Assembly: GCF_004151275.2 (NCBI RefSeq)
Contig: NZ_CP130821.1
Location: forward strand, 2,232,001-2,296,000
Direction: 5' to 3'
Source: Flavobacterium dauae
GTDB lineage: Bacteria > Bacteroidota > Bacteroidia > Flavobacteriales > Flavobacteriaceae
Length of the DNA: 64,000 nucleotides
Position numbers and translations under genes: made by a program. Below are positions 1 through 64,000 of the stretch, piece after piece. Below the pieces are notes generated by a model, which was given only the letters and a program-made list of their open reading frames with translations, was not told the DNA's origin and ran no database searches. Positions within the stretch are counted from its first letter, which is position 1; each line of letters begins with the position of its first letter.

Positions 1-805
1 CTGTGTATCCGTTTTTCAAGGCATTGTCAACAATTTCTACTAATTCGTCTTGTTTCACATTCCAAACTTGGTCAAACGCCCAGTTGTCAGGAACCAACAA
101 AGTAAATTTAGTGTACCAAGGATATTCTTGGAAAGAAGAAACTTCTACATAATCATCAGGATTAATTCCCACCACTTGGTCTGCAAATGTTTTTGGGGTG
201 TATTTTTTACCTTCGTACGTAAATTCTGTCGGAGCTTCGCCTAAATAGGTATCAATAACCGAAGTATAAGCGTTTAACCAGTTTTCTGATAATTTATCGT
301 TTTTAATAACCGATGCCAAAACAGATTCGGTCATTTTACTCATTTCAGAAAAATTGTTGCGCGTTTGTCCTTCCTGTAATCCTGTATAAACACTTCTTGG
401 CACAGTACCGTATTGCTTATACATATTCATAACATCATGAAAAGCACCACCTTCGCCTAAGGTAACGGCTCCGTGCATTTTTACATACATTTTACCTTTT
501 TCGATATACGCATTACGTGCCGTGAAGATTTGAGCCAATTCAACCGGTTTTTTACCCATACGGATCATTTCAGATTCAATGAACGAATTTCCTGAATAAC
601 TCCAGCAAGTTCCAGACGACCCTTGATCTTTAATAGATGTATTTTCTAAATTAATTACATCGGTAAACGTAAAATGATCTTTACTGTTGGCACTTTGGTT
701 TGCCTTTACTTTATTGATTAAATCATCTTGTGCCGATGCGTTTGAAGTTGCAGCTAAGGCAATTAATAAAGCCGCAAATACTGGTTTTAATTTTAATCGA
801 AACAT
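1..805 (-). CDS. Papain-like C1 peptidase, aminopeptidase C/bleomycin hydrolase type (3' part outside window)
   Basis: About 268 N-terminal codons are visible and the gene runs off the left edge. I read it from the reverse complement starting at ATG 803-805. It begins with a hydrophobic signal sequence ending near ATSNASAQ, so the product is exported to the periplasm or surface. The motif DQGSSGTCWSYSG around residues 60-72 is the papain-family active-site block: Gln forms the oxyanion hole and the Cys is the nucleophile. The spacing between this Cys and the following text (FIESEMIRMGKK) fits bleomycin hydrolase/PepC-like C1 peptidases, which trim peptides from the N-terminus. The catalytic His and Asn lie outside the window. 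Class is well supported; substrate unknown. Confidence 0.85.
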   Translation of the reverse strand, partial: MFRLKLKPVFAALLIALAATSNASAQDDLINKVKANQSANSKDHFTFTDVINLENTSIKDQGSSGTCWSYSGNSFIESEMIRMGKKPVELAQIFTARNAYIEKGKMYVKMHGAVTLGEGGAFHDVMNMYKQYGTVPRSVYTGLQEGQTRNNFSEMSKMTESVLASVIKNDKLSENWLNAYTSVIDTYLGEAPTEFTYEGKKYTPKTFADQVVGINPDDYVEVSSFQEYPWYTKFTLLVPDNWAFDQVWNVKQDELVEIVDNALKNGYT

Positions 806-893
806 ATTGTTATTTGAATATTTTTAATAGTGAGTACGAATTTAAAAAATTTGTTACAGATATTGGTTGGAAAATTTGATTTATTGTAAAAAC

Positions 894-2795
894 CTACAAC
901 GTTTCTTTTAACCAGTTAAAAAATTCGGTTTGCCAAACTAATGCGTTTTGTGGTTTTAACACCCAGTGGTTTTCTTCGGGTAAATAAACAAATCGAGATT
1001 TAATACCTTGCAACTGTGCAGCAGCAAAAGCCTCCTGACCTTGACCAATTGGTACACGGTAATCAATTCCGCCGTGTAAAATCAAAATAGGTGTATTCCA
1101 TTTTGCCACGTTGTTTTTGGGGTTAAACTGTGCATAGGTTTTTTGTGCCGCTGCGTTGTTTTTATCCCAATACGGTCCTCCGGCATCCCAATTTGTAAAG
1201 AAAATTTCTTCGGTAGTTCCGTACATCGACTCTAAGTTAAACACACCACAATGTGCAATAAATGTTTTAAAACGATTTTCATGGATTCCTGCCAGATAAT
1301 ACACCGAATACCCTCCATAACTTGCTCCGATTGCTCCACGGCGTGTGGTATCTACATAAGGTTCTTTTGAAACTTCGTCAATTGCCGTTAAATAATCTTT
1401 CATTGGCTGTCCGCCCCAATCTTTAGAAATAGCTTCGTTCCACTCTACTCCATGACCTGGCATTCCTCTGCGGTTTGGTGCAACAATTACATATCCGTTT
1501 GCTGCAATTAATTGAAAATTCCAACGGAACGAATAAAATTGTGTTAATGCAGATTGCGGACCACCTTCACAATACAATAACGTTGGATATTTTTTACTTG
1601 GATCAAAGTTTGGAGGCAAAATCACATAAACCAGCATTTTTTTGCCATCGGTAGTGGTAATCCATTTTTTCTCGATTTTACTTTTTGCAATTTTGCTGTA
1701 AGCCTCATCATTTACATGGGTAATTTGTTTCCATTTTTTCGATTTTAAATCGTATGAATACACTTCGCTTGCCGTGTTAAAATCGGTACGGGTTACTAAC
1801 AGCTTGTTGTTTGAAAAACCTACAAATCCGGTAACGTCAAATTCGCCTTCGGTTACTTGTTTTACGGTTACTGCAATTCTGGTTAAACCGGGAAAGTTGA
1901 CTTCAAACAACTGTACGGTTCCGTTTACTGCTGCATTAAAATAAATTTTCTTTCCGTCTTGGCTCCATACATAGCTGTTTACAGTTCCGTCCCAACCAGA
2001 AGTTAAATTAATATCAATGCCTTTATAACGCACAATAATGTCGTTTTTATCGGCTTCGTATCCATCGTTTTTCATTTGCAACCAGGTTAAATCGCCGTTT
2101 GGAGAAAACGTTGGATGCGTATCGTAACCCAAATTCTTTTCGGTTAAATTTGTGGTTTGTTTGGTTTCTAAATTATACTCGTATAAATCGGTATTGGTAC
2201 TTGTGGCGTATGCTGTACCGGCTTTCTTTTTTGATACATAAATCACCGATTTCCCGTTAGGGTTCCATACATAATCTTCTTCTCCACCAAACGGAGCCTG
2301 CGGACTGTAATAAGGTTCGTTTTCAAGTAAATCAATTTTTTCGTTGGTTTTTACATTGGTAACAAATACGTGATTAAACGATCCGTCGTTGAATTTATCC
2401 CAATGGCGGTAATCTAACGCATCATAAACATACACGTTAGATTCTGGTAAGTTTGGATAACGATCTTTCCCTAAAACCTTGTTTACTTTGACTTCTTCTG
2501 CCGATAATTTAAAATTTCCATCAGGCGAAAGGTTTCTGTCTTTTATCAAGCCGTCGGCATTTTCTATTTCTTTTACTTGTTTACCATCAATCGTTATTTG
2601 ATATGTTTTATATTCAATAGTGTTTTTTTCAACATTCGGAATCCCAACCTTGTAAATCAAATAGTCGCCATTTTCTGTAATTCCTACAGGATTTACGCGT
2701 CCCAATTTCCAAAGAAGTTCTTTTGTCATTACCTTATCTTGAGCCGTTGCATTAATAGCAATAACCGATAAAGTTGCTAATAAAATATGTTTCAT
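894..2795 (-). CDS. S9 family peptidase (prolyl oligopeptidase/acylaminoacyl-peptidase type)
   Basis: The 633-residue protein has an N-terminal signal peptide (cleavage likely after INATA). Residues of roughly 30-380 form a beta-propeller-like region with WSQDGK and FSPNGD strands typical of TolB/DPP repeats. The C-terminal third is an alpha/beta hydrolase: the nucleophile elbow is GASYGG (Ser near 490), the acid is in HGGIDYRVP (Asp near 575) and the His is in EENHW (near 607). Such enzymes cleave short peptides after proline or acylated N-termini in the periplasm. It lies 88 bp downstream of the start of the leftmost peptidase gene on the same strand, so the two exported peptidases may have related roles, but they have a separate leader. 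Function by family, substrate unknown. Confidence 0.9.
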   Translation of the reverse strand: MKHILLATLSVIAINATAQDKVMTKELLWKLGRVNPVGITENGDYLIYKVGIPNVEKNTIEYKTYQITIDGKQVKEIENADGLIKDRNLSPDGNFKLSAEEVKVNKVLGKDRYPNLPESNVYVYDALDYRHWDKFNDGSFNHVFVTNVKTNEKIDLLENEPYYSPQAPFGGEEDYVWNPNGKSVIYVSKKKAGTAYATSTNTDLYEYNLETKQTTNLTEKNLGYDTHPTFSPNGDLTWLQMKNDGYEADKNDIIVRYKGIDINLTSGWDGTVNSYVWSQDGKKIYFNAAVNGTVQLFEVNFPGLTRIAVTVKQVTEGEFDVTGFVGFSNNKLLVTRTDFNTASEVYSYDLKSKKWKQITHVNDEAYSKIAKSKIEKKWITTTDGKKMLVYVILPPNFDPSKKYPTLLYCEGGPQSALTQFYSFRWNFQLIAANGYVIVAPNRRGMPGHGVEWNEAISKDWGGQPMKDYLTAIDEVSKEPYVDTTRRGAIGASYGGYSVYYLAGIHENRFKTFIAHCGVFNLESMYGTTEEIFFTNWDAGGPYWDKNNAAAQKTYAQFNPKNNVAKWNTPILILHGGIDYRVPIGQGQEAFAAAQLQGIKSRFVYLPEENHWVLKPQNALVWQTEFFNWLKETL

Positions 2796-2901
2796 TTTTA
2801 CACCTGTTTTTTGTTGCGGCTAAATTTACGAAAATATAAATGATAAAAATTCCTTAAAGTTTTGTTTTATATGAATTCATCAACCCGAAAAGTGAAAAAT
2901 T

Positions 2902-3627
2902 ATGAGTAATTTCACGCTCGAAAAAAAATACTACAATCATTTTACGATGGGAGAATTTAATTGGGGCGATTTAATCAATCCTGAATTTTACATAAACTTA
3001 GAAATTGCAGGACACAAAATTGGACTGTACGTTGTTTTATTCATTGTTTTTGCCGAAACAGGTTTGCTGGCAGGTTTCTTTTTACCAGGCGACAGCTTGT
3101 TGTTTTTATCCGGAATTTACAGTAAAGCCTTATTAAGCGAAGTTGTTGTAATTGAAAGTGATTTTTTAAACGTTTTAGGCGTAGCATCGTTAGTAGCTTT
3201 GGCAGGAATTATTGGCAACCTTTTTGGATATTGGTTTGGATCTAAAAGCGGAAATTACCTGTACCAAAAAGAAGATGGTTTCTTGTTTAAAAAGAAATAT
3301 CTGTTTGAATCGAAAGCGTTTTTTGAAAAACACGGCGGACGTGCCATTATCTTTGCCCGTTTTTTACCTGTTGTGCGTACATTTACGCCAATTATTGCAG
3401 GTGTGGCAAATATGGAATTTAAAAAGTTTTTGTTTTACAACATCATTAGTTCTATTGCGTGGTCTTTTTCATTAATTTTCGCCGGGCATTATCTGTATCG
3501 CTTTTTATTAGACAGTTACGGTTTTGATCTAACGCATTATATCGAATACATCATCATCATCATCATAGCCATTACAACGGTTCCGTTTGTGGTAAAACTG
3601 ATAAAAAATAAAAGAGCAAAAAAATAA
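2902..3627 (+). CDS. DedA/VTT-domain membrane protein
   Basis: The 241-residue integral membrane protein carries the DedA hallmark [15 protein letters not shown] near residues 50-65 and [17 protein letters not shown] near 150-167, the E-x-G-x-x-x-P-G-E/D and F-x-R-x-x-P-x-x-R blocks. DedA proteins are inner-membrane transporters or scramblases for undecaprenyl phosphate or phospholipids. The first ATG at 2902 is used here; a second ATG at 2947 (MGEFNWG) would remove 15 poorly conserved residues and could be the true start. It is followed by a terminator and then mtgA, so both neighbours touch the lipid-carrier/peptidoglycan theme, though they are probably separate transcripts. Confidence 0.9.
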
Positions 3628-3657
3628 AAAAGGGAGTATATTTACATCCCTTTTTTT
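3626..3657 (+). terminator. Rho-independent terminator after dedA
   Basis: A 9-bp stem AAAAAGGGA / TCCCTTTTT with an 11-nt loop is followed by a run of T. It sits directly after the dedA stop codon and only about 8 bp before mtgA. Confidence 0.75.
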
Positions 3658-3664
3658 ATGCAAT

Positions 3665-4354
3665 ATGATACGCAAAATTTTAAAATTTATCGGCAAGTTA
3701 ATCTTGTATTTCTTTGGGATAAGCATTGGGCTGGTTATCCTTTTTAAATTTGTACCCGTACCGTTTACACCCTTGATGTTTATTCGTTCTATTGAGAAAA
3801 TAGGTACTGATGAAAAAATAATATGGAAGCACGATTGGGTTTCTATTGATGAAATGAGCATCAACATTCAAAAAGCGGTTATTGCCAGTGAAGACGGTAA
3901 ATTTACTTCGCACAACGGATTTGATATAAAAGCAATACAAAAAGCCTATACCAACAACCAAAAGGGCAAAAAAATTAAAGGCGGAAGTACTATTAGCCAA
4001 CAAACTGCCAAAAACGTTTTTTTGTGGCCTGGCAGAAGTTATGTTAGAAAAGGATTGGAAGCCTACTTTACCGTTTTAATTGAAGTTGTTTGGGGAAAAG
4101 AACGCATTATGGAAGTGTATTTGAATTCAATTGAAATGGGTAATGGTATTTACGGAATTGAAGCTGCATCACAACATTGGTTTAACAAATCGGCAAAAAA
4201 ACTGACTAAAAACGAAGCGGCTGCCATTGCTGCCATTCTGCCAAATCCTCTTAAATTCAAGGCAAAAAATGGGTCACGTTATATCGAACGAAGAAAAAAT
4301 GCCATTAAACGTCAAATGAATTTTTACAACAATCCTAATTATAAAAAGAATTAA
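3665..4354 (+). CDS. mtgA: Monofunctional biosynthetic peptidoglycan transglycosylase
   Basis: The 229-residue protein has one N-terminal membrane anchor (residues ~8-30) and a GT51 glycosyltransferase domain. Visible GT51 motifs are [14 protein letters not shown] (catalytic Glu in the ED pair), [12 protein letters not shown], the [15 protein letters not shown] block and [12 protein letters not shown]. There is no transpeptidase domain after it, which defines MtgA rather than a class A PBP. It polymerises lipid II into glycan strands at the outer face of the inner membrane. Length matches the family. It starts 37 bp after dedA, past that gene's terminator. Confidence 0.95.
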
Positions 4355-4410
4355 AAAAGCAGCATATTTAATATTTTTTTGTAACTTTACTTAAATTAAA
4401 ATCAAAAAAT

Positions 4411-4872
4411 ATGAAAAAGAACATTTTATTAATAGCTATTTCGGCTGGTTTATTATCAGTAGTAGCTTGTAAAAAAGAAACCACAACCACAACAGAGATA
4501 ACAACCGACACCTTATCAACAGAAACGGTTGTTACAGAAGAAACAACGATTGATCCTGCTATTCAGGCACAAATTGACGAAGCTAAAGCAAATTACGACA
4601 AAGCAGAAGCTGATGTAAAAGCAGCTATAGAAAAAGGCGATAAAAAAGCAGAAGAAGCTGCTATCAAAGTGCGCGATGAAGCTAAAAGCTCTTGGGAAAA
4701 AGTAAAAGATGGTGTTAATAACACGGCTCAGGATGTAAAAGACGGAATTAACAACGCAGCCGATAAAGTAGAAGAAGGTGCCGAAAAAGTTGGTGAAAAA
4801 GCTAAAGAAGTTGGTAAAAATGTAGAAGAAGGTTACAACAAAACCTTAGATAAAATGAAAACCAATAATTAG
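4411..4872 (+). CDS. Small Lys/Glu/Ala-rich lipoprotein
   Basis: The 153-residue protein has a type II signal peptide with lipobox LSVVAC (Cys20). A short Thr-rich linker is followed by about 110 residues dominated by K, E, A and D with repeats such as NTAQDVKDGINNAADKVEEG. This 11-residue-like periodicity is typical of amphipathic, LEA/apolipoprotein-like helices. I do not recognise a family. It is likely an outer-membrane or periplasmic helical lipoprotein; such proteins are often stress induced in flavobacteria, but that is inference. Confidence 0.8.
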   Translation: MKKNILLIAISAGLLSVVACKKETTTTTEITTDTLSTETVVTEETTIDPAIQAQIDEAKANYDKAEADVKAAIEKGDKKAEEAAIKVRDEAKSSWEKVKDGVNNTAQDVKDGINNAADKVEEGAEKVGEKAKEVGKNVEEGYNKTLDKMKTNN

Positions 4873-4906
4873 TTTTTAAATGAAATGATTTAAACTGTTT
4901 AAATTA

Positions 4907-4957
4907 TAAACTTTGTCAGAGTTCTTAGCATCGTTAAAACAACTTTGACAAAGTTTA
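4907..4957. repeat. Inverted repeat with CTTTGTC/GACAAAG arms
   Basis: Arms TAAACTTTGTCAGAGTT (4907-4923) and AACTTTGACAAAGTTTA (4941-4957) are near-perfect reverse complements. A related element with arms AGCTTTGTCAAA lies at 8870-8902, so this is a dispersed intergenic repeat rather than a local hairpin only. Confidence 0.6.
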
Positions 4958-4972
4958 ATGAGTTAAACCACA

Positions 4973-5004
4973 AAAAATCCTGTATTTTGCAATACAGGAT
5001 TTTT
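4973..5004. terminator. Bidirectional terminator between convergent genes
   Basis: A 12-14-bp perfect stem (core AAATCCTGTATT / AATACAGGATTT, loop TTGC) with A-run on one side and T-run on the other. It separates the plus-strand lipoprotein gene from the minus-strand crotonase gene and can stop both. Confidence 0.85.
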
Positions 5005-5010
5005 GTTTTT

Positions 5011-5793
5011 TTAATTCCCTTTAAAATCGGCTTTGCGTTTTTCTAAAAAAGCAGTTGTTCCTTCTTTAAAATCGGCTGTTCCAAAGCAATATCCAAAACG
5101 ATCAATTTCGGTATTAAAACCGTTGATTCCGTCTTTAAAATTAGCATTTACCGCTTTAATTGCCTGTGTAATGGCAACCGGAGAATTTTTCGCAATTTTC
5201 AATGCCATTTCGGTTGCTTTGTCTAACAACTCTGGTTGCGAAACCATATGATTAATTAAACCGAAAGACAGTGCTGTTGGGGCATCAATCATTTGTGCCG
5301 TCATAATTAGTTCGTTAGCACGCCCTTTTCCAATAAGCTGAGGTAAACGCTGCGTTCCGCCATAACCAGGAATCACGCCTAAAGTTACTTCGGGTAAGCC
5401 CATTTTAGCGTTGTTACTTGCAATACGTATATGTGCGGCCATTGCCAGTTCTAATCCGCCACCTAAAGCAAATCCGTTAATTGCTGCAATTACCGGTGTT
5501 TGTAAATTCTCTACAAAATCAAACAATAATTCTTGTCCTTTTCTTGCTAATTCAGATCCTTCCGACACACTAAAACTTGCAAATTCCGAAATATCTGCAC
5601 CTGCAACAAATGCTTTTTCGCCCGAACCGGTAACAATAATTACACGTACTTCGTTATCGCTTTCACACTCTTTAAAAGCATTGTGTAATTCTTCGATAGT
5701 TGCCTTGTTTAAAGCGTTTAATTTTGTTGGGCGATTAATTGTAATAGTAGCTACTGCATTGTTTTTTTCTACTAAAATGTTTTCAAACGACAT
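5011..5793 (-). CDS. Enoyl-CoA hydratase/isomerase (crotonase family)
   Basis: The 260-residue protein has the standard length of a single-domain crotonase. The CoA/oxyanion-hole segment reads AGADISEF near residue 64-71. Both catalytic glutamates of true enoyl-CoA hydratases are present: the Glu in GGGLELAM and the Glu in GLPEVTLGVIPGYGGTQRLPQ. It should add water to 2-trans-enoyl-CoA in fatty-acid or amino-acid catabolism in the cytoplasm. It stops at the shared terminator and begins 11 bp after the stop of the upstream sensor kinase gene, so it may be the last gene of the minus-strand unit that includes hemH and hemJ. The substrate chain length cannot be told. Confidence 0.92.
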   Translation of the reverse strand: MSFENILVEKNNAVATITINRPTKLNALNKATIEELHNAFKECESDNEVRVIIVTGSGEKAFVAGADISEFASFSVSEGSELARKGQELLFDFVENLQTPVIAAINGFALGGGLELAMAAHIRIASNNAKMGLPEVTLGVIPGYGGTQRLPQLIGKGRANELIMTAQMIDAPTALSFGLINHMVSQPELLDKATEMALKIAKNSPVAITQAIKAVNANFKDGINGFNTEIDRFGYCFGTADFKEGTTAFLEKRKADFKGN

Positions 5794-5804
5794 ATTTTTA
5801 TTTT

Positions 5805-7277
5805 TTAGTTACTAATTGGTAGTTTTACGTAAAACGTTGTTCCTTTATCAAGAACCGTATCAAACGATATGGTGCCGCCGTAGGCTTCAATCATATTTTT
5901 AATCATTGCCAGCCCAAGTCCCATTCCGCTTGTTTTTGTTGTAAATTTTGGCTCAAATATTTTATCTTTAATATCATCTGAAATTCCGGTACCATTGTCG
6001 GAAATGGTTATTAAAACATCGCTGTTTTTGCGTTCTACTTTAACTAAAATCCGAGGAAACGGTTCGTAATTAGGAATTGCCTGTATGGCATTTTTAACCA
6101 GGTTATTAATGATTCTTATAATTTGTGCCTGATCAAAGGTAGCAATGATTTCTTTTTCGGCAGCCTCGAACCTGATAAAATCTTCGTTAAAAATTTCTAA
6201 TGCCAGCTGGATAACTTTAACCACATTTAGCGTGGTATTTTGCTGTGCCGGCATTGATGCAAAATTTGAAAAGGCCGAAGCCACCGCACTCATCGTATCA
6301 ATTTGCTGTACCATTGTTTCGCAAAAACCTTTCATTTTTTCGATCGATTTAGGATCTTCCGGATTAAATTTTCGCTGAAAACTTTGAACGGTTAATTTCA
6401 TTGGCGTTAACGGATTTTTAATTTCGTGTGCTACCTGCTTTGCCATTTCGCGCCACGCCATTTCACGTTGGTTCTGTGATAGTTTTTCTGCCGACTCTTC
6501 TAACTTATCAACCATTTCGTTATACGAATTAATCAGGGTTTTAATTTCATCTGACACATTTTCTACCTTAATTTTCTCGTTTCTTTGATTGATATTCGTT
6601 TTTTGAATATGTTCGCTAATCAACTGAATAGTTTTGGTGATATAACTCGATAAAACATAAGCCAGTACAATTGCTAAAAAAATGATAAAAATATAAACCT
6701 GCCCAAAAAGTATCAAAAAACTATTTACTTGTGTATCGTAAAAAGATGTTTCTTCGGCAATAGGCATACTAATGATTCCCAATGGTTTAAACTGATTATC
6801 TTTAATATAATTGTAGGCAGACCGGTAAGTAACGCCGTCAATAATCCGCAAATCTGTAAACCGCTTGGTACTTGTGGTTTCAATGATTTTTAAAATGGTG
6901 GGCGATATTACTTCGTTATCAATTTTATCTACAACAAAATTTCCTTTCGATGTTATTAAAAGATTTCCCTTTAAATCATAAATATTAATTTGAATGTTGT
7001 GAATGGTAGAAAGCTCAAATATTTTGTCTTTAAATATCAAGGGAAGATTTTCTGTGGTTGTTAGATAATCTGTCGTTTGTAAAATAAAATTCACGTGTTC
7101 GTTTACGGCATTTTCTTTGCGCAACAAACGATCTTGATGATAATTTCGGGCTTCTTTTTTAAACTGATAAATGATGACCATTGCAATTAAAACCGACGAT
7201 ATAATCGTAAGAAAAATCATTGATAAGAAAATTCTTACCTGTAACGACGAGGTTTTTATGCGAAATGGTTTTGCCAT
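5805..7277 (-). CDS. Membrane sensor histidine kinase with HAMP domain
   Basis: Order of domains in 490 residues: TM1 (about 15-37), a periplasmic sensing region (about 40-185), TM2 (about 187-210), HAMP-like linker, HisKA with the H-box VAHEIKNPLTPMK (His near 280), N-box INNLVKNAIQAIP, and the ATP lid with DNGTGISDD and GMGLGLAMIKNMIEAYGG. All kinase motifs are intact. The KNPLTP H-box is of the NtrY-like type. No response-regulator gene lies next to it in the window, so it is an orphan by position. It begins only 3 bp after hemJ and probably shares its transcript, yet a role in haem control is only a guess. Confidence 0.9.
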   Translation of the reverse strand: MAKPFRIKTSSLQVRIFLSMIFLTIISSVLIAMVIIYQFKKEARNYHQDRLLRKENAVNEHVNFILQTTDYLTTTENLPLIFKDKIFELSTIHNIQINIYDLKGNLLITSKGNFVVDKIDNEVISPTILKIIETTSTKRFTDLRIIDGVTYRSAYNYIKDNQFKPLGIISMPIAEETSFYDTQVNSFLILFGQVYIFIIFLAIVLAYVLSSYITKTIQLISEHIQKTNINQRNEKIKVENVSDEIKTLINSYNEMVDKLEESAEKLSQNQREMAWREMAKQVAHEIKNPLTPMKLTVQSFQRKFNPEDPKSIEKMKGFCETMVQQIDTMSAVASAFSNFASMPAQQNTTLNVVKVIQLALEIFNEDFIRFEAAEKEIIATFDQAQIIRIINNLVKNAIQAIPNYEPFPRILVKVERKNSDVLITISDNGTGISDDIKDKIFEPKFTTKTSGMGLGLAMIKNMIEAYGGTISFDTVLDKGTTFYVKLPISN

Positions 7278-7280
7278 AAG

Positions 7281-7820
7281 TTATTTTGAATTTTGCTCGC
7301 GGATACGTTTGTAAAATTTGTATCCCATCATAAGCAACATCGAAAATACGATAATTCCTACAACTCCGAAAATCCAATTGAATGCGTTTTTCAAAATAAC
7401 CAAAAACACCACCGAAAAAAGAATGATGGTAGCACCTTCGTTCCAAATTCTAAAAAACGAACCGGTTTTGTTTAATGTTCCGTTTTCGATTTGTTTCACA
7501 AATTGGTGACATTTAAAATGATACAACCAAAGTAAAAGAACAAAAAGTAATTTTACGTGCATCCAGGGCATTTGCAAAAGTGCAGGATTTTCTACCAGCA
7601 TCCACACGCCAAAAACAGTTGCCAATACGGCAGCCGGAAATGTAATAATGTACCACAACCTGTTAGTCATTATTTGGTATTGGTTAGAAAGAATTTTTTT
7701 TTCCATTTCGGTTTTTTGCTGTGCTTCGGCATAATACACAAACAAACGTACGCTGTAAAAAAGTCCGGCAAACCAGCAAACAACAAAAATAATATGTAAT
7801 GCTTTTAAGTATAAATACAT
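7281..7820 (-). CDS. hemJ: Protoporphyrinogen IX oxidase, HemJ type
   Basis: The 179-residue, four-to-five-helix membrane protein belongs to the HemJ/UPF0093 family, often labelled 'CopD family protein'. The N-terminal signature LKALHIIFVVCWFAGLFY contains the conserved haem-ligand His near residue 8-9, and the WMHVKL motif with a conserved Lys follows in the middle. HemJ oxidises protoporphyrinogen IX to protoporphyrin IX in bacteria lacking HemG or HemY. Its position 4 bp after hemH, whose substrate is exactly that product, strongly supports the call. No hemY or hemG is seen in this window. Confidence 0.9.
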   Translation of the reverse strand: MYLYLKALHIIFVVCWFAGLFYSVRLFVYYAEAQQKTEMEKKILSNQYQIMTNRLWYIITFPAAVLATVFGVWMLVENPALLQMPWMHVKLLFVLLLWLYHFKCHQFVKQIENGTLNKTGSFFRIWNEGATIILFSVVFLVILKNAFNWIFGVVGIIVFSMLLMMGYKFYKRIREQNSK

Positions 7821-7824
7821 AAAT

Positions 7825-8850
7825 TTAGTTTTTAGCAGCCCAATCTTTAATCCACAAAGTTACGGTATCTACCCACTGCTCATCATCGTTTAAGCAAGGT
7901 ATCGCCAAAAATTCTTCACCGCCTTTTGCTTCAAAATCTTCTTTGGCACGCATGGCAATTTCTTCTAATGTTTCTAAACAATCAGTCACGAAAGCCGGAG
8001 TTACAACGGCAATTTTTTTAATTCCTTTGGCAGGCATATTGTCAATTTCAACATCGGTATAAGGTTCCAGCCATTTATCGCCAGCCAACCTAGATTGAAA
8101 AGTAACGCAGTATTTATCTTTTGGTAACTGTAATTTTTCGGCAACCAAGCGTGTGGTTTCATAACAATGCGTACGGTAACAAAACTCGGCTTCGGGTGTA
8201 CCAACTTCGCAACACATTTGATTGGTAATAAACTTTTTGTGCGATTTTGTTTTATCGGTTTTTCTAATATGTCGTTCCGGAATTCCGTGGTACGAAAATA
8301 CCAATTGATCGTAATCAAAACCTTTTAAATGTTCATTAATAGAGTTTGATAATACGTTGATATAATTTGGATCATTATAAAAAGCAGGAAAGTTGGTAAT
8401 TTTCATTTCTGGAAAATGCTCTTTTCTGATTTTTTCAGCCAAAACCTCAATAGTTAAAGTAGAAGCCATTGCGTATTGCGGATACAGCGGAAAAAGCAAC
8501 ACATCGGTAACGCCTTTATCGTGTAATTTTTTAAGACCTTTTTCAATAGTCATACTTCCGTATCTCATAGCTAATTCCACAGGAATATCGCTTTTTTCTG
8601 CAACTTTTTTGTGCATTCTTTCAGAAAGAACAATTAAGGGCGAACCTTCTTTCCACCAAATTTTTTGATACGCGTGTGCCGATTCTTCCGGACGTTTTCT
8701 TAAAATAATTCCGCGAACCAAAAAAGCACGCAACAAATACGGAACATCAATCACGTATTTATCCATTAAAAATTCGTCTAAATAAGGTTTTACGTCTTTT
8801 GGTGTTGGACTTTCGGGCGATCCTAAGTTTACTAATAAAACTCCTTTCAT
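7825..8850 (-). CDS. hemH: Ferrochelatase
   Basis: The 341-residue enzyme inserts Fe2+ into protoporphyrin IX, the last step of protohaem synthesis. Family blocks are MKGVLLVNLGSPESP at the start, the YHGIPERH metal-site motif with catalytic His, and TPAFVTDCLETLEEI with the conserved Glu near the C-terminus. I start at ATG 8848-8850; the reading frame stays open ten codons further up to a TTG at 8880, but that segment overlaps an inverted repeat and is not ferrochelatase-like. Cysteines in the CCEVGTPEAEFC stretch are noticeable, but a [2Fe-2S] cluster is not shown. The hemH-hemJ-kinase genes are tightly packed (3-4-bp gaps). Confidence 0.96.
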   Translation of the reverse strand: MKGVLLVNLGSPESPTPKDVKPYLDEFLMDKYVIDVPYLLRAFLVRGIILRKRPEESAHAYQKIWWKEGSPLIVLSERMHKKVAEKSDIPVELAMRYGSMTIEKGLKKLHDKGVTDVLLFPLYPQYAMASTLTIEVLAEKIRKEHFPEMKITNFPAFYNDPNYINVLSNSINEHLKGFDYDQLVFSYHGIPERHIRKTDKTKSHKKFITNQMCCEVGTPEAEFCYRTHCYETTRLVAEKLQLPKDKYCVTFQSRLAGDKWLEPYTDVEIDNMPAKGIKKIAVVTPAFVTDCLETLEEIAMRAKEDFEAKGGEEFLAIPCLNDDEQWVDTVTLWIKDWAAKN

Positions 8851-8869
8851 TTCTTTGTTTTTATAATTT

Positions 8870-8902
8870 AGCTTTGTCAAAGTTTAAAAATTTGACAAAG
8901 CT
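8870..8902. repeat. Perfect inverted repeat upstream of hemH
   Basis: Arms AGCTTTGTCAAA (8870-8881) and TTTGACAAAGCT (8891-8902) form a 12-bp stem with a 9-nt loop. It lies between the stop of the AraC-type gene and the hemH start and resembles the repeat at 4907-4957. It could act as a terminator for the AraC-type gene or as a hairpin in the hemH leader. Confidence 0.65.
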
Positions 8903-8921
8903 TTTTACATTTTTTAACTTA

Positions 8922-9791
8922 CTAATTTGTCACTAACGACATTAAATATTTTTTAGGCGTTGTGCCAAATTTCTTTTTAAAGGCTGCAATAAAATGGCTG
9001 GCGGTGCTGTAACCAATGCGGTTGCCTACTTCGTTTACGTTATAGGTGCCGCTATCTAACAATTTGCGGGCGTATTCCATTTTATAATCAAACAAAAAAC
9101 CGTAAACCGTATCGCCGTAAACCTGTTTAAAGCCTTGTTTTAGTTTTTTTATGTTCAAGCCAATTTCGTCTGCCAGTTCTTGCAAAGTAGGTGGTTCTGC
9201 CATATTTTTCAACAAAATATCTTTGGCGTGTTTAATTTTCATAGTTTCTTCTTCATCAGTCTTAAACGGACAACTTTCATCATTGGTTCCTTCGGGTTTA
9301 TTAAAAAGAAGACTCAATAATTCGTAAACTTTGGCTTTGTAATACAGTTTTTTGACCGATGAATGCAGATTGAAGTTCATTATTTGATACAAAACAACCG
9401 ACATAGAAGGTGTAATGTTTGTTTGTGCGTAATGCTTTCTGTCGATCGCATCTTTGTTTAAAAAAGGAATAAACTCGGCTTCGGTTGAAAAAAGATTATG
9501 AAATTTTTTAATAGATATAATCACAGAAATAATCCACGAACTCGGCTGTACTTCTAAATGAATAGGTAAGCCACGCTGCGGATTGTAAAGCGTTATACAG
9601 TTTTCTTCGTTAAGCGGTATAGAATAGGTGCCATCGTTAAAAGCAAAATTACCTTTGCCTTTTAAAATAAAGTGCAACTGCATTACCTCGTTGCTTAGAT
9701 CTTTTGTGATAACCTGCACATTGTCAGATTCGTTTTTTAAGCGAATGCAAATAAAATCATCTTCTAAAATAACATCTTCTTGAGTTCTCAT
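8922..9791 (-). CDS. AraC/XylS-type transcriptional regulator
   Basis: The 289-residue protein ends in an AraC DNA-binding domain (about residues 185-285) with two helix-turn-helix units; the second carries the signature NEVGNRIGYSTASHFIAAFKK followed by FGTTPKKY. The first ~170 residues show no clear family and likely form a ligand-sensing, cupin-like domain. The gene is divergent from hemA with 233 bp between them, and a perfect palindrome sits in that gap. By position it is a candidate regulator of the hem genes or of itself, similar to iron-responsive PchR-type regulators, but the ligand is unknown. Confidence 0.88.
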   Translation of the reverse strand: MRTQEDVILEDDFICIRLKNESDNVQVITKDLSNEVMQLHFILKGKGNFAFNDGTYSIPLNEENCITLYNPQRGLPIHLEVQPSSWIISVIISIKKFHNLFSTEAEFIPFLNKDAIDRKHYAQTNITPSMSVVLYQIMNFNLHSSVKKLYYKAKVYELLSLLFNKPEGTNDESCPFKTDEEETMKIKHAKDILLKNMAEPPTLQELADEIGLNIKKLKQGFKQVYGDTVYGFLFDYKMEYARKLLDSGTYNVNEVGNRIGYSTASHFIAAFKKKFGTTPKKYLMSLVTN

Positions 9792-9838
9792 AGCGTTATT
9801 TTTTACTTTTTAAACAAACCAATTTTGAAACATTAATC

Positions 9839-9859
9839 TATTTAGAATTGTTCTAAATA
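9839..9859. promoter_or_regulatory. Perfect 21-bp palindromic operator between araC-type gene and hemA
   Basis: TATTTAGAA-TTG-TTCTAAATA is a perfect 9-bp inverted repeat with a 3-nt spacer. It sits 48 bp upstream of the AraC-type start and about 165 bp upstream of hemA. The TTTAGAA/TTCTAAA halves resemble Fur/PerR-family boxes; AraC proteins usually bind direct repeats, so a Fur-like metal or haem regulator is the better guess. Confidence 0.65.
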
Positions 9860-9935
9860 TTAATTCAATAAAAATCATTAACGTCAGCAAATATAAGGCT
9901 TTTTTGAAAAAATAACGCAACAAAAAATCAAAATG

Positions 9936-9943
9936 TAACTTTG
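9936..9943 (+). promoter_or_regulatory. Bacteroidota -7 box (TAACTTTG) for hemA
   Basis: TAACTTTG matches the TANNTTTG -7 consensus exactly. It lies about 80 bp upstream of the hemA ATG. No TTG -33 element is found at the usual 17-23-bp spacing. Confidence 0.5.
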
Positions 9944-10024
9944 CGATATAATTAGTCCTTACAGCGTTATTTTAATTAAACTATTGCTTTTAAATTTGTG
10001 AAGCTTTATTAGTGAAACTAAATA

Positions 10025-11284
10025 ATGAAGAACAACAACAATATAAAACCATCGCATTTTTATGTGGTGGGATTAAATTACAAGAAAGCCGATGCGGAAA
10101 CTCGTGGTAAATTCAGTTTGAGCGATGAGGCAAAATCGAATTTACTGGACAATGCACGTTTGGAAGGAATTCCGTCTTTAATGGCTATTTCTACCTGTAA
10201 CAGAACCGAATTGTACGGTTTTGCAGAACATCCTTTCCAATTAATTTCCTTATTGTGCAAGCATAGTAACGGTACGGTTGAAGATTTTCAGCGTGTTGCC
10301 TATGTGCACAAAAATAACGAAGCGGTGGCACATTTGTTTAAAGTGGGCACAGGAATGGACAGCCAGATTTTAGGCGATTTTGAAATTATAAGTCAGGTTA
10401 AAACCGGCTTTATTGCAGCCCGCGAAAAAGGATTGACCAACAATTATTTTGAACGATTGGTAAATTCGGTTATTCAGGCAAGTAAGCGCATCAAAAACGA
10501 AACCGAAATCAGTACAGGTGCCACTTCGGTATCATTTGCTTCGGTTCATTATATCTTAAATAATGTAGCAGATATTAAAGAGAAAAACATTCTGCTTTTC
10601 GGAACAGGGAAAATAGGTAGAAATACCTGTGAAAACCTTGTGAAGCACACAAAAAATAATCAAATTACTTTAATAAATCGCACCAAAGATAAAGCACAGA
10701 AAATTGCAGGTAAATTCAATTTAATTGTAAAAGATTATGCCGATTTACAAGCTGAAATTCAAAATACCGATGTGTTGATTGTAGCAACCGGTGCACAAAA
10801 TCCTACGATTGACAAAGAATTGCTGAATCTTAAAAAACCATTGTTGATTTTAGATTTATCGATCCCAAAAAACGTGAACGAAAATGTATTGGATGTTGCC
10901 GATGTTACTTTGGTTCATTTAGATCAATTGTCGCAAATGACCGATGATACCTTGGCTAAACGCAAAGAATATGTGCCGCAGGCACTTGCAATTATTGAAG
11001 AAATTAAAGCCGAGTTTATTACGTGGACACAAGCCAGAAAATTTGCACCGACAATTCACGCATTAAAAGCCAAGTTGGAAGAAATCAAGCAAAACGAGTT
11101 GAATTACCAAAAAAAGAAAATAGAAAACTTTGATCAAGATCAGGCAGAAATCATTACAAGCCGCATCATTCAAAAAATTACTACGCACTTTGCTAATCAC
11201 TTAAAAGACGAAGCAACCGAAGTTGATGAAAGTATTGAATGGATCGAAAAAGTTTTTCAAATAGAAACACTCACAAATGAATAA
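10025..11284 (+). CDS. hemA: Glutamyl-tRNA reductase
   Basis: The 419-residue enzyme reduces glutamyl-tRNA(Glu) with NADPH to glutamate-1-semialdehyde, the committed step of C5-pathway haem synthesis. The catalytic nucleophile is Cys58 in ISTCNRTELYG. Other blocks are GMDSQILGDFEI, the NADPH-binding GTGKIG near residue 195-201 and the C-terminal helical dimerisation domain. ATG 10025 gives the normal N-terminus (HFYVVGLNYK). hemC overlaps its last 8 bp, so the two are translationally coupled. It is the first gene of the plus-strand hem cluster. hemL, needed for the next step, is not in the window. Confidence 0.97.
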   Translation: MKNNNNIKPSHFYVVGLNYKKADAETRGKFSLSDEAKSNLLDNARLEGIPSLMAISTCNRTELYGFAEHPFQLISLLCKHSNGTVEDFQRVAYVHKNNEAVAHLFKVGTGMDSQILGDFEIISQVKTGFIAAREKGLTNNYFERLVNSVIQASKRIKNETEISTGATSVSFASVHYILNNVADIKEKNILLFGTGKIGRNTCENLVKHTKNNQITLINRTKDKAQKIAGKFNLIVKDYADLQAEIQNTDVLIVATGAQNPTIDKELLNLKKPLLILDLSIPKNVNENVLDVADVTLVHLDQLSQMTDDTLAKRKEYVPQALAIIEEIKAEFITWTQARKFAPTIHALKAKLEEIKQNELNYQKKKIENFDQDQAEIITSRIIQKITTHFANHLKDEATEVDESIEWIEKVFQIETLTNE

Positions 11285-12200
11285 AATAATCAGAATTGGA
11301 ACCCGCGATAGCGAATTAGCACTTTGGCAAGCCAATACCGTATCAAAAAAACTGAATGATTTAGGCTACAAAACACAAATTGTTCCGGTAAAATCGGATG
11401 GCGATATTATTTTAGACAAACCTTTATACGAGTTAGGAATTACCGGAATATTTACAAAAACGCTCGATGTTGCTATGATTTCGGGTAAGGTTGATATTGC
11501 CGTTCATTCTATGAAAGACGTACCAACCGCTTTGCCGCAGGGTATCGTTCAAGGAGCCGTTTTAAAACGTGCCAATATTTTAGATATTTTAGTTCATAAA
11601 GGATCTACCGATTTTTTGGAAACCAACGGAACCATTGCAACAGGTTCGCTTCGCAGAAAAGCACAGTGGTTAAATAAATATCCGAATCATAAGGTGGAAG
11701 ATCTACGCGGAAACGTGAATACGCGTATGCAGAAATTAAAGGATAACGATTGGAACGGAGCCATTTTTGCAGCTGCCGGATTAGAACGAATTAATTTAAA
11801 ACCAACCGAATTTATTAATTTAGATTGGATGATTCCCGCACCCGCACAAGGAGCTATGATGGTTGTTGCAATGGAAAACGATAATTATGTGTTAGATGCC
11901 GTTGCACAATTAAACGATATTGAAACCGAAATTTGTACCCATATAGAGCGACAGTTTTTACGCACGTTAGAAGGCGGTTGTACCGCACCAATTGGAGCTA
12001 TTGCAAAATATAACGAACACGATGACACGATACATTTTAAAGGTGTATTACTTTCGATTGACGGAAAACAGCAATTCGAAATTGAAAAAGATGTTTCTAT
12101 TGAAGAATGGAAAAAATTAGGATTTTTTGCAGCAAAAGAAATTTTAGAAAAAGGTGGTTCTGTATTAATGACAGAACTGCGTTCGCAATTAAAAAAGTAA
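11277..12200 (+). CDS. hemC: Hydroxymethylbilane synthase (porphobilinogen deaminase)
   Basis: The 307-residue protein joins four porphobilinogens into hydroxymethylbilane. Diagnostic motifs are IRIGTRDSELALWQA at the N-terminus, VDIAVHSMKDVP with the catalytic Asp, TGSLRRKAQ, LRGNVNTR and LEGGCTAPIGA, whose Cys carries the dipyrromethane cofactor. All arginines expected for substrate binding appear present. The gene starts inside the 3' end of hemA (8-bp overlap). After its stop the DNA becomes repeat-rich and the next hem gene is about 960 bp away. Confidence 0.97.
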   Translation: MNKIIRIGTRDSELALWQANTVSKKLNDLGYKTQIVPVKSDGDIILDKPLYELGITGIFTKTLDVAMISGKVDIAVHSMKDVPTALPQGIVQGAVLKRANILDILVHKGSTDFLETNGTIATGSLRRKAQWLNKYPNHKVEDLRGNVNTRMQKLKDNDWNGAIFAAAGLERINLKPTEFINLDWMIPAPAQGAMMVVAMENDNYVLDAVAQLNDIETEICTHIERQFLRTLEGGCTAPIGAIAKYNEHDDTIHFKGVLLSIDGKQQFEIEKDVSIEEWKKLGFFAAKEILEKGGSVLMTELRSQLKK

Positions 12201-12204
12201 TCTA

Positions 12205-12400
12205 TACAGTTTGTCATTCCGACGAAGGACGAATCTAATAAAAATAATAAACCACGGATTAAAGAATTTACACCAATTTTCGTAATCCTAATAATCATTA
12301 AATCTGTGGTGATAAAATTTAAATATCGTTCTTTTGAACATTGAGCATATTTGAACTTAAAGTATATTATTCTGAACTTGTTTCAGAATCTCATCATGCA
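12205..12400. repeat. Cluster of degenerate intergenic repeats after hemC
   Basis: Three pieces are visible. TTTGTCATTCCGACGAAGG near 12208 is a half-copy of the element at 13071. ACCACGGATT (about 12252) and AATCTGTGGT (about 12303) form an imperfect inverted pair. ATTCTGAACTTGTTTCAGAAT near 12367 is another relative. Nothing coding is evident here. Confidence 0.55.
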
Positions 12401-12426
12401 AGTATTAATATCTAGCACAGAGAATA

Positions 12427-13050
12427 ATGATTACATTCGATATTTTTAAAAAGAAGAAAGGGATTTATTGGACGAACACATTGATTGTATATTCGATTGC
12501 TATTCCTTGCCTTTTAGTTGAATTTATAAAATACATTATTTTAGATTTTGAACAAAAAAAGAACATTTTTGATGATATTTTATTTTATATAGCATTGGGA
12601 AGTCTCGGTTATGGACTCGTAATGGGAGTTTCTGGTTTTGTTAGACATCAACCTTTGAAAGGGAAATTGGAAGGTTCTTTAATTTTAGAAGATGACAAAA
12701 TTACTATAGATCATGAAGCTTATCGTCTTGATGAAATTAAAAAGATCAAAATTCTAAATTATGATTACTATAGTAAATTTAATTTCCCTACACGAGGCAG
12801 TTTTGAAGCATCACTTTCGAGAGGGGTTGATAATAAATTTGAAATAATATTGAATTCTGGAGAAATAGTAAGTTGTGCGTTTTGTCAATTCAATCGTTAC
12901 GATATAGTTGATGCTAAAAAACAATTAATAAATTATCATTTAAAAGGCAAAATTGAATTTTTGCATTTGATTGAAATTTTGGGTATTTCAGGTTTTAATC
13001 AAATTAAACTATTTAAAAAGGAAATCAAATGGTTTCAAGAAGATAGATAA
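12427..13050 (+). CDS. Hypothetical protein with two membrane segments
   Basis: The 207-residue product has hydrophobic segments at about residues 16-36 and 50-75, then a soluble domain rich in charged residues ending in FKKEIKWFQEDR. The layout (two TM helices followed by a cytosolic beta-rich domain with LILEDDKITIDHEAY) resembles small PH-like membrane proteins, but I do not recognise the family. It interrupts the hem cluster between hemC and hemD and is bounded on both sides by repeat elements and lower GC, which suggests a later insertion. No role in haem synthesis is implied. Confidence 0.65.
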   Translation: MITFDIFKKKKGIYWTNTLIVYSIAIPCLLVEFIKYIILDFEQKKNIFDDILFYIALGSLGYGLVMGVSGFVRHQPLKGKLEGSLILEDDKITIDHEAYRLDEIKKIKILNYDYYSKFNFPTRGSFEASLSRGVDNKFEIILNSGEIVSCAFCQFNRYDIVDAKKQLINYHLKGKIEFLHLIEILGISGFNQIKLFKKEIKWFQEDR

Positions 13051-13070
13051 AAACAATAACAAATTTAGTT

Positions 13071-13137
13071 TTCATTCTGAACGAAGCATAGTGGAGTGAA
13101 GAATCTCTGTTAAAGATTCCTCGTTCCTCGGAATGAC
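13071..13137. repeat. REP-like palindromic element upstream of hemD
   Basis: The element begins TTCATTCTGAACGAAG and ends GTTCCTCGGAATGA; the ends are imperfect inverted repeats, and AAGAATCT / AGATTCCT form an inner stem. A second full copy is at 13835-13916 and partial copies at 12208 and 12367. This layout is that of a REP/BIME-like dispersed repeat. Confidence 0.7.
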
Positions 13138-13159
13138 ATCAAATTATAAATCAAACAAA

Positions 13160-13864
13160 ATGAAAACCAAAATCTGTATAGTATCAACCAAAAAACTGCA
13201 TAGCAATCAAAAACAATTTTTGCTAAATGCAGGTTTTTCGGTAATCGAAGCAGATTTTATTAAAATTACATTTGTTGCTTTTCAGTTAAAAACTATTCCG
13301 ACTTTATTGTTATTTACATCGCAAAACGCTGTAAAAAGCATCTTGCAGAATGAAGATATCGAAACTTTAAAAGAAATTCCCGCTGTTTGTGTAGGATCAA
13401 AAACCAAACAATTGTTGCAGGAAATCGGTTTTGAGGTGTTGGAAGTTCAAGAATACGCAAAAGATTTGTCACCGATAATTCAGCAGAAATATCACTCGGA
13501 ACAAATCGCTTTTTTTGCAGGAAATTTAAGACGAGATGTTTTGCCCGATGCTATGCAGAAATCAAATATTTCTTTTGATGAATATACGGTGTATCAAAAT
13601 GCAGCAAATCCAATAGAAATTAAAGCAGAAACCGATGCGTTGTTGTTTTTCAGTCCATCGGGAATTCACAGTTATCTGCAACAAAACACCATAAAAAATC
13701 AAACTTGTTTCTGCATTGGTACTACAACTGCTGCGGCTTTAAACGGAATTACGAACAATATTGTAATCGCCAACAAGCAAACGGTAGAAAATGTAATTAT
13801 TCAGTGTATTAATCATTATAATAACAAACAATATTGTCATTCTGAACACAATGAAATGGAGTGA
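13160..13864 (+). CDS. hemD: Uroporphyrinogen-III synthase
   Basis: The 234-residue protein closes and isomerises hydroxymethylbilane to uroporphyrinogen III. HemD is poorly conserved, but the two-lobed pattern is visible: LLFTSQNAVKSIL near residue 50, CVGSKTKQLLQEIGFEV near 80, LLFFSPSGIHSYL near 165 and CIGTTTAAALN near 185. Placement between hemC and hemE supports it. I start at ATG 13160; the frame is open back to an ATG at 13133, which lies inside the upstream repeat. The last ~10 codons (CHSEHNEME) are encoded by the downstream repeat, so the C-terminus has been replaced or extended by it. Confidence 0.88.
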   Translation: MKTKICIVSTKKLHSNQKQFLLNAGFSVIEADFIKITFVAFQLKTIPTLLLFTSQNAVKSILQNEDIETLKEIPAVCVGSKTKQLLQEIGFEVLEVQEYAKDLSPIIQQKYHSEQIAFFAGNLRRDVLPDAMQKSNISFDEYTVYQNAANPIEIKAETDALLFFSPSGIHSYLQQNTIKNQTCFCIGTTTAAALNGITNNIVIANKQTVENVIIQCINHYNNKQYCHSEHNEME

Positions 13865-13916
13865 AGAATCTCAAATCACGGAATGATTAAAAATTCTTCG
13901 TTCCTCGGAATGACAA
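13835..13916. repeat. REP-like element overlapping the 3' end of hemD
   Basis: TTGTCATTCTGAAC at the left and TTCCTCGGAATGACAA at the right are inverted ends of the same family as 13071-13137. The hemD stop codon (13862-13864) lies within it. Directly after it, 13934-13966 holds CAGCTGATTGCTGATGACTG and two ACTGAAA units, a relative of the repeats around the gene at 17032. Confidence 0.7.
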
Positions 13917-13968
13917 AAAAACTAAACAATATTCACAGCTGATTGCTGATGACTGAAAACTGAAAACT

Positions 13969-14994
13969 ATGTTAAAAAACGATTTATTTTTAAGAGCACT
14001 AAACGGAGAATCAGTAGAACGCCCACCAGTTTGGATGATGCGTCAGGCAGGAAGATATTTGCCGGAATTTAGAGCATTACGCGACAAATACGACTTTTTT
14101 ACCCGTTGCGAAACTCCGGAATTAGCAGCCGAAATTACAGTTCAACCAATAAGAATTGTAAAACCCGATGCAGCCATTTTATTCTCGGATATTTTGGTTA
14201 TTCCTCGTGCAATGGGAATTCATGTGGAATTAAAAGACAATTTAGGACCGCAGATTCCAAATCCAATCCGAACAATGGAGCAGGTAAATCAAGTGATTGT
14301 TCCAAATATAGATGAAACGTTGGGTTACGTGATGAACGCCATTAAACTGACCAAAGAAATGTTGAACAATGAGGTTCCGTTGATTGGTTTTGCAGGTTCT
14401 CCGTGGACAATTTTTTGTTATGTGGTGGAAGGAAAAGGATCTAAAAGTTTTGATACCGCAAAAGGTTTCTGTTTTTCAAATCCGGTTGCTGCACACACTT
14501 TGCTGCAAAAAATTACCGATACAACCATTTTGTATTTAAAGGAAAAGGTAAAAGCGGGTTGTAATGCTATTCAAATTTTTGATTCGTGGGGTGGAATGCT
14601 TTCCCCTACCGATTATAACGAGTTTTCTTGGCAATACATCAACCAGATTGTGGAAGCTTTGGCAGAAATGACAAAAGTAATTGTTTTTGGAAAAGGTTGC
14701 TGGTTTGCTTTAAACGAAATGGGGAAAAGTAAAGCATCGGCTTTAGGTGTAGATTGGACGTGCTCTGCAAGAAATGCCCGTTATTTATCAGGCGGAAACA
14801 TTACGCTGCAAGGAAATTTTGATCCTTCAAGATTACTTTCGCCAATTCCAACCATTAAAAAAATGGTTCACGAAATGATTGATGAATTCGGTAAAGACAA
14901 ATATATTGTAAATTTAGGTCACGGTATTTTACCAAATATTCCGGTAGATCACGCTAAAGCATTTATTGAGGCGGTTAAGGAGTATAACAGATAG
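13969..14994 (+). CDS. hemE: Uroporphyrinogen decarboxylase
   Basis: The 341-residue enzyme removes four carboxyl groups from uroporphyrinogen III to give coproporphyrinogen III. It starts with the family signature [16 protein letters not shown], whose Arg residues bind substrate. The catalytic Asp is in [12 protein letters not shown], and further blocks are [16 protein letters not shown] and [15 protein letters not shown] near the C-terminus. Length is normal. The stop codon at 14992-14994 touches the left repeat of the first four-helix-bundle cassette. Confidence 0.97.
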
Positions 14995-15406
14995 TTTTTA
15001 GTTGGTAGTTGTAAGTTTTTAGTTATGTATGATTATAAAAAATATATCGTTTGGCAAAAATCACATCAGTTGGTTTTAAATACGTATGCTTTTACAAATA
15101 ATTTTCCAAAGAACGAACAATATAATTTAACTTCTCAAATCAATCGGGCAGCCTTATCAATTCCTACAAATATTGCAGAAGGTTGTGGCAGAAACGGACA
15201 GAAAGAATTTATTAAGTTTTTAAATATCTCTTCTGGATCTGCTACAGAATTAGATTATCTGTTTTTGTTAGCTAAAGACTTAAATTTTATTCCAGAAGAA
15301 GATTATTTGAATTTAAATGAAGAATTAATAGAAATTAGAAAGATGTTATTTGCTTTAATTCAGAAAATAGCATCAACTTTAAACTAAAAACTCAAACCTA
15401 AAAACT
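14993..15406. repeat. Inverted-repeat-bounded cassette around four-helix-bundle gene 1
   Basis: Left side carries AGTTTTTAG (14993-15001) and AAGTTTTTAGTT (15013-15024) immediately before the ATG. Right side carries AACTAAAAACT (15382-15392, overlapping the stop codon) and CTAAAAACT (15398-15406). The order is mirrored, so the whole unit is one inverted-repeat cassette. Confidence 0.65.
15025..15387 (+). CDS. Four-helix-bundle protein (23S rRNA intervening-sequence/S23 family), copy 1
   Basis: The 120-residue all-helical protein has the IVP signature: VWQKSHQLVL near residue 10, FPKNEQYNLTSQINRAALSI, PTNIAEGCGR near 50-60 and FLNISSGSATELDYLFLLA. This family was first seen encoded in 23S rRNA insertions and is related to the pentameric Avd accessory protein of diversity-generating retroelements; its usual role is unknown, though Avd binds nucleic acid. 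Two paralogues lie at 17032 and 42757. It is inserted between hemE and the next gene inside a private inverted-repeat pair. No reverse transcriptase is nearby. Confidence 0.85.
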   Translation: MYDYKKYIVWQKSHQLVLNTYAFTNNFPKNEQYNLTSQINRAALSIPTNIAEGCGRNGQKEFIKFLNISSGSATELDYLFLLAKDLNFIPEEDYLNLNEELIEIRKMLFALIQKIASTLN

Positions 15407-15412
15407 TTAGAA

Positions 15413-15772
15413 ATGCTTACAAGTAAAAAAGACGAAACCGAACAACGTTTAAATTCCATACTGCAAAAGCTTTCAGGAATTACGTTTGTACCAGAAAATT
15501 GGAACGAGGCTGTTTTTTGGACAACTTTAGAAGAAACCGGATTGTCTAAAAGCGATGTTTTAGAAAAAGATGAAAACTTGTTTTTTAAGCAATTGATCGA
15601 TTTGCAGTTTCCTTGGGAACACATGGAAAAGTTGGCTGATATTTTAGTCGGTTTAGATCCAAAACAACCAGATCAATTGATAAAAGAGCGTGCCAAACAT
15701 CTGTATCAATTTATACATAACGAAAGCAAAATGTTCTCGTTTGAAATTATGAATAAGATTGGAAAGTTATAA
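15413..15772 (+). CDS. Conserved hypothetical protein in hem cluster
   Basis: The 119-residue soluble protein has no signal peptide or membrane segment. It is rich in Leu, Glu and Lys and probably helical (EQRLNSILQKLSG at the start, LIKERAKHLYQFIHNESKMFSFEIMNKIGKL at the end, given here only as landmarks). Family not recognised. Its stop codon overlaps the start of the following small membrane protein (TAATG), so the two are translationally coupled. The position between hemE and hemF raises the possibility of a haem-related role, without direct support. Confidence 0.65.
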   Translation: MLTSKKDETEQRLNSILQKLSGITFVPENWNEAVFWTTLEETGLSKSDVLEKDENLFFKQLIDLQFPWEHMEKLADILVGLDPKQPDQLIKERAKHLYQFIHNESKMFSFEIMNKIGKL

Positions 15773-16044
15773 TGATAAGAAATAAGTATAATATAGTTAC
15801 GATTTTAATTTATCTACTTTGGATAACATTTATAATAAGCACCATTATCACTTTTGATACTATAGAAAGTGCTTGTCAACAAGGTACCCTTTTTGTTGGT
15901 TTACCTATTGTAACCATATTTCTTACTTTTTTTTGCTTTATTACTATTGTTATAACCAATTTAATGTGTAAAAAGAATTTTTATGATGATTTACTTTTTG
16001 TAATAGTTCCTTTTTTAGGCTTGATTTTATACATATTCATCTAA
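15772..16044 (+). CDS. Small three-helix membrane protein
   Basis: The 90-residue product has three hydrophobic segments (about 10-30, 40-62 and 70-89) with a short polar tail, so it should be an inner-membrane protein. Its ATG overlaps the preceding stop codon and hemF starts 6 bp after its own stop, so it is cotranscribed with hemF. Family not recognised and the local AT content is higher than in the hem genes. Confidence 0.6.
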   Translation: MIRNKYNIVTILIYLLWITFIISTIITFDTIESACQQGTLFVGLPIVTIFLTFFCFITIVITNLMCKKNFYDDLLFVIVPFLGLILYIFI

Positions 16045-16050
16045 CTTAAA

Positions 16051-16953
16051 ATGAAAGATAAATTTTACAACTACATCCAGCAATTACAAAACACCATCAC
16101 TTCTAAATTAGAAGAAATTGATGGTACAGCAAAATTCCATGAAGACCTTTGGGAACGACCTGAAGGCGGAGGCGGAAGAACACGCGTAATTGAAAACGGA
16201 AGCGTTTTTGAAAAAGGAGGTGTCAATATTTCTGCGGTTCATGGTGCATTGCCAGAAAGTATGCAAAAGATGTTTAATGTAGGCGAAGCTGATTTTTTTG
16301 CGTGTGGATTAAGCTTAGTTATTCATCCAAAGAATCCAATGGTGCCGACGGTTCACGCAAATTGGCGTTATTTTGAAATGTACAATAAACAAGGTGCAAA
16401 AGTAGGTTCATGGTTTGGCGGCGGACAAGATTTAACACCTTATTATTTGTTTGAAGAAGATGCTAAACATTTTCATCAGGTTTGTAAAACCGCTTGCGAC
16501 AAACACAATCCCGAATTTTATCCAAAATACAAAAAAGTGTGTGATGATTATTTCTGGAATGCACACCGCAACGAAGCCCGTGGAATTGGCGGTTTATTTT
16601 TTGACCATTTAGTGGAAACTGAAGATATGACCATGGAAAACTGGTTCGATTTTGTAACCGAAGTCGGAAATAGCTTTTTAGAAAGTTATGTGCCAATTGT
16701 TGAAAAAAGAAAAGAATTACCTTACACGGATGCAAACAGAACGTGGCAGGAAATCCGTCGTGGACGTTATGTAGAATTTAATTTGGTACACGACAAAGGA
16801 ACTATTTTCGGATTAAAAACCAACGGTAGAATAGAAAGTATCTTAATGAGTTTACCACCGCATGTTCAATGGGTGTATGATCATCATCCCGAAATTGGAA
16901 GTGAAGAAGATAAGTTGGTTAAAGTGTTGCAGAAGCCTGTAAGTTGGGTGTAA
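16051..16953 (+). CDS. hemF: Coproporphyrinogen III oxidase, oxygen-dependent
   Basis: The 300-residue enzyme decarboxylates two propionates of coproporphyrinogen III to vinyl groups using O2, yielding protoporphyrinogen IX. Key blocks are HANWRYFEM, SWFGGGQDLTPYYLFEEDAKHFH, RGIGGLFFDHL and RRGRYVEFNLVHDKGTIFGL, all signatures of HemF and not of the radical-SAM HemN. It implies aerobic haem synthesis; no hemN is in the window. After its stop comes the left inverted repeat of the second four-helix-bundle cassette. Confidence 0.97.
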   Translation: MKDKFYNYIQQLQNTITSKLEEIDGTAKFHEDLWERPEGGGGRTRVIENGSVFEKGGVNISAVHGALPESMQKMFNVGEADFFACGLSLVIHPKNPMVPTVHANWRYFEMYNKQGAKVGSWFGGGQDLTPYYLFEEDAKHFHQVCKTACDKHNPEFYPKYKKVCDDYFWNAHRNEARGIGGLFFDHLVETEDMTMENWFDFVTEVGNSFLESYVPIVEKRKELPYTDANRTWQEIRRGRYVEFNLVHDKGTIFGLKTNGRIESILMSLPPHVQWVYDHHPEIGSEEDKLVKVLQKPVSWV

Positions 16954-16960
16954 GTAACAA

Positions 16961-17419
16961 GATTTCAGAAATCAGTAGTCAGATTACTGAAGCCTGATTT
17001 CCGACAACTGACAGCTATAAAAATTAATGTTATGAGAGATTATAAAAAATTACAAGTTTGGGAGAAATCACATCATTTAACATTAGAAGTATATCAAGAG
17101 TTAAAGAACTTTCCTAAAGATGAAATATTTGGATTAATCAGTCAGATGAAAAGGTCTTCAAATTCAATTCCAACTAATATTGCTGAAGGAGCAGGAAGGT
17201 TTTCAAATAAAGATTTTTCGAGGTTTTTATCAATTGCTTACGGTTCTTCTAATGAACTAGAATATCAAATAATTTTAAGTATTGATTTAGGTTTTATATC
17301 AGAAAAAACCGGGAATTCTTTTATCGAAAAAATTCAAGAAATAAGAAAAATGCTTTACGCATTAATAAATAAATTAAATAATTCAGAAAACTGATTGCTG
17401 AAAGCTGATTTCTGAAATC
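16961..17419. repeat. Inverted-repeat-bounded cassette around four-helix-bundle gene 2
   Basis: GATTTCAGAAATCAG (16961-16975) and its exact reverse complement CTGATTTCTGAAATC (17405-17419) enclose the gene. Between the arms and the gene are further degenerate CTGA/TCAG-rich units. The gene's stop codon lies inside the right-hand repeat. Confidence 0.7.
17032..17394 (+). CDS. Four-helix-bundle protein (IVP/S23 family), copy 2
   Basis: The 120-residue protein is a paralogue of the one at 15025: both have VW-x-K-SH near residue 10, FPKDEIFGLISQMKR, SIPTNIAEGAGR and FLSIAYGSSNELEYQ. Identity is partial, so this is not a recent duplication. It sits between hemF and hemB in its own inverted-repeat frame, whose sequence differs from the frames of the other two copies. 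A role in nucleic-acid binding is inferred from Avd-like structures of the family only. Confidence 0.85.
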   Translation: MRDYKKLQVWEKSHHLTLEVYQELKNFPKDEIFGLISQMKRSSNSIPTNIAEGAGRFSNKDFSRFLSIAYGSSNELEYQIILSIDLGFISEKTGNSFIEKIQEIRKMLYALINKLNNSEN

Positions 17420-17434
17420 TAAAAATAAAAAACT

Positions 17435-18436
17435 ATGTTCCCATTACACAGAGGCAGAAGATTAAGACAAAACGAATCGATTAGAAGTTTGGTTCGCGAA
17501 ACCAATTTAAGTCCGGCAGATTTTATGTTTCCAATGTTTGTCTGCGAAGGCGAGAATCAAGAAATCGAAATTCCTTCTATGCCCGGAATTTTTCGTCGAT
17601 CGATAGATTTAACGGTAGAAGAAGTAAAAGAACTTTTTGAATTGGGAATTCGTGCCGTAAATATTTACGTAAAAGTAAGCGATGATTTAAAAGACAATAC
17701 CGGAAAAGAAGCGTGGAATCCCAACGGATTAATGCAAAATGCCATTCGCGCTATTAAATCAGCTTGCCCGGAAATGATTGTAATGCCCGATGTTGCTTTA
17801 GATCCTTATTCAATGTACGGACACGATGGAATTATTAAAAACGGAGATGTTGATAACGATTCAACCGTTGAAGCTTTGGTAAAAATGGCGGTTTCACATG
17901 CCGAAGCTGGAGCCGATTTTGTTGCACCAAGCGATATGATGGACGGTCGGGTGTTGCGTTTACGTCAAGGATTAGACGCTGCTGGATTCATCAATGTAGG
18001 AATCATGAGTTATTCTGCCAAATACGCTTCGGCATTTTACGGACCTTTCCGCGATGCGTTGGATTCTGCTCCAAAAGAAACAGGTGAAATAGTTCCGAAA
18101 GATAAAAAGACCTATCAAATGGATTATGCCAACCGAATTGAAGCTATTAAAGAAGCTGTGTGGGATGCCGAAGAAGGTGCCGATATGGTAATGGTTAAAC
18201 CTGGAACCGCGTATTTAGATATTGTTCGTGAAGTGAAAGACAATGTTAATATTCCAGTTTGTGTATATCACGTTTCGGGCGAATATGCCATGATTAAAGC
18301 CGCTGCCGAAAAGGGTTGGTTAGATCACGATAAAATTATGATGGAACAGTTAATGTGTATTAAACGTGCCGGTGCCAGTTTAATTTCAACCTATTTTGCA
18401 AAAGAAGCAGCGATATTGTTGAAGAAACAGTATTAA
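17435..18436 (+). CDS. hemB: Delta-aminolevulinic acid dehydratase (porphobilinogen synthase)
   Basis: The 333-residue enzyme condenses two 5-aminolevulinates to porphobilinogen. The two active-site lysines are seen in MSYSAKYASAFYGPFR (near residue 195) and MVMVKPGTAYLD (near 250). The metal-binding segment reads DVALDPYSMYGHDG, with Ala/Asp/Asp where zinc enzymes have three Cys (DVCLCEYTSHGHCG type). This is the plant-like, magnesium-dependent version. hemB is the last gene of the cluster, followed by a terminator. It acts upstream of hemC although placed last. Confidence 0.97.
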   Translation: MFPLHRGRRLRQNESIRSLVRETNLSPADFMFPMFVCEGENQEIEIPSMPGIFRRSIDLTVEEVKELFELGIRAVNIYVKVSDDLKDNTGKEAWNPNGLMQNAIRAIKSACPEMIVMPDVALDPYSMYGHDGIIKNGDVDNDSTVEALVKMAVSHAEAGADFVAPSDMMDGRVLRLRQGLDAAGFINVGIMSYSAKYASAFYGPFRDALDSAPKETGEIVPKDKKTYQMDYANRIEAIKEAVWDAEEGADMVMVKPGTAYLDIVREVKDNVNIPVCVYHVSGEYAMIKAAAEKGWLDHDKIMMEQLMCIKRAGASLISTYFAKEAAILLKKQY

Positions 18437-18458
18437 AAATTAAACGTAAAATATCATA

Positions 18459-18487
18459 AACTATCTGAACAATTCAGGTAGTTTTTT
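18459..18487 (+). terminator. Terminator after hemB
   Basis: Stem AACTATCTGAA / TTCAGGTAGTT (one G-T wobble) with loop CAA, followed by seven T. It ends the hem cluster just before murI. Confidence 0.85.
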
Positions 18488-18501
18488 TATTTTTGTTGAC
18501 T

Positions 18502-19284
18502 ATGAAAAATGATACACGACCTATAGGTCTATTTGATTCGGGAATCGGTGGAACAACTATTTGGCACGCCATTCACAAACTATTGCCTAATGAAAATACG
18601 ATTTTTTTGGGAGATAGCATTAATGCACCTTACGGACAAAGATCAAAAGAAGAAATCATACAGTTATCAAAGAAAAATACAGAATGGCTTTTACAGCAAA
18701 ATGCCAAAGTTATCATTGTAGCTTGTAATACTGCTACCACAAATGCAGTTTCAGAATTGCGAAATACTTACAATATTCCAATCATAGGTATTGAACCGGC
18801 AATTAAACCCGCAGCCTTACATACTAAAACAGGTAAAGTTGGTGTTCTTGCTACGCAAGGTACTTTACAAAGTAAAAAATACACCGAAGCACAAACACTT
18901 TACCCTAATGTTAAATTTATCAACCAAATTGGTTATGGTATTGTACAACTAATTGAAAACGGTGATTTATATTCTGCTGAATTAGAAGACCTTTTAAAAT
19001 CGTTTATTACACCAATGATTGACGAAGATATTGACCATTTGGTTTTGGGATGTACACACTACCCTTACCTGTTACCTGTTTTAAATAAGTTTCTTCCTTC
19101 TGCTGTTAAAGTCATCGATTCCAGTGAAGCTGTTGCTAAACGTACTTTGAAGATTTTAGACGAAAACAACCTGCTTAAAACAGATAACCTGCCGGGATAC
19201 TCTAAATTTTACACCAACAAAAATGTTGAGATTTTACAGAGTTTTATCAACGGTTTGGGTACAGCCGAAAAGTTAGATTTCTAA
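18502..19284 (+). CDS. murI: Glutamate racemase
   Basis: The 260-residue cytoplasmic enzyme makes D-glutamate for peptidoglycan. Both catalytic cysteines are present, in VACNTATTNA (near residue 75) and LGCTHYPYL (near 185), with the N-terminal GLFDSGIGG Asp. I start at ATG 18502; a TTG at 18493 is in frame but only nine bases upstream and lies in the T-rich tail of the hemB terminator. It is convergent with the following repeat-protein gene, with only 18 bp between the stops and no obvious terminator hairpin. Confidence 0.96.
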   Translation: MKNDTRPIGLFDSGIGGTTIWHAIHKLLPNENTIFLGDSINAPYGQRSKEEIIQLSKKNTEWLLQQNAKVIIVACNTATTNAVSELRNTYNIPIIGIEPAIKPAALHTKTGKVGVLATQGTLQSKKYTEAQTLYPNVKFINQIGYGIVQLIENGDLYSAELEDLLKSFITPMIDEDIDHLVLGCTHYPYLLPVLNKFLPSAVKVIDSSEAVAKRTLKILDENNLLKTDNLPGYSKFYTNKNVEILQSFINGLGTAEKLDF

Positions 19285-19302
19285 TTCATCTAATACAAAC
19301 GC

Positions 19303-21177
19303 CTATTTCTTCGTCAGCTTAATTTCTAAAGTACCATCGCCATTTACTTTATCAAAGGTTATTATAGAGGTTTCTACATCAAAAACACTTAATTTCAACG
19401 CTTCTGTTTTTGTAACCTCCTTACCCTGAATTAACACCCTTTTTATTTTAGGATTATTGATACTGTTTTTAAAATCTTGTTCTAATTTATTTATAAAGTC
19501 GATATTTGACTGATTGTTATTTTGTTGATCTTCGATTTCCTTTAAAGCCTGATTCTTTTTTTCTTCAGCTTCTAATCGAGCTTTTTCGTCTGCATCTTTT
19601 TTAGCTTTGGCTTCCGCTTCTATACGTTCCTTTTCCTCTGCTAATTTTTTAGCTTTGGCTTCCGCTTCTAATCGAGCCTTTTCTTCAGCTTCTTTTTTGG
19701 CTTTGGCTTCCGCTTCTAATCGGGCTTTTTCTTCAGCTTCTTTTTTGGCTTTGGCTTCTGCTTCTAATCGAGCCTTTTCTTCGGCGTCTTTTTTGGCTTT
19801 GGCTTCCGCTTCTAATCGGGCTTTTTCTTCAGCTTCTTTTTTAGCTTTGGCTTCCGCTTCTATACGTTCCTTTTCCTCTGCTAATTTTTTAGCTTTAGCT
19901 TCTGCTTCTAATCGAGCCTTTTCTTCGGCGTCTTTTTTGGCTTTGGCTTCCGCTTCTAATCGGGCTTTGGCTTCCGCTTCTAATCGGGCTTTTTCTTCAG
20001 CTTCTTTTTTAGCTTTGGCTTCCGCTTCTAATCGGGCTTTTTCTTCGGCTTCTTTTTTGGCTTCTGCTTCTAATCGGGCTTTTTCTTCAGCTTCTTTTTT
20101 GGCTTTGGCTTCCGCTTCTATACGTTCCTTTTCCTCTGCTAATTTTTTAGCTTTGGCTTCTGCTTCTAATCGAGCCTTTTCTTCAGCTTCTTTTTTAGCT
20201 TTGGCTTCCGCTTCTAATCGGGCTTTTTCTTCAGCTTCTTTTTTGGCTTTGGCTTCTGCTTCTAATCGAGCCTTTTCTTCAGCGTCTTTCTTTGCTTTGG
20301 CTTCCGCTTCTAATCGGGCTTTTTCTTCAGCCTCTTTTTTGGCTTCGGCTTCTGCTTCTAATCGAGCTTTTTCTTCGGCTTCTTTTTTTGCTTTAGCTTC
20401 TGCTTCTAAACGAGCTTTTTCTTCGGCGTCTTTTTTTGCTTTGGCTTCCGCTTCTAATCGGGCTTTTTCTTCGGCTTCTTTTTTGGCTTTGGCTTCCGCT
20501 TCTAATCGAGCTTTTTCTTCAGCTTCTTTTTTGGCTTTGGCTTCTGCTTCTAATCGGGCTTTTTCTTCAGTCTCTTTTTTGGCTTCGGCTTCTGCTTCTA
20601 ATCGAGCGTTTTCTTCAGCTTCTTTTTTAGCTTTGGCTTCTGATTCTAATCGAGATTTTGCTTCGACGTCTTTTTTAGCTTCTTCAGCAACATTTATTTT
20701 TGTCTCTTCTACAGCTAATAATCGCTCTGTTTCTAAAGTTTCTTTTTTTAATTTTGCTTCGGCAGCCAAACGTGCTTGTTCTTCTGCAATCTTTTTAGCC
20801 TCTTCTTCAGCCTTTAGTCGTTCTTGTTCTTTTAATTTTGCCTGTTCGGCATAATATTCTACTTTTTCAATAATTTTTGCATCGATCTTTGCTCCTTCTA
20901 ACGAAAAACCTTTAAAACTACTTATTAATTTAATAATCACAGCTCCGTCTTTACCAATCGCTCCAAATACTTCAATAGCATCTTTAGGCTCTAATTCAAT
21001 AATACTTTCAATATGTTCAGGCTTGATTCTATCATAATCTGCAAAACGGATTTTATATCCGTTAACAATAATTAATGGATTTCCGTAACTAATTTCTTTA
21101 GAAAAAGGAATAGTTGAAGCGGCATTAACGGTTAATGTTGCAAAAGCACAACCAATTGCTATAAGTATTTTTTTCAT
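19303..21177 (-). CDS. Exported TolA-like repeat protein with plug-like N-terminal domain
   Basis: The 624-residue protein has a Sec signal peptide (cleaved near LTVNA). Residues ~30-105 (NPLIIVNGYKI, then KPEHIESIIELEPKDA, then GAIGKDGAVIIKL) look like the plug-type segment seen in TonB-dependent receptors and in some flavobacterial BlaR1-like proteins. Residues ~115-550 are about 27 near-identical 16-residue units of the form KAKKEAEEKARLEAEA, a long charged alpha-helical rod like TolA domain II. The C-terminal ~70 residues form a small domain ending in GDGTLEIKLTKK that again has the plug-like flavour. It probably spans the periplasm; function unknown. One unit is shortened and one duplicated, signs of repeat slippage. 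Confidence 0.8.
   Translation of the reverse strand: MKKILIAIGCAFATLTVNAASTIPFSKEISYGNPLIIVNGYKIRFADYDRIKPEHIESIIELEPKDAIEVFGAIGKDGAVIIKLISSFKGFSLEGAKIDAKIIEKVEYYAEQAKLKEQERLKAEEEAKKIAEEQARLAAEAKLKKETLETERLLAVEETKINVAEEAKKDVEAKSRLESEAKAKKEAEENARLEAEAEAKKETEEKARLEAEAKAKKEAEEKARLEAEAKAKKEAEEKARLEAEAKAKKDAEEKARLEAEAKAKKEAEEKARLEAEAEAKKEAEEKARLEAEAKAKKDAEEKARLEAEAKAKKEAEEKARLEAEAKAKKEAEEKARLEAEAKAKKLAEEKERIEAEAKAKKEAEEKARLEAEAKKEAEEKARLEAEAKAKKEAEEKARLEAEAKARLEAEAKAKKDAEEKARLEAEAKAKKLAEEKERIEAEAKAKKEAEEKARLEAEAKAKKDAEEKARLEAEAKAKKEAEEKARLEAEAKAKKEAEEKARLEAEAKAKKLAEEKERIEAEAKAKKDADEKARLEAEEKKNQALKEIEDQQNNNQSNIDFINKLEQDFKNSINNPKIKRVLIQGKEVTKTEALKLSVFDVETSIITFDKVNGDGTLEIKLTKK
19560..20665 (-). repeat. 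48-bp tandem repeat array inside the TolA-like gene
   Basis: Roughly 23 units of about 48 bp (16 codons), with shorter units near 19980 and 20060. The opposite strand stays open through the array (19607-20854), an artefact of the repeat composition. Confidence 0.9.
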
Positions 21178-21178
21178 A

Positions 21179-22165
21179 TTAAATTTCAGACATAATTGAA
21201 GCGAACTGCTCCATAGAATATAAACGTTTTTCTGCCGAATATATTGGGCACGACATCATTACTTCGTTGATTTGATAGCGTTGAATAAATTGTTTCAAAT
21301 TTCGAGCCACAGTTTCTTTATCGCCAATAAAACTACCGGCGGTCATTTGACTTAGCTGTGCTTCTTCAACTACCGTCCAATTATCATAAAAAGCCATATC
21401 GGGCTGTTTCATTTTTGATCTTTGGTTGCGAATCAATCCCAAAAACATTTTATAAAAAGTTGACGCACTTAATTTAGCTTCCTGATTTGTTTCGCCAATA
21501 ATCACGTTGACACAAGCTATTTTATATGGAGCAGAAATTTCTCCGTTGGGTTGAAATTCGTCTGTATAAAACTTAAAAGCAGCTGACATTTGTTGCGGTG
21601 CAAAATGCGACGCAAAGGCGTAAGGCAAGCCATAAGCAGCAGCCAAAACCGCACTATCCGTACTTGACCCTAACAAATAAACTGGAACATCTGTTCCTTC
21701 TGCAACAAATGCACGGACTTTAGATTCGGTATTTTCGGTAGAAAGATATTGTTGGATTGCTGAAACATTCTGTGGAAATTCGTGCACATTTTTCATAAAA
21801 TTTTCGTTCATATGCTGTGCGGTTAATCCATCAGTTCCCGGCGCACGTCCCAACCCTAAATCAATTCTGCCGGGATAAATCTGCGCCAAAGTTCCAAATT
21901 GTTCTGAAATCGCCAACGGAGAATGGTTGGGCAACATAACACCGCCCGATCCTACTTTAATTTTCTGTGTATTCGCTGCAACATATCCCATTAAAACCGA
22001 TGTAGCATTACTTGCAACACCTTCCATATTATGATGTTCTGCCAACCAATATCGTGTAAAATTTAAGTCATCGGCTTTTTGTGCTGTTTGCTTTAATTCT
22101 TCAAAAGCATCGTGTACCGTTTTGTCTTCTTTTACGTAAACTAAATCCAGAAAAGAATAGTTCAT
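21179..22165 (-). CDS. LLM-class flavin-dependent oxidoreductase
   Basis: The 328-residue protein is a bacterial-luciferase-like monooxygenase of the MsnO8/YhbW-type group. Recognisable blocks are RYWLAEHHNMEGVASNATSVL-like positioning (residues ~40-60), KVGSGGVMLPNHSPLAISEQFGTL and GRIDLGLGRAPGTD, the flavin/substrate-loop motifs of this group. It uses reduced FMN and O2; the substrate is unknown. I start at ATG 22165 (MNYSFLDL); the frame extends 8 codons upstream to a TTG only. The gene begins just after the divergent marC start region and its stop abuts the TolA-like gene start (1-bp gap), so those two may be cotranscribed. Confidence 0.92.
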   Translation of the reverse strand: MNYSFLDLVYVKEDKTVHDAFEELKQTAQKADDLNFTRYWLAEHHNMEGVASNATSVLMGYVAANTQKIKVGSGGVMLPNHSPLAISEQFGTLAQIYPGRIDLGLGRAPGTDGLTAQHMNENFMKNVHEFPQNVSAIQQYLSTENTESKVRAFVAEGTDVPVYLLGSSTDSAVLAAAYGLPYAFASHFAPQQMSAAFKFYTDEFQPNGEISAPYKIACVNVIIGETNQEAKLSASTFYKMFLGLIRNQRSKMKQPDMAFYDNWTVVEEAQLSQMTAGSFIGDKETVARNLKQFIQRYQINEVMMSCPIYSAEKRLYSMEQFASIMSEI

Positions 22166-22248
22166 ATTTTTTTTTATAAAAATAGTCAATTTATTTTTAA
22201 CCTTATTTGAAATTATTTTTTAGCTTTAAAAAAAACTTGTTTTGTGCT

Positions 22249-22878
22249 ATGGATTTATTTCTGATAACATTTGCCGCTTTATTTTCTGTAATAAATCCGT
22301 TAGGATCTGTCCCTATTTTTTTAGGATTAACACAAGGAGATCCCAAAGAAGCCAAGAATAAAACAGCCTTTTGGGCATCGGTAAACGTATTCATCATTCT
22401 TGTAATTTCGTTCTTTATAGGAAAAATCATTTTAAATTTTTTTGGAATAAGTATTGATGTTCTACGAATTGCCGGCGGTGTAGTGATTTGTTCATCGGGT
22501 TTTGGATTACTTTCGGGAACATTTAGTAAACGTAGAGGTGTAAATAAAAAAGTAGCCGATGACGCACAACAACGAAACGATATTGCTTTAACTCCACTGG
22601 CAATTCCTATGATGGCAGGTCCGGGATCTATGTCGTTACTTATAGCAATGGAACAAGATTATCCCGAACTAACCAACAAACTTTTAATTGTAGCAGCCAT
22701 ACTTGCCGTTGCCATTACCGTTTTCTTGGTTTTGCGAAGTGCTAATTATCTATCAAAACTTTTAGGAGCTTCGGGCATTGTTGCTATTTCAAGAATTATT
22801 GGTTTTTTGGTTTTAGCAATTGGTATTCAATACATTATAAATTCGCTATTGATCCTTTTTAAAATAAATTTTCAGTAA
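22249..22878 (+). CDS. MarC family membrane protein
   Basis: The 209-residue protein has six predicted membrane segments and the MarC signature FSVINPLGSVPIFLGLT near the N-terminus, followed by ALTPLAIPMMAGPGS in the middle. MarC/UPF0056 proteins are inner-membrane proteins of unknown transport function; an early link to multiple antibiotic resistance was not upheld. I start at ATG 22249 rather than the upstream TTG at 22207. A strong terminator follows, then the left end of the first mobile element. Confidence 0.92.
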   Translation: MDLFLITFAALFSVINPLGSVPIFLGLTQGDPKEAKNKTAFWASVNVFIILVISFFIGKIILNFFGISIDVLRIAGGVVICSSGFGLLSGTFSKRRGVNKKVADDAQQRNDIALTPLAIPMMAGPGSMSLLIAMEQDYPELTNKLLIVAAILAVAITVFLVLRSANYLSKLLGASGIVAISRIIGFLVLAIGIQYIINSLLILFKINFQ

Positions 22879-22904
22879 AAATACATCAAAGATTAATAAC
22901 AGGG

Positions 22905-22941
22905 AAAACGATTGTAAATAAAGACTTTACAATCGTTTTTT
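22905..22941 (+). terminator. Terminator after marC
   Basis: A 14-bp perfect stem AAAACGATTGTAAA / TTTACAATCGTTTT with a 7-nt loop and trailing T-run. Confidence 0.88.
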
Positions 22942-22996
22942 GATTTTTTGGTAATGTGATAAAAAGCAGAAAAAAGCGAGGTTAGGCAAAAGTAAG

Positions 22997-23012
22997 GTTA
23001 CTAAAACGTTAC
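22997..23012 (+). repeat. Candidate left attachment/arm motif of element 1
   Basis: GTTACTAAAACGTTAC contains two direct GTTAC units. The same 16-mer with 2 changes is at 38054-38069 and with 2 changes at 49992-50007 next to the second integrase. Confidence 0.45.
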
Positions 23013-23125
23013 TTTCAAGCATTATAAACAACCGATTTAAAATGCTGTAATTCAGCTTTCTGCATAGTTTTTCATATTGTTCCGTAGCTCACATAGGTTT
23101 AATTTTATCATTAAGAATTGTGAGT

Positions 23126-24376
23126 ATGGAAACGACAAAAAAATCAACGTTTAAGGTTCTTTTCTACCTTAAAAAGAATGCCCCGAAGAAAAACGGAAAA
23201 GTTACGGTTATGTGCAGAATTACCGTAAACGGTAATCAATCTGCATTCAGTGCCAAGTTGGATATTTCGGCAACAAATTGGGATTTGAAGTACGGCAGGG
23301 TTTTAGGAAAAAGCCGAGAAGCCCAAGATGTGAACGGCAAGCTTGACAAAATCCGTTTGGGTATTGAGGAATGCTATTCCAAAATTCTGAAGAACGAGGG
23401 AGCTGTAAACAGTACTAAACTTAAAAATGCCTTCCTCGGTATGGAAAGCGGAGAAATTACCTTTTTCAAGTTTTATGAACAGTTCTTATCCGACTATGAG
23501 AAAAAGGTCAATAGCGGACTTCGAGTAAATGGAACACGAAGTAAGTATAAAACACTGTTAAGACATCTGCGAAATTTTGCACTTACAAAATACGGTTACT
23601 CCGATGTGTCTTTTAACGACCTTACTCCTGATTTTGTACAGGACTTTGATTACTACCTACGTGATGACCAAAGTTTGACACACAATACCATTTGGTTGTA
23701 TATGATTGGCTTCACCACGCTTTGCCGTTTGGCAATGAGCAGAAAGCATCTTGCTTTCAATCCATTCAGCGAGTACAAGAACACCAAAAAGGACAAAGAC
23801 AGGGGCTATCTGTTGCGAAACGAGTTGGAACAGCTTGTAACATTCAACTGCGAGAAAAAGAAAGACGAATTGGTTAAAGACCTGTTTGTTTTCAGTTGCT
23901 TTACTGGTCTTTCCTATTCAGATATGAAAGGACTTAGAAACAGCAATATTCAGGATTTCTTTGACGGTAACCAGTGGATTATCATACGTAGAAAAAAAAC
24001 AGCCACATCGTCAAACGTAATGCTATTAGATATTCCCAAAATGATTATTGAAAAATATGCAGGATTTTCAAGAGATGGAAAGGTATTTTCTGTCCCATCA
24101 AATACTATTTGTAATGATAGCCTAAAGAGAATATCCCAACAGATTGAATGCCTGAAAGAAAAGAAAGTAACCTTTCATTTAGCACGCCATACATTTGCCA
24201 CCCTATTTTTAAGCGAGGGCGTTCCGTTGGAGAGTTTAAGCAAGATGTTAGGGCATAAAAATATTGCTACCACACAGATTTACGCCAAAATACTCAACGA
24301 GAAAGTCGGTAAGGATATGCAAAAGGTATCACATAAATTTAAGGGAATGGAGCAGTCTTTTGTTACACAACTATAA
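23126..24376 (+). CDS. Tyrosine recombinase/integrase of element 1
   Basis: The 416-residue protein has an N-terminal arm-binding domain (VLFYLKKNAPKKNGKVTV), a SAM-like core-binding domain and a C-terminal catalytic domain. Catalytic blocks are HLARHTFATLF (His and Arg), LGHKNIATTQIYAKI with the nucleophile Tyr386. At the usual Arg I position the sequence reads CFTGLSYSD, with Ser instead of Arg, as described for the Bacteroides CTnDOT integrase. ATG 23126 is preferred over the GTG at 23120. It integrates and excises the element. The second integrase at 50123 has the same length and about half its residues in common by eye. Confidence 0.93.
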   Translation: METTKKSTFKVLFYLKKNAPKKNGKVTVMCRITVNGNQSAFSAKLDISATNWDLKYGRVLGKSREAQDVNGKLDKIRLGIEECYSKILKNEGAVNSTKLKNAFLGMESGEITFFKFYEQFLSDYEKKVNSGLRVNGTRSKYKTLLRHLRNFALTKYGYSDVSFNDLTPDFVQDFDYYLRDDQSLTHNTIWLYMIGFTTLCRLAMSRKHLAFNPFSEYKNTKKDKDRGYLLRNELEQLVTFNCEKKKDELVKDLFVFSCFTGLSYSDMKGLRNSNIQDFFDGNQWIIIRRKKTATSSNVMLLDIPKMIIEKYAGFSRDGKVFSVPSNTICNDSLKRISQQIECLKEKKVTFHLARHTFATLFLSEGVPLESLSKMLGHKNIATTQIYAKILNEKVGKDMQKVSHKFKGMEQSFVTQL

Positions 24377-24397
24377 AACCTTAGGCAATCTTAAAAT

Positions 24398-24432
24398 GTA
24401 AAAAGTCAATGTTCATTGCATTGGCTTTTTTT
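24398..24432 (+). terminator. Terminator after integrase 1
   Basis: Stem AAAAGTCAATG / CATTGGCTTTT (one wobble) with a 7-nt loop and seven trailing T. Confidence 0.8.
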
Positions 24433-24562
24433 GTAATTTAGCAATAAGTGACTTTTATATACTTTGATCTGTCTGATTGAAATTTTCTTTTTTACAATAA
24501 GAAATTTATAATTGTTGTATAGTTAGTAGAAGTTACTTAGTAAGACTTAAAACAAAAGCAAA

Positions 24563-25384
24563 TTGAGTATTTCAGACCTAAAATATCCGACTTATAACAG
24601 CGAAAAAGAAATTGCAATTTCTGCAATAATTGTCGCACTATTAGTTTATCTGTTTTTAGCCTTATTTCAACCCTTCGGAACTTACAATTACGTTCATACC
24701 AATAAATATTTGCTTTTAGTGCCTTATGCAATAATTGCATTTGTTTCTTTCTTTATCGGGGATTTTTTCATCTCAAAATATTTCACAAAATGGACTTGGA
24801 AAAATGAAGTTTCAAAAACTTTGGTTTTATTGCTTTTTTGTGCCATATTAAACTATGGGTACAGTATATATTTTGTCAATAATACTGACTTTAGTTTACG
24901 AACGTTATTCTATATGGCAATATTTACCTATTCGCTAGGACTTCCTATTTGTGCTATCTCTGTTTTGGGAAAATACTCTTTTCTAAAAAACAATAATACT
25001 GAAACTGAAAAAGTCGAAACAAATGTTGAAACCAAAGTAAAAACAGAACGTATTTTATCAATTATTCCTGATGTGGGAGAAAATCTGAATATCAAAAAAA
25101 ATGCTTTCCTTTATGCACAATCAGAAGGTAATTATTCAAAAATATTTTATCTAAACGACGAAATAGTAGAAAAGGAATTATTACGGATTTCGCTCAAAAA
25201 CTTGGAAGAACAAATAGGTGATGATAATATAATTCGTTGTCACCGTTCCTATATTTTAAACATTCAAAATGCAATTCGTAAACAAGGTAATGCACAAGGG
25301 TTTAAAATTTCATTGAAATTAACAGATGAAAAAATTCCTGTATCAAGAAAATATATTGACAAAATAAATAGTATTTCGATTTAA
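24563..25384 (+). CDS. Membrane-anchored LytTR-type transcriptional regulator
   Basis: The 273-residue protein has four membrane segments in residues ~18-135 and a C-terminal LytTR DNA-binding domain (about 165-270) with the motifs YAQSEGNYSKIFY, EQIGDDNIIRCHRSYILN and IPVSRKYIDKI. Such membrane-LytTR proteins control expression directly from the membrane. No ATG is available at the natural start, so TTG 24563 is used. It is likely to control the adjacent S41 peptidase gene, 100 bp downstream on the same strand, because such regulator-target pairs are common; this is inference. It lies in the cargo part of element 1. Confidence 0.85.
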   Translation: MSISDLKYPTYNSEKEIAISAIIVALLVYLFLALFQPFGTYNYVHTNKYLLLVPYAIIAFVSFFIGDFFISKYFTKWTWKNEVSKTLVLLLFCAILNYGYSIYFVNNTDFSLRTLFYMAIFTYSLGLPICAISVLGKYSFLKNNNTETEKVETNVETKVKTERILSIIPDVGENLNIKKNAFLYAQSEGNYSKIFYLNDEIVEKELLRISLKNLEEQIGDDNIIRCHRSYILNIQNAIRKQGNAQGFKISLKLTDEKIPVSRKYIDKINSISI

Positions 25385-25484
25385 ATCTTGTCATTCATCA
25401 CAAAATCCTGTTGCTCATCACATTCATTTTATTGTTTTTAAAGCAATTACAATATTTGTATTTAAAATCAAAAATGAATTCAAA

Positions 25485-26912
25485 ATGATTATGCAAAAAA
25501 TTATCAATATCCATTTTTTCAAAAAGATAAATATTCCATTTTTCTTTACTGTATTTCTTTCACTCTTATCACTTACTTCTTGTTCAGCACAATCTAAAAA
25601 AAACGAGCAGTTAGAAGGTAAATGGTATATAAATCTCACACACAAAGATATTGGACAAGCTCGTACCATTATTGAATTTAATACCGATTCAAATAGCTTC
25701 GTAGCTCATAGTAGAAGGAATGCAGACAAAGATATTTTAGGCAGTTGGACTTCGTTTTTAGGCAGAACATTTACAAAAAGCCTAAAGAATGGAAGTTTAT
25801 TAAATATCGAAAAAGGAATATATGAAGTAAAAAACGACACACTTCATTTAGCTGGAATTTTGGTTACGCCTATGGGAAATTTTAACTTAGAAGGTCATAT
25901 CGTAAACAATGAATTGTACGCAACTTTAAGAAATAAAAGCAGAGGGCATTTAGGGACAATTTCTGGTAATAGGAACGTTCCAAATTTACCTTTAGAAAAT
26001 TATAAACAACTATTTGAAAATGCTGTTTCGCTTACAGAAACAAAAATATTCAACAAAGAAATACTACAATCTAAAGAATGGAAAGCATTTACGAAAGAAA
26101 TGCGAGTAAACGTACCAAAATTACAAGATGACCTCGAAATGGTTTTTGCCTTTTTTTACAGAGCTGAAGAGTTGCCATTTTCTCATTTTGCATTGATGAA
26201 ATCTTTTGAGATGAATGAAGGAAAAGAAAGTAAGCAACAAAAAAGCTACCTTACATTAGAAGAAAAAAGTCATAACACAGCTTATCTGAAAATAACTTCC
26301 TTTAGTGGAACAGCAACAGAAGTAGATAGTGTTTTTAACATAATCAAGCAAAAAAACTATCAAAATTTGATTGTGGATTTAAGAAATAATTCTGGAGGAA
26401 GTGTAGAAGCAGGAATGGCTTTTGCAACCAATATTATAGATAAAGAAACATTTGGAGGTGTGTTTTTAACACAAAAATGGTTTAATAATCATAAAGAATT
26501 ACCGACACCTAATGACTACGATAAACTATCTCATTTTACACAAGCCAACTATGATTTAATTATTGAAGGCATACATCAAACAGAAGGTTTATGTTTAAAA
26601 ATTATTCCGAAAGAACAAGTATATAAAGGTAAACTTTATGTATTGATTAACCGTAAAACTGCAAGTACTTGTGAACCTATTGTGTACGAATTAAAAAAAC
26701 AAAACAGAGCCGTAATTATTGGAGAAACAACAGCAGGAGCAATGCTTAACGGAGAAATGTTTGATTTAGACAACGGCTTTAAAATGTTTATCCCAACGGC
26801 AGATTATTATACTTCAGATGGTTTCAAAATAGACCAAAATGGGGTCAAGCCCAACATTGAAAGTAAAAGTGACCAGGCACTGGATAGAGCAATGAATTAT
26901 CTTGATAACTGA
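25485..26912 (+). CDS. S41 family peptidase lipoprotein
   Basis: The 475-residue product has a signal peptide ending in a lipobox (LLSLTSC, Cys33), a lipocalin-like N-terminal region (LEGKWYINLTH to about residue 165) and a C-terminal S41 peptidase domain. The S41 core shows LIVDLRNNSGGS near residue 300 and INRKTASTCEP with the nucleophile Ser. In Tsp/CtpA enzymes a Lys stands in GE-K-T-x-GK; here the text is GETTAGAML, so the Ser/Lys dyad is missing the Lys, as in tricorn/IRBP-like S41 members. No PDZ domain is evident. It is exported; target unknown, possibly controlled by the upstream LytTR protein. Confidence 0.85.
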   Translation: MIMQKIINIHFFKKINIPFFFTVFLSLLSLTSCSAQSKKNEQLEGKWYINLTHKDIGQARTIIEFNTDSNSFVAHSRRNADKDILGSWTSFLGRTFTKSLKNGSLLNIEKGIYEVKNDTLHLAGILVTPMGNFNLEGHIVNNELYATLRNKSRGHLGTISGNRNVPNLPLENYKQLFENAVSLTETKIFNKEILQSKEWKAFTKEMRVNVPKLQDDLEMVFAFFYRAEELPFSHFALMKSFEMNEGKESKQQKSYLTLEEKSHNTAYLKITSFSGTATEVDSVFNIIKQKNYQNLIVDLRNNSGGSVEAGMAFATNIIDKETFGGVFLTQKWFNNHKELPTPNDYDKLSHFTQANYDLIIEGIHQTEGLCLKIIPKEQVYKGKLYVLINRKTASTCEPIVYELKKQNRAVIIGETTAGAMLNGEMFDLDNGFKMFIPTADYYTSDGFKIDQNGVKPNIESKSDQALDRAMNYLDN

Positions 26913-26971
26913 AATAAAAACTTTATATAACAAGTCATTAGATAGAATGATTAAATCATTTTTTTTACACC

Positions 26972-27000
26972 ACAGCCCACTGCTTTAAGCAGTGGGCTGT
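26972..27000. terminator. Strong bidirectional terminator
   Basis: A 29-bp perfect palindrome with arms ACAGCCCACTGCTT / AAGCAGTGGGCTGT. It lies between the convergent S41 peptidase and HTH genes, with T-rich DNA on both sides. Confidence 0.88.
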
Positions 27001-27052
27001 TTCTTAAATTGACCAATACGGTTACAGTTTCAGAGAATTCTTTTTTTAACGG

Positions 27053-27334
27053 CTATCGCTGATAGTTATCTTCCAACACCTTGATAATATCACTTTCTCG
27101 AAAAAGAATTTTCCGTTCGAGTTTGATAAAAGGTATCAGTCCGTCATCTCTGTACTGTTGCAAAGTCCGTTTGCTGATATGCAACATCTCGCAAACCTGT
27201 TCGCCTGACAGGTAGATTTCCCCTTTTAACAGTGGGTGGAAATGTTCCCTGATATACAGCAGTTCATTTTTGATACCTACCACAGCTTCAAGCAGGGCAA
27301 GCATATCTTCATTTGAATTTCCAATCTGTTTCAT
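27053..27334 (-). CDS. Helix-turn-helix excisionase-like protein A
   Basis: The 93-residue protein has a MerR/excisionase-type winged HTH at about residues 45-90: YLSGEQVCEMLHISKRTLQQYRDDGLIPFIKLERKI, a helix-turn-helix followed by a wing (positions only, motif key HISKRTLQQYR). Such paired small HTH proteins are constant parts of Bacteroidota conjugative transposons, where they act as recombination directionality factors or regulators. Its start overlaps the stop of the preceding paralogue by 4 bp (ATGA). Confidence 0.85.
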   Translation of the reverse strand: MKQIGNSNEDMLALLEAVVGIKNELLYIREHFHPLLKGEIYLSGEQVCEMLHISKRTLQQYRDDGLIPFIKLERKILFRESDIIKVLEDNYQR

Positions 27335-27627
27335 TTCTTTTGCTTTTTTAATGGTCGCTCTCCCTGCATAAATAATTCCACTTCGGATAATCTGAAATAT
27401 GTTTTCCGATTGATTTGTGTTGCCCCAAGTATGCCCTTTGCCCTGTACGTCTGCAAAGTTCTTTTGCTAATGTTCAGTAGTTGACAGGCTTCCTGTTGGT
27501 CGAGCCATTTTGTTGCCTGTTGCAATGCTTTGTAGGGTGCGGTCATTTCCGCAATTAGATTGGAAACTTCCTTTACTTCCCTATGCAATGCTTTTAAAAT
27601 CTGAATGTCTAAAACTGTTATTTCCAT
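27331..27627 (-). CDS. Helix-turn-helix excisionase-like protein B
   Basis: The 98-residue protein is a diverged paralogue of its downstream neighbour: WLDQQEACQLLNISKRTLQTYR is followed by GILGATQINRKTYF, the same HTH plus wing layout. I choose ATG 27627 (MEITVLDIQ), which matches the usual N-terminus of this family; an upstream in-frame ATG at 27675 would add 16 unrelated residues. The pair probably controls excision or transfer of element 1. Confidence 0.85.
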   Translation of the reverse strand: MEITVLDIQILKALHREVKEVSNLIAEMTAPYKALQQATKWLDQQEACQLLNISKRTLQTYRAKGILGATQINRKTYFRLSEVELFMQGERPLKKQKK

Positions 27628-27727
27628 ATCTGCATCATTTAAACCTCGAAAATAAAAGCTATTTACATAGGTCATTCCAATGTTGCCGTCAGAGGTAGCG
27701 TTTGGCGTTCAGATGTAAAATACTCGG

Positions 27728-28111
27728 CTATAATCCCAACTTCGGCTTATTGTTTTTCTGGAGAGCTTGTTGCGGTTTGATTGCGTTGTCTGTCTTCAAA
27801 GAAGGCTTTTTGTTTTTCTGTACAATCTGACTTTTTTTATCGTTTTTGAAATCCGAAAATATAACCGTTTTTGTTGCACCTATTATGCTTTCAGGTTCGG
27901 TAGTCTGTTTTTGTTGTTCAACACGCTTGCCCCCGAACAGCTTGCCCAGACCTAAACTCTTTGTTTCTTTGAATTGACGTTTAAAGTTGGTAATGAAATT
28001 GGAAATCGGGTCGCTATGCTTATCGACCTGCATAAAAGGAGTGTTCTTCTTCTTCTTCTCGGATAGCTCGTTTTCTTTACGCTCTTTTTCGGTAATTGTT
28101 TTTTGTGCCAT
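27728..28111 (-). CDS. Hypothetical, highly charged conjugative-element protein
   Basis: The 127-residue protein is very rich in Lys, Glu, Gln and Asn and has low sequence complexity (KERKENELSEKKKKN at the start, QKNKKPSLK near the end). No membrane segment or known domain is seen. Proteins of this look sit between HTH genes and DUF3408 genes in Bacteroidota transposons. It is translated on the same strand as the HTH pair, 100 bp upstream of them. Function unknown. Confidence 0.6.
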   Translation of the reverse strand: MAQKTITEKERKENELSEKKKKNTPFMQVDKHSDPISNFITNFKRQFKETKSLGLGKLFGGKRVEQQKQTTEPESIIGATKTVIFSDFKNDKKSQIVQKNKKPSLKTDNAIKPQQALQKNNKPKLGL

Positions 28112-28613
28112 AGATTCAAAATTTCCCCTAATTTAGAAAACAAGAGAATGTGTGTTTTTCTTTGGCATTACGTGGCAGTATTTGGCTTGTGTTGGCACAA
28201 TATAAATAGAAAGCAATCCTCAAAACACTTTAAATTTTCCTCGCAAAGCCTCTTCACATTTAAAAAGTTTTGTACGGATAAGAGAAAGCATCCCAAAAAC
28301 ACCCAATACTTATCCCATACGTGTTTTTTGTATCCTTTCTTTGATTGGAATGGATTAAAAAATGAACAAAAAGGTAGCAAATGTAAGGCGGACAGCCACC
28401 GCACCACCCAACCAAAAGCTTACGGCATAATGGCAGGGCAATAAAGTTGGCTTCGCCGAGTTATTGTGTTGCCTTGCCACCCTTCGGGACTTATTCCGTT
28501 TCCTTTGGGTTTTCCACTGTCCGCCTTGTTAAAATGGCTTTCTTTTTTTTCTGTTTTTTTGTTTTGGAAAATAATTTTAAAAGGAGTTACGCATCCTGAC
28601 CAACGGACGGTTA
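28112..28613. other. Structured non-coding stretch with nested inverted repeats
   Basis: No convincing gene. AAGGCGGACAG (28385-28395) and CTGTCCGCCTT (28517-28527) are perfect reverse complements 121 bp apart. Inside them GGCAGGGCAATAA (28432) faces TTATTG...TTGCCTTGCC (28461-28478), with a GGC-TTC-GCC mini-hairpin between. The region is more GC-rich than its flanks. It may encode a structured RNA or be a transfer-related site. Confidence 0.5.
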
Positions 28614-29113
28614 TCAAAATAACGGCTTATGCTTCTCATTATAGATTTCGCTAATTAACTCCCCGAACTCCTGAAAGTGGTACTCGATAATGTTGTCCAG
28701 ATAGGCATAAATCGTCAGTTTGTCGATGCCCATAATATTGGTAAGCCTGTTAAATGTTTCGTGGTGTTCCTGCCGTACATACACCGATTTACCCCTACTT
28801 GCAGTACTGTTCGGAATTTTAAAGAACTGTCCGCAGTAGTCCTGTTTGGTCAGCTTCTTTGGCTTGGAGGTACTTTTTTCGTACTGTTCGCTGACAGTTT
28901 AGTTTGTTCCGTTTCTGTTACTATTTCCTCGGGTTCTTCTCCTGCCATTACACGCATAATAGCTTCCTCATCCACATCGGGTTTGGCAAAGTCTTTCCTA
29001 TGTGTTGCTCCTTGTTGTTCTATCAAAGGTTGCTTCTTTTCATCAGTTAGGAAATTTTCAATAGAAAAAACCTCTTTTTCGGGTTGCTGATTTTTGTTTT
29101 CTTCGTGTATCAT
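28614..29113 (-). pseudogene. DUF3408-domain protein gene, frameshifted
   Basis: The first frame from ATG 29113 (MIHEENKNQQPEKEVFS) runs ~80 codons and stops at 28850 after KKVPPSQRS. In the next frame the coding sense continues without a break: KKLTKQDYCGQFFKIPN, then GKSVYVRQEHHETFNRL, then LTIYAYLDNIIEYHF and a stop at 28614. That second part is the typical DUF3408 domain of Bacteroidota conjugative transposons. One missing base in the A6 tract (T6 at 28874-28879 on the plus strand) would restore one frame. It is either a real knockout, programmed slippage, or an assembly error. No ParA/TraA gene precedes it as is usual. Confidence 0.75.
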
Positions 29114-29660
29114 ATCTCTAAATTTTAATATTATATCCAATTAGCTGTTTGGCTAGCTAAGCATTCATCTGTATATACTGTTGTATCTATGTAGCAACCT
29201 ATCTACCTATGCACCTGCATATCTTTAATTAGCTAGTTTATTAACTCAAAAATCTGTAATTAGTCTGCATTCAATCACGCAGATTTGCTGTCGGGATTTA
29301 TGCCGATTGGCTACATAGTTAAGGTTATAACCAATCAGCCAGATAACCAGTTACAAAGGAAATAAAAGCAATTACAACCCCCATAAAGGTGGCAGTATTT
29401 GGCGTTTATTGGCTTTGTTTGGCGTGATTGTAAGTTATTGTTATTCAAATAGTGTTATCGAACTTTGTAACGAAAGCGATTAGCTTTTTCGGCTAACTCC
29501 AATCCGTTTGCAAAACGGATTTTTCTGAACTCCTGTTCAGAGCAAGTTATCTCTTGAGGTCCTCGAAATAAATTTCCGCACCTCAAGAGCACTTGCCCTT
29601 GCAGGGGGCTGGAAACGGCTCCGAAGTCGCTCGTTTATATAAAATTAAAATTGGATTGAT
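29114..29660. promoter_or_regulatory. Non-coding leader of mob genes with candidate oriT
   Basis: About 550 bp without a gene. Close to mobA there are several dyads: AATCCGTTT-GCA-AAACGGATT (29501-29521), CTCTTGAGGT (29551-29560) facing ACCTCAAGAG (29580-29589), then a GC-rich stretch TTGCAGGGGGCTGGAAACGG. Hairpins plus a G-rich patch just before relaxase genes fit an origin of transfer. The upstream half (29140-29260) has repeated TAGCTAG-like units. Confidence 0.45.
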
Positions 29661-30095
29661 ATGGAAGAGAAAAACAGAAAACAGATTAAAAAAACAGGAA
29701 GAAAACCAAAGATTGACCCTGCGGTTCATCGATATTCCATCAACCTGAATGCTGAGGAAAATGCCAAGTTTCTTGCTCTCTTTGACCAATCAGAAATGAA
29801 AGTAATCGCTCATTTTATCAAAGCTTGCATCTTTCAGAAGACCGTAAAGACCGTCAAAATTGATATGAATGCGGTGGAATATCACGAAAAATTGACCCGA
29901 TTTTTTAGCCAGTTCCGATCAATAGGAACAAATTATAATCAGATTGTGAAGATATTGTACCGCAATTTTTCAGAGAAAAAAGCAGGAACATACCTCTTTA
30001 AATTGGAAAAGGAAACCATCGAATTGGTACAAGTCACTAAAGAAGTTATTCGTTTGACACAGGAATTTGAAGAGAAGTATCTGAAAAAAGAGTAG
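29661..30095 (+). CDS. mobA: Mobilization accessory protein, MobA/MobC type (relaxosome)
   Basis: The 144-residue basic protein starts with a Lys-rich tail, then a ribbon-helix-helix-like region (HRYSINLNAEENAKFLAL) and a helical domain (FFSQFRSIGTNYNQIVKILY), the pattern of plasmid mobilization relaxosome proteins of Bacteroidota. It binds oriT and loads the relaxase. The relaxase gene starts 4 bp after its stop, so they form an operon. Confidence 0.85.
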   Translation: MEEKNRKQIKKTGRKPKIDPAVHRYSINLNAEENAKFLALFDQSEMKVIAHFIKACIFQKTVKTVKIDMNAVEYHEKLTRFFSQFRSIGTNYNQIVKILYRNFSEKKAGTYLFKLEKETIELVQVTKEVIRLTQEFEEKYLKKE

Positions 30096-30099
30096 AAAA

Positions 30100-31362
30100 A
30101 TGATTGCAAAAATCGGAAAAGGGAGCAATATGTACGGAGCGATTTTGTACAATCAGCAGAAAGTGGACAATGAAAATGGAGCAGTTCTGTTACTAAACAA
30201 AATACCTGATACAGTGGATGGTAAGTATTCCGTTGCATATTTTAATAAATGCTTCGAGCCATATTTATCTGCAAACATCAAAACGGAAAAGACGGTACGC
30301 CATATTTCGCTGAACCCAGATCCTGCGGATAAGGTCAACGATGAGCAGTTTACCGAAATAGCTCAGGAATATATGGAGCGTATGGGCTACGGCAGTCAAC
30401 CTTATATTGTTTTCAAGCATACGGACATCGACCGAACGCACATACATATCGTTTCGACCTGCGTAGGTATTAACGGAAAGAAAATCCCCGATGATTACGA
30501 CCACCCACGCTCAATGGCAATCTGTCGGGATTTGGAACAGAAATACAACCTAAACAAAGCAACCAAGCAGGAGCATAAACAAACCGATAAGATTTTCAAA
30601 AAAGTAGAACAGCAGAAAGGCGACATTAAAAGTCAGATTGCTTCGGTAGTACGACATTTGCCAAAGTATTACAGCTTTTCTACTATGGGAAGCTACAATG
30701 CGTTACTTTCCCTTTTCAATATCACAGCGGAAGAAGTCAAAGGCGAGCGGAATGGACAAACCGTAAACGGATTGGTCTATGTGGCATTGGATGAAAACGG
30801 AAACAAAGCAAGCAATCCGTTCAAGGCATCGCTTTTCGGGAAGGATGCAGGGATTATACAACTGCAAAAAAACATTGAGCAATCTAAAGAGAAAATGAGA
30901 ACTAATCCTGTAAGATCTATTCTGAAAAATACGGTGGAACTTGCCATACATACCACAAGCAACGAAACAGATTTTAAAAAGGAATTGACTGAACAAGGAA
31001 TTAATACAGTTGTGAGACGTAATAATGAAGGACGAATTTACGGTATGACCTTTATTGACCACGAAAGTCGTAGCGTTTGGAACGGCTCACAATTAGACAG
31101 AAACTTGTCGGCAAATGTATTCAATGATTGGTGGAACAACGGCAACAAACCCGAATTGAAAATACAGGATAATCCTGTTTCTAAAGCAAAGGAAATAGAC
31201 AACGTACCGACAAAAGACCTTTTTGAATTCATTTCACAGGAACACTCTACTAATTCCGATTTGGGATTATTCAGCCTGTTACCCGATGCACAGGGCGAAG
31301 ATTACGAGGAAGAACAGTTTGCTAATCGGATGAAGAAAAAGAAGAAAGGAAGAAAACTGTAA
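30100..31362 (+). CDS. mobB: Relaxase/mobilization nuclease (MobB)
   Basis: The 420-residue protein is a MobP/VirD2-type relaxase. Near the N-terminus GSNMYGAILYNQQKV carries the candidate nicking Tyr; the metal-binding three-His block is in FKHTDIDRTHIHIVSTCV (His-x-His near residue 112), and VRHISLNPDP precedes it. It nicks oriT and leads the strand into the recipient. The C-terminal third is charged and ends KKKKKGRKL. There is no MobC/TraG coupling gene next to it, so transfer must depend on a helper. Confidence 0.92.
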   Translation: MIAKIGKGSNMYGAILYNQQKVDNENGAVLLLNKIPDTVDGKYSVAYFNKCFEPYLSANIKTEKTVRHISLNPDPADKVNDEQFTEIAQEYMERMGYGSQPYIVFKHTDIDRTHIHIVSTCVGINGKKIPDDYDHPRSMAICRDLEQKYNLNKATKQEHKQTDKIFKKVEQQKGDIKSQIASVVRHLPKYYSFSTMGSYNALLSLFNITAEEVKGERNGQTVNGLVYVALDENGNKASNPFKASLFGKDAGIIQLQKNIEQSKEKMRTNPVRSILKNTVELAIHTTSNETDFKKELTEQGINTVVRRNNEGRIYGMTFIDHESRSVWNGSQLDRNLSANVFNDWWNNGNKPELKIQDNPVSKAKEIDNVPTKDLFEFISQEHSTNSDLGLFSLLPDAQGEDYEEEQFANRMKKKKKGRKL

Positions 31363-31423
31363 CATACTTTTCCATTTTCGTGTTTTAAAATACCTTAAAC
31401 ATTATCAGCTTATTATATTTTTT

Positions 31424-31442
31424 TATCTCGAAAAATGAGATA
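31424..31442. promoter_or_regulatory. Dyad upstream of the XRE controller gene
   Basis: TATCTC-N7-GAGATA is a perfect 6-bp inverted repeat 47 bp before the XRE start, a plausible binding site for that protein. Confidence 0.35.
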
Positions 31443-31488
31443 TTAATGATATAAAGACTAAATTAGCCGACTGGAACTATTTAGAGTT

Positions 31489-31707
31489 ATGAATAGAATT
31501 AAAGAAGTTTTGGAAGAAAAAGGTATCAAACAAAAATGGCTTGCCGAGCGACTTGGTAAGAGCTATAATATGGTAAATTCCTATACTCAAAATAGACAAC
31601 AACCCAGATTGGAAATTCTATTTGAAATAGCAAAAATATTGGATGTTGAGCCTAAAGAATTATTGACAGAAATAAAAGTAAGTAAAACTCCCGCAAAACT
31701 TTCATAG
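31489..31707 (+). CDS. XRE-family HTH regulator, likely restriction-modification controller
   Basis: The 72-residue protein is a single HTH_XRE domain: IKQKWLAERLGKSYNMVNSY is the helix-turn-helix, followed by QQPRLEILFEIAKILDVEP. It lies 9 bp upstream of the methyltransferase gene on the same strand. Small XRE proteins in this position act as C (controller) proteins that delay nuclease expression until DNA is methylated. Confidence 0.85.
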   Translation: MNRIKEVLEEKGIKQKWLAERLGKSYNMVNSYTQNRQQPRLEILFEIAKILDVEPKELLTEIKVSKTPAKLS

Positions 31708-31716
31708 ATAGTAAAA

Positions 31717-33027
31717 ATGAGAATGGAATTAGATTTAGTAGAAAAAATATCATTAGAGGAAATTAACGGCAAAACCTATAAAATAAGGTTAATTGAAAGC
31801 CTTGATTATGGGAAAGCATCATTAACGCATTATTTACACAATAGTACCAATGGAGTCTCAAAATACTACAAAAAGAGTGCACATTTGTACTTAAAACATT
31901 TATTAGAGTTAAAATATCCAGAGATTGAAATCACTAATACTGTTGCGGAAAATGCTATGCAGTATTTGTTATTTAATTATAGAATTGAGGATATACCTTT
32001 TCCTTCTCCTGAACAACCCAAATTTAGATTTATTGATTTGTTTGCAGGAATTGGTGGATTCAGATTAGCCAGTCAAAATCTTGGTGGAAATTGTGTTTTT
32101 TCGAGTGAGTGGGATGAATTTGCTCAAAAAACTTATGAATCCAACTTTGGAGAATCTCCATTCGGAGATATAACAAAAAGTGAAACGAAAAAGTTTATTC
32201 CAAAAAATTACGAACTTTTATGTGCTGGATTTCCTTGCCAACCATTTAGTTACGCAGGTCTAAAGCAAGGATTCGACGAAACAAGAGGAACGCTATTTTT
32301 TGATATTTTAGAAATATTGAAAAATACTACTCCTAAGATGTTTTTATTAGAGAATGTTAAAGGACTTAAATCTCACGATGGCGGAAAAACACTAAAAGTA
32401 ATTGAAAATTCACTTACGGAATTAGGGTATAACATAAAATGGGAAATACTAAATAGCTATGATTTCGGATTACCTCAATATCGTGAAAGATGGTATTGTG
32501 TAGGATTTAGAGATAAAGTTAATTTTGAATTTCCTAAAGGAGATAAGAGAGGTGCAAAGATTAAATCCATTATAGACACCAAAGCAAATAAAGATTATAA
32601 ATTGAAATTAACCCCCTTTGAGATTGAGCGAATAGAATTTCACTTTAAATCAAATGAAGAGCGTGTTCAACACGATAACTCAAAATATAAGCCCAATACA
32701 AAAAAAGGGAAACACGGTGTTTTTTCATATCAAAAGCCTGATGGGGCTTTAAGATTTCATATTGGAGATATTGCTAAAACACAAATACAAGAGGCTTTCT
32801 ATGCTTGTCAAGATACCTATGCTCCTACAATCATTGCTAATAGAGTTCCTAAATTATGGGATTTACAAAGGAAATTATCAGTATTAGAAGCCCAACGCTT
32901 ACAAGGCTATCCTGATAACTTTAAATTCCCTGTTTCGGACAATCAAGCGTATAAACAACTCGGAAATTCCGTTGCAGTTCCAGTATTAGAAGCAATAATC
33001 AAAAAAATGTTAGAAACAATTAAATAG
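31717..33027 (+). CDS. DNA (cytosine-5-)-methyltransferase with N-terminal extension
   Basis: The 436-residue enzyme has the C5-MTase motifs in order: FIDLFAGIGGF (SAM binding, near residue 104), GFPCQPFSYAG with catalytic Cys (near 173), ENVKGL, QYRERWYCVGF and LQGYPDNF with GNSVAVPV at the end. About 100 residues precede motif I and include KYYKKSAHLYLKHL; this extension is not part of the standard fold and may help recognition. It should protect host DNA against the McrB/McrC-like nuclease next door (6-bp gap). The target sequence cannot be read from the sequence. Confidence 0.93.
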   Translation: MRMELDLVEKISLEEINGKTYKIRLIESLDYGKASLTHYLHNSTNGVSKYYKKSAHLYLKHLLELKYPEIEITNTVAENAMQYLLFNYRIEDIPFPSPEQPKFRFIDLFAGIGGFRLASQNLGGNCVFSSEWDEFAQKTYESNFGESPFGDITKSETKKFIPKNYELLCAGFPCQPFSYAGLKQGFDETRGTLFFDILEILKNTTPKMFLLENVKGLKSHDGGKTLKVIENSLTELGYNIKWEILNSYDFGLPQYRERWYCVGFRDKVNFEFPKGDKRGAKIKSIIDTKANKDYKLKLTPFEIERIEFHFKSNEERVQHDNSKYKPNTKKGKHGVFSYQKPDGALRFHIGDIAKTQIQEAFYACQDTYAPTIIANRVPKLWDLQRKLSVLEAQRLQGYPDNFKFPVSDNQAYKQLGNSVAVPVLEAIIKKMLETIK

Positions 33028-33032
33028 AAAGG

Positions 33033-34712
33033 ATGAAGTATTTATCACAATCAACGATTTTCGAATCTTGGAAAAGCATTATTGAGCTAGGGGAGACAAG
33101 CCGAGCTTCTTTAAATAAATTCTTTGGAATACTTGAAATTCTAAAACATTTGAATATTGAAATAGGAAATCCAGTTGAATCAAATTATCAATATAATGTC
33201 TTTTCTAGTCAATTGTCTAGTTCTTTACAAGACAAATTCTTTTTTGATGAAAATAGCAAAAAGAATTTTGCTTCACAAGATACACTAAACATTATATTCC
33301 CAAATGATTGGGCTTCTAATGCTTTTCAAATCTTATTGAAAAATAATCAACTTCCGTTAAAAAATGTCGCTTGCGTTTGTTTACAGAACGAGGAGTTTGA
33401 CGATAATTTTTCCGAACAAGATGTAATTGAGAGATTTCTCAATATTTATCATCTAGCTGATGTAACTAATATTTTCTTTACAAATGAAAATGAGGTGAAT
33501 ATTGAGTTTTCATCTTCTATATTGGACAGAAACTCTTTATTCTCAGATTTAAAGAATCATTTCAATATTACAGATAATTCAAAATTTACATTAGGATTTG
33601 ATAGCAGTCTTATTACTGCGAATCCAGGAGAATTAACAAGAGGTCCATTTATTCAGCCACTTTATTCAGGGCAGGAAAATTTAAAATGTTTATTAATAGC
33701 TAATTTTAATATCACAGAATATTATAAAATAGGCAAAACAGAAAATTCTGTTGCGGATAACTTTAGTAGTGAAACTCCATTATCTCATCAAATCATTTTC
33801 TATGGTTCTCCCGGAACAGGAAAAAGTAGAGAGATAGAAATAAGAACAAATGGTCATAATCGAACAAGAACAACATTCCACCCTGAAACAGATTATCATT
33901 CTTTTGTAGGAAGTTATAAGCCTGTAATGGATGGACTCAACATCAAATATGAATTTGTTCCGCAAGCATTTACAAAAGCATATTGCAATGCTTGGTTAAA
34001 TCCTGAACAGCCATATTTTCTAATCATTGAAGAAATTAACAGGGGAAATTGTGCTCAAATTTTCGGAGACTTATTTCAATGTTTAGATAGGGATGATAAT
34101 GGCTTTTCAAAGTATGAAATCAATTGTGACAAGGATTTAGCAAATTATCTAAAATTTGTATTTGAAAGTTCTGCCAATACAGAAGCAGTGGAAAGCTACA
34201 AAGCGATAATTCAAACAGAAGATTTTGATAAAATCATTCTGCCAAATAATCTTTACATTTTGGCAACGATGAACACTTCTGACCAATCTTTATTTCCAAT
34301 GGATAGCGCATTCAAAAGACGTTGGGATTGGGAGTTTGTACCAATCAATTATGATGATGCGAATTCTTTAAACATCTTTATCGGAGATAGTACATATAAT
34401 TGGGGTAAATTTATTGAGAACATCAATCCGAAAATTAAAGAACTAACAGGTAGTGAAGATAAACAACTTGGAAACCGCTTTGTAAATCCTAAAGACAGAA
34501 ACATAACGTTTGACCAATTCAGGTCTAAAGTCTTGTTTTATTTATGGTCAGAGGTTTACAAGGATGAATTTGGAACTCAGAGTTCAATTTTCAAATATGA
34601 ACTTGAAGAAAATAATCCAATAGATTTCCAATTTGGAGAGCTTTATAACGGAAATGCGACAGATCTTGTAAAAGCATTTTTGAAATTCAATGGATTAGAA
34701 CCTGAACAATGA
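33033..34712 (+). CDS. McrB-like AAA+ GTPase/ATPase restriction subunit
   Basis: The 559-residue protein has an N-terminal ~240-residue region without clear similarity, probably the DNA-recognition part, followed by an McrB-type AAA+ domain. Walker A is GSPGTGKS (near 258), the Walker B region reads YFLIIEEINRGN, and the McrB hallmark MNTSDQSLFPMDSAFKRRW carries the sensor and arginine finger. It overlaps the next gene by 4 bp (ATGA). It would form a hexamer that translocates DNA and drives cleavage by the partner, as in LlaJI or McrBC. Confidence 0.88.
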   Translation: MKYLSQSTIFESWKSIIELGETSRASLNKFFGILEILKHLNIEIGNPVESNYQYNVFSSQLSSSLQDKFFFDENSKKNFASQDTLNIIFPNDWASNAFQILLKNNQLPLKNVACVCLQNEEFDDNFSEQDVIERFLNIYHLADVTNIFFTNENEVNIEFSSSILDRNSLFSDLKNHFNITDNSKFTLGFDSSLITANPGELTRGPFIQPLYSGQENLKCLLIANFNITEYYKIGKTENSVADNFSSETPLSHQIIFYGSPGTGKSREIEIRTNGHNRTRTTFHPETDYHSFVGSYKPVMDGLNIKYEFVPQAFTKAYCNAWLNPEQPYFLIIEEINRGNCAQIFGDLFQCLDRDDNGFSKYEINCDKDLANYLKFVFESSANTEAVESYKAIIQTEDFDKIILPNNLYILATMNTSDQSLFPMDSAFKRRWDWEFVPINYDDANSLNIFIGDSTYNWGKFIENINPKIKELTGSEDKQLGNRFVNPKDRNITFDQFRSKVLFYLWSEVYKDEFGTQSSIFKYELEENNPIDFQFGELYNGNATDLVKAFLKFNGLEPEQ

Positions 34713-36370
34713 TAATATTATTTGAAGAATATCATTACAAAACGGAAGACCTTTCAAAATTTTTAACTGAAAGGTATTACTTCCCTATTAATGGTATTGA
34801 ATCAAAAATCAACTTTGTTGGGTATTACTTCAATCCACAGATAAATGAAGGAAAAGGCGATGTTGTCATTATATTTCCGAAAGTTTTTATCAATGAGCAT
34901 AATCTAGCTTTTGATGAATTTACGCCAGAATCTTTAATCAATCCAACATTTGAAACAGCACAAAGATTAATTGAAACAGGAAAAGAAAAGCTGATCTTTG
35001 AAATTTCAACTTGGTTATATCGGGCAATTCAGCAATTCAACAAAAGACATTTTTATAATTCGATTTCAGAAAATCAATTTATCAATCAAATTGTAACCAA
35101 TTTGGATGAAAATTCAAGTACTGAGCTTGACATTATTTTAAGTTTATTGAGGTTTCATAAGGAAAATCAGGACTTATTTACATTCATTGCAAAAACAGCA
35201 CACTCACAACAAAACAAAATCAATTGGCACAAAACTATTAACAAAAAACAGCCAATTATTCATAATAACCAGCCAATTTATGTTGATTTAGCAACAACAA
35301 GAAAAAGATTAAATGATGATGAAGAGTTACTCATACTTTTTTATTCAACGCTAAATCACATTAAAGAAAAGTATGCGTTTAATTTTCAAATCCCTCAAAA
35401 TTATACTCTAATTAAAGGGCATCAATTTGAGACGGTTTTAAGAAGAGGATGCAGATTATTGAAAAATATTAAGTACAAATACTTTTCGGACAAAATGATT
35501 TGTCTTTACAATTTGCTATTTACCTACTTTGAACGAAGTGAAAGAACCCAATCTAAGAAACAAATTGAAGAAATTCTTCTCATCAAGGATTTTAATATTG
35601 TATTCGAGGATATGATTGATGATTTAATCGGAGATAGTACGTTATTTTCCGAATTAAAAAATCACGCTGACGGAAAACAGGTTGACCATATTTACAAATA
35701 TAAATCACTTCTGATTGAAGATGAAATCTATTTTGTTGGAGATAGTAAATATTATAAGCCTCAAAATAGCGTAGGGAAAAATTCAAAGGCAAAACAATTT
35801 ACTTATGCCAGAAATGTAATTCAGTATAATATTGATTTATTTAATAAAGGAGATTTAGACCAAAGAATAAGATACAGAGAAAACGAAACGGAAGGATATA
35901 ACATCACTCCTAATTTTTTCATTTCTGCCTTTGTAAATAAAGATTTTGATTTTTCTAAATCATATTTGAACGAGACAGGAAAACCAATAATGCAATTTCA
36001 TTTCGAAAACCGACTTTTCGATAGGGATACATTATTTGTTCAATCATACAACATCAATTTCTTGTTTGTGCTTTCGGCTTATCTATCAAGAAATTCAACT
36101 TTGAAAAACAATTTTAAAAAAGATACGCAAAAAATATTCAGAGAAAAGTTAGTAGCTTTTATCAATGAAAAATATCAGTTTTATAAGGTTAAACCTAGTG
36201 AAGAGAATTTTATCTATAAACATTTTAAACTGCTAAATGGCAAGGTTTACAAACCATCACAACTTGAAAATCAACTAATTTTAGCGTTTGAAAAAGAATC
36301 TGACATTGACGGAGTAATTTTACAAATTCAAGCTGAATTAGAAGAAAAAACGGCATATGTATTAGAATGA
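34709..36370 (+). CDS. McrC-like/LlaJI R2-type restriction endonuclease subunit
   Basis: The 553-residue protein is the expected partner of the AAA+ subunit. The C-terminal half has a PD-(D/E)xK nuclease signature: KQVDHIYKYKSLLIEDE followed by IYFVGDSKYYKPQN (Asp-x-Lys near 345). The N-terminal half carries no standard domain I can name. LlaJI is a similar set of cytosine methyltransferase plus McrB-like and nuclease subunits, acting as a methylation-blocked restriction system. The alternative is an McrBC-type enzyme that cuts methylated DNA; the adjacent own methyltransferase favours the former. Confidence 0.82.
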   Translation: MIILFEEYHYKTEDLSKFLTERYYFPINGIESKINFVGYYFNPQINEGKGDVVIIFPKVFINEHNLAFDEFTPESLINPTFETAQRLIETGKEKLIFEISTWLYRAIQQFNKRHFYNSISENQFINQIVTNLDENSSTELDIILSLLRFHKENQDLFTFIAKTAHSQQNKINWHKTINKKQPIIHNNQPIYVDLATTRKRLNDDEELLILFYSTLNHIKEKYAFNFQIPQNYTLIKGHQFETVLRRGCRLLKNIKYKYFSDKMICLYNLLFTYFERSERTQSKKQIEEILLIKDFNIVFEDMIDDLIGDSTLFSELKNHADGKQVDHIYKYKSLLIEDEIYFVGDSKYYKPQNSVGKNSKAKQFTYARNVIQYNIDLFNKGDLDQRIRYRENETEGYNITPNFFISAFVNKDFDFSKSYLNETGKPIMQFHFENRLFDRDTLFVQSYNINFLFVLSAYLSRNSTLKNNFKKDTQKIFREKLVAFINEKYQFYKVKPSEENFIYKHFKLLNGKVYKPSQLENQLILAFEKESDIDGVILQIQAELEEKTAYVLE

Positions 36371-36438
36371 AAATAATTTAAAAACCAAATGGTTACAAGA
36401 ATAAAAAATATTAAATTGGGTCAAATATAAACAGCATT

Positions 36439-37017
36439 ATGAAACCAAAATTATTAACAGCAATATTACTTTTTATAAGTGCTTATTCGCCCTTGTTCCT
36501 GATTTTGGCAGTGAAGGATTTTGATTTTAATTGTTCATATCATTTTAAACACCCAATTGCAATTTATACTATGCTCGGCATTGCTTTATTGAGTGTAGTA
36601 TTGTTGTTTGTTACGGTTGCTTCTACGAAGAGGGGTAATATGCCTGTAAAGATAAAATCAGTTAAGAACCGTTCTGTTGATTTAATCAATTATACTATCC
36701 CTTATATAGTTTCCTTTTTCAGTTTTGATCTATCTAAAATCGAAGATATGATTTCATTAAGTATTTTCTTATTATTAATGCTGTTGCTAACAATCAAAAG
36801 TAAATCCGTTTTTATGAATCCTATCTTGTTATTAGCTGGCTATAACCTTTATGATTTAGAATATGAGTTTGACGGCAAAACTTGCTCAACCATCGTAATA
36901 AGCAAAGAGGAAATGTATGCCGATGAGCGTTTTTACATACGAAGCCTAACCAGATTTTTATATATAGTAATAGAAAAGAAAATTAATAATAATGCTAACG
37001 ATGAGACAGAAATTTAG
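36439..37017 (+). CDS. KwaA-like four-helix membrane protein (Kiwa defence candidate)
   Basis: The 192-residue protein has four membrane segments (about 7-27, 40-62, 85-105 and 112-140) and a short soluble tail. Its stop lies 26 bp inside the next gene, so the two are coupled. KwaA of Kiwa is a four-TM protein of about this length that pairs with a DUF4868 protein (KwaB) of about 315 residues, the very partner seen here. The call rests on this size, topology and pairing; I cannot confirm primary-sequence similarity. Confidence 0.6.
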   Translation: MKPKLLTAILLFISAYSPLFLILAVKDFDFNCSYHFKHPIAIYTMLGIALLSVVLLFVTVASTKRGNMPVKIKSVKNRSVDLINYTIPYIVSFFSFDLSKIEDMISLSIFLLLMLLLTIKSKSVFMNPILLLAGYNLYDLEYEFDGKTCSTIVISKEEMYADERFYIRSLTRFLYIVIEKKINNNANDETEI

Positions 37018-37933
37018 AGCATTAAAAGACCTTGATTTACAAAATGCTGATGTGTCGTTAGCAATTGTTAAGGAGTATAAAAAGAATAGAGAATCTAAGT
37101 ATATGGTTAATTACGTACAAATTAACCCCAATTTAGAAACTCGTTTACGGAACATTGTAACTCGTAAAATAAATTCAGCAAATACATTTGAAGACTACAC
37201 CTTTGATTGTCCTGAACCAGAAGAAGACCAAGTAAGAGCAATCAATTATGAAGAAACAGACTTTTACAGGATATTCGAGCAATTACAAGATTTAAATCCT
37301 GAAGAAGACATAATAGAAAACATTGAAGAACTCGTTAAAGCAAAAGCCTATTTAATTATACTACGCAATGAAGAGGGAATTCAGGTTGTAGGATTTAAAA
37401 CATTACCTGAAAACTGGAAAATGAAACGAGACCGAGGATTAATTCCTCTTCTTTACAGAGAAAACCGTTTTGAAGATTTAGAAGAAGAAAATGTTTTCAG
37501 TATATCTTCTTTTGTTGACTTGATTTATTTCAATGAAGCACTTTTTATTCTTTCTAAGAAGAATTTTGAGAGCGGACTTAATTTCCGTAATGGAATGTTA
37601 GCAAAAGCAGATGAATTATATCAAGAAGTTCGGGAAATCAATCTATTTGTCAATATAGAAATTCTTACTAATAGGGTTGGTAATAATCAACGATACCTAC
37701 GAAAAATAGCCACTATAAAAAATTTGGGGTATTATCAAAACAATGATTACTTACAACGTCTCAGATTAATTAGTCAACAAAGAAATTGGGGAATTGAATT
37801 TCAAGAGGGACAGATTGTAATTACAGAGGAAACACTAGATGCTGTACTTACGTTATTACAAAATAAAAGACTGCATTCAGAATTAACGGATGAAACTTTT
37901 GATGTTGATAGCGCTAAACGTTTAGAAATGTAG
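36992..37933 (+). CDS. KwaB-like DUF4868 protein (Kiwa defence candidate)
   Basis: The 313-residue soluble protein has the DUF4868 look: a central DLIYFNEALFILSKKNFESGLNF block and an N-terminal all-helical segment with ETRLRNIVTRK. In Kiwa, KwaB is the cytoplasmic effector recruited by membrane KwaA on phage attack, suppressing phage DNA replication or late transcription. An alternative start at 37001 (MRQKFRAL) would shorten it by three residues. A hairpin follows at 37951-37983. It is the last gene of element 1. Confidence 0.65.
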   Translation: MLTMRQKFRALKDLDLQNADVSLAIVKEYKKNRESKYMVNYVQINPNLETRLRNIVTRKINSANTFEDYTFDCPEPEEDQVRAINYEETDFYRIFEQLQDLNPEEDIIENIEELVKAKAYLIILRNEEGIQVVGFKTLPENWKMKRDRGLIPLLYRENRFEDLEEENVFSISSFVDLIYFNEALFILSKKNFESGLNFRNGMLAKADELYQEVREINLFVNIEILTNRVGNNQRYLRKIATIKNLGYYQNNDYLQRLRLISQQRNWGIEFQEGQIVITEETLDAVLTLLQNKRLHSELTDETFDVDSAKRLEM

Positions 37934-37950
37934 AGTTAGAAAAAATATAT

Positions 37951-37983
37951 ACGACACATAGATTATTAAATTCAATGTGTCGT
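37951..37983 (+). terminator. Hairpin after the Kiwa-like pair
   Basis: ACGACACAT / ATGTGTCGT form a perfect 9-bp stem with a 15-nt loop. There is no strong T-run, so termination is uncertain. Confidence 0.5.
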
Positions 37984-38053
37984 TATATGCTAAGTTTTGT
38001 ATATTTGCTATTGAGCGAACGGAAACACGTTGAAAAGCAAAGCAATAAGCACC

Positions 38054-38069
38054 GTTACCAAATCGTTAC
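38054..38069 (+). repeat. Candidate right attachment/arm motif of element 1
   Basis: GTTACCAAATCGTTAC, 14 of 16 identical to the copy at 22997. Upstream AAAAGCAAAGCAATAAGCA (38033-38051) resembles AAAAAGCAAAGATAAGCA at 49875-49892, left of the second integrase. Confidence 0.45.
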
Positions 38070-38146
38070 CTGACTTTTTTGATAATCTTTATAAAAGCTT
38101 ATTATTCAGCCAATACAGCTTTTTCCTGAAAACTTTAAAATATAAA

Positions 38147-38174
38147 AAAGGTACGCTGTGTTAAACGTACCTTT
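38147..38174. terminator. Hairpin between element 1 and sulP
   Basis: AAAGGTACG / CGTACCTTT, 9-bp stem with a 10-nt loop. The remaining 38070-38330 is AT-rich with no gene seen. Confidence 0.55.
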
Positions 38175-38331
38175 ATTAAAAACTAAATAACTAACAACAA
38201 TAATATAAGCAATAATTTCTTTACTTAATTACGAGAGCAAATATAATTATTTTATTTTTATTTAGAACAATTAAAAATAATAATTTGTCATAATTTTTTA
38301 TTTTCAAATTTACCTGATAAATCATAAGCTG

Positions 38332-38339
38332 TATTTTTG
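38332..38339 (+). promoter_or_regulatory. -7 box (TATTTTTG) of sulP
   Basis: Exact TANNTTTG match 15 bp before the TTG start of the transporter gene, so the leader would be very short. Confidence 0.5.
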
Positions 38340-38353
38340 CAAAAATTTTTAAT

Positions 38354-39865
38354 TTGAATCAGTTTAAACTATACCGCACAGAAATTTTAGCAGGCTTAAC
38401 TGTTGCCATGACAATGATTCCCGAATCGTTATCATTTGCAATTGTTGCAGGATTACCACCGCTAACCGGATTATACGGAGCCTTTATTATGGGAATTATC
38501 ACAGCCTTTTTAGGAGGAAGACCGGGAATGATTTCAGGTGGAGCCGGAGCAACCGTGATTGTAATGATTGCTTTAATTGCTACACATGGAATTGAATATT
38601 TTTTTGCTGCTGTTGTTTTGGCAGGACTTTTTCAGGTACTTGTCGGGATTTTTAAACTGGGTAAATTTGTACGTTTGGTTCCACAGCCTGTTATGTACGG
38701 TTTTTTAAACGGATTGGCAGTTGTGATATTTCTATCGCAAATTGAACAATTTAAACAAAAAACGAATGCTGGTTTTAGTTGGTTACAAGGCGAATCGTTG
38801 TATATAATGGGCGGTTTGGTACTGTTAACTTTAGTGTTGGTTCACTTTATTCCAAAAATATCAAAAGCGTTACCAACCACGTTAATTGCCATTGCAGTAA
38901 TTTTTGGTATTGTTCATTTTTTTAATATTGAAACTAAAACGGTTCAAGATATTGCATCAATCAGCGGAGGCTTTCCTCCTTTCCATATTCCTCAAATTCC
39001 ACTGAATTTAGAAACTTTACAGATTATCCTTCCGTATGCAGCACTTATGGCTGGCGTTGGTTTGCTTGAAAGTTTACTGACCTTAACACTTGTTGACGAA
39101 GTTACCGAAACCAGAGGAAATGCGAATAAAGAATCGGTTGCACAAGGAATTGCCAATATTACCAACGGTTTTTTCACGGGAATGGGCGGATGTGCTATGA
39201 TTGCTCAAACCTTTGTAAACTTAAATGCAGGAGCACGAAAACGCATTTCGGCTATTGTAAGCAGTTTGGCAATACTGTTCATTATATTGGTTGCTGCTCC
39301 GGTTATAGAGCAAATTCCAATGGCGGCTTTGGTAGGCGTTATGATGATGGTTGCTATTACCACTTTTAGCTGGGGATTTTTTAAGAAGATGACCAAAATG
39401 CCCAAAAGCGATATTTTAGTAACGTTGATTGTTGCCGGAATTACCATTATTTTTCGCAATTTGGCAGTTGCTGTTTTGGTTGGAATTATTATTTCGGCAT
39501 TGGTTTTTGCTTGGGAAAGTGCGAAACGCATCAGAGCCAGAAAATATGTTGATGAAAACGGAATTAAACATTACGAAATATACGGCCCATTGTTTTTTGG
39601 ATCGGTAACCAATTTTAACGAAAAGTTTGATTTAGCGAATGATCCCGAAACGATTATGATTTCGTTTAAAGAAAGTAGAATTGCCGATATGAGCGGAATT
39701 GAAGCGGTTGATTTATTGACAAAAAAATACAGCGAACGCAACAAAAAAGTTATTCTTACTTATTTAAGTGAGGATAGCCGAAAACTGTTAGAAAACGCAG
39801 CAGCAATTATTAAAGTAAATATAGCAGAAGATCCGCACTATAAAATACCGAGTGATTTGTTGTAG
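38354..39865 (+). CDS. SulP-family anion transporter with STAS domain
   Basis: The 503-residue protein has 10 or more membrane segments and the SulP signatures LTVAMTMIPESLSFAIVAGLPPLTGLYGAF-like region (positions 14-40; key MIPESLSFA) and NGLAVVIFLSQIEQF, then a C-terminal STAS domain (about 400-500) with MISFKESRIADMSGIEAVD. It imports sulfate, bicarbonate or similar anions. No ATG lies near the natural start; TTG 38354 is used. It follows the right end of element 1, so marC and sulP were probably neighbours before insertion. Confidence 0.9.
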   Translation: MNQFKLYRTEILAGLTVAMTMIPESLSFAIVAGLPPLTGLYGAFIMGIITAFLGGRPGMISGGAGATVIVMIALIATHGIEYFFAAVVLAGLFQVLVGIFKLGKFVRLVPQPVMYGFLNGLAVVIFLSQIEQFKQKTNAGFSWLQGESLYIMGGLVLLTLVLVHFIPKISKALPTTLIAIAVIFGIVHFFNIETKTVQDIASISGGFPPFHIPQIPLNLETLQIILPYAALMAGVGLLESLLTLTLVDEVTETRGNANKESVAQGIANITNGFFTGMGGCAMIAQTFVNLNAGARKRISAIVSSLAILFIILVAAPVIEQIPMAALVGVMMMVAITTFSWGFFKKMTKMPKSDILVTLIVAGITIIFRNLAVAVLVGIIISALVFAWESAKRIRARKYVDENGIKHYEIYGPLFFGSVTNFNEKFDLANDPETIMISFKESRIADMSGIEAVDLLTKKYSERNKKVILTYLSEDSRKLLENAAAIIKVNIAEDPHYKIPSDLL

Positions 39866-39883
39866 ATTAAGAAACAAAAAAAT

Positions 39884-40672
39884 ATGAAATTATCAAAGTT
39901 ACAGTTACAAATATTATTGATTACATTAAGTTGCTTTTTATTTAGTTGTAAAAAGGAAAAGTTGAGTATTGCTAAAACAGAAAAATCAACTGAATATCTT
40001 TTAGAATCACATTATGATTCACCTTTCTTTGAAGAAATAACTTTTCAAATTAAACAAGATAGTAGCTATATTTTCTCAAAAGAAAGCGAAATAGATCGTG
40101 ATAACAGTTCTCTCATTTCAAAGGGAAAAGTACTTATCCAAAATGACACGATTTTTTTCAAAAATCATCAATTTCAAATAAATCAAGCCGAAAAAGCAAT
40201 TTTAAAAAATAATTTAATCATTTTTTTAAATGCTGAAAATCCATATCGCATTCCTATATCTAAAACTAAATTAATTGTAAAGAATTACTATGATTTAAAT
40301 CAATTCAAAAATTACAGTACTTTTACATCCGAGGAGTTTTTCTTGAAACATTATTATAAAAGGAATTTTATTAATTATGAATTACAAAACAATGATATGT
40401 TTCAATTAGATAAAATTATAAAGAAAATGTTACACGAAAATAATGATAAATTGAGGCCATTTGAAGAATACGTATTTCAATGTTGTGCTGTTAAAAATGA
40501 TAAAGAGGAAATTGAAGTTTTTATTAACATTAATTGCGGTGATGAGACTACTGATGGCAGTTTTAAAATAAGTAGATTTTCAATGCGTGATGGAGGAAAT
40601 TGTAATGTAAATTTAAAAATAAACCTAACAAAAAATACCTATTCAGATTTATCGATAGCTGGGTCTGTATGA
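39884..40672 (+). CDS. Hypothetical lipoprotein
   Basis: The 262-residue product has a type II signal peptide with lipobox LFSC (Cys near 22, CFLFSCKKEK) and a predicted beta-rich body with aromatic-rich strands (FEEYVFQCCAVKND). It contains the paired CC and a GDET motif but no domain I can name. It starts 18 bp after sulP and could be cotranscribed. Its AT content is higher than that of the neighbouring core genes. The following intergenic region has a short CTGAAAGCTGAC repeat scrap near 40687. Confidence 0.7.
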   Translation: MKLSKLQLQILLITLSCFLFSCKKEKLSIAKTEKSTEYLLESHYDSPFFEEITFQIKQDSSYIFSKESEIDRDNSSLISKGKVLIQNDTIFFKNHQFQINQAEKAILKNNLIIFLNAENPYRIPISKTKLIVKNYYDLNQFKNYSTFTSEEFFLKHYYKRNFINYELQNNDMFQLDKIIKKMLHENNDKLRPFEEYVFQCCAVKNDKEEIEVFININCGDETTDGSFKISRFSMRDGGNCNVNLKINLTKNTYSDLSIAGSV

Positions 40673-40742
40673 AAATGTATTAATTTCTGAAAGCTGACTT
40701 TTAAATATCTCCGTACAATTTTTGGTATTTATCCAATTGTTT

Positions 40743-41624
40743 TTACGATCCTATATAATTTTCGTCTATCATCCATTTTTCACGTAAACGAAAAGCAGGA
40801 ATAGTTTGTCTTTTTGCTTTATTTACAACACTATTACCTTTAAGATTATTGTTTTTAGCCCAAACAGAAAGAGGAATAATTTTTTTTGCAGTAAGCATCG
40901 TAATTCTTTTATTCAAAGCCTCTTGTAGCAAAAGTGTCAAAAGAGATGTAAAACCGTCAAATTTCATCGTAACCTGATATTTAGAAAACAACGGATAATA
41001 ATCAGTATGTTTGCTTTTATTCTGAATGATAACGGGAGGCAGCCCTATTTTTATCAGTTGTTGGTTAATCAAAATTCTTCCTAAACGACCGTTACCGTCC
41101 CCAAAAGGGTGTATGGTTTCAAATTCTAAATGAAAATGAGCAATTTTGTCTAAGAAATAACGATTGTCATCGTTGTAATTATCTACAAGATCTTGCATTA
41201 TACCATTTACAAACAACGGATTTGCTCCCAAATGATTTCCTACTCTAACCCATTCTTTCCCACTTCGGAAACGTCCTGCAATATCATCTTCAATATTGGT
41301 AAGCAAAATTTTGTGTAAATCTAAAATAAGATTAGTAGATAGGTTTTGATTAGGGTTTTCGAGAAGCATTTCTGTTATTTTAGCTAAATTTTTTGCTTCA
41401 AAAACCTCTCGGATATTTACTTTTCTTTGTAATTCTCCACCAGTAAGAATTACCTCAGTATCTTCTAATGTAAGGGTAGAATTTTCAATAGCATTAGAGT
41501 TGTACACCATTTCAGGAATTTCAGCAATAGCAATTTCTTTCAGAAGTTGATCATTTCCTTTTGAAAGTTCAAAAAAACACCTTTGAAGTTCTGTTATTTT
41601 ATCTTTTGTCGTTTGATTAATCAC
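40743..41624 (-). CDS. Fic family protein (AMP transferase) with N-terminal inhibitory motif
   Basis: The 293-residue protein has a full Fic motif, HPFGDGNGRLGR, with the catalytic His and the phosphate-binding Asn/Arg. Near residue 42 the text SNAIEN matches the class II inhibitory pattern (S/T)xxxE(G/N), where the Glu blocks ATP orientation. The C-terminal ~60 residues with LSVWAKNN and VNKAKRQTIPAFRLREKWMID look like an HTH-like domain. Fic enzymes attach AMP or related groups to target hydroxyls; this one is a self-inhibited class II type. No antitoxin gene is adjacent, in line with an internal inhibitor. Confidence 0.9.
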   Translation of the reverse strand: MINQTTKDKITELQRCFFELSKGNDQLLKEIAIAEIPEMVYNSNAIENSTLTLEDTEVILTGGELQRKVNIREVFEAKNLAKITEMLLENPNQNLSTNLILDLHKILLTNIEDDIAGRFRSGKEWVRVGNHLGANPLFVNGIMQDLVDNYNDDNRYFLDKIAHFHLEFETIHPFGDGNGRLGRILINQQLIKIGLPPVIIQNKSKHTDYYPLFSKYQVTMKFDGFTSLLTLLLQEALNKRITMLTAKKIIPLSVWAKNNNLKGNSVVNKAKRQTIPAFRLREKWMIDENYIGS

Positions 41625-41755
41625 GTAAATGATTTTTGTAAAGATACAGATTTACCGTGAAAACACATAAAAAAACACATCTTTTCACGGTAAGTTCAAT
41701 TTATCCTTCTTCCCGAAATGTCTTAAATAATTAAGAAAACTGATAAATACTGTTA

Positions 41756-42694
41756 CTATTCCTGTGGCAAAAACACTTCTGCCAGCATACAGCGGGCACT
41801 TCCGCCGCCACAGGCTTCAATGGTGTAAAGCGGTGCGTGTAAAATGGCACAATGTTTTTCTATGGTTTTTATTTGAGTATCGGTTAATATTTCATACGCC
41901 TGTGTGCTCATAACCATATACAGTTGTCCGTTTGTTCCTTCCACCTGCAACATATTTCCTGCAAAATGGTTTACCTGATCTTCGGTAATGTATATAATTT
42001 CTTTGCCGTCTTCTTTCAGGCTGTTTACAACCAGTTTACGTTCTTGTTTATCGTCAATGCTATCGCCACAAATAACAGCAAACGTTTCGGCAACGCTCAT
42101 CATAACATTTGTGTGGTAAATAGGTAAACGTTTGCCATCAACAGTTTGGTATGCTTCAAAAATTACCGGGTGCATATCGTTGTCTTCGCAAAATTCTATA
42201 ATCAGTTCTTCATCTGCACGAGGCGATAAAGCGGCATAAACCTTTGCATTTTCACGATCGATAATCATACTGCCGGTTCCTTCTAAAAAAATATTATCTT
42301 CTTCGGCAGAGGTGTAATCGTTTATTTCGGTAATCTTAAAGCCTTCTTTTTCTACAATATCAAAAATATCTTCGCGACGTTCTAATCTGCGGTTTTCTGC
42401 AAACATTGGGTACAAAACTACTTCGGCATTGTCGTGAAACGAAATCCAGTTGTTAGGAAAAATACTGTCGGGCGTATCGGTATCCGTGGTATCGTCAACC
42501 ACAATTACATTTACACCAACCGAACGCAGACGTTCTACAAAACCGTCAAATTCTTCCTGAGCTTTTTGATTGACGTTTGCCGGAGTTAATCCTTCTAATT
42601 TTTTTTGATAATAATTATTTACTGCCGTTTGTTCGTTCATACGGAATTGCACCGGACGAATCATTAATACGGTATTTGCTGCTTGCTGACTCAT
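41756..42694 (-). CDS. ctlX: Citrulline utilization hydrolase CtlX (amidinotransferase superfamily)
   Basis: The 312-residue protein belongs to the guanidino-group-modifying superfamily. Recognition: RPVQFRMN at the start, DSIFPNNWISFH near residue 80-92 which is distinctive for CtlX, EGTGSMIID, YHTNVMMSV with catalytic His and GGGSARCMLAEVFLP with the nucleophile Cys302. It hydrolyses a ureido or guanidino group, proposed to act on citrulline. A related enzyme is encoded 460 bp upstream on the same strand, separated by a four-helix-bundle cassette, so this is a small arginine-degradation cluster. Confidence 0.9.
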   Translation of the reverse strand: MSQQAANTVLMIRPVQFRMNEQTAVNNYYQKKLEGLTPANVNQKAQEEFDGFVERLRSVGVNVIVVDDTTDTDTPDSIFPNNWISFHDNAEVVLYPMFAENRRLERREDIFDIVEKEGFKITEINDYTSAEEDNIFLEGTGSMIIDRENAKVYAALSPRADEELIIEFCEDNDMHPVIFEAYQTVDGKRLPIYHTNVMMSVAETFAVICGDSIDDKQERKLVVNSLKEDGKEIIYITEDQVNHFAGNMLQVEGTNGQLYMVMSTQAYEILTDTQIKTIEKHCAILHAPLYTIEACGGGSARCMLAEVFLPQE

Positions 42695-42722
42695 ATATTT
42701 TTTTGTTCTATGTTGTATGTAT

Positions 42723-43155
42723 TAAGTTGTATGTTCTTCTGTAATGTTATATGTTTCTATTTCCAGTTATTTTCAACGTATTTAATAAAAGAATAAATTT
42801 TAGCACTTAAAATTTCATAATTCTGAATCAAGTCGTCTCTAAATAAGTTACCGTATAAATGCTTAATTTTTTCAAGGTGATTAATTGTTTCCAAACAACT
42901 TGCCCATGAAAAGGTTAGGAATCTGACGAACTCTGCTTTATAAGCACTTCGGCCGTAGCCTTCTACAATATTTGTTACAATACTGTCAGATGATCTCCTT
43001 AATTGGCTTCCTAATTCGTATAATTCGTATTTAGGCAACTTCAAAGACATTGGATGGACTTCATAAAACAAAGACAAACTAATTTTGTAAATGTCTAAAT
43101 CTTTATAACTGCTCATAATTAAACCTAAAACATATAACTTATAGCGTACAACTTA
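42723..43155. repeat. Inverted-repeat-bounded cassette around four-helix-bundle gene 3
   Basis: Left: TAAGTTGTATG (42723-42733) and TTATATGTTT (42747-42756). Right: AAACATATAA (43128-43137) and CGTACAACTTA (43145-43155). The pairs are reverse complements in mirrored order (one mismatch). The right end overlaps the stop codon of the neighbouring DDAH-like gene. Confidence 0.7.
42757..43116 (-). CDS. Four-helix-bundle protein (IVP/S23 family), copy 3
   Basis: The 119-residue protein shares the family landmarks: LDIYKISLSLFYEVHP, LGSQLRRSSDSI, VTNIVEGYGR and FLTFSWASCLETINHLEKI. It is a paralogue of copies 1 and 2 at low identity and lies between ctlX and the DDAH-like gene within its own inverted-repeat frame. 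The frame sequence is unrelated to those of the other copies. Confidence 0.85.
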   Translation of the reverse strand: MSSYKDLDIYKISLSLFYEVHPMSLKLPKYELYELGSQLRRSSDSIVTNIVEGYGRSAYKAEFVRFLTFSWASCLETINHLEKIKHLYGNLFRDDLIQNYEILSAKIYSFIKYVENNWK

Positions 43156-44064
43156 TTCTCTTATTAACGGTAAAGTGGAACAACGTAAAAGTCCTTCTTG
43201 TTTAGAAATTTCTGCATACGGAATTTCTTCTACGGTGAAGCCGTTTTCACGTAACCAGTTGTTTAAACGGGTAAAATTGCGTTCGGAAACCACTACATCT
43301 TTATCGATAGAAAAAACGTTAGAATTCATATAATACATTTCTTCACGTTCGATATGAAACAGATTTTCTCTGCCAAATAGGTTTACCAAATACATATAAT
43401 CTGCTTCTTCGCGAAAGCCCGATTTATAGATAATTCCTTTGTTTGATCCTACCGGCTGAAAACAACAATCTAAATGCAGGGCGTTATCGCGTGGTTCTAT
43501 TTTAGATTTTACCAAATCAAACTCCTTTACAATTTTATGCGGAAACAAGTCTTTTATAAACTGTACACCAGCCATATTGGTACGTGCGGTAATAAAATCT
43601 TTGTAATCGCTGCCTTTGTAGGTGCCTATAAAAATATGATCGTTATAAAGCATTACATCGCCACCTTCGATATGAACTTCTTCTGGCGGACGCACTACTT
43701 TTGTTGGATCCATTTGATCGATTACATACTGAATGGCGTCTAATTCACGCTCGCGATCGGGCAAAATATTGGCTTTTATAAAAATATCGTCAATCACAAA
43801 ACCAATATCTCTACTAAAGATCTGATTGTAATTTTCGATAACTTCCGGACGGTAAACTTTTACATCATATTTTTTAAAAACTTCGTTAAAAGCATCCATT
43901 TCTTTAATCATATCCTCTTCTACCGGATAAGTGCCTGCCTTGATATGCTCTAACGATTTTGGATCGTACGCTTCGTCAATTGTCGGTGTTGGGCCATTAC
44001 TTTGTGCGGTTCCAAGTATTACGGCCTTAAGCCTTGAAGTTTCGTCGGTTACATGTAATTTCAT
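43153..44064 (-). CDS. DDAH-like arginine deiminase-family amidinohydrolase
   Basis: The 303-residue protein has the pentein fold signatures: FSRDIGFVIDD with IKANIL, EGGDVMLYND, LHLDCCFQPVG containing the catalytic His and GLLRCSTLPLIRE with the nucleophile Cys295. These match dimethylarginine dimethylaminohydrolase or the arginine deiminase-related branch, which hydrolyse guanidinium to release citrulline and an amine or ammonia. With ctlX it would act on arginine-derived compounds. A -7 box TATATTTG (44087-44094, minus strand) lies 23 bp upstream. Confidence 0.88.
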   Translation of the reverse strand: MKLHVTDETSRLKAVILGTAQSNGPTPTIDEAYDPKSLEHIKAGTYPVEEDMIKEMDAFNEVFKKYDVKVYRPEVIENYNQIFSRDIGFVIDDIFIKANILPDRERELDAIQYVIDQMDPTKVVRPPEEVHIEGGDVMLYNDHIFIGTYKGSDYKDFITARTNMAGVQFIKDLFPHKIVKEFDLVKSKIEPRDNALHLDCCFQPVGSNKGIIYKSGFREEADYMYLVNLFGRENLFHIEREEMYYMNSNVFSIDKDVVVSERNFTRLNNWLRENGFTVEEIPYAEISKQEGLLRCSTLPLIRE

Positions 44065-44086
44065 AATCTGATATTTAGATACTACG

Positions 44087-44094
44087 CAAATATA
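44087..44094 (-). promoter_or_regulatory. -7 box (TATATTTG) of the DDAH-like gene
   Basis: Exact TANNTTTG match on the minus strand, 23 bp upstream of the ATG at 44064. Confidence 0.6.
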
Positions 44095-44128
44095 AGAAGT
44101 TCTTTGCTGTTATGCTATTAAAAACAGA

Positions 44129-44158
44129 AAAGCCAAATCTCTTTTGATTTGGCTTTTT
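44129..44158. terminator. Terminator after gltA
   Basis: 12-bp stem AAAAGCCAAATC / GATTTGGCTTTT, loop TCTTTT. On the minus strand it follows the gltA stop and ends in T-rich DNA. Confidence 0.85.
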
Positions 44159-44176
44159 GATCTATAAATGGATCGA

Positions 44177-45460
44177 TTATCTTTGTGATATTTCTTTGAA
44201 TGGACGCAATGGTTCGCCAACATAAACCTGACGCGGACGACCGATTGGCTCTTTGTTTATACGCATTTCTTTCCATTGTGCTACCCAACCCGGTAAACGA
44301 CCAATAGCAAACATTACGGTAAACATTTCAGTTGGAATTCCTAATGCACGATAAATGATTCCTGAATAGAAATCAACATTTGGATATAAGTTACGTGCTA
44401 CAAAGTATTCATCTTTCAACGCCATTTCTTCTAAATCTTTGGCGATTTTTAAAATAGGATCATCAACACCTAATTCTGCTAAAACTTCGTCTGCTGCTTT
44501 TTTAATGATACGTGCACGTGGGTCAAAGTTTTTGTAAACTCTGTGTCCAAAACCCATTAAGCGGAACGGATCGTTTTTATCTTTAGCTTTAGCCAAATAT
44601 TTATTGGCATCACCACCATCTTTCTGAATTTCTTCTAACATTTCTAAAACTGCTTGGTTTGCACCGCCATGCAATGGTCCCCAAAGAGCAGAAACACCGG
44701 CTGAAATAGAGGCAAATAAGCCAGCATGAGAAGAACCTACCATACGAACTGTAGATGTAGAACAGTTTTGTTCATGATCGGCGTGCAAAATAAACAATTT
44801 ATCAATTGCGTTTAACACCACCGGATTAACTTTATAAGGCCCTGTTGGCAATTTAAACATCAATTGTAAAAAGTTATCTACATAAGGCAAAGTGTTATCG
44901 TAGTAATTTAATGGATATCCGTTAATTTTTCTGTATGTCCAAGTAGCAACAATCAAGAATTTCCCCATGATTTTACAAACTGCTTCATACATATCTTTTT
45001 CGCTGTCTGCGTTTACAACTTTAGGATTAAAAGCGGTTAAAGCACACGTTAACGATGCCAAAATACCCATTGGGTGTGCATGTTTAGGAAAACCGTCGAT
45101 AATCCCTTTCATTTCTTCATTAACCAATGTGTGCTTACGGATGTCGTTTTCAAATTTTTCAATTTGTACTTTGGTTGGTAATTCTCCAAAAATCACTAAA
45201 TAAGCCACTTCTAAAAAGTTTGACTTTTCAGCTAAATCCTCGATAGAATATCCGCGGTATCTTAAAATTCCTTCTTCACCATCTAAAAAAGTAATGGCAC
45301 TTTTACATGAACCTGAATTTTTATATCCCGGATCTAATGTTATTGCTCCGGTTAAAGCTCTTAACTTTTCAATATCGATAGCTACTTCGTTCTCGGTCCC
45401 AACAATTACAGGCAATTCAAACGTTTTGTCATCTATAGCTATAGTCGCAGTTTTTGACAT
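44177..45460 (-). CDS. gltA: Citrate synthase
   Basis: The 427-residue type II enzyme condenses oxaloacetate and acetyl-CoA. Catalytic His in SALWGPLHGGANQAV and in MGFGHRVYKNFDPRA, and Asp in NVDFYSGI are all intact. The N-terminal beta domain (TIAIDDKTFELPVIVG) marks a hexameric, NADH-regulated type. It sits between the DDAH-like gene and eno on the same strand; each has its own terminator. Confidence 0.97.
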   Translation of the reverse strand: MSKTATIAIDDKTFELPVIVGTENEVAIDIEKLRALTGAITLDPGYKNSGSCKSAITFLDGEEGILRYRGYSIEDLAEKSNFLEVAYLVIFGELPTKVQIEKFENDIRKHTLVNEEMKGIIDGFPKHAHPMGILASLTCALTAFNPKVVNADSEKDMYEAVCKIMGKFLIVATWTYRKINGYPLNYYDNTLPYVDNFLQLMFKLPTGPYKVNPVVLNAIDKLFILHADHEQNCSTSTVRMVGSSHAGLFASISAGVSALWGPLHGGANQAVLEMLEEIQKDGGDANKYLAKAKDKNDPFRLMGFGHRVYKNFDPRARIIKKAADEVLAELGVDDPILKIAKDLEEMALKDEYFVARNLYPNVDFYSGIIYRALGIPTEMFTVMFAIGRLPGWVAQWKEMRINKEPIGRPRQVYVGEPLRPFKEISQR

Positions 45461-45691
45461 ATATTTTTTGTTTATTTTTTATTTTGTTTTTAGCGAATTT
45501 ACTAAAAATGTTTTACTTAATAAAGCGTAAATGTATAAATAATTCTTATTAAATAGTGATTTAAACCATTATAAACCTAAGATGTAACCGTTTTAGAGCT
45601 ACCACTTTTAAAGTATTTATGATTTTTTTTACAAATTCATAAAATTCACTGATTAGTATTATGATATTAGAAACAAAACCTATTAAAAAAC

Positions 45692-45718
45692 AAAAAAGAC
45701 GCATAAGCATCTTTTTTT
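45692..45718 (-). terminator. Terminator after eno
   Basis: On the minus strand AAAAAAAGATGC / GCGTCTTTTTT with a 4-nt loop and one G-U pair, ending in T. Confidence 0.7.
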
Positions 45719-45736
45719 GTTAATTTATTTAAAAAA

Positions 45737-47035
<1,299 letters not shown>

Positions 47036-47061
47036 TTAATTGTGTTGTTTAATTTGTTTTG

Positions 47062-47069
47062 CAAATGTA
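47062..47069 (-). promoter_or_regulatory. -7 box (TACATTTG) of eno
   Basis: Exact TANNTTTG match 30 bp upstream of the eno ATG on the minus strand. Confidence 0.6.
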
Positions 47070-47191
47070 CTTATTTGATTGATAAAAAAAAAGAAGTAAT
47101 TTTAAGGTAAATCTTTAATAATCCGTTAAACGTTTTTTCTTTTATAAAATATATCGTAACTTAGTAAAAACTATTCTATTCTGTAAAGAAA

Positions 47192-47305
47192 ATGAAGCTT
47201 TCAAACTATTATTTTAAAAATAATCGGTTGAATCGACTTTTACTGTCGTTGCAATACCTGCATGACGATACTTTCTTAAAAAGCTCTAAAGAGTTCATTT
47301 CTTAA
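47192..47305 (+). CDS. Possible 37-residue small protein
   Basis: The intergenic space between eno and the GreA-like gene (about 440 bp) holds one short frame from ATG 47192, encoding a basic N-terminus then NRLLLSLQYLHDDTFLKS. Its stop is followed at once by a hairpin CCCTGTC (47307-47313) / GACAGGG (47323-47329), like a terminator. No ribosome-binding site or homologue is evident. Rest of the gap looks empty. Confidence 0.2.
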   Translation: MKLSNYYFKNNRLNRLLLSLQYLHDDTFLKSSKEFIS

Positions 47306-47473
47306 ACCCTGTCACGACTCTAGACAGGGAACTATGTTTATCGATAACTAATTTTATTCAATAACTTTCTTTTGTATTTGATGATATCATTAAATAAGGT
47401 TGTATGCAGCTTAATTTAGTGAAGAGTCAGATTAAAGCATCATATATGAAAGATACAAAAATTAAAAAATAAT

Positions 47474-47851
47474 ATGTCAAACATCATTTTAACAACAGGA
47501 ACATACGATTTAATTAAAGATCATATCCGCAGAAAAAAAGTAACTCTAAAAGAAGAAGAAATTTTAACAAAAGAACTTAAAAATGCACAACAAGTGTTAC
47601 GTCGCGAATTACCGCAAGATATTGTTTGTGTCAACAGTATAGTTACTTATAAAAACCAACTAACAAACGAAGAAAAAACAGTTACATTTGTTGGACCAAA
47701 AAAATCGAAACCTAGTAAAAATAAAATTTCAATATTAAGCGATGAAGGAATTGCCATGGTGGGATACAAAACGGGGGATATTATTGAATGGCCGGCAAAA
47801 AAAGGTGATTTAAAATTAGAAATTTTAAAAGTTGAACATATTGATAAATAA
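47474..47851 (+). CDS. GreA/GreB-family transcription factor
   Basis: The 125-residue protein has the C-terminal FKBP-like domain of GreA (LSDEGIAMVGYKTGDIIEWPAKKG) and a short N-terminal helix pair in place of the long coiled coil. It therefore resembles Rnk or short Gre-like factors that bind RNA polymerase near the secondary channel. The N-terminal segment KKVTLKEEEILTKELKNAQQ is too short for full GreA cleavage-stimulating activity. It ends at a strong terminator. Confidence 0.8.
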   Translation: MSNIILTTGTYDLIKDHIRRKKVTLKEEEILTKELKNAQQVLRRELPQDIVCVNSIVTYKNQLTNEEKTVTFVGPKKSKPSKNKISILSDEGIAMVGYKTGDIIEWPAKKGDLKLEILKVEHIDK

Positions 47852-47861
47852 ACATCAAAAG

Positions 47862-47886
47862 CCTCGTTAGTATAACGAGGTTTTTT
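47862..47886 (+). terminator. Terminator after the GreA-like gene
   Basis: CCTCGTTA / TAACGAGG 8-bp stem, 3-nt loop, six T. The convergent hypothetical gene ends at 47885 inside its T-run. Confidence 0.88.
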
Positions 47887-48595
47887 ATTGGCTATAATTT
47901 TTCTGTGAAATACTATATTTTATATTATCTAAATAAAAAAAGTATAATAAAGCTGTAAACATGAAAATGATGAAATGCAGAGAGCCGTAACTGTTTTCTA
48001 AAAATAAAATTACTAAAACAAACGAAGCTACCGTTGAAAGTATCCGGGTTTTGTAAGTGCTTTTTTCTACTTGTAAATCTTTAAAATAAACCAAAGAATT
48101 TATTGTTGAAGAAAGCCCAATCATAAAAGCCAAAGGTGCTAATTCATTTTCTTGTTGTACTACTGAAAACACTAAAATTACCAAAGAAACAAGTAAACTT
48201 ATAATTGATGTTTTGTTATTTTTTAACGTAATCATTTCTTGCTGATAAATATCTTTTCCAAACAAGACATATTCTTCAACAGTTAGTTTTACACTTCGCA
48301 AGTAATCAGTTCGTAAACTATCGTAGAAAAAAAACAGTAAATTTCTATGATTAAGATGTAAACCTATAAAAATTTCTTTACGTTTTCTATCTTCTTCTGT
48401 AATATAAATAGTTGTTTTATAAGGATAAACCTTTCCTAATACAAAAGTAAGTTTTTGTACATCATCAGGTATTTCAATAATTGAAGTTCCTTGTGCTAAA
48501 AATTTAGTAAATAACACACCATCTACATACAACTTGATGTTTCTTAAAGAAAACCAACCGTAAACAAATATAGTTTTGATCTTTAAAGTCAGCAT
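47885..48595 (-). CDS. Hypothetical membrane protein
   Basis: The 236-residue protein has an N-terminal ~110-residue soluble part with beta-rich text (IKLYVDGVLFTK, IIEIPDDVQKL) and three to four membrane segments in the C-terminal half (about 130-150, 158-175, 190-225). Family not recognised. It is AT-rich and lies alone between two terminators. The gene is convergent with the GreA-like gene. Confidence 0.7.
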   Translation of the reverse strand: MLTLKIKTIFVYGWFSLRNIKLYVDGVLFTKFLAQGTSIIEIPDDVQKLTFVLGKVYPYKTTIYITEEDRKRKEIFIGLHLNHRNLLFFFYDSLRTDYLRSVKLTVEEYVLFGKDIYQQEMITLKNNKTSIISLLVSLVILVFSVVQQENELAPLAFMIGLSSTINSLVYFKDLQVEKSTYKTRILSTVASFVLVILFLENSYGSLHFIIFMFTALLYFFYLDNIKYSISQKNYSQ

Positions 48596-48646
48596 AACTA
48601 TTTTAGTTTAAGAAACTTAAAAATAATAAAAAATTGAAAAAAAACA

Positions 48647-48681
48647 AAACCCTTTCAGTATTTTGAATACTGAAAGGGTTT
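48647..48681. terminator. Terminator after carA
   Basis: 16-bp perfect stem AAACCCTTTCAGTATT / AATACTGAAAGGGTTT, loop TTG, flanked by A- and T-rich runs; one of the strongest hairpins in the window. Confidence 0.9.
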
Positions 48682-48700
48682 CTATTACATAGAAACTTAA

Positions 48701-49813
48701 TTAAGCTTCTTTTTGCTCTTTCATATAAGTAACAAACTCATCAAATAAATATTTAGAATCGTTTGGTCCGGGTGATGATTCCGGGTGGTATTGTACCGAA
48801 AATACCTGTTTATCTTTTAAACGCATTCCGGCAACGGTATTGTCATTTAAATGATAATGTGTAATTTCTAAATTCGGGTTTTGTTCCACTTCCTCACGTA
48901 CTACAGCAAAACCGTGGTTTTGAGAAGTAATTTCGCCTTTACCTGAAATCGCATTCATAATTGGATGGTTGATTCCGCGGTGACCGTTAAACATTTTATA
49001 GGTATTTACACCTTGAGTCAATCCGATTAATTGATGCCCCAAACAAATTCCAAAAACCGGTTTGTTAGTAGCGATGATCTCTTTTACTGTTTCAATAACT
49101 CCTGTTAAAGGTTGTGGATCTCCGGGACCATTAGACAAGAAATATCCATCGGGATTAAAATCGTTTAAATCTTCTAATGTTGCGTTATAAGGATATACTT
49201 TTACATAGCAATCGCGTGCTGCCAAACAACGCAGAATATTTGTTTTAATACCAAAATCTAAAGCAGCTACTTTATACGTTGCATTTTCATCGCCATAGAA
49301 GTAAGGTTCTTTTGTAGAAACTGCTGAAGCTAGTTCCAATCCTTTCATATCGGGAACGGCAGCCAATATTTCTTTTAATTCCTCAATTGATTTTCCGTCG
49401 GTAGAAATCACCGCGTTCATTGCACCGTTATCGCGAATGTAGCTTACTAACGCACGCGTATCAACATCGGAAACAGCCACTAGATTTTTCTTTTCGAAAT
49501 AATCATATAAAGAGCCTTCGGCATCCGGACGTGAATAATCAGTGCTAAAGTTTTTACAAACCAAACCTGCAATTTTGATTCCGTCAGAATCTACTTCGTC
49601 TGCATGTACCCCATAATTTCCAATATGTGCTACGGTTGACAACATGATTTGACCGTAATACGAAGGATCTGTAAAAATTTCCTGATAACCGGTTACGCCT
49701 GTGTTAAAACAGATTTCACCCGTTGTTGTTCCTTTAATACCTACCGATTTTCCATGAAAAATTGTTCCGTCGCTTAAAAGAACAACGGCTTTATCTTTAG
49801 AAGTATATTTCAT
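48701..49813 (-). CDS. carA: Carbamoyl-phosphate synthase small (glutaminase) subunit
   Basis: The 370-residue subunit has an N-terminal CPSase_sm domain (LSDGTIFHGKSVG, TGEICFNTGVTGYQEIFTDPSY) and a C-terminal class I glutaminase. The nucleophile is Cys257 in FGICLGHQLIG, with His and Glu in QYHPESSPGP. It releases ammonia from glutamine for CarB, giving carbamoyl phosphate for arginine and pyrimidines. carB is not downstream here. Its -7 box TAATTTTG is at 49837-49844. Upstream the genome is interrupted by element 2. Confidence 0.97.
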   Translation of the reverse strand: MKYTSKDKAVVLLSDGTIFHGKSVGIKGTTTGEICFNTGVTGYQEIFTDPSYYGQIMLSTVAHIGNYGVHADEVDSDGIKIAGLVCKNFSTDYSRPDAEGSLYDYFEKKNLVAVSDVDTRALVSYIRDNGAMNAVISTDGKSIEELKEILAAVPDMKGLELASAVSTKEPYFYGDENATYKVAALDFGIKTNILRCLAARDCYVKVYPYNATLEDLNDFNPDGYFLSNGPGDPQPLTGVIETVKEIIATNKPVFGICLGHQLIGLTQGVNTYKMFNGHRGINHPIMNAISGKGEITSQNHGFAVVREEVEQNPNLEITHYHLNDNTVAGMRLKDKQVFSVQYHPESSPGPNDSKYLFDEFVTYMKEQKEA

Positions 49814-49836
49814 TATTATTGTGATGTTTCAGTGTA

Positions 49837-49844
49837 CAAAATTA
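49837..49844 (-). promoter_or_regulatory. -7 box (TAATTTTG) of carA
   Basis: Exact TANNTTTG match 24 bp upstream of the carA ATG on the minus strand. Confidence 0.55.
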
Positions 49845-49991
49845 ATACAAATACTTTAAAAAAAAAAGATTAATAAAAAGCAAAGATAAGCAAAACGGTT
49901 AAACCCGTTACTATACAACGCTTTATAAAAATGTAGTCTTAATTTGAAATTCGGTGTCTGATAAGTTTTGGTCGAGAAAATACAAAGTTAG

Positions 49992-50007
49992 GTTACTAAT
50001 TCGTTAC
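49992..50007 (+). repeat. Candidate attachment/arm motif of element 2
   Basis: GTTACTAATTCGTTAC, the third copy of the GTTAC...GTTAC motif (see 22997 and 38054), 116 bp before integrase 2. Confidence 0.45.
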
Positions 50008-50122
50008 CGATTTATACAAGTAACATTTTTATCTAACAGGTTATATTTCAATATTTTGCACTCTTTTTTACATTCCCTTGTAACTCAAAGTAATTTAATT
50101 TTAAACATTAAACATTTGAGTT

Positions 50123-51373
50123 ATGGAACAAGCGAAAAAATCGACGTTCAAACTACTTTTCTATTTGAAAAAGAACGAACCGAAAAAGAACGGTAATGCT
50201 CCCATTATGGCACGTATTACCATTGACGGAGTTGCTAAAACATTGGGGACAAAGTTAGAAATTAATGCAGATAATTGGGATTTAAAGTTCGGGAGAGTTT
50301 TAGGCAAGAGTACCCAAGCATTAAGCATCAACCAAAAATTAGACAACATACGGGGGCGTATCGACAAGATTTATGAAGATATGCTGAAACACGAGGGTTT
50401 TGCAACAGCCCAAAAAGTAAAGCTGTCATTTTTGGGTGTCGGTGTAATGGACGATGCAATACTTAAAGTTTTCAACGACCAAAACGAAGAATTTAAAAGA
50501 TTGGTCGAGAAAGAGGAACGTTCACAAAGTACCTACAACAAGTATATCACAGTTTACAATCATCTTACCACGTTTATAAAAGAACGCTATCATCGTGATG
50601 ATATGGCTTTTCGGGAATTGACTGCCGATTTTATCCGTGAATTTGATTTTTACCTCCGGTACGATTTACAGTGTGCTCATAATACCGTTTGGATTTACAC
50701 GATGCCTGTTTTGAGCTTGGTAGAACTTGCTATCAAAAAAGGTTTGATACGTGATAATCCGTTTGAGGATTACGAAATCAGTATGGAAGAAACCGACAGA
50801 GGTTACATACTGAAAGAAGACGTAGAAAAGCTAATGATGTGCAAGCCAACGCACAAAAGGTATGAGCTTGTAAAGGATATTTTCATTTTTAGTTGTTTTA
50901 CCGGACTTGCTTATGCGGATATTAAAAAATTGACAAGGAATAATATTCAGTCTTTCTTTGACGGTCATCAATGGATTATCAGCAGAAGAAAGAAATCAGA
51001 TATTGCTTCCAATGTTCGGTTAATGGAAATCCCTAAACGTATCATAGAAAAGTATATTGGCACTACCCGTAATGAATTTATCTTTCCGGTTCCTACCAAC
51101 GTAACCTGCAATAATCACGTTACCAAACTGATTGAAACAGCAGAAATCATTACAGAGCAAAAAGTAACTTTCCACACGGCAAGACATACTTTCGGCACAA
51201 TGTTTTTAACGGAGGGCGTACCGCTTGAAAGTTTAAGTAAAATGATGGGGCATAAAAATATTTCTACCACACAGATTTATGCTAAAATCACAAGCCAAAA
51301 AATCAGTAAGGATATGGATTTAGTTACTCCGAAATTTAAGGCTATGGAAGAAGCATTTTTGACAGCTATCTAA
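50123..51373 (+). CDS. Tyrosine recombinase/integrase of element 2
   Basis: The 416-residue protein has the same three-domain plan and length as the one at 23126: N-terminal FKLLFYLKKNEPKKNG, core domain with KYITVYNHLTTF and catalytic FHTARHTFGTMF, MGHKNISTTQIYAKI with Tyr386. The usual Arg I position reads FTGLAYAD (Ala). The proteins are clearly paralogous but diverged, so the two elements were acquired separately. A terminator follows. Confidence 0.93.
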   Translation: MEQAKKSTFKLLFYLKKNEPKKNGNAPIMARITIDGVAKTLGTKLEINADNWDLKFGRVLGKSTQALSINQKLDNIRGRIDKIYEDMLKHEGFATAQKVKLSFLGVGVMDDAILKVFNDQNEEFKRLVEKEERSQSTYNKYITVYNHLTTFIKERYHRDDMAFRELTADFIREFDFYLRYDLQCAHNTVWIYTMPVLSLVELAIKKGLIRDNPFEDYEISMEETDRGYILKEDVEKLMMCKPTHKRYELVKDIFIFSCFTGLAYADIKKLTRNNIQSFFDGHQWIISRRKKSDIASNVRLMEIPKRIIEKYIGTTRNEFIFPVPTNVTCNNHVTKLIETAEIITEQKVTFHTARHTFGTMFLTEGVPLESLSKMMGHKNISTTQIYAKITSQKISKDMDLVTPKFKAMEEAFLTAI

Positions 51374-51394
51374 TTACATTCAAACAGATAAATG

Positions 51395-51424
51395 AACAGA
51401 ACTTAACGGTTCTGTTTTTTTTTT
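51395..51424 (+). terminator. Terminator after integrase 2
   Basis: AACAGAAC / GTTCTGTT 8-bp stem with a 6-nt loop and ten T. Confidence 0.85.
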
Positions 51425-51903
51425 GCTCAATTTTTAACCGCCAAAGCACATTTACCTCCCTTTCCGATTTCCTTGCTGTAAAAGAGCTTTCGGCTATTTC
51501 TGAAACAGAAATTTGAAAAATGCCTCTCCGCTCATTCCTCTCTCCAACATTTTTAAAATCCCTGTTAGGTGCGGCTTTCAGAGCCACACAATTAAAAAAA
51601 ACATTTATCAATTCAGTGAAATAGAAGTGTTATTTCAATTCACAACAGACCATTTTCTAATGCAATTTTCTCGGCTTCCACATTTTTTTTATTCAAAGAA
51701 GCCTGTATGCCTTTTTGTCCCATTTCAAGAGCAAAGGTATTTCCGTGTTCTTAACGCCGCCAAAAGGTCACGCAAGTTTGAAAAAAAATCTCCACCCCTT
51801 GGGTAGTATTTGTTTTTCAAAACCTTGTGTCAGCTAAACACGAACCTTTTATGCTCGTGAAACGAAACATAGCATACTCCGGCTCTTTGGACGAATAAAA
51901 AAA
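51425..51903. other. Long non-coding leader of the ssb operon
   Basis: About 480 bp with no gene I can support. A 97-codon frame at 51513 has no coding character. The stretch includes GC-richer patches (GCCGCCAAAAGGTCACGC near 51752). It is likely the promoter region of the following operon. Confidence 0.4.
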
Positions 51904-52026
51904 ATGTCAGTTATGAAAATTATAAGCATTGAAAATGGTAATGAAACGAAACAGCACCTCCTCTCATTACCAAATAAATCAAAAAAAATTAAATCAAAAT
52001 CAATCACTAAAAATCAGCAAAGATGA
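51904..52026 (+). CDS. Possible 40-residue leader peptide of ssb
   Basis: ATG 51904 opens a frame of 40 codons (MSVMKIISIENGNE, Lys/Ser-rich end KSKSITKNQQR) whose stop TGA overlaps the ssb start (ATGA at 52023). The overlap is the pattern of translational coupling. No homology is known to me. Confidence 0.3.
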   Translation: MSVMKIISIENGNETKQHLLSLPNKSKKIKSKSITKNQQR

Positions 52027-52415
52027 ACATCACAGGAAGACTGACAAGAAATGCGGAAGTACGCACCTTGTCGAACGAAAAACAGGTAGTAAACTTTTCA
52101 GTAGCGGTAAACGACAGCTACCAAAACAAAGAGGGCGAACGTATTGAACAGACTGCATTTTTCGATTGCTCGTATTGGATAACCCCCAACGTGGCAAGGC
52201 TACTGACCAAAGGCTCTTTGGTAGAACTCACAGGCAGGATAAGTGTAAGAGCGTGGACGGATATGGACGGTAAGGCACGTGCAGGACTGAATTTTCACAC
52301 CTCACAAATCAAATTTCACGGAGGTGGTCAGAGAATTGAAACCATACAGGGTACTGCACAATCAACAAATAGCAATGCAGTTAAGAACGAAACAGAGGAC
52401 GACCTCCCATTTTAA
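52023..52415 (+). CDS. ssb: Single-stranded DNA-binding protein
   Basis: The 130-residue protein has the OB fold opening MNITGRLTRNAEVR, the strand VVNFSVAVNDSY and LTGRISVRAWTDMDGKARAGL, and the acidic tip DDLPF that binds partner proteins. It differs from the usual chromosomal SSB in length and is typical of plasmid/ICE-borne SSB, protecting single-stranded DNA during transfer. Confidence 0.92.
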   Translation: MNITGRLTRNAEVRTLSNEKQVVNFSVAVNDSYQNKEGERIEQTAFFDCSYWITPNVARLLTKGSLVELTGRISVRAWTDMDGKARAGLNFHTSQIKFHGGGQRIETIQGTAQSTNSNAVKNETEDDLPF

Positions 52416-52459
52416 CAACGAGTATTCAATCATTTTTTAACATCAAAATTTTAAGCATT

Positions 52460-53533
52460 ATGGCACACAACATCAATTACAACGAGAGAACAGGACGTTA
52501 TTCATTCTTTAGCGTTCAGCAAAAAGCGTGGCACGGTTTAGGGCAAATCGTGGAGCAATACCCGACAAGTGCAGAGGCAATCAAACACGCAGGGTTAGAC
52601 TATGAAGTCGTAAAATCCCCACTGTTTACAAAGGGTTCAAACATTATCGAAACCGCACAGGGTATGGAGATAGGCAGTAGCGAATTGGAAGTACCTAACT
52701 ATTTCGCCAACATACGCACCGATAATAATGCAGTATTGGGCGTAGTCGGTAAAGACTACCACATCGTACAAAACCGTGAAGCGTTCAATTTCTTTGATGC
52801 TATTGTAGGCGGTGGCGAGGGTATTTTATACGAAACCGCAGGAGCATTGGGCAAAGGGGAACGCATTTTTATTACAGCAAAACTACCCGATTATATAAGG
52901 GTTGGTAATGGCGATGACGTGACAGAAAAATATATCTTCCTCACAACTTCCCACGACGGTAGCGGAAGTATCACGGCAGCATTTACGCCTATCCGTATCG
53001 TTTGCCAAAACACCCTAAATGCAAGTTTACGGAATATGACCAACGTTGTGCGTATCAAACATACATCAGGGGCAAAACAACGTATCGAAAACGCTCACAA
53101 GATTATGGGGTTAGCCAACACGTTGAGCGACCAGTTAGAGGGCATTTTCAATGCGTGGACAAAGGTAAAAGTAACTGACAGAGAAGTACGAAAGTTAATC
53201 CAAATGGCACTTTGCCCGAACAAAGAAACCCTTGACCTTATCAATAAAGGTGCGGAAGAAGAAATTTCCACCGTGTTTAAAAACACCGTAGAGGACGCAT
53301 TTGCTTACGCTATGGTAAGCGACACCCAACAAATGGACACGACCAAAGGCACATTATTCGGAGCATACAATGCTGTGACAGGCTACTATCAGAACGTCAA
53401 AAAATACAACGATGACGAAACCAAGTTACAGAATATCGTATTGGGTGGAACGGCACAACGCAGGTCGCAGAAAGCATTTGACTTGTGTACTGCCTTTGCA
53501 ACAGACGGTGCAGAAATCCTAAACTTTAATTAA
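52460..53533 (+). CDS. DUF932-domain protein (plasmid/phage-type)
   Basis: The 357-residue protein matches DUF932 (phage/plasmid-like TIGR03299-type): KAWHGLGQIVEQYPTSAEA near the start, VGKDYHIVQNREAFNFFDAI and ITAKLPDYIRVG, FTPIRIVCQNTLNASL. Such genes are common on conjugative elements and have no confirmed function. It follows ssb by 44 bp and continues the same operon. Confidence 0.88.
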   Translation: MAHNINYNERTGRYSFFSVQQKAWHGLGQIVEQYPTSAEAIKHAGLDYEVVKSPLFTKGSNIIETAQGMEIGSSELEVPNYFANIRTDNNAVLGVVGKDYHIVQNREAFNFFDAIVGGGEGILYETAGALGKGERIFITAKLPDYIRVGNGDDVTEKYIFLTTSHDGSGSITAAFTPIRIVCQNTLNASLRNMTNVVRIKHTSGAKQRIENAHKIMGLANTLSDQLEGIFNAWTKVKVTDREVRKLIQMALCPNKETLDLINKGAEEEISTVFKNTVEDAFAYAMVSDTQQMDTTKGTLFGAYNAVTGYYQNVKKYNDDETKLQNIVLGGTAQRRSQKAFDLCTAFATDGAEILNFN

Positions 53534-53584
53534 ATAACCACAGGCTACCACCGATTAAGGTGGTAGCCTATAATAACAAGCAAT

Positions 53585-53779
53585 ATGAAAGCAGAAACAA
53601 TAGAGCAGGCAAAAGATATGGCTAAAGCAAAGAGCCTTGACAAGGAACACAAAGACGAAAGCATACATATTATTTACTGCTATCGTACAGGGTATTACTA
53701 TGTGGATACAGACGGCTTAGTACGCCTTTGGGAAAAATCTTACGGCTACTATGTAAACGGAGTTTATACTAACCACTAA
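53585..53779 (+). CDS. Small hypothetical protein
   Basis: A 64-residue protein with a clear ATG and two halves: a charged helix (KAETIEQAKDMAKAKS) and an aromatic beta-strand part (YCYRTGYYYVDTDG). It is the first of several small genes between DUF932 and the PRTRC cassette. No family recognised. Confidence 0.65.
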   Translation: MKAETIEQAKDMAKAKSLDKEHKDESIHIIYCYRTGYYYVDTDGLVRLWEKSYGYYVNGVYTNH

Positions 53780-53790
53780 AACATCGAATT

Positions 53791-54300
53791 ATGCCGAAAT
53801 GGTGCAATAATACGGTTGTTTTTGAGGGAAGTCCCGAAACAATCGAACAGATAAATAAGCTATTCAAATCAATGGCTGAACAGGAACAAAACGAGGAGTG
53901 CGGACAACTGCCCGACTTTATAGAAGACGGTAACGGTGGCTATTTCTTTGAAATTTACGAGAGCGACACCGCAGTATTCAATTACCAAACAAAGTGGTCG
54001 CCCAATACGGAAGTCTTACAAGCAATAGCAGAACACTATAACGTGGACTTTGTACAGGATTACGAGGAATTAGGCAATTGCGTATATGGCAGGGCAACAT
54101 TTGCTGACAAGCTACTCACAGATATTTGTCTGGACTTTGAAGATTTTAATAAATATCATTTTGACGAGGACAAAGGCTACTATTATTTCGAGAAAGAGTT
54201 CTATGAACTTGATTACGATATATGGGAAATCCTTTTGAAACGAAAAATCGAAAATCATTTTAGTAACATCAAAATTCAGAATAATGAAATTATCAGATAA
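53791..54300 (+). CDS. DUF1281/Api92-like protein
   Basis: The 169-residue protein opens MPKWCNNTVVFEGSPE, which is like the MPNWCSN start of YubB/Api92-type plasmid and phage proteins with a ferredoxin-like fold. The middle part TKWSPNTEVLQAIAEHY is also family-like. Function unknown. It overlaps the next gene by 17 bp. Confidence 0.65.
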   Translation: MPKWCNNTVVFEGSPETIEQINKLFKSMAEQEQNEECGQLPDFIEDGNGGYFFEIYESDTAVFNYQTKWSPNTEVLQAIAEHYNVDFVQDYEELGNCVYGRATFADKLLTDICLDFEDFNKYHFDEDKGYYYFEKEFYELDYDIWEILLKRKIENHFSNIKIQNNEIIR

Positions 54301-54727
54301 ACCGACAGCATATTTACTGCTCAAAGCAGGAACAAACAGCGAATGGGACAATTGCAATTTTGCTATAGTCCACATTACCGAAGATTGGAAAAGGGAACAG
54401 CAAAAAAGGCTTGAAATGGTTAAGCCGTTTGCAGAAGACTACTTCTTACAATCACTGAACTATTACGATACGGCAGTAGATTTTTATACCACTGACGAGG
54501 ACGATAACCCCGATTTATATCAATGGCTTGAAAATAAGCCTATAGCATACGTGGATATTGACAAAGCCGAACTCGCAACATTATCCGTACCCGAAAATCG
54601 CTTGGATTGTTACAGGCTTGTAATGTATAAAACAGGAACAGCAATGTACAAGGCTTACGGCAAACACACAAGCGAAGAATTTTGGACAGAGGAATTTCCA
54701 TTAAAACAAATAATCGAACAGCTATGA
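54284..54727 (+). CDS. Hypothetical protein of mobile element
   Basis: The 147-residue soluble acidic protein contains WDNCNFAIVHITEDWKREQ near residue 20 and a YDTAVDFYTTDEDDN segment. I do not recognise a named family. It overlaps both neighbours (17 bp with the gene before, 4 bp ATGA with the one after), which indicates a tightly coupled operon. Confidence 0.6.
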   Translation: MKLSDKPTAYLLLKAGTNSEWDNCNFAIVHITEDWKREQQKRLEMVKPFAEDYFLQSLNYYDTAVDFYTTDEDDNPDLYQWLENKPIAYVDIDKAELATLSVPENRLDCYRLVMYKTGTAMYKAYGKHTSEEFWTEEFPLKQIIEQL

Positions 54728-55386
54728 AAACAATCAAAATACCGCTTTATACTTTTTCTGAATTGGAAAAAGAAACACAGGAAACAGCGTTAGAACATTT
54801 TAGATATACTAATGTAGCGTGCCATTGGTGGGAAAGCGATTACGAGGATTTTATAAACCTCTGCTCAACAATAGGAATTTCCGTAAACCCGAAAGAGATA
54901 TACTTCAGAGGTTTTTATTCACAAGGGGACGGCAGTTGCTTTGCATCAAAGGTTGATTTACTTGCATTTATCGAAAGTATGCAAAAGCAAACGTGGAAAA
55001 GCTACGCACCCACGTTGGAGCTGAATACCGAAAGTTGTCCAATATCCCCACGTATTATCAACCTCATTGAAAGAGAGGTCATAGAAATGGAAATATGGAC
55101 AGAAACATCACACCGATATTATTTTTTGCATTACCGCTCACAAAATTATCTGTACCAAAAATCAAACAGGGACTATATCCGAATAGAGGAAGAACTCACG
55201 AAGTTGGATAAGTGGGCAAAAAAGATATTGGAAAGGCTGAACGACCATTTATATAAAAGCCTTGAAGAAACCTACTATTATCTGACAAGCGATAAAGCCG
55301 TACAGGAAACCATAGAAACCAACGAGTGCCATTTTACGGCAAACGGAGTACATACGGATTGGCTTTGTGAATATTCAGAATTATAA
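54724..55386 (+). CDS. Hypothetical protein of mobile element
   Basis: The 220-residue protein opens MKTIKIPLYTFSELEKET and has IYFRGFYSQGDGSCF near residue 60, a short block seen in phage/plasmid hypothetical proteins. The C-terminal half is helical. Start chosen at ATG 54724, overlapping the previous stop; an upstream frame start at 54682 would lie inside that gene. Confidence 0.65.
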   Translation: MKTIKIPLYTFSELEKETQETALEHFRYTNVACHWWESDYEDFINLCSTIGISVNPKEIYFRGFYSQGDGSCFASKVDLLAFIESMQKQTWKSYAPTLELNTESCPISPRIINLIEREVIEMEIWTETSHRYYFLHYRSQNYLYQKSNRDYIRIEEELTKLDKWAKKILERLNDHLYKSLEETYYYLTSDKAVQETIETNECHFTANGVHTDWLCEYSEL

Positions 55387-55416
55387 CAGAAATAACAACA
55401 ATTAAAATTTAGAACA

Positions 55417-56055
55417 ATGAACACAAATTTTTTCAATCAGATAGCACAGTTGGATTTTACAGGTAATTTACAACTGACGATAACCAAAGGAGCGGAAAAC
55501 AATCTAATTGTATCGGTACTCCTTAACAACGAGCAATGTGGCGACAACGCCAAAAACCTCATTCGTCCGCTAACATTCAATGCCACACCGCAAGAATTTG
55601 ATGAGGGATTTTTTGAACAGATAACCACGCCTATACAGAAAGTATCAGGGTTAATGGTAGATATGGAAAAATTCCTAAAGCAAATGGAAGAAGTCAAAAA
55701 GCAATCGGCAATGGAAAAGGCAAAAGCAGAAAAAGCCAAAAAGGAACAAGAAACCAAAGACAAGAAGTTTAAACAGGCAATGGACAAAGTGGACGAGTTG
55801 GAAAAAGAGGGCAAATATCGTGATGCGTGGATAAAAGTACCCAACGTTACCGACTTTCCCGAAAAAGCGGACGAGTTACGCAAACGAAAAACTGCCTTAT
55901 CAGCAAAGTTTGAACCCGATTTGTTTGGCACTTCTGAAAAGGAAGAACCCAAGAAAACAGAGCCGGAAACCGACCCCGATGCACTTTATCCTCCATACCA
56001 AGTGGATAAGGTAGAGGTAGAAATGGAAACCGAGAACGAAGAAACAGAATATTAA
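55417..56055 (+). CDS. PRTRC system protein E
   Basis: The 212-residue protein has the PRTRC-E N-terminus (FFNQIAQLDFTGNLQLTIT, VSVLLNN, LTFNATPQEFDEGFFEQI), then a Lys/Glu-rich coiled coil at about residues 85-130 and an acidic C-terminus. It is the first of five adjacent PRTRC genes. The PRTRC cassette (ParB-related, ThiF-related) sits on plasmids and conjugative elements; its role is not established. Confidence 0.85.
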   Translation: MNTNFFNQIAQLDFTGNLQLTITKGAENNLIVSVLLNNEQCGDNAKNLIRPLTFNATPQEFDEGFFEQITTPIQKVSGLMVDMEKFLKQMEEVKKQSAMEKAKAEKAKKEQETKDKKFKQAMDKVDELEKEGKYRDAWIKVPNVTDFPEKADELRKRKTALSAKFEPDLFGTSEKEEPKKTEPETDPDALYPPYQVDKVEVEMETENEETEY

Positions 56056-56073
56056 CATTTAAAACCGAGCATT

Positions 56074-56292
56074 ATGTTATTAGCGACAGAATTAGAACGA
56101 GTTTTTGTACTCCGAGATAAAGGACAGGAAATAAGACTGACCGACCCAGCACCGACAATGAGTGTACAAGCCGTAATGAACCATTACGCCCCTATGTACC
56201 CCATTCTGACGACTGCAAAAGTATCAGCACCTGTCATTAAGGACGATGCAGTAGAGTACAAATTCGAAACGACAATGGGAACGAAAGGGTAA
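56074..56292 (+). CDS. PRTRC system protein C
   Basis: The 72-residue protein matches the PRTRC-C profile by length and by text: RVFVLRDKGQEIRLTDPAPTMS then VMNHYAPMYPILTTA. This small ubiquitin-like-sized (beta-rich) protein begins 18 bp after PRTRC-E and is a candidate substrate or partner of the ThiF-like enzyme, an inference from size and gene neighbourhood. Confidence 0.85.
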   Translation: MLLATELERVFVLRDKGQEIRLTDPAPTMSVQAVMNHYAPMYPILTTAKVSAPVIKDDAVEYKFETTMGTKG

Positions 56293-56313
56293 ATAATAAC
56301 CATTCTCTTTAAG

Positions 56314-56330
56314 CCCCTCCTTTGGAGGGG
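56314..56330. repeat. GC-rich hairpin in PRTRC operon
   Basis: CCCCTCC-TTT-GGAGGGG, a perfect 7-bp stem. It stands in the gap between PRTRC C and F genes and resembles a widespread Bacteroidota intergenic element of the same core. Confidence 0.6.
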
Positions 56331-56351
56331 GGAGGACAAAATTTAAAAATT

Positions 56352-57521
56352 ATGACTTATGCACAAACACATCATATCGGGAATCATCACAATACCCGAA
56401 CAGAAACGGCAACAACGGTTGCACCGACAGTTAGGCGAGTTCGCAAATTGGCTACAAAGACCAAAAGACACAAGCCAAGTGCTAAAAGACAAACAGCAAT
56501 CGGTACCGATTACAATGCTACCAATGGTATTCTAAAGTGTACTTTTCTGCCTAAACTGAAAGAAACGAAAACCGTACAGGCTTGCACGGAAACAGCAAAA
56601 ACGGAAAGGGATTTTTACCAGTCCCTTTCCAAACTTGCAGAACATTACAATATTGAACCGATACAGAGCCAACATTACGATTATCCCTACAATATTGTAT
56701 TGGGTATGTGGGATATAAAAAAACAACTAAAACGCAACTGCATTCATTGGAACGATTTACGTTTGATACAGGATAGAAAAAAAACCTTTTTAACAAGCGA
56801 AGAACGCTACGACACAGGCACAACCTTGTATTATATTCCAATTGTGCCACTCTTTAAAATGCTCAAAGACCCGAAACGGAAACAGACCGCACAATTGCTT
56901 ATTTCCGTATGCAGTTATCTGTACAAAACAGCCAACATTCCGTATTACAGAGAACAAGAAAGTTATCTGTATTGGTTGTACGAAATGCACCAAGATTGGG
57001 CAGAAGATGAAGAAAACGAAGAGTTAAAAAGAGAACTGAAACAAGCGGAATTGATTGGCAACATCATAGAACAAAAACTATTCAACCGCCATAATCTGAC
57101 GTTTTTTAAACAGCGTTTAAACGGTTTTAAAAGCCGTGATACGTTCGACGATGAATGTTGGAAAATTGCTTGTAATGCCTTTGCTCTTTACACGGAATAC
57201 CCGAATGCAAACGTATTCAGAAACGCCACCATTCCCGAACAAGACCCTTATAATGATGACGATTACGACAATGAAACCATCGGAATGGAAAAATATATTT
57301 CGTTTGTAGCAGATGTAAAAGGCTGGCTGTATGGACATATCGAAAACTGTATCAACAGCGAGTTTAACGAATACGGAGCAATGGACGAACCCACCATTTC
57401 CAAGCGTTTTGACAGTAATATAACAACACAGACAAATTTTGATTTTGAAAGCCGTTTGTTTGCCTTGTTAAACGACCTTTCTTACTTATTGAACAACTAT
57501 AAAACAACAGAAAATGAATGA
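56352..57521 (+). CDS. PRTRC system protein F
   Basis: The 389-residue protein is assigned from its location between C and B and its size. It has a basic low-complexity N-terminus (residues 1-70) and a mostly helical body with the segment KLKETKTVQACTETAKTERD then YNIEPIQSQHYDYPYNIVLGMW. I start at ATG 56352; the frame extends ten codons upstream to a TTG only. It overlaps the PRTRC B gene by 8 bp. Confidence 0.78.
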   Translation: MTYAQTHHIGNHHNTRTETATTVAPTVRRVRKLATKTKRHKPSAKRQTAIGTDYNATNGILKCTFLPKLKETKTVQACTETAKTERDFYQSLSKLAEHYNIEPIQSQHYDYPYNIVLGMWDIKKQLKRNCIHWNDLRLIQDRKKTFLTSEERYDTGTTLYYIPIVPLFKMLKDPKRKQTAQLLISVCSYLYKTANIPYYREQESYLYWLYEMHQDWAEDEENEELKRELKQAELIGNIIEQKLFNRHNLTFFKQRLNGFKSRDTFDDECWKIACNAFALYTEYPNANVFRNATIPEQDPYNDDDYDNETIGMEKYISFVADVKGWLYGHIENCINSEFNEYGAMDEPTISKRFDSNITTQTNFDFESRLFALLNDLSYLLNNYKTTENE

Positions 57522-58227
57522 TATAACCGACAATTTCGGAACATTGTACTATCCAAAATCCGCTTTGGTTTTCTACGAAACCACAGGAACGGAAACAGAT
57601 ATATACGTGGAACACTTTGATATGGACAGTAACGGAAACCCTATCAACGCCCACCCCTTGACCGTAAAGGAGGCTAACCTATTAGCTAAATCTTTGCAGA
57701 CCGATGAAGAAAGGAACAAAGCCTTTTTAAAACCAAAGGGAATTTTACCGACCAACATTCTGCATATCAATCCGAGCGAAAAAGGTACGGTAATATGGTA
57801 CACCAAAGCACAGAAAAGACAACTGTATTTTGTGGAAAGTCTGGGCATACAGAGCGGAACGGCACACGTACCCGCTATGGTTTGGAAAGCAGACAAAAAC
57901 CACCTTGCAGTCTATGCCCTTGCAACTGACAGAAGACCGAACGATAAAACTAAACTGCATTACGCCCCTTTTTTCAATATCTATAAAGACGGTAAAGTTT
58001 GTATGGGTACGGTAAGCATAGACATCAAAAATTCCGTATCGGTAGAGGAATTTATACAGGCTTGGGAAGACTACTTTTTCAATAGCTATTTCAGTCATTT
58101 AATGGGATACAACCCAACAAGAGGATATTGTGACAGTTTATGGAAGTATTTGATAAAAACAGGCGAAAATTTTCCAAAAGAGAGGTTGAAAAAGAATGAC
58201 AAAACCCTAAAAAATATATTGCGATGA
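57514..58227 (+). CDS. PRTRC system protein B
   Basis: The 237-residue protein has typical PRTRC-B blocks: YYPKSALVFYE near 10, GILPTNILHINP, GTVIWYTKAQKRQLYF, HVPAMVWKADKNHLAVYAL and FSHLMG near 195. It overlaps the ThiF gene by 4 bp. Function unknown, likely a beta-rich partner of the ThiF enzyme. Confidence 0.85.
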   Translation: MNDITDNFGTLYYPKSALVFYETTGTETDIYVEHFDMDSNGNPINAHPLTVKEANLLAKSLQTDEERNKAFLKPKGILPTNILHINPSEKGTVIWYTKAQKRQLYFVESLGIQSGTAHVPAMVWKADKNHLAVYALATDRRPNDKTKLHYAPFFNIYKDGKVCMGTVSIDIKNSVSVEEFIQAWEDYFFNSYFSHLMGYNPTRGYCDSLWKYLIKTGENFPKERLKKNDKTLKNILR

Positions 58228-59060
58228 AAACAGCGAAAGAAATTTGTAGTGAGCGTAGTCGAACTAAAATACATTTTACGGACAATTATCTATTAAATCC
58301 CACAAACCCAATTTCGGTAAACCTAATCGGAGCAGGTGGCACAGGTTCAAAGGTTTTGACTGCCTTAATGGAAATGAACCACAGCTTAATCGCATTGGGA
58401 CACGCAGGATTACAGGTGCGTTTGTGGGACGATGATATTATCACAACTGCAAACTTGGGCAGACAGCGTTTTTTTGAAAGTGAAACAGGCTTGTACAAAT
58501 CCGTTGCACTCATAAACCGTGTAAACAGGTGTGTCGGTACGAATTGGAAAGCCGAAACCCGAAAGTTTGAAAAGGACAAGTTTGGCAGACTGCCCGAAAA
58601 TGCAAGGGCAACCATTACGATTACTTGTGTGGACAATGTCAAGGCACGGTTTGAAGTGGCTGAAATTCTGAAAGAACTAAATCACGGCTATAACAAGCAT
58701 CGCCATAATAAACCCGTATATTGGGTTGATTTTGGGAACAGCCAACAGACAGGGCAAGTGTTGCTATCTACGGTAGGCGATATTCAACAACCCAATTCAG
58801 AAAAGTACCAAACGGTGGCAAGCCTGCCAATGGTTACAGATGAATTTGGCGAACTGCTCAAACAGTCCGAACAGGAAGACAACACGCCAAGTTGTTCCCT
58901 TGCCGATGCCCTGCAAAAACAGGATTTATTTATCAATTCATCGCTGGCACAAGTGGGTTGCTCTTTACTGTGGAACTTGTTCCGCAACGGTATGACACCA
59001 TACAGGGGATTTTTCCTTAATTTAAAAGACTTTACTACCCACCCTATAAAAGTCGCCTGA
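58224..59060 (+). CDS. PRTRC system ThiF-family protein
   Basis: The 278-residue protein is an E1-like Rossmann enzyme. NLIGAGGTGSKVLTAL near residue 33 is the nucleotide-binding GxGGxGS, followed by DDDIITTANLGRQRFF and TITCVDNVKARFE. These residues bind ATP and adenylate a C-terminal glycine of a ubiquitin-like partner in the ThiF/MoeB family. The conserved PSCSLADALQKQDLFIN segment is specific for PRTRC-ThiF. No PRTRC-A (JAB-type) gene is next to it in this window. Confidence 0.88.
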   Translation: MKTAKEICSERSRTKIHFTDNYLLNPTNPISVNLIGAGGTGSKVLTALMEMNHSLIALGHAGLQVRLWDDDIITTANLGRQRFFESETGLYKSVALINRVNRCVGTNWKAETRKFEKDKFGRLPENARATITITCVDNVKARFEVAEILKELNHGYNKHRHNKPVYWVDFGNSQQTGQVLLSTVGDIQQPNSEKYQTVASLPMVTDEFGELLKQSEQEDNTPSCSLADALQKQDLFINSSLAQVGCSLLWNLFRNGMTPYRGFFLNLKDFTTHPIKVA

Positions 59061-59079
59061 TACCCAAAATCGGGCGGCG

Positions 59080-59151
59080 AAAAGGCAATTCCTTCCGTTG
59101 GTCGGAACCGCCTTTTCGCAGTAATAAACGGTGCAAGCACTTTGCAAAATG
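59080..59151. repeat. Direct repeat copy 1 (~72 bp)
   Basis: Begins AAAAGGCAATTCC, contains CCGTTGGTCGGAA and CGCCTTTTCGCA, ends GCACTTTGC. The copy at 60113-60183 matches most positions with one 2-base gap. Each has inner complementary ends (AAAAGGC/GCCTTTT). Confidence 0.7.
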
Positions 59152-59279
59152 ACCCACTCAACTCCCTTTCACTGCATTACACAAAGAGCTTGCGAAGAAT
59201 TTGCACGGATAAGCGTATCCGCGGATTATTGTTAAATTTTACTTATGGTTTTTATCGGCTATCCGTTGATTACCTGCAA

Positions 59280-59930
59280 TTATTCCGATATTGGTTCGAC
59301 TAAAGTCAACATCGCTGACACAGCATCATGACTGCTCATCGGTTCCGGAGCTATTGCTTCATCATCGGGATGGGAAGTTGGACCAAAATTTCCGGATAAC
59401 GTAATTACCTGATTATCCTGATTATTGATATGGGCTAACCTAATGTACAAATTATACCGCCAATCCTTTTTTTCATTATCCTTGTAACGCAGGGCAAATA
59501 CATTTTCATAAGGAGCTGTCCCCAATCTTCCGTCGGCAACTTCTTCCATATCGGGGAACATTTCCAATATTTCTTCTTTTGTATCCTTTCCCATACCGGT
59601 CTGTGCATTGATAGAACGCCAGGCATATACATTCTCGTTAATATCCTGTTTAAAATTAACCGTATAGTAATAAATATGGGGGATTTCCGGATAATTCCCT
59701 TCATTTGTGAAACTACCTGTTCCTTGCGTACTATACCCCTGCATATAATCCCCAAGCGAACTTGCTACCTGACTTGCTGTAACAAGATGTTTCAGTCGTA
59801 TTCCCGAGCCTGTTATTTCGGTTGGCTCTTTATCGTCATTGCTATCACAAGCAGACAAAAAGAGTGTAAAAACCACTAATATAAAGGACAGACCCGATTG
59901 CTTTTTTAATTGTTTAAAAACTTCTATCAT
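59280..59930 (-). CDS. Hypothetical lipoprotein between direct repeats
   Basis: The 216-residue protein has a type II signal (LFLSAC lipobox, Cys28) followed by a low-complexity acidic patch (DSNDDKEPTE). The body has aromatic beta-strand text (IYYYTVNFKQDIN, NVFALRYKDNEKKDWRYNLYIRLA). Family not recognised. It is the only minus-strand gene of element 2 and interrupts the operon between the PRTRC genes and the following cargo, within the 72-bp direct repeats. Confidence 0.7.
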   Translation of the reverse strand: MIEVFKQLKKQSGLSFILVVFTLFLSACDSNDDKEPTEITGSGIRLKHLVTASQVASSLGDYMQGYSTQGTGSFTNEGNYPEIPHIYYYTVNFKQDINENVYAWRSINAQTGMGKDTKEEILEMFPDMEEVADGRLGTAPYENVFALRYKDNEKKDWRYNLYIRLAHINNQDNQVITLSGNFGPTSHPDDEAIAPEPMSSHDAVSAMLTLVEPISE

Positions 59931-60112
59931 AAATCTTTTTATTTAATTCGTGAACTCTTATGAGCTTATGTTAAGTTGCCAGATTGCAAACTATTACCTG
60001 TTAGAGAACAAGTTATTGTATTTACAAAATAACTACATGTATTTTTATTGGCAAAGTCGAACGTAAAGCAAATATACTTTTTTTTCACACACGGTCGATA
60101 CATCATATAGGT

Positions 60113-60183
60113 AAAAGGCAATTCCTCCCGTTGGTCGGAAACGCCTTTTCGCATCGAAGCGGTGCAACCACTTTGCCAAAATG
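60113..60183. repeat. Direct repeat copy 2 (~71 bp)
   Basis: Second copy of the repeat at 59080-59151, same orientation, about 1.03 kb apart. A 68-codon frame across it (60131-60337) has a weak TTG start and is not called as a gene. Confidence 0.7.
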
Positions 60184-60363
60184 CATCGCCACACAACTAC
60201 CGCACTTCACATTTTACCAAACAGGTTGCGACATTATTTTCGTGGGATATTCATTATCCCTTTTGTTGCTTTTGGTAATGACTTCTTTTCTTTTCACACA
60301 GCGACCAAAGAAAAGTAAGCAAAAGAACGTCGCTTGATTAATGTCTGATTTTTAATTGAATGC
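60184..60363. other. Intergenic stretch without clear gene
   Basis: Contains GACATTATTTTCGTGGGATA and further AT-rich text up to the TrlF promoter. I see no supported gene. Confidence 0.35.
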
Positions 60364-60396
60364 TTGTCAAAGTAATTTTCTAATTGTTTATTTTTG
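60364..60396 (+). promoter_or_regulatory. Promoter of the TrlF-type gene
   Basis: TTG at 60364-60366 and TATTTTTG at 60389-60396 with 22-bp spacing fit the flavobacterial -33/-7 consensus (TTG-N17-23-TANNTTTG). It is 97 bp upstream of the ATG. Confidence 0.6.
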
Positions 60397-60492
60397 CTAT
60401 AATAAGGAAATGAACTTATTGCTTACTATACAAAATACACATTGCATGTACTTGAGAGCTACCTGCAAGTTTTTCAAAACTAACCACAAAAT

Positions 60493-63153
60493 ATGATAAA
60501 CAATCAAGCAAAATTTTATAGAGGAGATTTACATATTCATTCTTACGGAGCTTTTGGCTCTTATGATGTTACCGATACTACTATGACTCCTCAATCGATA
60601 GTAGATACAGCTATTGAAAAAAACATAAAAATTATAAGTATTACTGATCATAATGAAATACAGAATTCTTATCAAGCAATAGAGTATGCAAAAGATAAAG
60701 ATATTCTTGTAATTCCAGGAATTGAGGTAAGCACAACCCAAGGTCATTTACTTCTGTATTTTGAAAAATTTGAAGAACTACGTAGTTTTTATGGTCATTT
60801 AACGATTAATAGAGAAACGAATATATGCACTCAAGGAATTGTAGAATGTTTAAATTTTGCAAATCAATATAATGGTTTTGGAATTTTAGCCCATATTGAA
60901 CTAACGTCTGGATTCGAAAAGTCAATAGGTAGATTTAGTCCACAAATGGAGGAAATATTTAAATGTAAAAATTTATTAGCATTTGAAATTAAATCTAAAA
61001 ATTACATTGATTTATATACTGAAAATGATACAACTGAATCTAAAAAGGATAGAGTAAACTTAATCAAGTTAAGAATAAAGCATTTAAATCTAGACAAAGA
61101 TTATAATTTGCCTAAAGTAATTTCATCTGATTCACACACATTAATTGGATTGGGGAAAAATGCGGATGGAGAAGATAAATTGACTAGATATAAAGTTGAT
61201 GAACTTAATTTTTATTCTGTTAAAATTGCATTACAATATTATGAATCAAGAATTAGATTGGAAAATCAAATTCCAAGTCAAAGACCTTATATTAAGGAAA
61301 TTAAATTGACTGGTGGATTATTTAAAGATGCTCATATTACTTTAAGCAGTAATCTTACTTGTATAATTGGTAGTCGAGGTGCAGGCAAATCTACTTTATT
61401 AGAATCAATTCGTGAGGCTACAGGAAATAAATCTAAATATGGTGTTGTAGACTCGGAAGTATGGCCGCAACAAATAGATTTATGTTATTTTGACGAAGCA
61501 AATCAAAGAATTGATTTCGTTAGAGAAAAAAATAATTCTGTTAGAAATGTTACAGATCCAATTAATGGAATAAACAGAATTGAAATTGAAACTTATGGTC
61601 AAGGTGAAACAGCTGAAACACTACAACATAGTGATGAAAATCCGCAAGTTTTAATTTCATTTTTAGACAGTTTTTTAAATATTTCAAGTTATATAAATGA
61701 GGATGAAGAATTAATAAATCAACTATTAGAAAACCAAAGTGAATCAAAAAAGCTTAGGATTGATTTATTAACCTATGATGAGACATTAAAAGCATTGAAA
61801 AATGAGGAAAAAAAACTTGAGAATTTAAAGAAAGAAAAAGCAGGAGAATTAGTTACTTTTCAAAATTCACTTATTAAAGAAAGAGAGATAAGAACTGATT
61901 TAATTAAAAAGTTGAATGACTTAATAAAAGCATATAGAGATATATTTTCAGATGATAACCATTTTAAATCTTTTTTAGCTTTAACTGACGAAGAGATAGT
62001 TGTTGGAAAAGATTATTTCCAAACAGTAAAAAATCTTGTAAATGAATTCTCTGAAGTAGTAAAAAACAAATCGAATGAATTAAATTCAGAATTGAATCAA
62101 AAGATTGAAAGTTTAAAAGTAGAATTACAAAAGTGGTCAGAAAAGGAAAAAGAAATACAAGAAAAAATTGATTTAAAAAAGGCTCAATTTGAGCAACAAG
62201 GAATTCCTTTTGATTTAGGCAAAATAAATCAAATTTCTAAAGATATATTAGATTATCAAAAAAAGATAGAAAAGCTAGATAAAGATAAAATTCTACTCAA
62301 AAGCTATCAAGATGAGCGTATAGAGCTAATAAAAAAGAGGATATCTATAAAAGAAGATATATTACGCATAAGAAAAGAGTTTTCAAAAAAAGCCAATGAA
62401 AATCTTAAAAATACAATCGAAGGTTTTTTTATAACAATTAAATACAAAAGCGGACTATATTCAACAGAATTAGAAGAATTATTAAAGCAAAAAATGGATT
62501 GGCGTCAAAATAAAAAATCCAAACTAATCTCTAATAATTTTTCAGTATTTGAATTTTTAGAAATTTGTAAAAATAAAAATGTAGATAAACTAAAAGAAAT
62601 AAAAGATGATAGTGAAAATTATGTTTTTTCAGAATCAGAAGCAAATTCAATTATAAATAAAATTCAGGAAAATTATAATTATGAGGATTTTGAGGCTTTA
62701 AGATTTGATGATTTACCTGAAGTAACAATAACAAGGACTTACGAAGATGAAAATGGAGCTTTAAAATATCTATCTAAACCATTATCAAAACTTTCTTTAG
62801 GACAACAACAATCTGTTCTACTTGGAATTCTAATGCTTTCAGATAGTAATAAACCGTTAATCATAGACCAGCCTGAAGATAATTTAGATAGTGAGTTTGT
62901 CTTTAAAACAATTGTGAAAAATCTAAGAAAGATTAAGGAACAAAGACAAGTTATAATTGTTACTCATAATCCTAATATAGCTGTTTTGGGAGATGCGGAA
63001 CTTATTATACCTCTAAAAAGTACAAGCGTATTAACTCATATAATGAATGCTGGTTCAATAGATAGAACTGATACAAGAAGTATCTGTTGTGAAATTTTAG
63101 AAGGTGGTGAAAGGGCTTTTAGACAGAGAGAAGAAATATATGGATTAAAATAA
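60493..63153 (+). CDS. PHP-phosphoesterase/SMC-like ATPase (TrlF family)
   Basis: The 886-residue protein joins an N-terminal PHP domain (FYRGDLHIHSYGAF, SITDHNEIQNS, PGIEVSTTQGHLLLYF, later VISSDSHTLIG) with an SMC/RecN-type ATPase: Walker A IGSRGAGKST near 291, a coiled coil at about 410-650, ABC signature LSLGQQQS near 766 and Walker B LIIDQPEDNLDS near 791. PHP domains hydrolyse phosphate esters, often nucleic acid ends. The layout fits the TrlF group of AAA-like ATPases, which appear in mobile defence-type contexts. It could be a nucleic-acid-sensing nuclease; target unknown. AT content is higher than in the operon before it. Confidence 0.85.
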   Translation: MINNQAKFYRGDLHIHSYGAFGSYDVTDTTMTPQSIVDTAIEKNIKIISITDHNEIQNSYQAIEYAKDKDILVIPGIEVSTTQGHLLLYFEKFEELRSFYGHLTINRETNICTQGIVECLNFANQYNGFGILAHIELTSGFEKSIGRFSPQMEEIFKCKNLLAFEIKSKNYIDLYTENDTTESKKDRVNLIKLRIKHLNLDKDYNLPKVISSDSHTLIGLGKNADGEDKLTRYKVDELNFYSVKIALQYYESRIRLENQIPSQRPYIKEIKLTGGLFKDAHITLSSNLTCIIGSRGAGKSTLLESIREATGNKSKYGVVDSEVWPQQIDLCYFDEANQRIDFVREKNNSVRNVTDPINGINRIEIETYGQGETAETLQHSDENPQVLISFLDSFLNISSYINEDEELINQLLENQSESKKLRIDLLTYDETLKALKNEEKKLENLKKEKAGELVTFQNSLIKEREIRTDLIKKLNDLIKAYRDIFSDDNHFKSFLALTDEEIVVGKDYFQTVKNLVNEFSEVVKNKSNELNSELNQKIESLKVELQKWSEKEKEIQEKIDLKKAQFEQQGIPFDLGKINQISKDILDYQKKIEKLDKDKILLKSYQDERIELIKKRISIKEDILRIRKEFSKKANENLKNTIEGFFITIKYKSGLYSTELEELLKQKMDWRQNKKSKLISNNFSVFEFLEICKNKNVDKLKEIKDDSENYVFSESEANSIINKIQENYNYEDFEALRFDDLPEVTITRTYEDENGALKYLSKPLSKLSLGQQQSVLLGILMLSDSNKPLIIDQPEDNLDSEFVFKTIVKNLRKIKEQRQVIIVTHNPNIAVLGDAELIIPLKSTSVLTHIMNAGSIDRTDTRSICCEILEGGERAFRQREEIYGLK

Positions 63154-63356
63154 AACCTGAGGGAACTGAACTTGCAAAACATGCTCTTGATTATGCCTTT
63201 ACAGAATTGAATTTTAATGAAGTTTTCGAATTAGTTAGAGACCAACACTTTGCTTCAATTAGAGTTCTAGAAAAGTGTAAAATGAGTTTATCTGACTGGT
63301 TGGATGATGCCCCAAATCAGGAAAAAAGTTTAGTTTATAGAATTCAAAAGTCATAG
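63150..63356 (+). pseudogene. GNAT acetyltransferase, N-terminally truncated remnant
   Basis: The frame read from 63150 gives KPEGTELAKHALDYAFTE, NEVFELVRDQHFASIRVLEKC and a stop at 63356. NEVFELVRDQHFASIRVLEKC contains the typical N-x-x-S-x-x-x-x-E block of GNAT N-acyltransferases (here QHFASIRVLEK). Only this C-terminal third remains; the first ~100 codons are replaced by the end of the TrlF gene, whose stop falls inside the frame. No start codon is left, so it is a remnant. Confidence 0.75.
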
Positions 63357-63392
63357 ATTGTTTGATAGTCCTGTAAAAATTAGTAAAAACAG

Positions 63393-64000
63393 ATGTTAAC
63401 ATATAACGAACTTATAGAACTACGAGATAAATTAGTAAATGGTGAAATTTCGTTAGAACTTGCAAAAGCACAGTATTGGGATGGCTCTAATGAGGGGCAA
63501 CGCTCTTGGCATACAAAAGACTGGAAAGAACGAAGATCAGAATTTATTAAAGACAAATGCGAAATTTGCAGTAGCACTGAAACGTTAACAATCCAACATC
63601 ATTCTCATCCAAGAAAATACTCCGACTATTTAAGAGAAATAACAAGAGGATATACCAAAGAATACATAGATAATAATCAAGAAGTTAGTAAAGCTGATTT
63701 TACAAATTATGTGCAAAAAAAATATGATTATAAACCCGTTCCACTTTGTTCAAATTGCAATAACAAAAATCCAAGCGTAAGGGTAAGGAAAACTCCAAAA
63801 TATCGCTGTGCAGATTGTAAGCATGAATTTGATGAAGCAATTTTCAGATCGGTAAATGAACTCATTTCTATATTTTATGAAAATGAAGATGCTTACGAAG
63901 TTCAAGATAAATGTTTTGTTTCAAAGGATAAATGGAAAAATAAGAACAATTTATCCAATATCCGATATTGGTTACAAAGAGAACGTGCTAAAAATAAGAA
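63393..64000 (+). CDS. HNH/zinc-ribbon endonuclease-like protein (3' end outside window)
   Basis: About 200 residues are visible from ATG 63393. An HNH-like block KCEICSSTETLTIQHHSH has two Cys and a HH pair, and a zinc ribbon follows (PLCSNCNNKN... YRCADCKHEFDEA). An N-terminal TPR-free segment (YNELIELRDKL) precedes them. This suggests a DNA-binding nuclease or a restriction-type protein. The frame is open at the window edge, so catalytic residues beyond it are unknown. It lies downstream of TrlF on the same strand; whether they form one system is open. Confidence 0.65.
   Translation, partial: MLTYNELIELRDKLVNGEISLELAKAQYWDGSNEGQRSWHTKDWKERRSEFIKDKCEICSSTETLTIQHHSHPRKYSDYLREITRGYTKEYIDNNQEVSKADFTNYVQKKYDYKPVPLCSNCNNKNPSVRVRKTPKYRCADCKHEFDEAIFRSVNELISIFYENEDAYEVQDKCFVSKDKWKNKNNLSNIRYWLQRERAKNK

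Follow-up and report, generated by a model that had tools for sequence, protein, structure and literature searches.

Genes of the IVP/S23 four-helix-bundle family are carried, on sequence evidence, in cassettes of about 0.4–0.5 kb, in which one gene stands between two arms, each made of about 4–5 tandem words that are degenerate and 7 or 8 nt long. The two arms of a cassette are usually inverted to each other. Gene and words seem to travel as a unit from one operon to another, and the word tends to track the protein lineage rather than the site. The explanation preferred here, to which a probability of about 0.5 is given, is a family of mobile cassettes, in which the protein would read the words of its own lineage and host enzymes would copy the cassette.

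Three such genes are located in the window (the whole stretch of 64,000 nucleotides of Flavobacterium dauae DNA that was analysed). The features are as follows.

13850..13983, + strand: gene-less word array (small form) at the hemD-like/hemE-like junction; words in common with cassette 2; top periodicity in the window (ranking limited to intergenic stretches of 50 nt or more)
14993..15024, + strand: 5' arm of cassette 1; AGTTNNN words; begins inside the upstream gene's stop codon; ranks near the top of the window's intergenic stretches for periodicity
15025..15387, + strand: gene of cassette 1, four-helix-bundle (IVP/S23), between hemE-like and hypothetical genes; PF05635 137.4 bits
15382..15409, + strand: 3' arm of cassette 1, AACTAAAAACTC...CTAAAAAC; overlaps the stop codon of the gene; identified by periodicity and arm-pairing scores
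16960..17015, + strand: 5' arm of cassette 2, with a 23-nt inverted match at 16960–16982
17032..17394, + strand: gene of cassette 2, four-helix-bundle, between hemF-like and hemB-like genes; PF05635 138.6 bits; predicted model with pLDDT 96.8
17388..17420, + strand: 3' arm of cassette 2; overlaps the stop codon; arm match and periodicity
42709..42756, - strand: 3' arm of cassette 3; best match at 42709–42735; periodicity
42757..43116, - strand: gene of cassette 3, diverged four-helix-bundle, flanked by two same-strand genes; PF05635 73.9 bits, TIGR02436 81 bits
43129..43155, - strand: 5' arm of cassette 3; arm match

The earlier note on this DNA had described three four-helix-bundle genes, each in an inverted-repeat frame. 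The genes are present: in the profile search all three exceed the PF05635 cut-off (33.8 bits) and also match TIGR02436 above its curated cut-off. The named repeats were likewise found. Cassette 1 has AGTTTTTAG at 14993 and 15014 (one further copy in the window at 7827) and CTAAAAACT at 15384 and 15398; cassette 2 has GATTTCAGAAATCAG at 16961 and its complement at 17405; cassette 3 has TAAGTTGTA at 42723 and TTATATGTTT at 42747, with complements at 43147 and 43128. The description of the frames stands as far as the repeats are present and the class is beyond chance, but the arms are arrays of 7/8-nt words and some cassettes are direct-armed. The implied count of three falls short, the genome of F. 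dauae having 12 PF05635 genes. All three window genes are sited between protein-coding ORFs, not inside an rRNA gene, and no Rfam family reached its gathering threshold in window positions 13000–44000. The gene-less array scores 28 against own-genome cassette arms (L016) and 34 against those of a locus in another genome (L165).

Arm matches were scored in 120 Flavobacterium cassettes, drawn from the best-scoring PF05635 matches listed among the genus genomes; genes scoring below 55 bits on the profile, duplicates with identical coding sequence and genes with truncated flanks were left out. Because the sample consists of the best-scoring matches listed, weak family members are under-represented outside the own genome. 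The mean score of own arms is 29.9 versus 15.9 for shuffled pairs. Own arms exceed the 95th percentile of shuffled pairs in 81/120 cassettes, and absence of inverted repeats from most relatives, which the earlier note had held to be fatal to a cassette, is thus not what is observed. They exceed the 95th percentile of 59 control genes (mechanically called ORFs of 80 aa or more) in 85/120; if one cassette per site is taken, the arms match in 28/38. Each arm holds about 4.4–4.6 words and directly adjoins the start or stop codon (for the second gene of L014 the start was placed too far downstream, which makes its 5' arm score wrong). The lag spectrum relative to expectation is raised at lag 7 (1.34 and 1.25) and lag 8 (1.20 and 1.11), compared with 0.93–1.03 in controls; the best lag is 7 or 8 in 107 of the 120 cassettes (7 in 73, 8 in 34) versus 16/59 controls. 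Of 28 named genes of cyanobacteria and Bacteroidota, 21 have the same arm design (the genes come from a set of 30 loci, from which Vasconcelosia, L335, dropped out). Significant direct, not inverted, arm matches occur in 28/120 cassettes and count against the main explanation; L013, L010 and the second gene of L009 are direct-armed in the own genome.

Single frames were judged by pairing the arms of each window gene with those of 117 other cassettes (234 foreign pairings). The own score was reached by 9, 1 and 1 foreign pairings for cassettes 1, 2 and 3 when the overlap with the stop codon was counted, and by 26, 1 and 0 when it was left out. The frame of cassette 1 is weak taken alone, since up to 26/234 foreign pairings equal its score.

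Sharing of words follows protein similarity across sites. Among different-site pairs with at least 70% protein identity (n = 50), 64% share the word, versus 1–4% of pairs below 60%. The word–protein correlation was equalled in 0/500 permutations, in a test that ignores relatedness, the Spearman coefficient over all pairs being only 0.116. L043 has the hemE-lineage word by eye, yet its arms score 22–23, below the threshold of 28. In same-site pairs own arms beat cross-paired arms in 258/331 cases and the reverse was found in 61; the two arms of one cassette thus appear to change together. The repeats had earlier been taken for short and locally chosen; the link between word and protein lineage across different sites contradicts this.

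Clean empty sites are found in close relatives at positions where other genomes carry gene and arms, and in the own genome two genes at different sites have ORF and arm sequence in common (a within-genome copy). Gene-less arrays or palindromes occur at 9/29 hemE junctions (one of these nine forms, L250, being of another type and L267 marginal) and at 6/30 CtlX junctions. Most of them differ in words from the gene-bearing cassettes there, and on this ground the gene-less arrays are taken as separate small forms. Together, the empty sites, the within-genome copy and the occurrence of arrays without a gene at these operon junctions argue for a cassette that moves as a whole. The mobile or self-copying cassette of the earlier note is thus upheld by the first two of these observations and qualified by junctions that hold arrays without a gene; empty sites that keep repeats, named there as adverse, exist in part in these same forms. 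Its statement that no transposase is encoded agrees with the profile search, in which the cassette protein has no transposase domain.

Most cassettes are inherited in place, which also counts against the main explanation: site labels cluster on the protein tree (26 changes versus 79 shuffled; 116/120 genes of 100–140 aa, with 36/113 inner branches unresolved). At the accB-accC-like junction, where the flanks of the empty site are 10–15% diverged, inspection by eye revealed no target-site duplication. Evidence for the spread of gene-less arrays by a cognate gene is mixed. The GTTGATG array is present in 5/5 genomes that have a gene with 72% or more identity to the protein of the GTTGATG lineage (in G052 a broken 71-residue piece) versus 20/56 others (Fisher 0.009). 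Three of the five GTTGATG-richest genomes are without a close lineage gene (G058, the richest, 48 matches; G014, 33; G006, 12), which again counts against the main explanation, matches here being overlapping units rather than arrays. Some matches in G015 and G049 are the gene's own arms, and those in G030 are not itemised.

The PF05635 gene is present in 60/61 sampled genus genomes (own included), and the protein family in 157/198 genomes sampled in Bacteroidota. Only 3/80 named hemB loci had the gene in the DNA examined, a further point against the main explanation. Gene 2 had no match in 50,697 phage records, and the plasmid search with gene 1 gave 29 matching records. Several protein lineages use one and the same junction. 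In Flavobacterium 114/120 cassette genes share the strand of both neighbours (the 29-locus set in the neighbour-strand step includes four loci from the window's genus).

Judged from the predicted model of gene 2, the protein has the fold of XCC0516 and of the Avd protein of diversity-generating retroelements (DGR). The model consists of four helices and is similar to 2gsc (TM 0.92), to Avd 4dwl (TM 0.81 at E 0.044) and to 8ube. XCC0516 is a homopentamer (PMC4990558), and the structures 2gsc and 2rld have five chains each. Profile search of the proteins gave only PF05635 and sub-threshold bAvd matches. The median dN/dS of 0.08 in 62 close pairs (codon identity at least 78%, dS < 1.5) shows purifying selection.

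The arms could alternatively act in RNA, pairing in the operon transcript to close the ORF in a stem that RNase III excises, with the RNA pairing conserved. The fold check proposed in the earlier note gave paired arms in the predicted transcripts of all three window cassettes (z -2.49, -0.72 and -2.36); the common strand of most cassette genes and their neighbours and the RNase III cutting of published rRNA intervening sequences (PMC4990558) are also consistent with this possibility. However, no sign of selection for RNA pairing was found in the mismatches between arms: G-U versus A-C numbered 103 versus 126 in 100/120 Flavobacterium cassettes (p 0.15) and 42 versus 72 in 48/63 other cassettes (p 0.006, in the direction opposite to RNA pairing), a test that is indicative only, because words are not independent sites. 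The RNA stem as a conserved feature is therefore demoted, direct-armed cassettes also speaking against it, and it is considered unlikely; word recognition by an Avd-like protein is favoured instead. Self-regulation without mobility, in which the arms are operator or translation-control sites inherited with the protein and moves are rare ordinary recombination, would agree with the clustering of sites on the tree, with purifying selection and with arms that abut both codons. It is somewhat less probable again, given clean empty sites beside filled ones, several lineages at one junction, gene-less palindromes at many junctions and the within-genome copy.

Word arrays could also be independent repeats, born by slippage or mobile, with the gene a hitch-hiker between two of them. 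Arrays without the cognate gene are abundant in G058, G014 and G006, and such arrays without this gene are reported by MacGregor 2015 (PMC4679880) and in PMC4692102; the word–protein lineage link across sites and the inversion of the arms in most cassettes make this quite improbable, slightly more so than self-regulation. Chance origin of such repeats in AT-rich intergenic DNA could account at most for cassette 1 taken alone. It was refuted for the class by the shuffled arms, the control genes and the lag spectrum, and the same design in named genomes, cyanobacteria included, leaves it a negligible probability.

The closest kin of the cassettes are the intervening sequences (IVS) of rRNA genes (23S/16S), which have the same S23/IVP family and complementary termini around the ORF (a likeness weak for cassette 1 alone). 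In the Coxiella IVS the termini form a stem of 28 bp, and a variable number of tandem heptamers directly precedes the start codon of S23 (PMC4990558). The IVPs in rRNA, pointed out in the earlier note as the known equivalent, are thus a fitting analogue. In contrast to rRNA IVS, the present cassettes separate protein-coding genes within operons, and there are many of them per genome; both arms carry words specific to the lineage, and small forms without the gene occur as well. The likeness to DGR Avd lies in the fold and in low family scores for genes 1 and 2 (NCBIfam Avd 37.0 and 24.8 bits, cut-off 80 bits); gene 3 has no match. REP palindromes with RAYT transposase and MITEs are small palindromes between operon genes, with or without a protein gene. 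Unlike REP/RAYT, the cassette protein has no Y1 transposase domain, and the arms are word arrays rather than one fixed palindrome. Cyanobacterial heptamer-type repeats are known as STRR.

Published intergenic heptamer repeats include TAACTGA, with cyanobacteria and Bacteroidetes among the hosts (MacGregor 2015, PMC4679880), and GGGAATC of Xanthomonas and GGGGA(C/T)T of Nostoc (PMC4692102). Like the present arms, they are tandem intergenic units of 7 nt that often lie close to a start or stop codon, and in two Xanthomonas genomes the heptamers form 70 and 75 closely spaced inverted pairs; here, however, the words are numerous, each is linked to one protein lineage, and the period of 8 is a difference. 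The terms 'S23' and 'four helix' are absent from the main texts of both papers, and a full-text search of open-licence PMC papers found none joining this family to heptamer repeats outside rRNA.

Under the mobile-cassette explanation, the protein, a pentamer in the solved relative, would recognise the words of its own lineage in nucleic acid, with each subunit perhaps reading one word. This recognition would mark the cassette ends, after which host enzymes could copy the cassette into open operon junctions; gene-less palindromes may be copied in trans. The rRNA intervening sequences, whose origin has been termed unclear (PMC4990558), would be copies landed in rRNA genes. A broader proposal is put forward tentatively and with less confidence: a new kind of mobile element of Bacteroidota and cyanobacteria, in which a non-catalytic pentameric Avd-like protein reads lineage-specific 7–8-nt words, one per subunit, and, using a polymerase or reverse transcriptase taken from the host, writes both word arrays and its own cassette into the junctions of operons. 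Protein and word would coevolve, and the heptamer repeats of these genomes and the rRNA intervening sequences would be products.

The cassettes connect three subjects that had been treated separately: an orphan protein family, rRNA intervening sequences, and the heptamer repeats between genes, which had been described as unexplained in role and spread. If each protein recognises its own word, the family would offer many natural protein–word pairs from which to learn how helical bundles read sequence; it would also provide a possible path for such elements into rRNA genes.

The three framed four-helix-bundle genes that the earlier note had recognized are present in the window, and profile search assigns all of them to PF05635 and TIGR02436:

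15025–15387, forward strand, gene 1
17032–17394, forward strand, gene 2
42757–43116, reverse strand, gene 3

The observation belongs to something larger than these three genes: the 2.94-Mb F. dauae genome (G000) carries 12 PF05635 genes. The predicted structure of the gene 2 product is a four-helix bundle (mean pLDDT 96.8), and structure comparison matches it to XCC0516 (2gsc, TM 0.92) and to Avd of a diversity-generating retroelement (4dwl, TM 0.81, E 0.044). At least one PF05635 gene is carried by 60 of 61 genomes of the genus sample, G000 included, and the family is represented in 157 of 198 genomes of the phylum sample; it was absent from all 14 control genomes. The genes are under purifying selection (median dN/dS 0.08, 62 close pairs). 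Two other open reading frames of the window are of a different kind:

19303–21177, reverse strand, 624 residues, largely near-identical A/E/K-rich repeats
40743–41624, reverse strand, 293 residues, presumably a Fic-domain protein, judging by its motif

Related short words make up the flanks in the G000 loci that were read. The 5' flank was scored against the reverse-complemented 3' flank in 120 distinct Flavobacterium genes, the best-scoring among the matches listed; the mean was 29.9 (15.9 in shuffled pairs). This score exceeded the shuffled 95th percentile in 81/120 genes, the 99th in 47/120, and the 95th percentile of 59 control genes (mechanical ORFs of at least 80 residues) in 85/120; with one cassette per site, the shuffled percentiles were exceeded in 28/38 and 17/38. 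Not every cassette is inverted, direct arm matches being above the shuffled 99th percentile in 28/120. Lag 7 reached 1.34 (3' side) and 1.25 (5' side) times the expectation and lag 8 reached 1.20 and 1.11, against 0.93–1.03 in controls; the best lag was 7 for 73/120 cassettes (9/59 controls) and 8 for 34/120 (7/59 controls). A periodic tract occurs on at least one side of 103/120 genes versus 10/59 controls, and on both sides of 47/120 versus 0/59, with about 4.4–4.6 words per measurable tract (75 tracts per side). Median distances in 81 cassettes were 10 nt from the stop codon to the beginning of the 3' arm and 29 nt from the end of the 5' arm to the start codon.

The eight most periodic intergenic stretches of the window include five of the six cassette flanks, the sixth being lower-ranked. 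Also among the eight are 29076–29675 and 45446–45751, as periodic as cassette arms and lacking a PF05635 gene, and 13850–13983, a gene-less array at a hemD-hemE-like junction that has words in common with cassette 2, which lies downstream at a distance of about 3 kb.

Occupancy of the same junction varies between relatives (the neighbour names hemD, hemE, hemF, hemB, CtlX, acc, suf and fad are tentative, being read from the sequences). The accB-accC-like junction holds a cassette of about 0.5 kb in G000, only 2–4 bases from stop to start in three relatives (G022, G018, G020), a gene-less palindrome in G059 and a different insert in G027. The sufA-sufB-like junction holds a cassette in G000, one with another word in G039 and gene-less palindromes in G022, G027 and G043; no word array was seen there by eye in G058, G020 and G018. 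At the sufB-sufC-like junction, where G000 and G043 carry a cassette, G022 (L319) has two small ORFs resembling a YefM/YoeB-type toxin-antitoxin pair. The hemE junction has the gene in 2, an array or palindrome in 9 and neither in 18 of 29 genomes; one locus there (L250, G046) shows a different palindrome type (CCTGCAAGG...CCTTGTAGG) without the 7/8-nt period. Upstream of CtlX the corresponding counts are 7, 6 and 17 of 30. Of the named hemB loci, 3/80 have the gene within the fetched DNA, and several have a gene-less array directly before hemB. Long GTTGATG arrays lie at G058:C1:687736–688128 and 3572096–3572229; G058 lacks a close cognate gene. The cassette gene lies on the strand of both neighbours in 114/120 cases, is antisense to both in 2 and stands between divergent or convergent neighbours in 4; adjacent control pairs share a strand in 110 cases and are opposed in 33.

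The proposal of a mobile or self-copying cassette stands in part. Two G000 genes at two sites are 80% identical (arm score 31), and the similarity spans the ORF and extends into the arms; the accB-accC-like junction, empty in relatives, is one of the two sites. When cassettes were grouped by neighbours into 38 sites, the sites clustered on a tree of 116 proteins (26 label changes versus 79 shuffled); thus many cassettes are inherited in place, although crossings occur too. At the fadB-fadA-like junction there are two protein lineages, and with them two words. Inside the TTAGTGA lineage, L197 and L193 are located elsewhere and retain TTAGTGA. Placed on the tree with the hemE-junction lineage (support 98), cassette L043 of the hemF-hemB junction also looks by eye to have that lineage's AGTTNNN word, although arm scores reach only 22–23. 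In G040, a fadB-like gene is bracketed by two cassettes (L021, L157) at a distance of about 2.8 kb from each other; they share their word, and their proteins are 97% identical.

The repeats had also been thought locally chosen, which is not borne out: they are lineage words, linked with the protein across sites. Among different-site pairs, arm scores of 28 or more were reached by 64% of 50 pairs at 70% protein identity or more, 24% of 54 at 60–70% and 1–4% below. Over all pairs the correlation is small (Spearman 0.116), reached by 0/500 permutations that ignore relatedness. In orthologous cassettes at one site both arms change together: own arms outscored cross-paired arms in 258/331 pairs (12 ties, 61 losses) and, per gene, in 70/105.

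The organization extends beyond the genus. Scores exceeded the shuffled 95th percentile in 19 of 29 further loci of the phylum sample (four of them Flavobacterium) and in 21/28 genes of named genomes, and eight cyanobacterial genes gave lag 7 values of 1.55 and 1.78. Gene 1 matched 29 plasmid records, mostly cyanobacterial; gene 2 had no match among phage records. The gene lies between GTAGGGA-type and TCCCTAC-type arrays on a Nostoc edaphicum plasmid (score 63) and between GGGTGTA and TACACCC arrays on a Calothrix brevissima plasmid (score 53). A Riemerella plasmid of another family (NZ_CP081938.1, L241) carries a cassette past an iron-sulfur assembly gene (score 40), a type of junction that is also occupied in G000 and G039. 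The arm signal was weak in two of the three remaining plasmid loci and lacking in the third. No PF05635 member was found in 6 of 15 genomes searched via loci, two of them gammaproteobacterial and one a Cyanobium.

The cassettes are most closely akin to rRNA intervening sequences, from which they are separated by location. The Coxiella element is described as having a 28-bp terminal stem, being excised by RNase III and carrying tandem heptamers of varying number ahead of the S23 start codon, and the origin of rRNA intervening sequences is termed unclear (PMC4990558). The same domain is carried by CPR rRNA insertions (PMC11270868) and named in a figure legend (PMC10910872); 'S23' and 'four helix' do not occur in the main texts of MacGregor 2015 (PMC4679880) and PMC4692102, which describe intergenic heptamer repeats. 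One family member is expressed in F. psychrophilum biofilm (PMC5787105), and an F. columnare member is flanked by genes for guanylate kinase and nicotinate adenylyltransferase (PMC5524665), a junction resembling that of our site 3.

Conservation of the arms could reflect their pairing in RNA, and they do pair in predicted folds. An RNA stem, however, predicts more G-U than A-C mismatches, and 103 versus 126 were found in 100 cassettes and 42 versus 72 in 48 others, a comparison that is indicative only, the words being non-independent sites. This lack of G-U excess demotes RNA pairing and favours protein recognition of the words, the putative recognizing protein being the PF05635 product itself. 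Its relative XCC0516 is reported to be a pentamer (PMC4990558), and 4–5 words per arm would fit such an assembly, with one word bound per protein subunit.
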